Shown: piece after piece, positions 1-50,338 of the stretch
Layout: the number at the start of each line of letters is the position of its first letter
How positions within the stretch are numbered: the first letter of the stretch is position 1
Assembly (NCBI RefSeq): GCF_000003605.2
Contig: NW_003153752.1
Location: 71,603 to 121,940 of the forward strand
Source of the DNA: Saccoglossus kowalevskii
Lineage: Eukaryota; Hemichordata; Enteropneusta; Harrimaniidae
Length of the DNA: 50,338 bases
Direction: 5' to 3'
Notes under the pieces: generated by a model
Database searches by the model: none
Seen by the model: only the letters and a program-made list of their open reading frames with translations
What the model was told of the DNA's origin: nothing
Program-made: the position numbers and the translations under genes

Positions 1-56
1 TCTATAAATAGACCATTACATCAGCATACATAATGAGTCTGGAACTTACTACAAAT

Positions 57-171
57 TTCTAGAATGTTCCATTACCTTCTATTGCCTCATACAGTGTTCT
101 ATTACCTATTCAACCAGTTTCTAAAAAATATAGAATATTCCACCCAGACACAGTACAGTTCTAGAACATTC
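57..171. promoter_or_regulatory. Cluster of heat-shock-element-like sites
   Basis: TTCTAGAATGTTC (57-69) and TTCTAGAACATTC (159-171) are perfect three-unit TTCnnGAAnnTTC arrays, the consensus for heat-shock factor. GAATATTC (133-140) is a two-unit site between them. TATAAATA at 3-10 reads TATTTATA on the minus strand. If functional, the target would most simply be a minus-strand gene beyond the left edge. Chance or repeat origin is not excluded. Confidence 0.35.
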
Positions 172-1853
172 TCAGTGGCACGGAAGTGGTAAATAAGTCG
201 TATGCGACAATGCTAATGTTTTCTTAGTTATTAAAAACCACACATGTTTTTGGGTAATTACATGTACTGTGCATAGTTACAATTAGCTCAATACTGTATG
301 TTTGTGATGTCCAAGCCTAGCTAGAAATATTTATATTTATGATTAAAAGGAAACCTTATGTACCATGGGAAGTATAGCTGGAACAAGAATGTACGTATAC
401 CCATATCTAAGGGAAGTGGGAAAGCAGATGTCCTTTTTTGTTTATATTTTCTTCCATAATTTATACCTTGTATAATTTGTCGTAGAACTGTCCTTCACCA
501 GTCGTATTATACATGAAACTGCAATAACTGTGTAAACTGCTATATTACGAAGAGAGCAATGTTCCAGAATATCCAAAAAATAAATTTGCTGAATTGTAAT
601 TGTTTCTCACTAATTATATAAATTATATAATTTACATACACTCTCATAACTCAACAATGTCTAATTCATGATGTAGAGATTGACTATTATTTAATTGTGT
701 ACAGTACCGGCTTCCATATTAAATTAAAAATAAAATAAAATAAAGCTAATTTGTATATTTACGTATCCGTATTCTCGATCACAGGAGATTTGAGTATTGT
801 GTAACGGAAATCAAAACAAAAATATTTTAATTTAAGTTAAATGTTTGAATTATTTGTAAATGTAGTGCCAATCCATATACGAAAATTGGAATAAAACCAT
901 GAAAAGCTAAAGAGAAATGCCATATATCTGAATCCTAGTAATTATTCAAAAAGTAACATTGATAAAGTTATGAATTTGCCACACTGTTCCGTGAGGCATC
1001 TATATTTTCTATGAGTTTAGATATCGCTTGTGTATGTTTTTATATTTACTATCTAAACACTGTCTAATTGACAAGATCCAAAGTTTTAAGGGGAACCACA
1101 AATAGTACTAACCTGTGAAAAGAGAAATGGCGCCATTTAAATAGAAATTCGTTGCCCGAGCTCAGCCCATATCCTACATAGTTTACATTCGTATACGTCA
1201 TATTACGTGATCTGTGAAAACCCGCCAAATTGATTGTTTTCATTTGAATAATTCCTATTTGAACTATTTTGCAACAATGCTTGAAATTAGTATTTGTTCT
1301 ATCTCGGTATTTAAATAATAAAATACGTGGGTCACCGACCTTGTTTTTAAGAAAATCGTGTGTTATATTACGCAGTTGATACATGGAAATGTGATCCTTT
1401 CAAATATGAAGAACATATTTATTATTCACTACCCATAGACCACATAATACACTTGTGGATAAATTTACTCGAAACACCAGAAATGCGATTTCTTGCGCTG
1501 GGAGGTTGTGGTATATAGAAAAAAACTGTTTATTTCATGTACACGACCTCTGCCATGTAGCCATTGCAGCCAGTTTTCCCAATTAACACTTACATTTTGA
1601 AATGTTATCCTTCACAAAAGTTAAGTGATCGAAAATAGTTCAACTGTTGTGATAACGTCAAGTGATAAAATTCGGGAAAAGTATTTGTCAATGCGAAGCC
1701 TCTTACAAGATTGTGCCTGATTGGGTACCCAACCCTAACACCAATCACACCAATCTCAGAGCAGCTTGCTTGTTGACTTTTTTTTCTGAGTTAGAATTAT
1801 GCTTTGACCCAACAAAGTATTTGCTGATAGGTCAAGTTTTAGTCATGCTTTTC

Positions 1854-1891
<38 letters not shown>
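1854..1891. repeat. (AAT)n microsatellite
   Basis: About 12 AAT units. They create a poly-Asn run in a spurious open frame. The mirrored region on the right arm (near 44460-44490) has only a short TTATTAAT stretch. Confidence 0.95.
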
Positions 1892-1892
<1 letters not shown>

Positions 1893-2222
1893 CAACCAAC
1901 CGCTCAGTGCGGCTTAAACTTTAACCTAATTTATGGACATTGTACATTGTGTGTGTGGTATTGTTATTGGATACATATGAAAGCCAATGTCATTTAACAT
2001 GTCCGAGTCGCCATTTACTTCACCAACACTTTTGTCATCAATGTGAACATGTAAGTATTATGAATACTTAACTTGGGTTCAAATAAGTCATATTCCATAC
2101 CGGAGTTGGAAATCACCGCTTACACGAAAGAATGCCATCAATTAGTGTCAATGTATGTTTTGAATGTGTCCGACTCAATACCCGGACTCGCGGTCCCCGC
2201 CTATACGAGAGAATGCCATCAA

Positions 2223-2898
2223 TGTCAGCATCCTTTATTTTATGTTTTTTGCCATATTACCTCAAACCCTGCAAATGGAAGTGTGCACGGAATCATGTGA
2301 AGAAATGGTGTTCATTGCCTTGTGATAACTGTCATAAGGATGATTGACATGTTGTACTTGTTATCGATTCTGGAAGGACAATGAAATCTGCCAGGTGTGC
2401 TTGTAATTTACATAACAAAGGGTGTTTACAACTTTGGAAGGATAATTTGAATCTACTAGGTGTGCTGTTATTTGAATAACAAAGGATGTTTATGATCTAT
2501 TGAGTTGCCTCGGTGACACAGCTACCAACAGTGCCCTCCAGGCTACCAGCGTTCCTCTGCAAGAAGACTCCTGTATTTCTTCGTTGTTTTGTTGCAGAAG
2601 CCATTGACTGTCGTCCAGTATTACATCCTGGAACTGTGAGTTATCACCAATGCACACTTCCCTAAGCAATCCCCCATTTTAGTGACTTTATTCATTGTAT
2701 TTATCTGTGCTTTATTTCTTGTAATTATTTTGAGAGGTATTAAAGCCAAGAGTTTTAACTCGATATTTCGGTGTGTGTATTTCATTACCAGTACTGTCGT
2801 CTTGTCTACCCCATACTAGCAGTGAAAGAACCTCCTTTCCAGTGTGAGTTCTGTGGGTGGCCCTCTCAATTGCGATAAGCAGGCCTTACACTGTGACA
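2223..2898. mobile_element. Solo LTR (676 bp) with target-site duplication
   Basis: Begins TGTCAG and ends GTGACA, giving perfect 5-base inverted ends TGTCA/TGACA. It is flanked by ATCAA (2218-2222) and ATTAA (2899-2903), a 5-base duplication with one mismatch. The opposite arm has the uninterrupted site in inverted orientation (44135-44155, reading GCCATCAATCAGTG on the minus strand). An ATTAAA sequence near 2738 fits an LTR polyadenylation region. No internal retroelement genes are present, so only a recombined LTR remains. Confidence 0.65.
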
Positions 2899-4818
2899 AT
2901 TAATCAGTGTCAATGATTGTGTTCACTGTGACCAACTTAGTACCCGGTCTTATCTAGGGTTAATGTGATCGGCAATATCTGCTGTTATGTGTGAATGTCT
3001 GGAAGTTTGTCATTTTTGTATTTCCAACGGTGTTATACGAGAATTAAAATTAAAATTAAATAATATATAAATATATATATATACTTTTGTTTGTCTGTGT
3101 ATACTTGTTTTTCATAAAACAAACACACTCTACCCGTCTTAAAGTTGAATGACCCAATTGTACCGACTGACACGTGTTAGTATAGTATAGTTAGTTAGTT
3201 TAGCTCCTTTCAAACGACAACCTGTTATACACTGAACAAGCACATGAAAGTGTATCGTCGGCATTCACATAGTTCAATGGTACATGTGTTCATGCATACA
3301 TGTAATCGCTAGAGTTTAGTTTACCTCTGTCAGGTTCAAAGCTGGATTGACATGACAGGTGTATGATTTTCCATGACTGAAAAATGAAATCTTTGTCAAT
3401 ATTTGCGTCAAACATTCATGTCTTAAAGTGGGGGTGTTGTCATCTGCTCATGCGTTAGATGGCCATAGCGTGTCACTGTTTACAGACAAGCGCTACCCAT
3501 GAGCCATGGGCGCGAGCGCAAGTGACGACCATCCCGCTTTAACCAAATCATTGGACTGACCTCAATAAGGTAATACGACGCCAAACAAATATTGTATACT
3601 GTATTGTCTGTGACAAAACAAAGTACTGCAGCAAGAATATACTCAGCTCAAAAAAACAAATGTGTGTTTAATGTACTCGTATAATATCGATAACACATCA
3701 TAATTCTAGATTTTTGTGACACCAAATACACGACTGTCGTTGACCAATTGCATTTGAGTTCGCATGCTATTGCTGTGTCGTTATTGTAAATGTCATTGAG
3801 AAGCAGATTATCTAAAGTTTTGGTTAAATAAATAGTTGGTAATGACCTGTATACGTAAATACGTCATGTGTACACCCACTCAATCTATTTTACTTTTGCC
3901 CATATACTATATAAATCATCTTTCAATAAAATCTTAAACATTGCCTAGAGTACAGTGCACACTTGTGTCATATTTGTCACTAAATATTAGCTTACATGAA
4001 AACTTAGGTAAATAGCTGCTACACATGTGCCGTTTTATGAGCTTCAATGTTTTTAAAAGCTAAAAATTATTTTTTATTAGCGTTTATGACACACCTACAT
4101 TGTGAGACCATGTGGCAAAAGCATGCCAGTTTCCCAGGCACATTAAAAACTTGAGATAGATAAAAACACGTTTTTTAATGCCAGTGGTTAATCAATCTGG
4201 AAGTAAATTATGTCCTAAAAAAATAATCTCGCATGATAAGATCTAATTTAATCATTACAGTGGCGGTGTGACAGATTTTTTCGCGTGGTGTATTTTCATT
4301 GAACCGCAGTTTCAAATTTAAAACAAAAATAATGTTTCTTTACAAAATAGATCAGCGGGATTGGCGTCGTTAGGTATGTGGACCTAAGGGCTATGTGTAT
4401 CTTTTGGTATAATCTTCGATATTTCTTTCAAAACATTGCGAAAAAAAAAATTATTATAAAAATTTAAAAAAAATTATAATCGCTAAATTCCACACAAAAA
4501 TGGATAGTAACACTTACTTACTATAACCACAATTCCCTTAAAGTTGATTAAAGTAATCTAGTCGATAACAATGGATGTCTCTGAATTGATCATGGTTGAG
4601 CTTGAAATCGCAACATTGTCAATGCTGTTGTAGAGTGGATTATTTTTAAAATATTTAAATCGTCCCCTTTTCAAGGAAAAAACACTCTAAAATTATTGTT
4701 ACTTTACCGTCTGAAGGTAATATTGAGCCATTCTTTGACAACTAGATTTTCAACAAATAAATAGTCCTGTTAGTAAACAATGTGTTTTATAAACACTAAT
4801 TGACTAGGCAACATCAAC

Positions 4819-4821
4819 TAT

Positions 4822-4888
<67 letters not shown>

Positions 4889-4890
4889 TT
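4819..4890. repeat. (TTTA)n microsatellite
   Basis: About 18 tetranucleotide units. The following 400 bases are T-rich and yield two spurious open frames. Confidence 0.95.
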
Positions 4891-5826
4891 GGAAAGACAC
4901 ACATATAGCTCGACCACAATTCCTAAATTTTTCCTGATACGATTGACAGCAGGTTACACATTTACCGTTACCAGTAGTGTATGTTTTTCATTGAGGAGCA
5001 AATTTCGATTACACTTGGTTGTAGATTTTGCTTATTTCATAGCGTTTTTCATTTCCTTTGTTTCATTTTATTGTATTTATTATTCTTATCATTTCATTTG
5101 TATTATTATTTTCCATTCTCTGTTCAACTTAATTATTTAGTTTTATATCATTTTTATTTTACCTATTTACTTTCTTTACTCTTGTTTAATATAATACATA
5201 TAATTGAAAATACTAATTATTCTCATGTGATTTTCTCCATTAAATATTTCAATTGTTTTTGTTAATTTTAATTAACTTGATAAATGTTATCAAAACATGT
5301 AGTTGAAATATGTTAATGTTAATTAAAGTAATTGATATGCGCGATGTCTTAGCTAGTACACAGCTAAAGCCTAGGGTAAATGGCAAATTTGTAAATCTGT
5401 AAATTTGAAATCAAATTTAATATAGTATTGTCTGGGTTATATTTGTTCAAAGGCATATGAAAGGCTATGCCATCGATGTGAAATAACACAGTCAATATAA
5501 TTTACGTTATAAACATTTTACCAAATTAACATATGTATTTGCATCAATTGAGGAGTTTCTCAATATATCTGATATTTGAAATTAATCAATAGTAATTCAC
5601 AAACAAGTTAAAAAGGGGTGTACCCTTTGCAGTCTATTAGGGTTCCGATCCAATACACGCAATTGTCTAAATATTGAAATTTAACTTTCATACTTTGAAA
5701 ATACTGCTATGATAATGTTGACATGCAAAGCACAGACTTGGAAAACTTCATCAATCATTTGAGACAATATAAATATTGGACACGGGTGCAACCTAACCTA
5801 ATTTTTTAAAATATCGACTTTATAGA

Positions 5827-5828
<2 letters not shown>

Positions 5829-5857
<29 letters not shown>

Positions 5858-5858
5858 T
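5829..5858. repeat. (TA)n-rich microsatellite
   Basis: Runs of AAATAT followed by about nine TA units. Confidence 0.9.
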
Positions 5859-6849
5859 TTCAGGGCTCTAGACATTTCAACTTAATCTGTGTAAACTTCA
5901 AACTAGTTAGTAACAGTGTCTTGAGGGGCCTTGGTTAAAATACTACGAGCTAGGTGTATAACCATTTTACCCGATATTCACTCGACTGTCGCAGAATGGC
6001 TTTGCAATTAACATGTAATTAATATGTAACACTCTCTGGCCGCCGAGGAGTTGAACTATATTTGGAAACATTTTGATTTCAGGTATGTTTCACGTCATGT
6101 ATGTTTCACGTCATAATATTGCGCGTTTATGTCTGTTAATTGTGGGCGACAGTAGCTAGTACCGATATTACCCGTACTGGTAGAGTTGGGGTGTACACAC
6201 TGCTAGATACCTCACTTCTATGTCGCTGTCACTCGTCGCAATGTGTATGTATATACGGTATATTAGATACAGTTTCATTTCAAGCTAGAATGACGATTAA
6301 AATAATTATTAAATTTGGGTATTCTACGCATCTAAGCTTAATTTGCATAACAACTCCAGTAAATGCGGAACATTCCGTATGTGAACTGGTGGGTGACGCC
6401 AAGACGTTTTGAATAATTAGGGTCGGGAGACTGACCTTATTAGTAAGAATTTCATAAAATTAAGAAGAGTTAATTGGCCGAGTTTTAACGACAATTCATT
6501 TTGCCACGTAAGACATCTTGTCCACGGTACAGCTTGATCTTTTCCAGTTCACTGTAATAGTCAACATTCGATTTCATTCGTCACAGATTGATGACATAAA
6601 TACTCAAATGGCTGATAACTGATCTTTTTCTTTGAACTGTAATGGAAATTTGACATGCGTTGTACACACGGTTCGAGAATCCCGGGGGAACACAAGCTCT
6701 TCTCCGTACTTCTGGATATTTAATTAAACACAGATTGGCCTATAATAGCTTGATCTAATGTTTTTGCGACTAGCTCTGTTTACTTTGTCGGCGAATGTAT
6801 TAATGGACAGTGCGATCACAAAGAACCATAAAGAACCCCGCTAGTTATG

Positions 6850-6963
6850 TTATACCGACCCCAAACGTACCGCCATGGCCTTAAGATTAAGTAACGGGGC
6901 ATTCTATGTACTTTCCACTAGTGCTATGACATCATGATATCTCAATAATAAGCATTAACGACG
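6850..6963 (+). repeat. Dispersed repeat R4, copy 1
   Basis: Short match to 8835-8945: TACCGACC, GCCTTAAGATTA, ACGGGGCATTCTATGTAC, TTTCC, ATGACATCATGA and an ATTAACG end. Origin unknown. Confidence 0.4.
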
Positions 6964-7019
6964 AACTTATTACAGTGGCTCCCATACAAAAGGAGACCTG
7001 CTGGGTCTCTTATACCACA

Positions 7020-7430
7020 GAATACTCCACCACTTGGCCAGAGTGGTTAACGACTCATCTGACCCAGGCGACTGTCATTAACCCTGATTGTAGTCACAAG
7101 GTAACTCAACATATTTCTCGGCCTATGCAGTAGTATAGTGCTTAGCGTGTTCACTTCGCATCAGTGGGGTTCTGGAGTAGATTTAAAGAGTTGATTGCTC
7201 ACTAAACAGTATACATTTGAGTAGAGTTTGCCCTGCCCTTGAAGCACGCAGTATTGGAAGTAGATTTCTGAGGCTGGTTTGTATTCTAGTACTTGGCATT
7301 ATCACCTATGACAGCAGTGTCTTACATGCCTGGCTCAAAAATATTTATAAAAGTCATCACCATCACTACCATATCCTGTGGGAGGACTATACCAAGGCTA
7401 CCTATTGAAGAGAGGGGATTACCCTCTGTC
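7020..7430 (+). mobile_element. Possible tRNA-derived SINE-like segment
   Basis: Contains tRNA-like promoter words: TGGCCAGAGTGGTTAA near 7036 and, further on, TAGTGCTTAGCGTGTT near 7135 followed by TTCGCATCAGTGGGGTTC. These resemble A and B boxes but do not fold into a confident tRNA. No tail or target duplication was defined. Confidence 0.25.
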
Positions 7431-8834
7431 GCCAACAACTTAACCACGAACAACCTATTATTGACCAAATACACGATTTATCGATACAATCTGCATGCAG
7501 ATTAAGTGTATTCTATCTAACACATTGAGTATAAGAACGCAGTGGCTCCAAAATTACTCAAACGTTAAATTGTGTAACTGCTTCTAAGAAAAATCTAACT
7601 TATGAACAGTAATATTCTCTCTAAACAGAATATTATGTTTTGCTGTGGATACATTATCTCAATATAATATATGACTATAGTGTGTTTATAGTATCATCAT
7701 GGCATTGAGATAATATGACTGTATTTAACATGTGATATTTACAGTATGGATCCTGTTTGTTCTCTGTGTTCTAGTATGTATGATGAATATACTTTAAATC
7801 CACAGTACATACTTCTAATTCAACAAGTTGCCCGGCAATCGTCGAGCCCCTAAATAAACTATGTGATTATCGTAGAATAATCTGTGAAGTGCTCACTAAA
7901 TTTAGATAAGGGGAATTTATCATGTCGCTTTGTGTTTGTGTTTAATACCCACGTTGCACGCATGTGATACACGGTTTCTCACACACTAAACACAGACTTA
8001 ATACGGACTTAACTAGCACTATAAATTGTATCATTCAGTGCGATGCATTTCGCATTTCGTGGCAAGTTTATTCATATAAGTGCAAGTATTCATGTATAGT
8101 CAATTGTGTTCGCTATGCTAATACACTGTAGTTGAATGATAGTGTATTATGCCGCTCACGTTACCCTGTATTATGCCTCTCAAGGGCGAAAGATTACTTG
8201 GCCTCGAGTCAATCTACATTGTGTTGTTGTTTTTTCTAGATATTTATTTGGTTATTTATTGACTAACCCATGCCAAAAATCATCACGCCTAAATCAGTCG
8301 AAACGCTGAACCTATCTAACCATGGTTACCACGGTAACCAACCAACTCATTGTGACAATTTATTACATTTACCAGGGTTCAAATTAACACTAAATATGTT
8401 GTTCAAATTAACAACTAAATGCGTTTGTGTCGCCGATCTGACATATCCGAGTTGTAGAAGTTGTAGTTGTAGAAGCCTGAGAGCTGAGGCAACGTCGTGG
8501 TCGGTTATCTTCGAATAGACGTGTAGCATTTGAATGAAAAATATCATTTATAGATTTAAAAAAAGAAAGTGTGATTGAATTTTTCTAACCTTAAGGTAAA
8601 TTAAAAATATATGTTTTTAACCCAAAACCATGTTTTGGTATATTGTTGTGCACATATCCAAATACAATGTGTTTAATTTCAAACAGACAAACAAAATAGG
8701 AAGATGTGGAAAATAATTTTAAAAAATAGTATTACAATACAATACAACAGCAACCGAGCCGACTATATCGTTTTTATTTGTCAGTGAAGTGTAAACAGTG
8801 AGGTGTGAGCAACAACGATTTATCCACAGTTATG

Positions 8835-8945
8835 TGTTACCGACCACCACAGTGACCTTAATATATAGGAACGGGCCATTCTAGGTACTTTCCCATAAGA
8901 TGACACCATGAGGAGGTGTCAATATTAGTCAATAACAATAAACGG
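8835..8945 (+). repeat. Dispersed repeat R4, copy 2
   Basis: Partner of 6850-6963, with ACGGGCCATTCTAGGTAC and ATGACACCATGA. Confidence 0.4.
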
Positions 8946-10142
8946 ATCACAGTTGTTCATATACAAAGACGAACACATAAGCGCACACCACAAAAATAGC
9001 AAACTATTGTGTATGTAAGAATAGGTTCCAGAAAAGCGTACTGTAAATCTGGAGATGCAAGATAATATTCTGCTGCTGGGCTTTGAAAACATCATGAAAA
9101 ATCATGTGACAATCTCCAACTTTATGAATTATTTTGTAAATAAATGGTGACCAGCCATGTTTTGTGAAACAAAGGCATTTTTCGACTAAATTTGAGTTAT
9201 TGAATTTCTTTTTAACGGTTATTTTTAATATCCCTAGACTGAAGTCAATATTGAATTTTAAACAAAGGTTTGATGGGTTGTTTCTTCCAGCGTTTATCCG
9301 CTTTACATAACAAGTGATGATGATTTCTCATTTTAAGTCGAATACGTTTTCAAATTACTTCAATAACTGGGGATTGATATGTGAGTCAGAGGCTAACTGT
9401 TGGTTATCCGAAAATACGAAAAACATGGGTTACCAAATTATATAACGTCATAGATTTTGTGTCAGCGCTTCACATGACTACCACACGAAGGAATGTGACG
9501 ACCGCATGAATATGTATCATGTGACGTATCACATGAATATCTTATCCTGGTGTGAAGAGCCAATCAAAGTAGACTATGTTTTTGTCTCATGACAAGGTGT
9601 TTATTACACAGAAATCTCCTGTTTTCAATTGATGACAGAAAGTTACAGGTATTTATAATTTTCAGTCAATTTACGACCTGTCCTTACAGTAGTCGAGCTG
9701 TATTTTGTTATCACTTACCCTTCGCTACCACCATTACAGTGTCTGCTGACTCGCTTATATAAATGGCGCGCTGCCATAATGTTGGTGTGTACCGCCGGTA
9801 ATGAGTCTAAAGGTCACAGCCATGCGAAAGCATGCTGGTGGTTGTAGCAGACATTATTCGAAAGGCCATTTTGCTAAAATACTATGCAGTCAATCTCCTT
9901 AACAATTCGGGTATTACTACAATATAACAGTATCTCATCACTGAATGGGTATGTCGGTAATATGTACTATTAGGCCGGTATTCAAACGCTTTGTTTCCGT
10001 ATGTCATGGCCTATGGCCTATGATCAACTTACCTTTTTTCATGTTTTCATTGTTTGTATATACATTGGTGATCACATCTGATACAAGGGTTGGTAATGAC
10101 ACATAAAATCTGACTCATTTATAGCCATGCTTAAACATCTAG

Positions 10143-10620
10143 TTAAGGTAGAGATGCAGGTTCGTGGAGTGGAATTTTTTTGTTTTTGCTTTTTATTATC
10201 CAAACAGTCTTGGCTATAGACTGTTAAAATTTTGTGTAATTGTGAATAGTTGAACATACACAAAAAACGATTTTAAAATATAGATAACAGGTGCAAACAT
10301 TCTCTCTTTTGAATGCTTAGCAAGATTTAGCATTGCTGTACATAAATAATAAAAAAGAAACATGGTGAAAAAAAGAAATGACGGGATCTCCATATTATGC
10401 ATTATATTTAACTTTTATCAAAACGATAATACATTTAAATTTGGAACTGTTACAGCCATTTTAATTATGAGCATTAGCAAACTTCTTACTGAGTGAATTG
10501 TTATGCAAATTAGCAATTATCTCAGCTTCTTTTTAGTGCACATCCCAGAACTTTAAAAATAAATAGCTCCTAGACGTTTTGACCTTTTGTATTGAAATTT
10601 TCACTTTCTTCATAGTAAAC
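10143..10620 (+). repeat. Dispersed repeat R2, copy 1
   Basis: Collinear direct match to 18231-18690, with GAGATGCAGGTTCGT, CAGTCTTGGCTAT, CAAACATTCTC, GCTTAGCAAGATTTAGCA and GGATCTCCATATTATGCA. It lies in sequence present only in the left arm. The two minus-strand open frames here are short and not preserved in copy 2. Confidence 0.6.
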
Positions 10621-12329
10621 AGATGTACCCATAAACCAATGTTGACAGGAAACAGAAGCATGGATTAGAAGCTAATTTTTTAAAATTACTTTTGACCAAA
10701 AAAGCACATTTTTGTGCACATTTCAAACTACAGTGACCATAACAAAAATACTCAAAAATTTTTAAAATTCATACAATGAGCTTTCCGAAAATATATAGTT
10801 TTGTGGACAAGGGAGGTCATCTTGGTTTGAAACAATTTCAAACAAATTTATTTTTATAGGATAGGTGTCAATTTTTTTTTCAATTGTTAAAACATTAACG
10901 TAGTACATACAATCTGAAAAAGCACCTTTTCTGGCCATGTTAGAGTCAAAAATCGTAGCTAAAACACCATGGGAACTAGAGGAGAAATTGATTGTGTGCT
11001 AACCAATTTAAAATGTTGAAACACCAATATTCTTACTCTTACTAAAGCATACAACGATGGTTTGTCAGAAAACACACAATAGAATATTGGTTAACAATTG
11101 ATGCTCATCACCATCAGTCAAGCAGTGTGTTGATATACAATCCACATTTCACTGTAAGTTGATATTTAAATATTTCTGTTGAATACCTATGCTATACAAT
11201 ACAATATATTCATCTTGACAGCAGCAGGTAGTTCTTTAAGTCCAAATAAACATGGTAATTTATGAGGATACGATGTTGTGAGGGTGCTATATGATGTACG
11301 ATATTACGTCATACATAAGCGGGTGGTGTAATTATTTCACCCTATAGAATCAATTTTACAATTTCCAGTCACCGAAAAAATATTTCGTTTTAATGTACTG
11401 TGAATGTTTAATAGTAAATTTACAATTGTTCGTCCATGCTACTGAATAGTGGTTGTTGTCCCTTCAATCAATAATGCAATATATATTTTGTCATGTTCAT
11501 TGGACAATGACTTTTTTTAAATGAACCATTGAACAGGTGTATATCAGGGAATACAAAAAATCAATGTCATTACTATGTTATATAGAAACAGTGAACGTGA
11601 CAATTTAATTAATTCACCAGTTGAAGGTCCAATTTTGCAATAATGTGACAGTGCATTTACTTCTCTAATGAAAAACTAATTTTACCAGTTTAAATAAAAA
11701 CATACATATATCAACGTCATACGACCACGCACGATAGGTGGAATAGGTTAAAGGGTAATTTAAGTTTACATTCGAATGTTGATTGGGTCGGGCTTGATGC
11801 AACAACTATTGAAATCCAAAGTAATATTTCAAAAAGCTATCAGAAATGTTATAGAGCATGCAATACAAAATAATTGTGAAGAAAAACAAATGTAACGAAA
11901 AAATAGGTTTGGAATATCTTGTGCTAAGCATTTTTCAAATTGTTTTAAAAGGACAAGCTAACAAATCCAAACATTGTATACTTTACTTTAAATTATTATC
12001 TTGAATGTCAAAGGAGTATTCAAGATTTATTCAGGTTTATTCAAATCAAAACTTTTACAATAATGCCATTGAAGGTGGACAGTAATGTACAGAAAATGTT
12101 AGTACATGGGATTAACACATCCGGTACACACCACTATAATTTACACAGAATTCCGAATTCTCTACAGGCTTACAATTTGGAACCTATAAATTCACAATGA
12201 TTCTGCTGTATTTGCAAATAAATATATTGAAATGAAGCTAATCCTTATTTTCTACCGCAGGTGATCTGAATGATGTATAAGGGAGAAATTTGTTATATTT
12301 ATATTTATTTAAATATATCCTTATACTAT

Positions 12330-12614
12330 GTTGCTCAATTAAATTTACTTGACGTATATGTATTTGTCGACTTATCTGTAGCAGCCATCGTTATTGTTAT
12401 CATTTTATTATGTTACAAATAGCTGTAGATGAGTTAGCCTGTATTGATTATCATCATTTACTTGGAGCGCCATCATTTGGTCTATTTCAAACAAAAGTCA
12501 ACGGAAGAGTCATTTAGTTTTGAAATCTGGGCCAGTGATCAAAGATTTTTTCACCACATATTCATTCTGTTTATTGCAGGCACTGTACATTATTACTTAA
12601 CACTAATAACAATA
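12330..12614 (+). promoter_or_regulatory. Conserved 5' region of gene A, with likely 5' UTR intron acceptor
   Basis: This stretch aligns in inverted orientation with about 39825-40080 upstream of gene B. Both copies keep a pyrimidine-rich tract followed by AG (12578-12579 in A; TTGTAG in B) about 35 bases before the start codon, suggesting that a non-coding first exon lies further upstream. Small indels put the upstream open frame of A and B out of register, which argues against translation beginning earlier. No clear TATA box or NF-kB site was identified. Confidence 0.4.
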
Positions 12615-14423
12615 ATGCCGAATAGCAAACAGGATCCACGAGACAATGGGGAGCTTCATCGATGCACCAGGTGCGAGCAAATCCTCAGAAGCCCGGTGCC
12701 AACATCTTGTGGGCATAGGTTTTGTGAGGCGTGTCTAAGAGTTCTGGCAACTCCTAGGTAAACATAGGATTTGATTTGTATTTTGTTATGCACATTAAAT
12801 GTTTCATTATGGCGTTCCCTAGTACTTGTTTACCGTGTTATTACCTAAAGACTGAGTTATAATATTCTTTATTTTAGAATGCCTGGTAGACCTCTATGTC
12901 AGATATGCTCAGATGATGGTGTAGCTGAAGATTTCACGCAGTGTGATTTAGCTCAATCAATGGTGTGTATAACGAAAACCCCATGGTTAACACGATATGT
13001 ATTGACTGCTTGCTTAGTACTTGTATAATCGTACTATGTATATTTCTAATGTATCGTTTACTATTCAGATGAAGTCTTTTTCGTTGTGTTACATATATAA
13101 TACATTCTTTACTTCAACTTCCAATGTTTTCGGGCCTGATTGAGTTCATATTTTGAACATTCATAGGACGCATGTGCACGCCCGTTCTAGGTCATGGTTT
13201 GATTCAAGTTATCTGATGCATAGTCGTTGAACAATTTACCAAAAGCAGGCATTTCATCCTTTTGTAACCTGATGCATGTAATGATTGATCAAACTTTTTG
13301 AATAACCTGTCGCATACAGTCACAGCATTTGTCTCATGTACACATTTAATCCTGTATATTTTTGTAATTGCATGGTCCATGTACATTACCGACCACATTT
13401 TTTGACCACATACATATTAAGTTTATGTTTACTTTAAGCTACAGAACATGCAAAGAAGTTGCTCGACTACTTACAGGCTGAATAGAGAGGAATTGAAGAA
13501 AGGATTTAGGGTGGCAAATGAAAGTACGCGAAACAGAGTTCGATTAGAAGAGATATGGGATCAGATTGAGAAGATGGAGCAAAGGGCTACAGAGCTAGGT
13601 GCTTTATTGGAAAAATATAGGAGAACGCATACATACAAACGCAAACTACAAAAAGAACTAGCATCCCTTGAAGAGAAAATCCAAATATTAGAGGATAGTC
13701 TTCGATTAACAGATAGTATTTTGGAATCGCAGGACCGAAAGATGGTCAAGCAAGAAGAACGCCTGCGTGTATTAGAAGAAAATCCGCCAAGCTTTGATGG
13801 GAAAATGATTTGGAAGATAACTGGTGTCCAGCAACATTGCGACGACGCACGTGACAACAATGCATCACTGACGTCTCCGTGTTTTTACACAGGCCAGGAA
13901 GGGTATAGAATGTGCGTTAGATTATATTTGAATGGAGATGGAATTGGTAGTGAAAGCCATTTGTCACTATATCTAATTCTTCAGATGAATGACCTCGATT
14001 TTTTGCTACCCTGGCCTTTCCAACAACAGGTATTGTTTACATACATAACCTAGTGAATTACTATAGCTACAAAAATGTTTTCTATATTGTGTTGAGGTCT
14101 ACCATGACACACGAGTCAAACAATTTTACATAATGTTTATACCATGAGAACAAACAAATAATATTACGTATTTTCCTTGTATTCTGTAGGTTACTTTTAC
14201 TTTGAAGGATCTAGATCACAGTGGTAATGATATCGTTGCAATGTACATCCCCGATCCATCAAGTGGACATCGACCGTCGCCAACTAATGACGTGACCACT
14301 CTGCCTGGCTGTCCACAGTTTATGAAGTTAGAAGATTTTGAAGCCGAATACGAGCGATACGTGAAAGAAAATACAATGTACATTAAAGTTGAAGTTGATG
14401 GGTCAAACAGACTTGCAGACTAA
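12615..14423 (+). CDS. TRAF-like protein A (RING-coiled coil-MATH), four exons
   Basis: Probable TRAF-family signalling adaptor and E3 ubiquitin ligase of the cytoplasm. Exons by GT-AG splicing: 12615-12757, 12878-12962, 13445-14029, 14190-14423; total 348 residues. Residues 17-58 form a C3HC4 RING: CTRC, then SCGHRFCEAC, then LCQIC encoded across exons 1-2. Residues about 90-190 are charged and heptad-like (coiled coil). From about residue 193 (FDGKMIWKITG) runs a TRAF-type MATH domain with GYRMCVRLYLNGDG, SHLSLYL and LLPWPF hallmarks, ending in exon 4 with LPGCPQF. No TRAF zinc fingers lie between RING and coiled coil, unlike most TRAFs; TRIM37 also joins RING and MATH but has a B-box. The MPN start is chosen because a conserved acceptor (AG at 12578-12579) lies just upstream and the upstream frame is not shared with gene B, suggesting a 5' UTR intron. 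It is the mirror copy of gene B. Confidence 0.85.
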
Positions 14424-16289
14424 TTTTCAATGGATGACATATAATTAATGAATGACATATGTCGACCATTGAAATGTAGTAGAATAGGGCGCCATTTTTC
14501 TCTCGTGTTCCATAATATTCAAGTTTACATTACATTTACATTATTCCATATACATAATATTATATTTAAAATAGTGTAAACTAATGTAGGATTTGTAAAT
14601 TTGAATGTGATTCGAATTTGATAACGCTAGAAATTCCATTAACTGAAATTGTGTGCAAGAACATATTTATGTAAACGGACCTCTGTCGAGTTGCGCCAAT
14701 GGGTATTAGACCAATAGAATTATATTAGTCTGTTTTCCTCAAAAGATGATATTAGTGTAGGTAAGCCACACACTTTTAAAATTAAAATCAACCAGTCCGC
14801 TTTGTTTCAAAGGTTTTATGGTGTCCATGTTAATTTGTATAATGTATGTGTATGTATAGAGTATAGAGTATTTCTTGTGTTCTTTTAACATGCTAGTGCA
14901 GTTTAGTTTGGTGCATTATGGGCTGAACGGTGTGTTGTTTGCTGACACCGTAGGTTGTCTTGGAAAGTTGTGACGTGATTCAACGTGCGTAGGAAATCGA
15001 TTTGTTCATATAGGGTTATGGTGTGCATCACTACAGAACTTATATCGTGTCAGCGCGTTTTCTTTTTGGCTCCATAGAATGTAGTATCTTATAGTATTTA
15101 GGTGACATATTTTCAATAGTTCTATAATCTCAGATGCCTTAGTAATTACGCAGAGCTGTTCACTAATTAGCTGGGATGAGTTGTTTTTATTGAAGTGTAT
15201 GCTTAATTTGTCGTGATACATTTGTATTAAATCAGTGTATTTTACCGTATTCATCGCCTTAGTGAAATATACATATCAGTGAAATACGTTGTAAGTACCT
15301 GATTCAATAACCCGATGATTTTATAGCCATTTTTTCTTGACATCCTGGATTATTCAATGAATCTGGCTACATAATGCTTATTGTGTGTGTTGACGTCTTC
15401 AGCGACTGACTAAACTATAGCGTTTCAGTCGTATAGTACAGCAAACCGCGTGTCACGTTTTCTGTTTAGATTTTCGGCCATGTAGGTTAATTTCATTGTT
15501 GCATGGGTGAACACGTTTAAATGTTGGGAAGCATAAACAACAATGTAACATATTTGTGTATTCGGGACTGAAAATGGATAGTTCTGGGTAACATTTTATG
15601 TAAACCTATTTAACTGTTCAAGTATTTGATGATTCATTTCTGTCTATTTGTTAAAGGGCGAGTGCTAATTCTATACTTCCTGACTTTATAGTGCAAATTT
15701 GGAGAATATTGCTGTTATGTATAGGATTTGGCACTTAGTAATTTTTAATTACTGAGTGTTTATTTTTTCTGCTTTAGGCTAGGTGATATTCATCCAATGT
15801 ATTGTTCGCTAATGTGCAATTTCTGCCTTTATTAATTAAATCATCGTTTTTGAAAGAAAGCCACGTGTGTTTGATCAGACACCTCCTTTGTATCTATAAA
15901 TATGGCGAAGCTGTCTCATGCCACAATCGGGGCTCGTTATATAAATTTGTTTGCTTTGAATGCTTTAATCGTGACTTCAGGAATACCCTTTATCATTCGT
16001 AACAAGGGTCATTGCAAGGTCACTGTGGTTTACAATTATGTTGTATCTATATTTAAATTGGTGATCCGTCTACTATGTATACGATGCATTTGATTTGGCT
16101 TCGATTGCAGATTTAGTTGTGCAACGTATTATAATTTTATACAAACACACCCAATGTGACCAGGACCATTTTTCAATTTATGCTCGATGGTTAGAACGTG
16201 CAACCATTTCTAATTTATGTTTGTTTGTTTTTAATTTCAAAAATATTATAAATCAATCAGCAATGTATTTAGGACACAGCAGGAGCGGT
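14424..16289. other. Intergenic stretch downstream of gene A
   Basis: No gene or repeat recognised. The 60-80 codon open frames on both strands lack domain signatures. It does not align with the sequence after gene B, so the copies of the gene have different 3' neighbours. Confidence 0.5.
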
Positions 16290-17660
16290 CCAACTTGCTC
16301 AGAGCTAAGGTTAGTGTATAGTAAGTGAAAAATGTAACTCTGCATGTTTCACCCCGTATAAGTTATAATTAAACGTCGGTTGATCTGCTGATAAATGTCA
16401 CTAGGATTTACAGTTGTAAATTTGTACAAAAGTTCACAGACATAGATATTTGAAAAAGATTGCCCGAATTTACAAATAGTGAATGACGTAACTACTCATG
16501 GAGAGCTAAAGACCCGCGCTTTTACAGTCGATTGACAAAAGCTTGACAATCAGCCAATCACACCGGGACGAGCTGGTATTTTTATTTGTTGTGAATTATA
16601 TTTACATTTCTTTACATGGATATCTGACATAATTACACCAACAAATAGAGTGGTGTCACGATCCGACACTGTCAAAGTAAAAATATAGATATTTTGAACT
16701 ACTTAGAAATATAGCGCTCACACTTTCCGTAGTGAACTGTGTAAATAGTAACATTTGTGAAACTTTAGTTTAATTTATAGACTGATTTATGGATATGTAT
16801 GTGCTGCCTGAGTAAACGTTCGGGTGTGACGTTTGCACTGGGATTTATAGGGGTGCAGAATGCATTGTGCTTGTGACGTCATAAAGTCGAATTGCGCATG
16901 TCCATCTAGTAACTGGCAGCATTTTTGAAAGCTGTCCAGGGTTATCGAACCATGTTTGTTCATATCAATGAAGTGTGTTACATGGGTAAACATGCTAAAT
17001 GTTGTTTTATGATTACATTTCATCGCATAGGTACGTAAAGTGATATTGGACATGTTATTTCATTATTATGGTTCACCCAACACTGCCAATGTAACAATGT
17101 GATTTTATTTTATGCCAATGTGTGTATCACGTTACTGCCTTGCTCGGCCATTCCAGCACTGCCAAGGTAAAACCCGTAGGCTATGATAACTATCCACCAC
17201 CTTATGGCACGAGCAGATGACTGACGGGTCAGGTATTTAAACTCAATGCATGTGATACCCGTACTGAGCCATGTGTGTGTCCATTTTCTATCCCTGGTAG
17301 TGACAATCCCAGCCCCGTTCGATTAGATATTTTATTTCGCGATGGGCGTTTTTCGCTGTCAGTGATATTTACGGAAATATTTTATAAAAATTACATAACT
17401 GGCTTCGCAATTCTCATCACCAATTAGATATAGCATTTCGACGTATTTTTAACAAATTCCAAATCACTCAGGATACTTTTGTTTACATTGCATGTGTACT
17501 TTGGTTGCATTTGCTGTCTTGATAATTTTACTGGGTGTACATATTGCAGTAATTGCACACTCATAAAAATACCTAAAATATATTAGTAAGAGAATGTATA
17601 ACCTGGATAAAAGAAACATTATTTCTTCCCTGCTATAATTATGCATTATTTCATTCCTGT
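16290..17660 (+). repeat. Dispersed element R1, copy 1
   Basis: Shares a long collinear sequence with 21112-23545 (direct) and 36600-37270 (inverted). Landmarks are ATGTCACTAGGATTTA near 16396, the block AAAGACCCGCGCTTTTACAG near 16509, ATTTGCTGTCTTGATAA near 17508 and TGCATGTGTACT near 17490. No long open frame is present, so it is probably non-autonomous. The similarity to the inverted copy extends upstream of the R1 head (16290-16390 with about 37180-37270), so these two copies are part of the inverted duplication. Confidence 0.6.
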
Positions 17661-20376
17661 AACCTTATGCGGGAATCCTAATGTACAACTGCTGGTTTTG
17701 AAATATTAATGGTTGTCTATGGGGTTGCAGGTTTTTTTATTCAAATACTGTATTCACTGAGATTTATTAATCTTTCTTTTACTGGTTTGACTATATTGTT
17801 TAATGCACTTGCCACCGTGACTTAATTTTTGTTCTTATTGTTTTCTCGATTGTCTGCAGTCGTTTGCTTTTTAATAGACGTGGCCTGCCTTTGAGGTCTC
17901 ATGTTCACTATGTCACGGTATGTTAACTTACGTGTCGGTGTCTGACTGTTCAATACAAGATTAGTACGTTAAAAGCCCCAGACCACATTTGTAAGACGCC
18001 GACCATAGCAGCGATGTGATGCAATTAAGAAGACACTATTCAATCATTAGAACAAATGTGTTCGGTCATACATACTGGTATAACAGCTCTTTGTAATTGA
18101 CAAATGTCTAGTTTCATTTTATTTTTTAACATATCTGCTGTCAAATGAGTGTTGATTCTTAGTGTTGTGTTGTGTTGACAAGTATCTGTTGACAGAAAAT
18201 CCTTTTGCATAAATAGGTATATTAAACATGTTTAAGGTATAGATGCAGGTTCGTAGGCATTTGGGAGTGATTTTTTTATTTGCTTTTTATTATCAAAGCA
18301 GTCTTGGCTATTAAATGTTAAAAATATAGTGGAACATACTCAAAAGACGATTTGAAAATATAGAAAACAGGTACAAACATTCTCCAGAACGCTTAGCAAG
18401 ATTTAGCAAGGCTGTACATAAATAACCAAAAGAAACATGGTGAAAAAAAGTAATGAGAGGATCTCCATATTATGCACTATATTTAACACTTTACAAAACG
18501 ATAATAGATTTAAATTTGTGACTGCTCCATTTTAATTATTAGCATTATCAAACTTCTTACTGGATGAATGGTTATGCGAATTAACCATTATCTCCACTTG
18601 TGTTTTTCAGTTTACCAGGGAAGTTCAAATCTAAATAGATCTCACAATTGTTGTTTATTTCAAGTGAAACTTTCACACTAAGTTTATGAGTTGTTTATTA
18701 ACTAATGGGCGTCCAGGCGTATATATAGTACGTTTTGTTTTCATACTACAAAGTTGTCAAGCCGAATCTGTGCCGTATATTTAATGCCGGTCAGTATTTG
18801 ACACTTCGAATGTCATTGTCCGATAATGCAGAGCTTTAAAAATAAGCTCAGACGTCCTTTTGTACGTAGAAACGTCGTCGAAATAGTGTGAAAATGTCAA
18901 GACAAACTGAGAAAAACTGTAGGAGCTGACCAACTCTCTAACCAACCATAAAATACGAACGGAGATAATGCCTGTTTTATGAAAGTGACGTTTATCGTCC
19001 ACAAAAATGGATATTCCATCACGACGACATGACAAAATCCAGATAAAAAATAAAATTAAAATATTTACAATTCGAGGGAAACGTCCGTGAAGTCAAAACC
19101 TTGCGTGAAAACTGTCATGGCGTCGTGTTATTATTTCCACTGAAGGAGGGGCACAATGGATTACGTAAAGCAGATGAGATATTCATACAGTTATATAAAC
19201 ATAGCGATCGCCATTAGGTGGGTTGAGTCTAAATTCACATTTCCTCAAACCTTTAAAAAATACTTAGTTTGACGCAGTTTTTCGCGATCTCAGGTGAAAT
19301 TGGCCGTGCGAAGTTAGACGACCTGGTTGAAATGGGCCGTAAAATTTTGCTACACAACGGCTATTCACAGTTTTTACTACTCAATCGCTCAAACGCTGGT
19401 GAGAAAAATTCGAAATGAAGTCGCATTGGAAGGAAAACTATTGTAAATCGAGACAGGTTTCATTCAACTACAGACGAGGCGGGTCGGTAAAATTTAGACG
19501 AATCCTGACCACTGGAAATATTTCATTCATAGAGTGCCTTAGTACTAGAGGTCGCCGAGCACGGCCATACAACGTATTTTGCGACATCGCTACAGGTGCA
19601 TGCTAGATGAAAAGGGGGTTTCCGATTAAGGTAACCAGGATGGCATCGCAGAGTACTTGATTCGTCGATTCGCCGATTGTTTAGGTAATTTCCAGGTTTT
19701 TTTTTCATTTTTAATTAACCAAGCATTTTACGTTTGTGTATTTTGACACTGAAAAGTTAGCACTATCAATTTTGATGTAATAAGTTGGATAAAGTAGATC
19801 AATAGACCCATCTTATCTGACATAATTGTATTGTCATAGCTAAGACTGGCATAATGGTCTATAAAAGTTGTCTTATTGGCCTTTTCATACAAGAAAACAT
19901 AATTAGATACCAAAATTGTCAAAATCCGACCATTATAACAGATTTTATGAATTTGACCCTTTACGTAAAGTGTGTTGACCTTTCCACATTCTTGGCCATT
20001 GTGACGTAATGCAAGGTCAAACATAGTTATCTGTATATTGTTGAACTCTACTCGTCAAGATGAGTAAATTGATATGAATCTCAAAAGGATTGGACCATTT
20101 TTGAATTTTGAACAAAAATAGGGGTTTTTGGCCCCAAAATGGCTAAAAAATTATTTTTAATTTTGGCATCGCTCCTAACGTGAAACCTTACTATATAAAG
20201 ACTTGATCTAGCATAGATGCCTGCTTGTAACAACAAATGCTGAAACAAATTCTTTAAGTACTTTTCTACCTTCTGCTGGCCCTCTGCTGTAGAAATATAG
20301 TGGAATACACAATTTACAAAACGTTTCAAGAAGTTTCTACACGCGTCAACACACACATTAGGGTTTCGGCCAGGGT
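17661..20376. other. Left-arm-only intergenic stretch with R2 copy 2
   Basis: Apart from R2 (18231-18690), nothing was recognised. Several 60-110 codon open frames (for example minus-strand 20416-20081) show no known motif and overlap repeat-like sequence. Confidence 0.5.
18231..18690 (+). repeat. Dispersed repeat R2, copy 2
   Basis: Same landmarks as 10143-10620, with several small deletions. Also in left-arm-only sequence. No coding potential seen. Confidence 0.6.
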
Positions 20377-21105
20377 TAAAAATCGTTCTCAAATCCGATT
20401 GGTTAATCGGTGTCAAGGCTACGTCGGCTACGCCGTGATTGATGCAAATTTAAAGTGTTTCGTCCGAACGCGGAATCGCCCACGCGGTTCAAAGTTCCCT
20501 GAAAATAACGCTCTGTTCATTTTCAACGCAGAACACGTATTTTTATATTCAACAGGAGAGTTTCTTTGGGCCATTCAAGCACAATCAATCTACTACACAT
20601 AGCAGGTATGTATCCTGTTTCTAAGTTGCTATATTCATGAGACCAGCCATTTGTAGCTGCTCTAAGCATAAGTGCATGTATAGGTTCATTCACGTTCTAT
20701 ACAAAATATCACTTGCCATTGACGATCTGCATAACAATCTATGTATGGATATGCAACTCAATGTACAATATGGTTACATGCCATGCTCGCCTCTCATTAA
20801 CCCCAAATTTACATTATATGTTTGGATATGGTGCCTGATATTGTATTTACTAATAACATTTAATCATTTACTATTAATACTAAATGTTCATATCATAACA
20901 TAGCAAGTAAAATAAAAACAAATGTTTTCTATTGTAACATTACAATTCAAATTAAAACACACACACACAGTTGGTGATGGTGTCATTGTATACCATTCCT
21001 TCTACATAAGTTGCAAAGTTGCTGCTGGTAAAGGCACTTAGTTAATGCAGATAGTGTACATAATCATCCATGTTTGGATTGTTCATTCAAAGTAAATCTA
21101 AAAAT
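20377..21105 (+). repeat. Dispersed repeat R3, copy 1
   Basis: Starts AAAATCGTTCTCAAATCC, then GGTTAATCGGTGTCA, AGCCATTTGTAGCTGCTC and AGCAAGTAAAATAAAA, ending near AAATCTAAAAATAGCTA; matches 24571-25130 in the same orientation. It abuts R1 copy 2. The 100- and 88-codon open frames in it are not kept in copy 2. Confidence 0.5.
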
Positions 21106-22396
21106 AGCTACGAATGTCACTAGGATTTATAGTGGCGGTAAACATGTTTCAAGTTACTAAATTTGTACAAAAGTTCCCAGACATAGATATTTGAAAAGCA
21201 TTACCCGACTTTACAAATAGTGAATGACGTAACTACTCACGGAGAGCTAAAGACCCGCGCTTTTACAGTGGATTGACAAAAGCGTGTCAGTCAGCCAATC
21301 ACACCGGGACGAGCTGGTATTTTTATTTGTTGTGAATTATATTTACAGTTCTTTACATGGATATCAGACATAATTACACCAACAAATAAAGTGATCTCAC
21401 GATCCAACACTGTCAAAGTAAAAATATAGATTTTTTGAACTACTTGGAAATATAGCGCTCACACTTTCCGTAATGAACTTTGAATATAGTGCAATTTGTG
21501 AGACTTTAGTTCAATTTATGGACTTATTGCATGCATGATATGTTTGCTTCCGGAGCAAACCTTCGGGGTGACATTTTAAAATACTAGGCTTTATATGTGT
21601 GCAGAAATGCATGTGACGTCAGCGATTCGAATTGCGCATGTATAGCTAGTCGCTGACCACATTTTTGTTGAAAGCTGTCTGTTTTTATCGAATATTTTTT
21701 GTGATTAAATATGCAAGTGTCAGATGTGTCATGTACAGGTGGGTCGTTATTTCTAAACTGATTGTCGGCTTATTGTTCATTTACACAAATAAGTGTGTTA
21801 CTACTGTGTAATTCTCAGTTTTCCCAGGCTGCTTATAACAAGGGCGCGTTCGCCTTTATTTGAAGCCTTCAGCTGAATAGAATGCAATGACAATTAAGCA
21901 ACCATTGAACATCATTTTAAATATGTCACTGCCCTTGCGTGCACTCGTGAGGTAGCATACCCATGCCTGTATTTTAACTCCCCTCGCCTATTATATGATA
22001 TGATTATATTATAACATGGCTTGTGTGTGGGCGTGTGTGTGTGTGGTGTTATCAGCTGTCACGTCACTGCTTTGCACGATCATTCCAACACTGCCAAAGT
22101 TAAACCTGAATGTATTTTATGCTAGCTATCCTCCACCTCATGGCACCAGCAGCTGCCTGACATGTCAGGTATTTAAACTTAATGCTTGTAATACCCGTAC
22201 AGAATCATGTATGTGTCCATTTTCTATCTATTTCTAACCCTACCCGTACAATAGCTATTTTATTTCTTTAAACAAGACACTGCGCGATGGGCATTTTTCA
22301 AAAATATTTGTTCACAATTTTATAAAAATTATATATCTGGCTTCGCAATTTCCACCACTAATTAGATATAGCATTTCAACACATTTAAAACAAGCA

Positions 22397-23446
22397 GCCT
22401 CTCGGCTGAGATAGCTCCGCTATTAGCGATGCACATTTCAATTAAAGAACAGAAGATATCATTACAAAATGAACAATATGCATAGTATCAATGCAATGGG
22501 ACTTGCTGTTTTCAACAAGAATTCAAAAATGTCATTTTTCACCATAAATGATTGTGGTTTTAACAAGAAATAAATATCACTTTTTACCAAAAATGACAAA
22601 AATATTCACCAAAATTATAGAGAATTAAAGATATCATTACAAAATGAACAAATCTGAGAGTGGTCCACATGTAGTACCTATATATGTAATATCAACGCAA
22701 TTGGACTTGTGGTTTTTAACAAGAAGTCGAAAATATCACTTTTTACCAAAAATGACAAAAATATTCATCAAAATTAGAGAATTAAAGATATCATTACAAA
22801 ATGAACAAATCTGAGAGAGGTCCACATGTAGTACCTATATATGTAATATCAAAGCAATTGGACTTATGGTTTTTAACAAGAAGTCGAAAATATCACTTTT
22901 TACCAAAAATGACAAAAATATTCAACAAAATTAGAGAATTGAAGATATCATCATGAAATGAACAAATCTGAGAGAGGTCCACATGTAGTACCTATATATG
23001 TAATATCAAAGCAATTGGACTTGCGGTTTTTAACAAGCAGTCGAAATATCACTTTTTACCAAAAATGACAAAAATATTCACCAAAATTAGAGAATTGAAG
23101 ATATCATCATGAAATGAACAAATCTGAGAGAGGTCCACATGTAGTACCTATATATGTAATATCAAAGCAATTGGACTTGCGGTTTTTAACAAGAAGTCGA
23201 AAATATCGCTTTTTACCAAAAATGACAAAAATATTCACCAAAATTAGAGAATTGAAGATATCATCATGAAATGAACAAATCTGAGAGAGGTCTACCCAAG
23301 GTACATATATACCAAGTATCAAAGCATTCAGGCTTGTAGTTTTCAAGAAGAAGTCAAAAAAGTAAAACATTGACACGGACGACGGACGTCAACGGACAAT
23401 CACTCATATGATAAGCTCCGCTCGACAAAGTCGACAGCGGAGCTAA
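22397..23446 (+). mobile_element. Nested non-autonomous element with 156-157 bp tandem core and terminal hairpin
   Basis: Inserted in R1 copy 2. It starts near AGCCTCTCGGCTGAGATAGC and ends with a strong hairpin (23414-23444), arms AGCTCCGCT and AGCGGAGCT with an inner CGAC/GTCG pair. The core holds tandem units starting at 22619, 22776, 22933, 23089 and 23246, preceded by a more diverged unit near 22443. AGCTCCGCT-type sequence occurs at both ends. This layout (short ends, tandem core, 3' hairpin, no coding) resembles pearl/Helentron-type non-autonomous elements described in bivalves; that assignment is inference. Confidence 0.55.
22619..23330 (+). repeat. Tandem repeat, 156-157 bp unit, about 4.5 copies
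   Basis: Each unit runs from AGAGAATT through GAAATGAACAAATCTGAGAG (AAAATGAAC in earlier units), GTCCACATGTAGTACC and GGACTTG to TTTTTACCAAAAATGAC. Later units share ATCATCATGAAATG while earlier ones have ATCATTACAAAATG, so neighbouring units are more alike. The last unit is truncated and altered (GTCTACCCAAGGTAC). Confidence 0.85.
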
Positions 23447-23545
23447 AAAACAGTCTGGGTACTTTTGTTTACTTTGCATGTGTACTATGATTGCATTATT
23501 TGCTGTCTTGATAATATTACAGTTTTTTAGTTTTATAGAGAATAA

Positions 23546-24570
23546 CAAAAGTAGTTGTACGCGGACTTTCCTTTCCTTTCGACATTATTTGTCTGGGTTA
23601 ATCTTGTTTCTTTAGTATCAAAGTATAGCGACATGCGTCGCCAAGTGAAAAGCCTTGTGGAAATTCAGACACTCAGAAATAACCCTGCATGAAAGAAATG
23701 CATATTTTGTTTTAGATATTACAGATTTACTTTCGAACTGAACTTCTTACAAAATAGTAACTTTGCCTATCAAGTAAATTATTTATTGAGGCAGTTCAGT
23801 TGTTGGGTAAACAATGTTTATATTTTTCTAAATGTTTAACCTGCTGCTGCGATTAATTTGTGAAGTTTGGGTTGGTATTCAACATTTATTTATAATCGTG
23901 TTATTGTAAAACTATTGAGATGATACCGCAAAGTATACAAGAAGAATTATACAGCCAAGAAGCAGTTGAGGTTAATGTAACCACGATTTTCTGTCTGCAA
24001 ATAAATAACATGTCTTTTTACTACGAACCACGTTATTAAAGACTGTCATCTTATAGATACCGACCTCAAACGAACCATAATTAATCTGTTAATGGTGAAA
24101 TTTGTCAGACTTAGATTTAATTTATGAGTCATTTATATTTAGCACGGATGCGCATTCAACCATAGCTACGCAGGCGGGGGTTTACTCTGTATTACAGTAA
24201 GGGTATATTCCTTCTGGTTTTTAACTCAAGAAAGGATCTGTCCTTTGGAGCCCCTTAAATAATGGTGTTCAGTGGTGAATAGTAAACGTATACGCAATGA
24301 TTGTGTGTATGTCAAATGACAGTGGCAATAATTAAAGTCATTAGAGAACCAATTTTGTTCCCGGGAAGGCTTAGTTAAATTGCTTGATCAGTAGCATTAG
24401 AAAAACTAGAGGTCCTGTAAACACTGGCCAGTAAAACTGATTTGCCAATTACTCAATTCAACAATTAAATCTATAGATCATATACTCCTCCGTATGTTGA
24501 GCGACTCAGAAGAAGAGTTGTAGAATTGTCAGTGTTATAGTTATGGAGATTAAAATGATCATTATGGCTC
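23546..24570. other. Intergenic, nothing recognised
   Basis: AT-rich sequence without long open frames or clear repeats between R1 copy 2 and R3 copy 2. Confidence 0.5.
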
Positions 24571-25130
24571 AAAATCGTTCTCAAATCCGGTTGGTTGATC
24601 GGCATCAGTTGGCTAAGCCATGATTGGCTGAGATCTAAGGTGTGTCGGGGGCTCGTCGAAGGCTTGCCAACGCGAAACTAATCGGGGAAGCGTGCAAAAC
24701 ACGTCTTTTCACATTCAACGGGGAAGTTTCTGCGGGCCGTTCAAGCACAATCATTTTACCGCACACACCAGATATGCCCTCTGTTTCTGTGTCTCTCGGT
24801 ACCTCCTGTCTCGGTACCAGTACTGAGACAGACTATGGCGCCATGATAGCTTAGCTCGACGAGCCATTTGTAGCTTCTCAATGCAGTTCGCATCACATTG
24901 ATTCAATGATTACATTATGTGTTTGTATATGTTACCTAATAATGCTGTAATTATTAATTATTTAATCGTATACTAAACGTTTTTGACAACGCACAGCAAG
25001 TAAAACAAAACCATAACACGTGTGTTAAAATATGGGGAGGTGTAAGTAAGTTTCAAGGCTACTGCTAGTAAAAAACACTTCGTTAAAACAGTGTAGATAG
25101 TGGACATTCAAAGGAATCTAAAAATAGATA
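24571..25130 (+). repeat. Dispersed repeat R3, copy 2
   Basis: Same order of landmarks as 20377-21105 (AAAATCGTTCTCAAATCC, GGTTGATCGGCATCA, AGCCATTTGTAGCTTCTC, AGCAAGTAAAACAAAA), but shorter. Its 70-codon open frame is incidental. Confidence 0.5.
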
Positions 25131-26204
25131 TGTCAACAAGTCTGTATTCAAATACGTGTATGCGTTCCGAACCGTGACTATGATTTATTCCTCAGCTCCT
25201 GAGAGCGAGGTTATTTGTAGATATGTTGGCAATCGCCGCTGTGTCTGCGGAAGTACTATGGGAGATTGCATGATGCGAGTGAAAAGTATTTTGATCAGTA
25301 AGATAGTTTTAGAAAAGTGAAAACTAGAGTGACTGTGAAATAAAGGTTGGTTTTTAAATATAAAATATCATGGAATCTGGATGAAATAATGACAGAAAAT
25401 TGAACGGGTATGAAAGGACAGTAAATGTGGCAAGAATGCAAGGTCAGAATCTGGGGGTCAAAATACGTCGCAACACATCCATCATCATCCAGCGGTAAAA
25501 ATCTTGATTTCCAGTTTGCGTGAATGGCCGGGGAAAAAATCATCCCAATTCTGTGCTCCAGTAACAGTATGTGCTGCTTTTTTGTGCAATGGAAATTAAT
25601 TCAAGAAATGATGTCAAAGGACATTTCCTTCTAGTATACCAAACAACCCTGGAACGTTTATCTTGTTTACATTGCAATTATTTAACAAAGCCTCACTTCA
25701 CAGGCTAAATTGTTAGTTTAAAGATACAGTGGAATTTTCTATAAAATATTATTTTAGGCACTATTTATACTATTACACACACTCGCAAAATCTTGTTTGA
25801 AAAAATATACTGTAAAAATCTATGTTGCCAAAGTAATACTTTAGCTGACACCATCAATAAACGAATCAGTTTATTTGGCAAATTTTGAATCCAAGAATGC
25901 ATATCATAAAAAAGTGACATGCATTATCGCCTGTTAATGTGTTTGATTCATAACGCCGCGGTGATGAACACATTTTTATTAACTCAGTATCATTCCCAAA
26001 TAGATCCTTTATTTGTGATTTTAAATTTTAGCATTTCAATGTTTTTATCATCTGTAAGTCAAGGGTTAATAAATAAATAAATATATATATATTATATAAA
26101 TTAAAATTGAATGATATTATTGTATTGTATTGTGATTTTTGATTTACGGGTATGTAAAACGAAATTACATTAACGGATGTAAATGATAACTATTCCAATG
26201 AAAT
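25131..26204. other. Intergenic, nothing recognised
   Basis: One 82-codon minus-strand open frame (25543-25295) without recognisable motif; otherwise AT-rich, with a TA-rich run near 26070-26100. Confidence 0.5.
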
Positions 26205-26740
26205 CCTTAGCACCCCGTTGGCAGGCCAGTCACACTGGTTCTCACCACAAGAGGTTACGATCCCCCCTGCCAAATGCTAAGAACAACTGAAACTAATATA
26301 TACATATTTACATGAACATTTTTCCACCTATGCGGATCTGTTTGTGCAGGAGTTTTACGACCGTGACATCAACCAAACTTGTTATATGGGAAATTGGCAC
26401 CCAAGGCTCACAGGTGCTACACCTTGCCCAAGGGTGACCTGGAGGTAGTTGTGGCAAAGGGTAACCTCATTCTCCCACGTCCATAGACTCCACAACCGGA
26501 TGTAGTTTAAAATCTTGGCCAGGACACATATATACATATTTAAATGAACGTAAACGTTGCCTTTAATAGGTAATACCTCACACGTGAGGCTGAGTTGGTG
26601 CAAGGCTTTTATGACCGTATGCCCTTACTGACGTCAACCAAACTTATTATGTGGGAAGTTGGCACCCAAGGCTGACAGGTACTACACCTTGCCCAAGGGT
26701 GACCTGGAGGTAGTTGTATCGTATTGTATTGTAATACAGT
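26205..26740 (+). repeat. SINE-like region with an internal 84 bp direct duplication
   Basis: Segments 26369-26452 and 26634-26717 are near-identical direct copies (CAACCAAACTT, TTGGCACCCAAGGCT, CACCTTGCCCAAGGGTGACC), 265 bases apart, each preceded by related sequence (ACATATTTAMATGAAC). GAGGTTACGATCC at 26253 resembles a Pol III B box. Probably two copies of one short interspersed module. Confidence 0.45.
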
Positions 26741-27676
26741 ACAATGAAGGACATTCATTTTTTATGCAACAAAATGGGTGTTAGAATTCAAACTGATCAA
26801 TCCAGAAATAGAATTTTTACGTTATTTTAAGTTCGAATTAATATTAATGTGAGAGCCAACATTATCCAATCAGCAAGTGCCTCACTTTGATTGCGTGGAC
26901 TTTGCAGCTGTTATGTCACGTTGGTGTATGCCCACGTATACAAAATTGAGTTCTTAAATTTTAAAGAAATGATATGATCTGGATTTACAATTGTTTACAA
27001 ATACTTGTAGCTTTGTGTCTCGTATTTCAAAGAAATGAATATTTATAAATGGCGATCGAATAAATTACGTCACTGTACTGTAATGCAGTGTGACCTTGAT
27101 TACTCTTATGGCATTATGGTTTTTATTTCGATAATAATACAAAATAACTCCTGGTTAACTTAATGATATAGTAATTTTTATTTCACATTTCAATGATATT
27201 AAAAATAAGTAAATCATCTGCACCTTTGTATGCCATTTTAGTATACTCTGTCCATGTACAATAGACGTAAAAAGCAAATGCTGCTATTGGCTCACAATAG
27301 TATTCAATTCGATGCTGTCGAAGTTAGTACAGTAGGGATATTGTGTATGTGTGTTCAAGCGTTCACTCTTTCAACTTAAGTATACAGCTATTGATGAAAA
27401 CAAGTCATTTATATTTATAGACATTACCATTCAAATATGTGCCTCGGCCCTGAATAATGACATATACATAAATAACAGTAATCGGAAAGTTCACTACAAA
27501 TTAACAATAAAATCAACGTAACCAACACTTTACCGTATGTAATCGCAATTAGTAATTACACTGTTTTATGATTCATTATTGGTATATACGCTATCCGCCA
27601 ATTTATGAAGCTGACATGAAAGTAATGTTTGGTTTCAAAAAGTTTATAGCATCCTAATCTTACATTCGTATTTGAC

Positions 27677-27714
<38 letters not shown>

Positions 27715-27889
27715 CCCTTGACCTTCTGTGAATGGCTGATGGATTATATAAGATTACTGCGATAATACTTTTGTGACGTCAAAGACGCATATCATTATGA
27801 TTTACACAATATATTATTAATCACCCCGAGTGTATAGGTCAAAGTGTCGTGCAGTAACTGGTATGCTAATTACACTTCGCGCCTAGTAT
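26741..27889. other. Intergenic, nothing recognised except the (TA)16 run
   Basis: No open frame of note. It leads into the inner left inverted block. Confidence 0.5.
27680..27711. repeat. (TA)16 microsatellite
   Basis: Uninterrupted AT dinucleotides just before the inner left inverted block. Confidence 0.95.
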
Positions 27890-28965
27890 GTCCCTGTCAG
27901 TGTCGAATGAGTGTTGTTGACCCTGTGTCTAATTCTCTTAATGCTCTTGGTGTCTAGACGAATGTGACAGGAATTAAAATAAGGACTTGGTTTGGTATTA
28001 TGTTAACAAAAGGTTCGGTTGAAACAAGTTACTACAGCATTTTGGTATATAGAATGTCGCTTTACGAAATTGCAATCAGAATTCCATATACATAAATTAC
28101 CAATATGGCAAAACTAATCTTTCACACGAACGATTCATTTATTTACAAACTATTCAACTGTTTGCTGTATACTCAGTGTACAACACCACACCTTGTACTG
28201 AACTACATGTACTGAATTTAGAACACTAATGCACCCACCTTGATAGTAAACTGTCACCATTGAACCATATTCATTCCATAATCCATGTGGTATTACCGTA
28301 TCATACAGTGATTGATTCTGTGTAACATACTTATCCAACAGTCGAACAAGTTTAAACACTGTCGACTAAAAGTTTGGAGGTGTTTACCGCCAAAAAAGAT
28401 CACGTGAGTCACAGCAAACTGTAAAACGAGATCAACACACTGGATAAGCTTAAATGGCTAAGGGTCAACTGTCGCGTCGGTCAAGCATTGTGGTTGCCTA
28501 GCGCATATACAATAACGCCTTCTTATAAGCGTAAAATTTATAGTTTCCATATATTGTTAACCCAATCCTTAGAAATCCTCACCACTGCCTTTAATCGGTG
28601 ACCTGGACTGGTGGAGTTAACGGGGAAACATGGTTGTCGAATGACAGATTTTAATTTCCCCTCTTGCCCGGAATGTGTTTTGTATGTTGGCTGTTAAAAC
28701 AAAGAACACACGTCCAACATACGAGTATATATGGTCAATGATACCAGGTTCTATAGTGTAAACGGTCGAAAACATCAAGATGATCAGTGAAATCAGTACG
28801 CATCAAAGTGGTGGGTTGCTGGATCAAATACTCCTGCACGTGGAATCAAATAGATTAGTCCCATAGCCGTGGTTGTAGCTGTTGTCTCTTTCAATAATGC
28901 ACCAAATCAGGTTAAAATGAATTCGACTGGATATAGTAGACATGCATGTGCATGTAATTAATCAC
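27890..28965. repeat. Inner left block of the inverted duplication
   Basis: Matches the reverse complement of about 35080-36350 in mirrored order: 28640-28660 with 35370-35390, 28580-28620 with 35405-35455, 28465-28510 with 35700-35745, 28375-28440 with 35770-35835, 28200-28280 with 35915-35995 and 28040-28080 with 36115-36150. It ends near the motif TGCATGTGCATG (28945), mirrored at 35090. No gene seen. Confidence 0.72.
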
Positions 28966-29125
28966 ATGGCTTTGAACATAACTTGAACTTTATCCGTGTA
29001 GTGTCAATTATGTGTATAACACTTGTTATAGTTTTTTTTTCTATTTTTAAATTGATCTTATTCTATAATTTGTTTTTTTATTTTAGTTATTTTCTATAGT
29101 AATATACGTATTGGATCGTTAAACT

Positions 29126-32100
29126 ATGCCTGGGTATTCTAAGCAGATGTTTCTCCATCCATTGGATGATAACTATATATGTGGATACTGTGAACTCGTC
29201 TTAAGAAATCCACTTCAGACATATTGTGGGCACCGATATTGTAGGACTTGCATGGATACCATGAGGTACATATTGCACTAGTGTTGAACAGTATTTTCTC
29301 TTATTACTAACATATATGCAAACATAACATAACTAGAATTGACTTTTAGATTATTTATTTTGTCGGTATTTTATGATGAAATATAATATACAGACGGATG
29401 CATTTCTGACAAAGCAGGATATTTATATTGTAACCTGCCAGTATCTATATTTGAACATTTTATTAAGTCATTGCTCAGCTCTATATTACTCTACTGTGCC
29501 ATAACCTGCATAACACTTTAAAGGTTAAAATCATTTAACAAAATCATGTTGCAAAAGATGTAATACACACCAATACTGACTACACTTTGAATATGTGATG
29601 TTCACTGTTCACATTGTTGTGATATATAGTGTATCCTGTTATATCATAAAGATATTTTGAATTAGCCTTGGGTACATTATATCCTTACTTGTCTTTCAGG
29701 TCATCTGGGAAAATAATGTGTTGTAGCTGAAAGAAAGAAGGTGTACAATCAGATAATGAATCGCTTGAAACGGTAATATATTCTTCAGAATATATAATCT
29801 AACCAAAATCACACCATATGTATGTTATTTTGATCTGATCGTGTGACGTAATGAAGCACCTTGTATCTGGTAAATACTAACTTGGCAATTTTAGACACAA
29901 ATGATTTAGATGTTTGTCGTAAATTCGTTCAAACGTTCACATCTTGCAGCTCTATAGTGACAACGCAGTTAAACGTGAACTCGGACGAATTGATGTAAGA
30001 TGTATAAAAGAGAAATGCTTATGGTCCGGGCACTTGCAAGATTATGAGGTGAGTCAATATTTGCTCGTATGTTGAACCAGCAGTATTGACATATAGCTCA
30101 CGGTTTTGCAAACAACTGTTAAACAGTTTTGTAATGGTGAGCAGATATCAATATTACTATTTTGTTAGTAAAATTATGGGTTATACTGCAATACTGCTGG
30201 TTGAGTTGCTTTTTCGTTCACTGTTCACGTGTCATTACTATCTAACAGTTATGTTTCTTTTTGTTTATTTGTTTGTCACTATGATGTCAGTTGTAAGTAT
30301 TTCTATGTGTTCAATGTGTCATTCTTTGTGTTACAGAACCACTTCAATGATTGCCCACAACTCCAATACAACTATCACAGTCAGGAAATCGACATGGTAA
30401 ATATGTGTCATATATGTCGTCATTTTAAAACATATTTTACGTCATGTTGTTCAGGCCAGGATAATGGGCGACTGTAAACACTAGTCCAGATGTGTACGAA
30501 TAGGCGATTCCAACAAATCGCGATTTCACAAAATTGAAAGCAAAACCTAAAATGTCAACAGCCATGTTATCAAAGAGTGCACTTATTATTAATTATTCTA
30601 GCTGTACTTTTCGCCAACCGGAGATTAACAAAAAAAATACTAGGGAACCACTTATCCTGAAATTTGGATAAATGTCACTTTAGCTCATTGCTGATCTGTT
30701 GAGATATCATTAGGACCACCACATTACATCGCTGGCTGGCTATATCAACTAATTTGCAAATGAATACAAACTTAGGTCAAATATGATAGCGATCTTTGTT
30801 TCTAGCCTATCGCATCACAGTACCTTCCTTGTAAAATCTACAATACTGTAGTATGTGGTTATTACAGGAATGATTACCCCAGGAAAAACGATTAAAATGA
30901 AATGCCTGCTACTTACTCTCCTAAAATCATTTATTGGTACGCCAATATTACTAATTGTTATGTTTCTAAGCATAAAATATTTTTTTTAAAGTGAAAAACT
31001 TTCTTGTACATTTGTTACGTCTTTGACTAAATTGTCACTCATGTACTGTTCATCGAGAAAGAGTGGGCCATAATGAACACATAATATCAAGTTTATTGCA
31101 TAGGGTTAAGTTAGATGCGAAATATGTTCTTTCTGGCGTAGCTGTTCACCGTGAACGTCGCCGTCATAATTACAACATCATATTAAAATTATTTGATCGC
31201 AACACATTGACAGACCAAACCCGATCCTAATTTTATAAATTATAAACACAGATCGAGCTTCAAAAAAATCACAGGAATGTGAATTCGACAGTCAACACCA
31301 ATCACTAAACAATTCAGAAACAATTAGCAGCGTGTAATTGCTGCGTAATATTCAGGATCGCAAAAATGCCAAATGGACACTGGATATGACGGTGTAAGAA
31401 TAATGCCCATCCCAATGTTTTCTCTTTGCTTTCACGACACTCATGTCGCACCTTTGAATTGATTGGAAACGTGTTATACGTATTGTACCCGCTCATAGAC
31501 TGGCCCAGCTGTGGTGATTTAAAAAAAATGGAACAAATAGTTTTGCGAAAGGTGGGGTGAACGCGAAACCACCACAGACTGGTATTATTTGCAACTAATC
31601 AATTGCTATTATTTATTCATGATATGCAGTGACATCACTGAACGGAAACAGAAAAGGAGTGGGGCGTGCGCGCTGCATAATGAGGGAAACATTGTGGGTC
31701 GCGTTAAAGGTCAACTTGTCGACAGTGCCAAACCGTTTTCATCTAGACAGAACGGAGCAACCTCAAATGCAATCGATTTGCCGCTTCCGGTCGGAAAGGC
31801 AACAAAAACAACAATTATTGTCTTCTGTGCAGATCTGTGTAACCCAGGCAAGATAAAGCTACACGCAGGCTAATTCTCTCCATTAGAATAATTTGTATAG
31901 AACGTTAGTATATATACTATTTCGTTTGTTATGATTGACGATCGAGAGACTTGAGGAAAAGTGAAGTGAATATCTCAAATTTACTTGGATACGAGTAATA
32001 ATTTTCGACAAAAACATCAATAACTGTTCATTTCAGTGTAACACAAATCTAAAATGGAAAACGTGTATGTGGGCATGNNNNNNNNNNNNNNNNNNNNNNN

Positions 32101-33280
32101 NNNNNNNNNNNNNNNNNNNNNNNNNNNNNNNNNNNNNNNNNNNNNNNNNNNNNNNNNNNNNNNNNNNNNNNNNNNNNNNNNNNNNNNNNNNNNNNNNNNN
32201 NNNNNNNNNNNNNNNNNNNNNNNNNNNNNNNNNNNNNNNNNNNNNNNNNNNNNNNNNNNNNNNNNNNNNNNNNNNNNNNNNNNNNNNNNNNNNNNNNNNN
32301 NNNNNNNNNNNNNNNNNNNNNNNNNNNNNNNNNNNNNNNNNNNNNNNNNNNNNNNNNNNNNNNNNNNNNNNNNNNNNNNNNNNNNNNNNNNNNNNNNNNN
32401 NNNNNNNNNNNNNNNNNNNNNNNNNNNNNNNNNNNNNNNNNNNNNNNNNNNNNNNNNNNNNNNNNNNNNNNNNNNNNNNNNNNNNNNNNNNNNNNNNNNA
32501 TTGTAAAGATGGATGATGGTACACACCCACTGCGTTGCCATGCGTCATTATTGACAAAGATAATCCATGCCAAAAGTCTCATAACAAATCTAAAAGATGC
32601 CGAGCTTGCTGCAAAGGCAAAATATATCCAGGAGCTTGAGATGTCAAGTTATAATGGTGAATTTGTGTGGATGGTCATCCGTGTTTCTGAGATGAGCAAT
32701 GTAACACCCACTGAGCGAATGTCTCCTAATTTCTATATATGCAAATGTGGTTACAAGATGTACGTTAAATTAGATATGACCTGCACTGGAAGAACTATCC
32801 AGATGTCTCTATGGTTACATCTGATAGACGGCGAATATGATGACGATCTACCATGGCCATTCAAACAGAAGGCAAGCATTAAATGCTACTTTTTATGTTT
32901 AACATTATAATCAAACAATTGGAAATTGTATGCGTTTTTCTTCGATACATTTGAAAGTGTAAAACAAAATTTTGAAACAGAAGTCTACTGGGAATTATAC
33001 TATACCTTGCAATTACAGGAACTATGACAGTTTTATGAGAACCTTATATAATTATTCTCATTTTTATTTCCATATCTAGGTAACGTTCATGTTATTGCAC
33101 CAAGGTGGAGAAGACCACACTGTAGAGTCGTTTATTCCACGGCAGAATACAACTAAGGATATCCCACACAGTTGTCCAGTGTTCAATCACTTAGAAATTC
33201 AGTTAGATGACAAACGATATATACAAGACGATATACTATTTTTTAAAATCGTTGTTGACGTACAAAATGTAACAAAGTAG
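29126..33280 (+). CDS. TRAF-like protein C (RING-TRAF zinc finger-MATH), interrupted by gap and in-frame TGA
   Basis: A third TRAF-family gene, with fuller architecture. Supported exons: 29126-29265 (RING start: CGYC, then YCGHRYCRTC), 29700-29772, 29950-30048 and 30337-30396 (one TRAF-type zinc finger: DNAVKREL, RC-x4-C, LWSGHLQDYE, NHFNDCP), then after the N run 32500-32871 (short helical linker plus MATH: YNGEFVWMVI, GYKMYVKL, LPWPFKQK) and 33080-33280 (VTFMLL, SCPVFNHLEI, stop TAG). All visible junctions are in phase. Exon 32500-32871 ends in a GC donor (AAG|GCAAGC); the others are GT. In exon 2 the codon at 29728-29730 is TGA where genes A and B have the second Cys of the last RING pair. 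This could be a recent nonsense mutation, a sequence error, or a sign of pseudogenisation; the MATH exons show no other damage. Exons may be missing in the 32078-32499 gap. Confidence 0.72.
32078..32499. other. Assembly gap (422 N)
   Basis: An unsequenced run inside gene C, between its zinc-finger exons and its MATH exons. It lies close to the symmetry point of the innermost inverted blocks (about 32020-32090). Open frames that cross it are artefacts of N translation. Confidence 0.98.
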
Positions 33281-35079
33281 CAACCTATACGTGTCTTGCT
33301 TCTCTGTTTTTATTCAAGATAAAGATATATTATTATATTTACTCGAAGGATATATCATTTGTACATTCATTGGTTGCAGGTAATGTTAAATATTAAGTCT
33401 CTTATATTCAGTGAATTCCAATATTCAGTCAATGACTAATATGTCATCAAATATTGAATGATCAAAATATATCATATTATTCACAGGTAGCGTTCATTAC
33501 TGTCGAACATTTTATTATTGTTCATTGTGTGTTTAGAAACAAGGCATTTAAGCCCTAAAGCATATACATATCCGACCCATCGTATAATTCTTGCAATGCA
33601 GACCTTGAAAGAATCCATCCTTGTATATGATTCAGTGATTGATTGTTGAATCACTGGTAGGTCATAGAAGTTCGGTGTAGACTAGTGAGAATCTTTCATT
33701 AATGTGTGTGATTTTGGGAGAACGCAGACACAGTAACACAGCCCTGAAACAAGGTTTCCAAATATGAACTGTATTTGCAAATTAAGTTCTGAATCAACAC
33801 AACGATTTTTAAATGCATAAATTAGTTACAACAGTTTTCAAATATAGCACAGGGTGTTGTTTATTTCACATACCATGGCAGTTTGAAGTAGTATATATTA
33901 TGTATCGTGTTATACCATTCAAGTTCAATAACCATTTGAAGGCAACATAATGATTTTGATTCATTATAGAAATGCATCCTATACCTAGGTTCCAAAAATA
34001 AACATATTTTGCAATCACATTAGAGTAAACTAACGCTAATAGTTGTCCGTACAGATTAATATGTATTGTTTAGTATGTTTTGAATACACGCGCACAGATA
34101 TCAATATATGTGTTACTTTATTCATTCACAGGCCTGAATAAATACGAAACGAAGGCAAACCAGAAAAGAAATCGGAATGATTTTAGTATGAGCTTGATTA
34201 AAGTCACTGTAATTTGTAATTTGATTATATGAAACTAACAACAGAGCCAGTGCTATGAACAATTCAACTTTTTCGAAATAGTTAGGAAAACAATGATTCT
34301 AAATTGCCAATCCCTCAAACACTTCATTACTAATTATAGTCACAATAGTTTATAAAACAGTTTATAATATTTATTTATTTATTGTTTGTCTCATTTATAA
34401 TTCTGCAGCTATACTGTACACCGTAAAGTAACAAAGTGAAACCATGTGTGTCACGACCTCCAGGGCGAGGAGGATCAAGGCGAACCTACTTACAATATTT
34501 TGTCTGATTGGCTACTGAGCCCTAACACATGACAGTCAGACCAATCAGCGGGAAAATTCTTCCTTGCATATATGCTACGCACCAACGAGTGGTGTAGAGA
34601 AGAGTATAGCAACAACTGATCATTATGTGATTAACATTTCAAAATGTCATATTTGTGCAGGTATTAAACATTGAGTAGCCATGGTGATTTTAGTGTGACA
34701 GTTACACTTATGTCTCAAGCCCGAACGCTCCCCATTGAACCCCCCCCCCCATCGGCGGCCGTTACACGCATGGCTTGACATTTTAATCCACGTTGTACAA
34801 TTGAATTATAAATCAGTCGAAGGAAAAAATATAGTTAAGAAACTGGCTGTGATATGCCTGCACAACAGGGGGATTCAAGTTGTGGTAACCCAGTTGTCGT
34901 CCTTTTCAGCCAAATATAGGTGTATTTTATTGTGTACATGGGTTCCAGACACAAATAATCTTTTGTATTTTTACCCTCTGTCATTACATAACAAAGCTCT
35001 ACGACAACACTAAGACTTTTGGGTCAGCGAAACATCATGGCTTGTTTCATAGTACTGCCGACTTATGTTCACAGCTGTA
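33281..35079. other. 3' flank of gene C within the spacer
   Basis: No gene was recognised. It contains the possible solo LTR at 34449-34700 and a C-run at 34740-34749. The 92-codon frame at 34735-35013 has no known motif. This flank has no mirrored counterpart left of gene C. Confidence 0.5.
34449..34700. mobile_element. Possible solo LTR
   Basis: Begins TGTCACGACC and ends TAGTGTGACA, giving 6-base inverted ends TGTCAC/GTGACA, with an ATTAAA motif near 34663 and a TATA-like ATATATGC near 34570. No matching target-site duplication was found (ATGTG and GTTAC flank it), so the boundaries are uncertain. Confidence 0.3.
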
Positions 35080-36350
35080 GGATTAATTAAATGCACATGC
35101 ATGCATGTCCAGTTCATTAATGGAATCAAATACAGCTACAACTACGACTACGGTACTAATCTTCATTCCATGTGCTGTAGTATTTAGCCTGAAACCCACC
35201 GTTTTGATGTGCATTGAATTTCGAACGCCGAGTAACACTAAAGTGAATGTCAACTTTATAGGGCTAAAACTACCCTGTATTATTGTGGGTCTAGTTTCTT
35301 TTGTTTCATCTTGAGTGCGAAATGAACTCATCAAGTGCAGCCAACGTACAATGTACAGCACATATTCCTGACAAGAGGGGGAATTAAAATCTGCCATTCG
35401 ACGACAAGGTTGAACCGTTAACTCCGCCAGTTTCGGTCATTAATTAGAGGCAGTGGTGAGAATTGAGAGAATGCCTGTGATTTACACGGGAGATGCATTA
35501 CACAACTTAATAATCGACTGGCAATTAGCTAAGAATAATAATATTAATAAATTATTATTATATTATTAATAAATTATTATTATTGAACACATTTCTAAAT
35601 CGTTTTGCAGATATCAGATTGTCGTTACTTCTATATTGTCAGTGGTACATGTCGTACTATAAAGCATACTGTTATAAGAAGGTGATGTCTGTCATTATAT
35701 ATGTGCTAGGCAACCCGAATTTTGATTGACGCGAGTGTTGACCCGTAACATTTTGGCATTTATCCAGTTCGTTGATCTCGTTTTATAGTTTGTCCACTAG
35801 GTGACTCACGTGATCCTTTCGGCGGTAAACACCTCAAATATTTTATCGACATTGTTTAAACTTGTTCGACACAGAATTTGTCGCAGTATGGAACCATAAT
35901 ATCACTTGAATTATGAAATGAATGTGGTTCAATGGTTAAAGTTTACTCTTAAGGTGGGTGCACGAGTGTCCACAATTCAGTACATTTGGTTCAGTACATG
36001 AAGTTTAGTACAAGGTGTGGTTTCGTACACGGAATATACAGCATGTTTGAATTGAATAGTATCTGTTTAAAAATCACTCAACGAAAGATTATTTTTGCCA
36101 TGTTGTTAGTGTAAGGTAGTCTGATTGCAATTCTGAAACCCGACATTCTACATACCTATATACTAATATACTGCAGTAACTTAAATCTGTTTAAACCACC
36201 TATATACGAATATACTGCAGTTACTGTAACTTAAACCTGTTTAAACCGAACCATTTGTTAACGTAATACCAAGCTAAACCCCTATTTTATTTCCTCACCG
36301 ATTTGTCTAGAGCATAAAGAGTGTTAGTCACGGGGTCAACGACACTCGGC
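35080..36350. repeat. Inner right block of the inverted duplication
   Basis: Mirror partner of 27890-28965; identity is roughly three quarters by eye, with indels. It includes an AT-rich imperfect hairpin of AAT/ATT repeats at 35532-35584. The short open frames on both strands are not preserved in the partner. Confidence 0.72.
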
Positions 36351-36599
36351 AAGGTAAATACTGGGCGTTGATACCTCTTCGAGTAAGCTCTAAACGGCAT
36401 TCCATAGACTTCTTAAATATGCTGTTATGATGTATGTGTCTGTGTACAATCAACCAGACATTCACAGAAAGGCAACAGTGACAGAATATATAATAGGTCA
36501 AGCAAGCGTACTATACTATAAATAACTTTTTGAATCCCGACTTTACTCTCGTGACAGTCGAAACAGTGCACTCGATTGGTGAATGCGATTACATATTAT

Positions 36600-37270
36600 C
36601 AATATTTAGTTACGTTGATTGTATTGTCAGTTTGTGGTAAACTTTCCGAAATACCGGTTTCCATGATTTCACGCTATCAGTAATTGCTGTAAAGCATTCT
36701 AGTAGATGTAATTTCTGCACACATATTAAAGCCTGGTATTTTATAGCTAACGTCTTCCAAAGGCTTTGCTCTGACAACACACACATATCCATGAACATAA
36801 TCGAAAACATTCAGTGCATCAATTAATTTAAGTCTGACAAATTTCACTAGTTACTAATTTAACAGTGTTGAAGTATGAAATTATTCAGTTGTTTGGTAAT
36901 ATTACGTCAGATATTCATGTCAAGAAATGCCGATAAGTATATTTCACAACAATAACAGCTCATCACGGTGTGCTTGACTGACTGACATGCTTTTGCAAAA
37001 CAAAAAGCGCGGGTCTTTAGTTCTCCATGATTAGTTACGCCATTCACTATTTGTAAAGGCGGGGAATGCTTTTTAAATGTATATGTCTGTGAACTTGTGT
37101 ACACATTTAGTAATTTGAAACAGCTAAATCGCCACTGTAAATCATTTATCCTTAGATCAACCGATGTTTGATTAGGACTTATATACGGGGTGAAATATAC
37201 AGAGCTACATTTGTCCACTTCTACCACACTATACATTAGCCTGTACTCCGAGGTCAACAGGTGTTTCCCG
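36600..37270 (-). repeat. Dispersed element R1, copy 3 (5' part)
   Basis: Inverted match to the first half of R1: GCGCGGGTCTTTAG at 37007 mirrors the CCCGCGC block, and the segment near 36720-36800 mirrors 21530-21610. It pairs with copy 1 through shared flanks. The short open frames here come from the repeat. Confidence 0.55.
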
Positions 37271-37968
37271 CTGATGTAATCATACATGTTTGTACGTTTG
37301 TGCAATAAGTGTATTTGTATGTGTTTCTCTTAACGGATTGTCTGCACTAATTGTGTAGCCGACGTATTTTAGATAAAACACTGTTCTAAATCGAATTTTC
37401 TCCAATTGACAATTACTTAACATACTTGCAAAACATGATCGCATTTAAACTGTTGACTTTTATAGTCATGGGTCCAAGAAACACTCACGTTGCAGTGTTA
37501 ATGGTAACCTACTTACATGACAGACATGATACTTATCGTGTTGGATAACAATATAATGTAGCATTATGAGGGATATATAGAAAGATGGCGTTTTATATGA
37601 ACGGTTCATACTATTATCAAACTCCTAGTAGTAATCAGAATACCATATTAACCTATGACCTTCTCATGGTGCATATGCTATATTTTAACGCTTGGCCAGT
37701 AAGACTGCCTCCGATGTGTTCTGAAGACATTGCTGCTTGAAATACTATATTTTTTGAAAACGACAAAAGCTTAATTTAGAGGTGCGTTCTAACCTTCGAA
37801 CATAATGTGAAGCTAAACCAATGATGTCGCATACGTAGTAGCTGGGATCAGCAGTTTTAATATAGATGGAATAGCTACAGAAACATATTCAGCTCTCAGT
37901 TTACAACTTAATGGAAGATCTTTTATTAATCAAATTCAAATTGAAATAAAATTGAAATATTAAATATT
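37271..37968. other. 3' flank of gene B
   Basis: AT-rich, no gene seen other than the candidate polyadenylation signal for B. It does not align with the flank of gene A. Confidence 0.5.
37922..37927 (-). terminator. Candidate polyadenylation signal of gene B
   Basis: AATAAA on the minus strand, about 42 bases downstream of the gene B stop codon, in an AT-rich 3' flank that is not shared with gene A. A position so close to the stop would give a very short 3' UTR. No equally good signal was seen just after the stops of genes A or C. Confidence 0.3.
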
Positions 37969-39824
37969 TTATCTAAGTATATTTGACTTATCAACTTCAA
38001 CTTCTAAGTACATTGCATCTTCTTTAACGTATCGCTCGTATTCGGCCACAAAATCTTCTAACTTCATAAACTGTGGACAGCCAGGTAGAGGGATCACGTC
38101 GTTAGTCGGCGACTGTTGATGACCAATTGGTGGATCGGGGATGAACATTGCTACGATATCATTACCACTGTGGTTCAGATCCCGCAAAGTAAAATTAACC
38201 TACAAAATACAAGAAAAATACGTAATATTATTTGTTTCTTCTCATGGTATAAATAGTATGTAAAATGTGTTGACTCATGTGTTAAATCATAGTAGACCTC
38301 CACACAATATAGAAAACATTTTTGTAACTATAGTAATTCACTAGGTTATGTATGTGAACAATACCTGTTGTTGGAAAGGCCAGGGTAGCAAAAAATCGAG
38401 GTCATTCTTCTGAACAATTAGATATAGTGACAAATGGCTTCCACTACCAATTCCATCTCCATTCAAATATAATCTAGCGCGCATTTTATACCCCTCGTGG
38501 CCTGTGTAAAAACACGGAGACGTCAGTGATGCATTGTTGTCACGTGCGTCGTCGCAATGTTGCTGAACACCAGTTATCTTCCAAATCATTTTCCCATCAA
38601 AGCTTGGCGGATTTTCTTCTAATGCACGCAGGCGTTCTTCTTGCTTGACCATCTTTTGGTCCTGCGATTCCAAAATACTCTCTGTTAATCGAAGACTATC
38701 CTCTAATATTTGGATTTTCTCTTCAAGGGATGTTAGTTCTGTTTGTAGTTTGCGTTTGTATGTATGCGTTATCCCATATTTTTCCAATAAAGCACCTGGC
38801 TCTGTAGCCCTCTGCTCCATCTTCTCAATCTCATCACTTATCTCTTCTAATCGAACTCTGTTTCGCATACTTTCATTTGCAACCCTAAATCCTTTTTTCA
38901 ATGCCTCTCTATTCAGCATGTAAGTAGCCGAGCAACTTCTTTGCATGTTCTGTAAATGAAAGTAAACATATACCTAATATGTGTGTGGTCAATAAATTGA
39001 TTGGTAATGTAGATGTGTACAGTCGCCATGCGTTTACAACAATATATAGCATTAAATGTGTACACAAGGTAAATACTATCACTGATAAATGTATGCGACA
39101 GGTTATTCACCAAGAGCAATCATTACACGAGTGCCTTGCATCAGGTTACAAAAGGATGGAATGCTGCTTTTGGTAAATTGTTCAACAACTATGCACCAGA
39201 TAACTTGAATCAAACCATGACCTTTAACGTGCGTGCACATGTGTCCCATGAATGTTCAAAATATGAACTCAATCAGGCCTGAAAACAAATACTAATTTTC
39301 GCTAACATTGAAAGTTGTAGTAAAAAATGTTGTATATATGTAACACAACGAAAAAGACTTCATCTGAATAGTGAACAATATACATTAAGAGTATACATAG
39401 TAGGATCATTCAAGTACTAAGCAAGCAGTCAACACATATCGTGTTAATCATGGGATTTTCGTTATACACACCATTGATTGAGCTAAATCACACTTCGTGA
39501 AATCTTCAGCTACACAATCATCTGAGCATATCTGGCATAGAGGTCTACCAGGCATTCTAAAATGAAGAATATTATAACTCAGTCTATAGGTAATAATACG
39601 GTACACAAGTACTAGGAAACGCCATAATATAATGAATCATTTAATGTGCATAACAAAATACAATTCATATCCTTTGTTTACCTACGAGTTGCCAGAACTC
39701 TTAGACACGGCTCACAAAACCTATGCCCACAAGATGTTGGCTCCGGGCTTCTGAGGATTTGCTCGCACCTGGTGCATCGATGAATCTCCCCATTGTCTCG
39801 TGGGTCTTGTTGCCTATTCGGCAT
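37969..39824 (-). CDS. TRAF-like protein B (RING-coiled coil-MATH), inverted paralogue of A
   Basis: Same four-exon structure as gene A on the opposite strand: 39824-39682, 39556-39472, 38949-38365, 38199-37969; total 347 residues. Exons 1-3 have identical lengths in A and B (143, 85, 585) and all GT-AG sites are conserved. The RING reads CTRC, SCGHRFCEPC, LCQIC, so all zinc ligands are intact; there is an additional Cys at SDDC where A has Gly. The coiled coil and MATH domain (FDGKMIWKITG, LYLNGDG, SHLSLYL, LLPWPF, LPGCPQF) match A. By eye about 47 of 347 residues differ, so it is a diverged paralogue with an open frame. Homology to A includes introns and about 250 bases upstream but stops at the stop codon, where the last residues also differ. 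Likely role, as for A: receptor-proximal ubiquitin signalling. Confidence 0.84.
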
Positions 39825-40080
39825 TATTGTTATTAGTGTTAGGTAATAATGTACAGTACCTACAATAAACAGAATGAATATGAAAAACTCATTGATCACT
39901 GGCACAGATTTCAAAACTAATTTTCTCTTCCGTTGACAAAGCAAAGGATGGCGCTCCAAGTAAATGATGATCATCAATACAGGCTAACTCATCTACAGTT
40001 ATCTGTAACATAATAAAATAATAACAATAACGATGGCTGGTCCACATCAGTCATCAAATACATATAGGTCAAGTAAATTT

Positions 40081-40869
40081 AATTAAGCAAAAGTTATATT
40101 TAAATAAAGTTTATTCTTGGGTATTCATAATGCCCTTATTGCATTATGCTAAATTTTGCCAATTCACTTTAGCAACAATCCCAGTTAAAATTGAACTAAC
40201 TGCAAAAGTAGGGTTGTCGCTAGATCACGTTGTCGCGGTATGATAGATCACGTGTTATGACTAATTCAATAAAAGGTCGCTGTGTGAAATTAACATGCGC
40301 TGCTACAGTCTACTACATACATACTTGGACGAATGCCAGTGTTTTGTAATCATATGTAGCTGTAAGTATATGTAGCTGATTCTTTGCGAAATACCTGCAT
40401 TTGATGGACTTTACACAAAGTTGGCGAGTTACTTTGTTCGTAACATTATATGTATTTCACGGTGGTTGAAATTGTTGTAATTCAAACGAGTATATATCTA
40501 TAGTCTTAAAACACGATATTACATAGAATACTGGTTTTCTCTTGAAATTATGCACAGATATTTAACATTGGTGGATAATTCCATATAACATATGTTAGTA
40601 AAATTCTGAGAAGCATGCCAGTAGAGAGGAATTCATAGTGTGACGAACTCATAAGTGTCTAACTTAATATGTTACTGTGTTAACAAGTATTTCTACATTC
40701 AGCCTGTCATAGTATTATAACTGTGAAACACTATATAATTATCCCCTGGTGTGGGAAAAAGTCTTCTTTTATTTAACATATGTATTTGTTATTACATAAC
40801 ATTAACAGACATGGAATAATATACGTCATGAGACCGACCTTACTCGTAAGAATTTCGTAGAATTGCTGT
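40081..40869. other. Right-arm intergenic stretch upstream of gene B
   Basis: No gene seen. It contains two GATCACGT words (40223, 40247) and a 35-base segment at 40830-40864 that matches the left arm in the unexpected direct orientation. Confidence 0.5.
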
Positions 40870-43179
40870 GTCATGCTCAAAACAGTGGTGACGTCATCCA
40901 TCAGTTGCGTGTGTCACGTTAACATTCGGAATTTTACGCTTTTACTCGCGCATCCGATTTACTGAACCGGTTATTATGAAAACTAAGTTCAGATGCGTAG
41001 AATAAGACGACGAACAGCGACATAGAAGTGAGATATCTAGCAGTGAGTACAAACCAACTCTTCCAGCAGCACGTCTCATAATGTCGCTTCTAGCTACTAT
41101 CGCTCACGATTGAAAAACATAAACGGCTAAATTGTTTGATTACGACAAACTGATCCGAAAAATTCAAAGTGTTTTCAAATATAGTTCTCGGCGACCAGAG
41201 AGTGTTACATATCTTAATTGCAAACCCATTCTGCGACAGTCATGTGAACTTCCAACACACCTAGCGTGTAGCATTAATACCTCCCCCCCCAAAAAAAAAA
41301 ACACTAATACTACACCGTTTAAAGTCTATACAGGTGTAGTTGCAATGTTCATATTCATGAAAATATATACATACACAAGTAGACGCTGCTGAACAATTAC
41401 ACAACACTGTATAAAACAGTAAATGCCAGGCATCAACAAAATAATAACCATATATATACACTTATTAAAAATAGAAATCTTGCTTGTCTTACTCAAATTA
41501 ATGATGGCAGTGCCAATAATATTTCTGAATTTCATTTCACAATAGTCGATGCATAGTTAAAGTGGAATAGATGAAATGTTGCAAAATATACAAAATATAA
41601 AACTGCCAGAAAAAAAAACATTTATCGAGTGAATTAAAGAACAAAAACAGTTGAAAACAATGAAAATAATTAAATGGAGAAAATTGTATGCGAATAATTA
41701 TTATTATTATACATTTGTTTCAACACAATTGCGTTGGTCTGTGTGACGAGGGAGAACAACCTGTGATTTAGTTTTCATGATCTGCTTTCGCGTTGTTAGA
41801 TTCTCTGTTATTTAAAAAAATGTTGGGGATTATACCAAATAATACTCACAGTTGTTAGGTCCGCGTACCTGAGGACTGCAATCTCGCTTATCCATTTTGT
41901 AAAGAATCATTATTTTTTGTTTAAACTGCGGTTCAATGAAAATACGCCACGCAAAAGAACTGCCACACCGCCACTGTAATGACTGAATTAGTTGTTATCA
42001 TGCGAGAAGAAAATAACCGTTATATTAGGTATCACTCATGGGAGATTATTTTTTAGGGCATAATTGACTTCCAGAATGCTTAACCACTGGCATTAAAAAA
42101 CGTGTTTTTATCTGTCTAAAGTTTGTACCGTGCCTGGAAGACTTGCTTGCTCTTGCGACTTTGTCTCGTATTGCAGGTGTGTTCTAAACGCTAATAAAAA
42201 ATAAATTACTAGGCTTAAATAAGCTTTAAAGCCATAAAACGTTACATGTGTTGCACATGTAGGGAGTAACATAAATCAAATGTTTGGCGATCAGTCGAGT
42301 TGATTGGTAACCTTAGATGCATTGCCAGTAAGTTGTTTTCCCCCTATAAGTACAGTGTATATAGTGGATAGATATCACAGATAGATCTGGTCAAGCACAA
42401 AGGAAAAGTCAAGTCAAACGACATAATGCTCCCAGATGAAATATATATTAACAGTGGATATGATGTCATACACCCATAATCCTTTGCTGAAGAACCAAGA
42501 TGGTGTACTACATAAACTGATGAGAAGTTGAATATCTAGAGAAGGAAAAGTGATATAAAAAAAAAACTGTAAATAACATTTGCCAAGCTCTTTCATCTGG
42601 GTGTATAATGTTGTTAGACTTATCTTTCACTTTAATTGCATGTTTTATATTTCGTGCAGGATTTCATGATATCTGGAGCTATTTATCTAAGCGACAATGA
42701 ACAATCAAAGCTACAAATTATTACATACCTGTATGTTTTCATGTAAGCTAATATTTAGTGACAAATATAACACAAGTATACACTGTACTCTAGGCAATGT
42801 TGTTAAAGATTTTGTTGAAAGATAATATATTTATATAGTATATATGCAACAGTAATGTAGATTGAGTAGATTCTGAGAGAGTGGGTGTACACATTACGTA
42901 TTGTATTATACAGGTCATTACCAACAACATAAACTGCTTGACCAATTGACACATAATTTGAGTACCTTATACGATGAACATAAATGTAGTTGACTGTGTA
43001 ACTCAGACCCAGTGTCGGATACTGCACTTATAAGCACCTTTTATAATACACCGGCATGAAAGCAGATGTGAACACGATAATTAAATATAACCGAATACAT
43101 TAAATAACACTTGATAATTGTTTCACAACTAAATGACATAGAAGTATTCTTTAGTTTGTAATACAAACATGTCAAATAT

Positions 43180-43210
<31 letters not shown>

Positions 43211-46200
43211 TGTATTTATTTATTTATTTATTTACGAATAAAGTAAACACACGTTGTATATTATTGAGGTTTGTTATAAGGATTTTCGGAATGAGCGAGT
43301 CTAATTATTCAATATACGATACATCAACAACAAACATTATAAAAAAAATAAACAGGTCTCCTCAATACCAATAGCCCAGTGATGCTAATTGCATTGAAGG
43401 GTGAAGCACCACTACAAAAAGAGGTGACACTGTATACACCATGACTATTTGAACAAAGCAATACTGTTAGCGTGATAGGTTAGCGCGTTCCTGACACGGT
43501 CGGTTGATGGACAGAAAATAGAGAAAAAAATTGGTTCTTTTTGAGTATATTCTTGCTGTAGTACTTTTGTCATAAATATACACTACTTGTTTGGCGTCGT
43601 AACACTGTATTAAGGCCAGTCCAATGATTTAGTTAAGACATGAATGTTTGACGCAATGATTGACGAAGATTTTATTTTTAGTCATGGAAAACATACACCT
43701 GACATTTCAATCCAGCTTAGAACCTGACCGAGGAAAACTCAACTCTAGCGATTACATGTATGTATGAACATACGTACCAGTTAACGTACCTTGAAATGTA
43801 TAGTTATGCGAATGGCAACGATACACTCATGTGCTCGTTGTTGTTTGAAAGGAGGTACATATACTGACACGTGTCAGTCGGTACAATTGGGTCAGTCAAC
43901 TTTAAAACGGGTAGAGTATGCTTGTTTTATGAAAACCAAGTATACACAAACGAAAAAGTATATATATAATATTTAATTTTAATTTAATAGATTAATTTAA
44001 ATTCTCGTATAACACCATTAGAAATGCAATAAATGAAAATCGTTCAGACATTTACACAAAACAGCAGATATTGTCGATCACAAAACCCCTAGATAAGACC
44101 GAGTACTAAGTTGGTCACAGTGAACACAATCATTGACACTGATTGATGGCATTCTCTCGTATAAGGGGGAACGCAAGGCCGGGTATTGAGTCAGACACAT
44201 TAAAAACACACATTAACAGTGATTGATGGCATTTCCTCGTATAGGCTGCGATTTCCAACTCCGGTATGGAATGTTGGCGAATGTGACTTACTTGTACCCA
44301 AGTAAAGTATTTATAATATTTTCATGTTCACATTTGTGTTTGGACAAAAGTGTAGTTAAACAAAGTGTATCACGGACAATGGCTTTCATAGTTGAGTAAA
44401 ATATCCATTCAATAATAATACCCCACAATGTGCAATGTTCATAACTTAAAGTTTAAACTGAGCGGCTGGTTGTTTATTAATAAAAAGCCTATCGTGACCT
44501 ATCAGCAAATACGAAGCATATTTCTAACCCAGAAAAAAAAATGTCAACAAGCAAGCTTCTCTGTGATTGATCTGACTGTCATTTGTTAGGGCTGGGTACC
44601 CAAACAGGCAGAATCTTGTAAGAGGCTTCGCATTGACAAATAATATTCCCGAGTTTCATCACTTGACATTATAACAACAGTTAATCTCGTTTGTCAAGTT
44701 CATAAACCGACAAAACTATTTTCGATCAAATAATATACATTTGTGTATGTTGTTTACCCCATTTTTAATCCATTCATACACTATGTCTGTTAATTTTATG
44801 AAGGATAACATTTCGAAATTTACGTGTTAGTTGGGAAAATGGCTGCATTGGCTACACAGCAGAGGTCGTGTACATAAAATAAATAGCTGTTCCCATATAC
44901 CACAAGTTCCCATTGCAAGAAATCACATTTCTGGTGTAAATTTAAGTGTATTATGTGATTATTGGTAGTGAACACTTCGCAATAACAATAAACTAGATCA
45001 GTAAATATGTCTGATTACTGTTTTTATATTTGAAAGTATCACGTTTCCATGTGAACAAGGTCGGTGACCCACGTATTTTATTATGGAAATACAGAGATAA
45101 AACAAATAATATGTTCAAGCATAGATGCAGAACAAAATATTCAAATAAGAATTATTCAAATTAGAGCACGCAATTTGGCGGGTTTTCACAGATCACGTGA
45201 TATGACGTATACGAATGTCTAAACTATGTAGGATATGGGCTGAGCTTGGGCAACGAAGTTGTACATAAATGGCGACAATACACATTTAACAGGTTAGTAC
45301 TATTAGTATTTCCTCCTCAGAACATCTTGCCAATTATACAGTGTTTGGTTAAGATTGTAAATACACAACATACACAAACGATATCTAAATTTGTAGAAAA
45401 ATATCGATGACTCATGGAATAGTGTGGTGAATTCATAAGCCTATATTAATGTTACTTTTTTGAATAATTACTAAGATTCAGATATGTGGCATATTTCTCT
45501 TTAACCTCTCATGGTTTTATTCAAATTGTCTTACAATTATCGTATATGGATTGGCACTATATTTAAAAATAACTCAAACGTTTAACTTAAGTTGAAATGG
45601 CGACTTTGGCGAGACAAATTCTACGAAATACGGAGGAATTCTCAGAAATAAGGTCAGACACATGACCTGTATAATTAATATCACTATAACAACGCATGTG
45701 ATGTCATACAGCGTTGCCATAGTTCAACACAATTCATCAGATTTTGTTTTAGAATTCTTTTGTATTGGCGAATGCAGTACCGTTACTACTAGAATATTAT
45801 CATAAGTTCCGCATAATCTGAAAAATAACAAATATAAGTGATTGAAGATGTATACACATAGTCGCGATGCAGTTGTTTTATATTCTACTTCATTAATAGA
45901 CTAAGTATATCCCATAGCGCTAGTTCATGTCATGTTAATTAACCTAGTTAATTAATCGTGAACAAATATTCGAAATATTTGTACAAAAACATAATGTTTT
46001 CAAACATATTTCAACTGCTCGACTGCCAGTCAATATATGTATGAATTGTAGCAAACCGCAGTGGGACGAATCGCATGTTAATGAGCAAAATGGCTTACAC
46101 CGCTCCGGATATAACGATTTGTAATTAACAGCTCACATAATTTAATTGAACATTCAAATTTATATATTAATTTGACCATTTTACTTTAGTGTTAACCTGG

Positions 46201-47330
46201 GTGGTTTTAATGTATAACTACCCACACTCTGAAAATACTGTATGATCTAACGGCTATCACTATAAGAAACAGGTGACAAACGTCTAGTTTGAAAAGCTCG
46301 TGGTATGTGGCTAAGAATGAGATTATATGCAAGGATACTACCACGCCCAGCAGCAAATGATGTTGATCAAACTTAAATTAGTAAAATAAGGAGATATTAA
46401 TTACGCACAAAACAAGTTAATAATGTATTCGGTCAATGTTTATATACCAATATTATTATATATGATCTGCAGAAAAATTAAACTATTTCACAGTATTTAT
46501 CTAGTACTTATTACTTTTTGTATTGAAGGAACCTTCGTGATATAAACTAAACTGCAGTCGAACGTCACACTTTTCAACGTCGCCATGGAAGTTTTGCAGC
46601 ATTTACGTGCTATTATTTTAACAGAGAAATGCGAGTCGTAATTTACTCTGTGATAACGTTAAGCATTCAAATATTATAATGAGAGATACGGGTATTTGTT
46701 TACATTGTCTCGGGGTGGATACGGATATGGAAAACAAATTAGCTTCATTTTATTTTATTTTAATGTAATATGGAAACCGGAACTACTGTACACAAGTAAA
46801 TAATAGTTAATCTACATCATGAATTAGACCTTGCTGAACTATTGTGTACAAAATAACAGCATGTAAATTATATAATTAATATATGTAGTTAGAAGCAATT
46901 GAATTGTTTTAATTTAGCAAATTTGTTGTTGTTGTTTTGTTTTGGGGTTATTCTAGAACATTGCTTTCTTGTTAATATAGCAGTTTCATGTATATTACGA
47001 CTGCTGAAGGACAGTTCTACAATTTATGACAATAGGTATAAATTATGGAAGAAAATATAAAACAAAAAATTACATATATTCATATATTTAGACATATACA
47101 TATATTCTTATTCCAGATATACTTCCCATGGCACATAAGGCTCCCTTTTAATTATAAATATAAATATTTCTAGCTAGGCTTGGACATTACAAACATACAA
47201 TGTTGAGCTTGCTAATTGTAACTATGCAATACATACGTTTACCGCACAGTGCATGTGATTACCCAAAAACCTGTGTGGCTTGTCGCCAGCATACTCTATA
47301 ATTTTATATAACTAAGAAAACCTTAGCATA
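40870..47330. repeat. Outer right block of the inverted duplication
   Basis: Mirror partner of 205-6420. It holds no recognisable gene. Its outer end lies near 47330, next to an R1 copy; the left partner ends near 205, so the boundary is close to the window edge and cannot be judged fully. Confidence 0.75.
43177..43234. repeat. (TTTA)n microsatellite, right arm
   Basis: About 14 units with one TGTA interruption. It is not at the mirrored position of the left-arm TTTA array. Confidence 0.95.
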
Positions 47331-47489
47331 CAGTTTGTGATTTCAAAAGTTATTCAAAACAAATTTTAATTTATTATGTGGACATTTATTGTGACACATA
47401 GCTTTTCTATACGTATTTTTGAAAACGATATGAAGAATAAATTTGATTTGATTTGGCGATTTCCAAATACTTTCATCAGCTTTCAATCT

Positions 47490-47690
47490 GGGTTTTCGAT
47501 GCTTTACAAATCCGGAAAAATGCAGGTTGAATTTCCGCACACATATAAATCCTGGTATTTTATAACAAACGTCACCCCAAAATGTTTGTTCTGACAACAC
47601 AAGCATATCCATGCTGGATATAACCTTACAAAATCACTGCATAAATTAAGTTTGAGTCAGACAAATTTCACTAGTTAACGATAGCTGATA
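47490..47690 (-). repeat. Dispersed element R1, copy 4 (fragment)
   Basis: Inverted match to R1 around 21500-21610: TCCGCACACATATAAATCC, TATTTTATAACAAACGTCACC and TTTGTTCTGACAACAC correspond to the same run in copies 2 and 3. It lies immediately outside the outer right block of the inverted duplication. Confidence 0.5.
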
Positions 47691-48484
47691 TTGCATATAG
47701 AATTTGAATTAACCTGCAAAGCCAGTTGAGTGGTCTTATACAAATGAGATTTTAAGGAGATTCTATCTTGAATGTAATGACCGTTACGCGTGTCTCCAGT
47801 TTATGAAAAGTTGAATTTCAAACCACGCTCGTGGAAAACCGAACGCGCGCTAAAGTAGGTAGTCAGTGCTGAGCAAGCAATGTTACAGATATGACGATTG
47901 TGGTGTGTCTGGGAAATATACGGACTGACTGTCGTTTTCATTTTACATCGCTTTCCCTTTACATGCTGTACTGAAAAAGGTTCAATCTATAAAACTGAAA
48001 TTTTCAAAGTTTAACTAAAACATGATATTTTTTCGTACATTTTCTTGGTTTGATAAATGTTGTTCCAGTGCCAGTTCTATGAAATATTACCAAAGTAATA
48101 CAAAGTCATGTGAGTTGCAATGTGAACAATATACTCGTTTACCCGCGAAATTACGTAATTGTTATTTGCAAGTGATATATTGTTATTAAATTGCAAGGAG
48201 ACGTTCGCATTTACCACTCCAATGTTCGCCTATAGAATCTCTGTTACAACATGGGTATTTCAGATTAAGATCTTTGAAAGCAAAGAAGGACACATTTGGA
48301 ATTTGGAATCAGATTTTCTTCATTGATGTTCGGTTTACCTAAGGTGTATTGTAAAATCTGACTACGGCTAAACGTATTTTTTTATTTCTAGAAGCTTTTG
48401 GGTGTAGTAAAAACTAGCCCTCTGAATCCCGAGGTATGTAAGGTTGCATAAATACGCCAGTTGCGAGTGGTGAGTTGCGAGTAG
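47691..48484. other. Intergenic, nothing recognised
   Basis: Sequence outside the inverted duplication, with no open frame over 60 codons of note. Confidence 0.45.
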
Positions 48485-48580
48485 CAAGTAGCAAAATGTG
48501 TCAGTTGCGAGCGCTCGAAAGTGGCAGTTGCGAGCGCTCGAAAATGGCAGTTGCTAGCGCTAAAAATAGCAGTTGCTATG
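48485..48580 (+). repeat. Short minisatellite, 22-24 bp unit
   Basis: Three to four units of the type CAGTTGCGAGCGCTCGAAA, degrading to CAGTTGCTAGCGCTAAAAA. Each unit carries an internal palindrome GAGCGCTC or TAGCGCTA. Confidence 0.7.
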
Positions 48581-48600
48581 TGGCGATTTGTATGTACTTG

Positions 48601-48840
48601 CGAGTGCTAGCTACATCGGCATTGTGTGAAATAAAATTAAGTCCGATGTCCTAGCCACTTGTTTTCAAGTTACATGTGTTGAAATGTAGCGAAATGTTGA
48701 ATGTCTACGAGACTACACTAAGCCAGTGCGAGCGAGTCTGGCCGCTAGATCAATCGGAACTATGTGAAATAATAAAAATAAGTCCTCGCCTCCGATGTCT
48801 TAGCGGCATATTTTCTTGTGGCGAGTGTTGACATGTATTG
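48601..48840 (+). repeat. Direct duplication of about 110 bp
   Basis: 48601-48690 and 48729-48840 share GCGAGTSTRGC, ATCGGMAYTRTGTGAAATAA, AATAAGTCC, CCGATGTCYTAGC and a TTGACATGTATTG-like end, about 128 bases apart. A word GACATCTCGACCC or a close variant recurs at about 48880, 48952, 48973 and 50191 in the same neighbourhood. Confidence 0.5.
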
Positions 48841-49030
48841 ATATTCTAAATCTATATTCATTGAAATCGCCGATTTCTAGACATCTCGACCCAAGACACT
48901 TCGTCCCAAATTGGTCATCTCATGGAACTATAAAATTTTATAGTTGCATGGTCATCTCGACACAGACACCCTGGACATCTCGACCCTTCGCATCGAGGCG
49001 ACCCTATCTCAATGTGGCGACGCAAACCTT

Positions 49031-49565
49031 TATCTAGTTCAAAGTTGATCGACATCTATTGATTTGAAACACCGGCTACAGAGAGCAATCTAGTGCAATG
49101 GATCAATTCAAAAAAAGTTCAAGGGTTGCGTGCTGTGAAATGAACAACGAAAGTACATAAACGCCACAGTCCGCTTCATGTATATTAAAGTGCCTGTGCA
49201 ATGCCCACTCTCACGTTAACTATTTTAGATCCGTGTCCTACTGAAGTGGGCAGTTATTGATTTTTTTTGTCAAAATGGTTACTCCTATCCAAGTAAATTT
49301 AAGATATATCTCGTGCTGTAGCCACGCCCACCTATCCTGAAACGGTCGACTGTTTCCGGATTTTCGACTCTCGCCGAAAGTGCGCCACCAAATGCCAAAA
49401 TATGAGAGGAAGCCATACTCCTGAGCTGTACTTATATAACACTGCGTGATTCAACATACTTTTAAACGATATACATTTTTCGGTCGGCATTTCTTTTTTT
49501 TGTCATTTTTTTTTTTTTTTGAGATAGAGAGTTTTTAGAAGTTGTTTTCAGAACAAACGTTTGTG
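49031..49565. other. Upstream flank of the THAP exon
   Basis: Includes a poly-T tract (49492-49520). No clear promoter element was identified. Confidence 0.4.
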
Positions 49566-50103
49566 ATGGTTAAACGTTGTGTTGTGGGCGGTTGCAGTAA
49601 TACGTATAGTCATAGTGTAAGTATTCACACTTTTCCAAACGATCCGAAGGTGCGACGTCAGTAAACGAAAGCCGTGAAAACAACGAGAAAAGGTTGGGAT
49701 GGACCTTCTCCTTACAGCGTCATATGTAGTGTCCACTTCACCTCAGATTCTTTTTTCGAAAAACTGTCTTCGGCCGTGAAAAAACAACTAGGTTTTAAAG
49801 AGAAGCGCCGACAACTTAAACCTGGCGCAATACCAACAATTTTGAAAGAAATAGATTCCGAACCAGCCCATGATCACCGAGGCGGATTTCAGAAGAGAGA
49901 GAGACGTCGGGTAAGTGTTTCAAATCATTTGACTTGTTTTGCCATCCTGATTATCGCTTTATAGAGACAATTAAGTTTGCGTTATGTAAAGGTATCAATA
50001 ATTTTTGATAGTAACACGAAAACGACGCGTCGGACAAACAGGAAATTACGCAGTCCTTACACACTGCTAATTGTTTTCATTTTCGCAGGCTAAAAGTTTC
50101 TGA
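49566..50103 (+). pseudogene. THAP-type zinc finger exon with in-frame stop
   Basis: Translating from the ATG at 49566 gives an N-terminal THAP domain: MVKRCVVGGC with the first Cys pair, then HTFPNDP, then WDGPSPYSVICSVHF containing the C-x2-H pair, then a basic stretch and LKPGAIPTIL, matching the C2CH layout and the terminal AVPTIF-type box of THAP proteins. Codon 33 (49662-49664) is TAA, at the place where THAP domains usually carry a conserved Trp, so the frame is broken. After RRR there is a strong donor (CGG|GTAAGT, 49911); an acceptor at 50087-50088 would add only AKSF before a stop. THAP proteins bind DNA and include P-element-type transposase relatives, so this may be a decayed domain copy or a transposon-derived exon. 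Confidence 0.55.
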
Positions 50104-50338
50104 ATTGTTCGGTGATTGGTGTTGAATGTCGAATTCACACCTCTGTTACTTTCCTTCTAGCTTGATCTGCGAAATAATTTATGGGGGTACTGGACATCTC
50201 GACCCCAAAAAATCCCGACCCGTTTTTCATACCTACAGCCAAAACAAAGTCAGCTTGGACTTTCAGTTATGAGACATGACAAAACAAACGCTGCCAGTGA
50301 TAGATTTCGCGAATAAAAAACAAAATTAACGCAATCAA

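Follow-up and report, generated by a model that had tools for sequence, protein, structure and literature searches.

Mirrored TRAF-like genes in an eroded inverted duplication around a third TRAF-like gene in Saccoglossus kowalevskii

Two mirrored TRAF-like genes

The window, which is the whole 50,338-nucleotide stretch of Saccoglossus kowalevskii DNA analyzed here, contains two TRAF-like genes, A and B, at corresponding positions in two mirrored arms, and a third TRAF-like gene, C, between the arms (Table 1). Genes A and B are both intact and encode proteins of 348 and 347 residues, respectively, each with a RING, a coiled coil and a MATH domain distributed over four exons with GT-AG introns. 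Pfam and PDB matches place both proteins closest to TRAF1/3/5/2. PMC3697994 defines the TRAF family by a C-terminal coiled coil (TRAF-N) with a beta-sandwich TRAF-C/MATH domain, and states that most members have an N-terminal RING (TRAF1 does not) followed by a variable number of zinc fingers. The combined coiled coil and MATH domain is detected in A and B (PF21355, E 2.8e-30 and 2.3e-29), and the PDB matches to TRAF1 (E 5.7e-42) and TRAF3 (7.1e-38) both extend into the coiled coil. The N-terminal RING scores 27.5 bits in A and 27.2 bits in B against TRAF3_RING, for which the cut-off is 26.9. No TRAF zinc fingers were detected in a Pfam scan of spliced A or B, nor was any zinc finger found in the 16 open frames of at least 28 residues that overlap intron 2 (eight in A and eight in B). 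Since the TRAF domain is the defining feature of the family in PMC3697994, we refer to A and B as TRAF-like. The proteins would act as TRAF-type adaptors and possibly as ubiquitin ligases.

Table 1. Coordinates of features within the window.
Feature	Position	Strand	Description
Left outer block	233..6302	+	Reversed homologue of 40940-47283; blastn HSPs 61.7-81.0% identity
Gene A block	12304..14423	+	5' flank, four exons, three introns; mirrored by 37969-40108
Gene A exon 1	12615..12757	+	Start codon, first part of RING; open frame, GT-AG; Pfam TRAF3_RING
Gene A exon 2	12878..12962	+	Second part of RING; GT-AG, Pfam
Gene A exon 3	13445..14029	+	Coiled coil, first half of MATH; Pfam, PDB
Gene A exon 4	14190..14423	+	Second half of MATH, stop codon; raised synonymous divergence from B
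Left inner block	16172..16759	+	Mirrored by 36778-37811; part repeated at 21.1-21.7 kb
Left innermost block	27257..28902	+	Mirrored by 35112-36872; K2P 0.20-0.22
Spacer with gene C	28903..35111 (6.2 kb)		Between innermost HSPs; edges approximate
Gene C exon 1	29126..29265	+	First part of RING; TRAF3_RING E 6.8e-9, 35.7 bits; then GTACAT
Gene C putative zinc-finger exon	29950..30048	+	TRAF2_zf E 0.019, below Pfam cut-off; TTGCAG before, GTGAGT after
Assembly gap, 422 N	32078..32499		Inside gene C region of spacer
Gene C coiled coil and first half of MATH	32500..32871	+	MATH E 6.6e-14; 5' part lost in gap
Gene C last exon, stop	33080..33280	+	MATH E 0.038, weak; ATCTAG before
Right innermost block	35112..36872	-	blastn HSPs
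Right inner block	36778..37811	-	blastn HSPs and mirrored chain
Gene B exon 4	37969..38199	-	Stop; alignment to gene A
Gene B exon 3	38365..38949	-	Alignment to gene A
Gene B exon 2	39472..39556	-	Alignment to gene A
Gene B exon 1	39682..39824	-	Start codon; alignment to gene A
Right outer block	40940..47283	-	Self-blastn and sensitive blastn HSPs

Mirrored blocks and the spacer

Self-blastn of the window returned inverted matches that run from the outer blocks through gene A/gene B to the innermost blocks (Table 1), and by count 15 HSPs of this search form one reverse-collinear series. A more sensitive blastn search gave 21 inverted HSPs in the window. As a control, the window was compared with its own non-complemented reverse, which produced four hits; 19 of the 21 inverted HSPs exceed the best of these (47.9 bits), and the top HSP reaches 1751 bits. 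A single mirrored chain takes in 11 of the 21, and chains of at least 11 arose in only 34 of 20,000 random orders. A stricter chaining rule that allowed too little overlap yielded seven HSPs, no longer than in random orders (mean 6.8), and was replaced. The same blocks therefore lie on opposite strands in mirrored order, the arrangement of an inverted segmental duplication. The first-pass annotation had proposed that TRAF-like genes are mirrored in a large inverted duplication that has since eroded, and the self-blastn blocks, which fall close to where it had placed them, together with the mirrored chain bear this out.

Columns with clear homology between the arms add up to only approximately 6.2 kb over the blocks, and the arms differ in length (28.7 kb on the left vs 12.2 kb on the right). 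A short inner match (28941-28985 with 35059-35103; score 153 vs 143 for the best of 60 shuffles) suggests that the arms extend slightly further inward, close to the limits of 28965 and 35080 given in the first-pass annotation. No match above shuffles was found between 40109-40939 and 6303-12303 (score 125 vs 155 for the best of 60 shuffles). Two alignments of 45598-46715 that barely exceeded shuffles, to 6303-9300 (148 vs 139) and to 233-3426 (165 vs 164), were left unused. The block at 16.2-16.8 kb has an additional copy at 21.1-21.7 kb and is thus in part a local repeat. Similarly, the spacer contains another copy of a segment of the outer block (34475-34573 with 44537-44636). Given these two extra copies, some blocks may be mobile elements. 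ARAGORN found no tRNA in the window, and no Rfam family reaches its gathering score there.

Gene C spans 29126-33280, within the spacer as the first-pass annotation had it, and is a more distant TRAF-like gene with approximately 30% identity to A and B. Its RING and likely zinc finger lie upstream of the assembly gap and its MATH domain downstream, all in order on one strand, and the gene appears to bridge the 422 N, judging from this order. A GC donor would be needed after 32500-32871, since GCAAGC follows that segment. The gap, which the first-pass annotation does not mention, lies in the spacer, and the linkage of the two arms is thus inferred from scaffolding. We considered whether two haplotypes or unrelated contigs could have been joined head to head across the gap, particularly because the N run adjoins a repeat that also occurs at 49201-49307. 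Such an artefact is quite improbable: K2P distances of 0.08-0.34 and 47 amino-acid differences in 347 between A and B are large for alleles, and gene C apparently continues over the gap on one strand.

Uneven divergence and the step at the last exon

Divergence between the arms was calculated over columns called homologous only. K2P is 0.08-0.18 for the outer blocks and gene (0.09-0.18 for the outer blocks alone) and 0.17-0.34 for the inner blocks. With this divergence and large unmatched stretches, the arms are not the near-identical arms of a palindrome maintained by conversion. Across 2084 aligned bases, the gene blocks are 91.8% identical, and identity falls at either edge of the block in the arm alignment; the non-coding DNA within the block is 90% identical (940/1040). 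We rejected the view that the 2.1 kb gene block stands out sharply by its conservation from arms that are 45-65% identical, because a fine profile traced the low identities largely to forced alignment of non-homologous stretches. When only homologous columns are used, the outer arm is almost as similar as the gene block.

Both reading frames have stayed open. One indel event separates A from B in 1044 coding columns, compared to 13 in 1040 non-coding columns (Fisher p 0.0018), and no premature stops were found where scattered substitutions would be expected to give 3.2 (P(0) 0.035). Omega is 0.71, with an interval of 0.42-1.32 that gives no demonstration of constraint.

Synonymous divergence between A and B steps up six-fold from exon 3 to exon 4, with differences at 11 of 48.8 sites in exon 4 vs 8 of 168.5 in exons 1-3 (p 0.0005, exon 4 having been chosen post hoc). 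Non-synonymous differences also increase in exon 4. For non-coding identity, the best single change point lies just beyond the gene, where identity drops from 0.857 to 0.762 (loosest threshold; 0/2000 permutations), and the flank past the stop codon (14583-14673 with 37876-37968) is approximately 67% identical (score 151 vs 110 for the best of 60 shuffles), vs 90% for gene-block non-coding DNA. The latter is also more similar between arms than the non-coding DNA of the outer blocks (Mann-Whitney p 0.018-0.031) and inner blocks (p < 1e-6). Viewed as the boundary of a homogenised tract, the step near exon 4 stands on a background of uneven divergence. The step, the change point, the less similar flank and the higher non-coding identity of the gene block would fit gene conversion between the arms as the main force, acting on old arms of which parts, the genes above all, were homogenised later. 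However, exon 4 was singled out after the fact and the comparison rests on two sequences. Moreover, there is no clean step: the blocks at 4.0-6.3 kb (K2P 0.175-0.179) resemble the inner block at 16.3-16.8 kb (0.171), and little separates the gene block (0.080, 0.064-0.098) from the outer block at 824-2259 (0.118, 0.098-0.141). Conversion as the main force seems rather unlikely.

Uneven divergence is equally open to a history of two events without conversion, in which the inner blocks stem from an older inverted repeat, and the outer part with the gene from a later inverted duplication. The lower K2P of the outer blocks and gene and the recurrence of an inner block elsewhere in the window are consistent with such a history, but the blocks fall into a single mirrored order, the step is placed at no visible junction but within, or close to, the final part of the gene, and the K2P ranges of the outer and inner sets touch. 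This history, too, seems rather unlikely. The suggestion of arm-to-arm exchange made in the first-pass annotation thus finds only indirect backing in the uneven divergence and the step at the last exon, though the same pattern fits two ages. Past conversion or two ages could account for it; nothing points to ongoing exchange.

Origin of the locus and comparison with known systems

The mirrored order of the blocks, the intact frames and GT-AG introns of A and B, and the uneven divergence are all directly observed. Together, they are probably explained by an old inverted segmental duplication within a local cluster of TRAF-like genes, with both copies kept in frame. A segment of at least approximately 12 kb with a single compact gene for a RING, coiled-coil and MATH protein would have been copied in reverse orientation, and the copy placed across the more distant gene C. 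Both gene copies would then have remained open while the non-coding DNA eroded through substitutions, local repeats and either insertions, chiefly on the left, or deletions on the right. The outer blocks and the gene up to about intron 3 would have been homogenised by conversion, or may be younger than the inner part.

The locus is an example of how inverted duplication can enlarge clusters of signalling-adaptor genes, which then erode. Should the exon 3/exon 4 step turn out to be a conversion boundary, recombination would leave half of the partner-binding domain untouched, a testable way in which duplicated adaptors could come to differ in specificity. A highly speculative extension is that in this pair without zinc fingers, the RING and coiled-coil exons are homogenised by conversion between the arms while the last exon, which encodes half of the MATH domain, escapes and diverges, giving adaptors that share an effector end and bind different partners.

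Like TRAF1/2/3/5, the A and B proteins carry a TRAF2/3/5-type RING, a coiled coil and MATH (TRAF-C), but unlike them have no detectable zinc fingers between the RING and the coiled coil. No TRAF with a RING, coiled coil and MATH but without a zinc finger was found among the papers listed by literature searches on TRAF architecture, as far as titles and abstract openings tell. As is to be expected for animal-like DNA, megablast against plasmid records found no relative, and none of the pattern matches to the exon 3 frame was confirmed in bacterial and archaeal genome contigs (62 matches) or viral contigs (11 matches).

The first-pass annotation regarded palindromes of this size with diverged signalling genes in each arm as unusual, a view that published cases do not support. 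In PMC4546093, 77 of 143 young intrachromosomal gene duplicates in human are inverted, so the inverted structure here is not unusual; PMC1803023 describes long inverted gene pairs in Caenorhabditis, one of which degenerated in C. briggsae. Inverted gene duplications are common, and the locus looks for the most part like an ordinary case of a well-described kind. As in the human and Caenorhabditis duplicates, the gene copies face opposite ways in arms of shared non-coding DNA, and conversion between the arms is possible. Two C. elegans pairs have intergenic arms that are 95.7% and 100% identical around spacers of 126 and 414 bases (PMC1803023), whereas the arms described here are eroded, differ in length and enclose a third related gene in their 6.2 kb spacer.

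Extent of the inverted duplication

The inverted duplication proposed in the first-pass annotation is real, and its mirrored series is visible already when the window is compared with itself by default blastn. A more sensitive self-search returned 21 inverted HSPs, and 19 of these exceeded 47.9 bits, the top of four hits obtained in a control search of the window against its own non-complemented reverse. One chain in mirrored order takes in 11 of the 21, a length matched by 34 of 20,000 random orders. Two further HSPs (5192-5314 and 5671-6302) agree with the mirrored order and are outside the chain because their right-side overlap with a chain member exceeds the limit of the rule; the remaining eight fall outside this order. 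The left arm covers 28.7 kb (233-28902) and the right arm 12.2 kb (35112-47283), with 6194 aligned positions called homologous, summed over blocks. A local alignment of 28941-28985 with 35059-35103, inward of the innermost HSPs, suggests that the arms extend slightly further inward than the HSPs.

It is improbable that the inverted arms are an assembly artefact. In favour of such an error is the 422-N gap inside the spacer, which adjoins a repeat; against it, the arms differ by K2P values of 0.08-0.34, and gene C, the TRAF-like gene of the spacer, seemingly carries on across the gap on one strand.

Three stretches of the left arm hold additional DNA: 6.3-12.3 kb, 14.7-16.2 kb and 16.8-27.3 kb, the last of which includes the 157-base satellite and the diverged direct duplication. 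The 47522-47704 copy of one direct repeat has an inverted match at 21487-21611, and the repeat (with its other copy at 36702-36882) is a dispersed element. Three HSPs link 49201-50182, which holds a THAP-domain fragment, to an inverted partial copy at 31235-32076 in the gene C region that ends at the gap; fragment and copy are probably a transposon relic. The window has 35% GC and carries intron-split genes and microsatellites; judged by its genes, the DNA is animal-like. ARAGORN found no tRNA in the window, and there was no Rfam match at gathering scores.

Features located in the window, with strand and basis where available
Feature	Position	Strand	Remarks
Gene C RING exon	29126-29265	+	Pfam profile match
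Gene C likely zinc-finger exon	29950-30048	+	E 0.019, under cut-off
Gene C coiled coil and MATH	32500-32871	+	directly after N gap
Gene C last exon	end at 33280	+	
N run (422 N)	32078-32499		assembly gap within spacer; adjoins repeat
Tandem satellite, 157-base unit, 5.2 copies	22552-23360		in left-arm extra DNA (16.8-27.3 kb)
Diverged direct duplication, ~4-5 kb, left arm	16407-17533 and 20372-20922 with 21147-23522 and 24564-25015		self-search
Direct repeat, 73% identical	10000-10604 and 18090-18676		left-arm extra DNA; self-search
Direct repeat, 75%	36702-36882 and 47522-47704		self-search
THAP-domain fragment	49665-49961, within 49201-50182		PF05485, E 1.3e-7
Off-chain inverted HSP	21122-21503 with 36770-37145		sensitive self-search
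Off-chain inverted HSP	34475-34573 with 44537-44636		sensitive self-search
Three off-chain inverted HSPs	between 31235-32076 and 49201-50182		sensitive self-search

Divergence between the arms

Over columns called homologous, a choice that pushes all figures down, K2P was 0.088-0.118 for blocks within 233-4014, 0.175-0.179 for 4017-6302, 0.080 in non-coding DNA of the gene block and 0.17-0.34 in the inner blocks. Non-coding identity has a single change point, placed at 14583 or at 16172 according to the identity threshold applied; it was reached by 0, 1 and 0 of 2000 permutations at three thresholds, which 116, 111 and 102 of 148 chunks met, the others being dropped. Identities in this test were 0.857-0.866 (outermost blocks), 0.802-0.851 (3.5-6.3 kb), 0.904 (gene block) and 0.762-0.794 (inner blocks). 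Between genes A and B, the mirrored TRAF-like genes, synonymous differences number 11 in 48.8 sites for exon 4 versus 8 in 168.5 for exons 1-3 (p 0.0005, with exon 4 singled out post hoc from the divergence profile). Non-synonymous differences are also raised (21/179.2 versus 30/644.5; p 0.0013).

These data fit a conversion tract that ends near the last exon of A and B, and they equally fit two duplication ages. The divergence background is uneven, and similarity in the gene block exceeds that in the outermost blocks by a modest margin (p 0.018-0.031). The pattern does not demonstrate ongoing arm-to-arm exchange, which had been raised as a possibility.

The three TRAF-like genes

Gene A (+) consists of four exons separated by GT-AG introns, and its product is 348 residues long; gene B (-) mirrors it with a 347-residue product, and both face inwards. 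Their proteins match TRAF2/3/5-type RING and TRAF MATH domains, and the closest PDB sequence to A is TRAF1 (E 5.7e-42), followed by TRAF3, TRAF5 and TRAF2. Neither the spliced proteins nor the 16 open frames of at least 28 residues that overlap intron 2 of A or B yielded a TRAF zinc finger. Comparison of the copies shows 47 residue differences in 347 and 70 base differences in the coding sequence, with omega 0.71 (bootstrap interval 0.42-1.32). Coding sequence holds one indel event in 1044 columns versus 13 in 1040 non-coding columns (p 0.0018), and no premature stop was observed where 3.2 were expected (P(0) 0.035). Because the frames have been kept in this way, both genes are probably in use under weak constraint.

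Gene C is more distant: of 189 residues aligned across its coiled coil and MATH, 56 are identical in A and 55 in B. The A and B proteins, compared across exons 3 and 4, agree at 232 of 271 positions. The RING exon of C and exon 1 of A stop at one and the same codon phase, with AG preceding the intron, and the MATH of C is divided at the matching place; this suggests an old shared gene structure. No second-half RING exon was found in the few frames scanned, and GCAAGC follows the exon end LPWPFKQK (32848-32877), such that the MATH intron could be spliced there only with a GC donor. For these two reasons, gene C may or may not be functional.

Comparison with known systems

The A/B layout of RING, coiled coil and MATH without a zinc finger differs from the TRAF descriptions consulted, and could already be known in literature beyond that searched. 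Inverted orientation is reported for 77 of 143 young intrachromosomal duplicates in humans, and conversion signatures for 26 of 184 pairs (PMC4546093). Caenorhabditis elegans and its relatives have long inverted gene pairs that are thought to be kept alike, perhaps through conversion, and one such pair has degenerated in C. briggsae (PMC1803023). The TRAF family can be large, with 24 members reported for amphioxus versus seven in humans (PMC7179693). Given frequent inverted duplicates in humans, inverted pairs in Caenorhabditis and large TRAF families, the structure in the window is therefore of a known kind.
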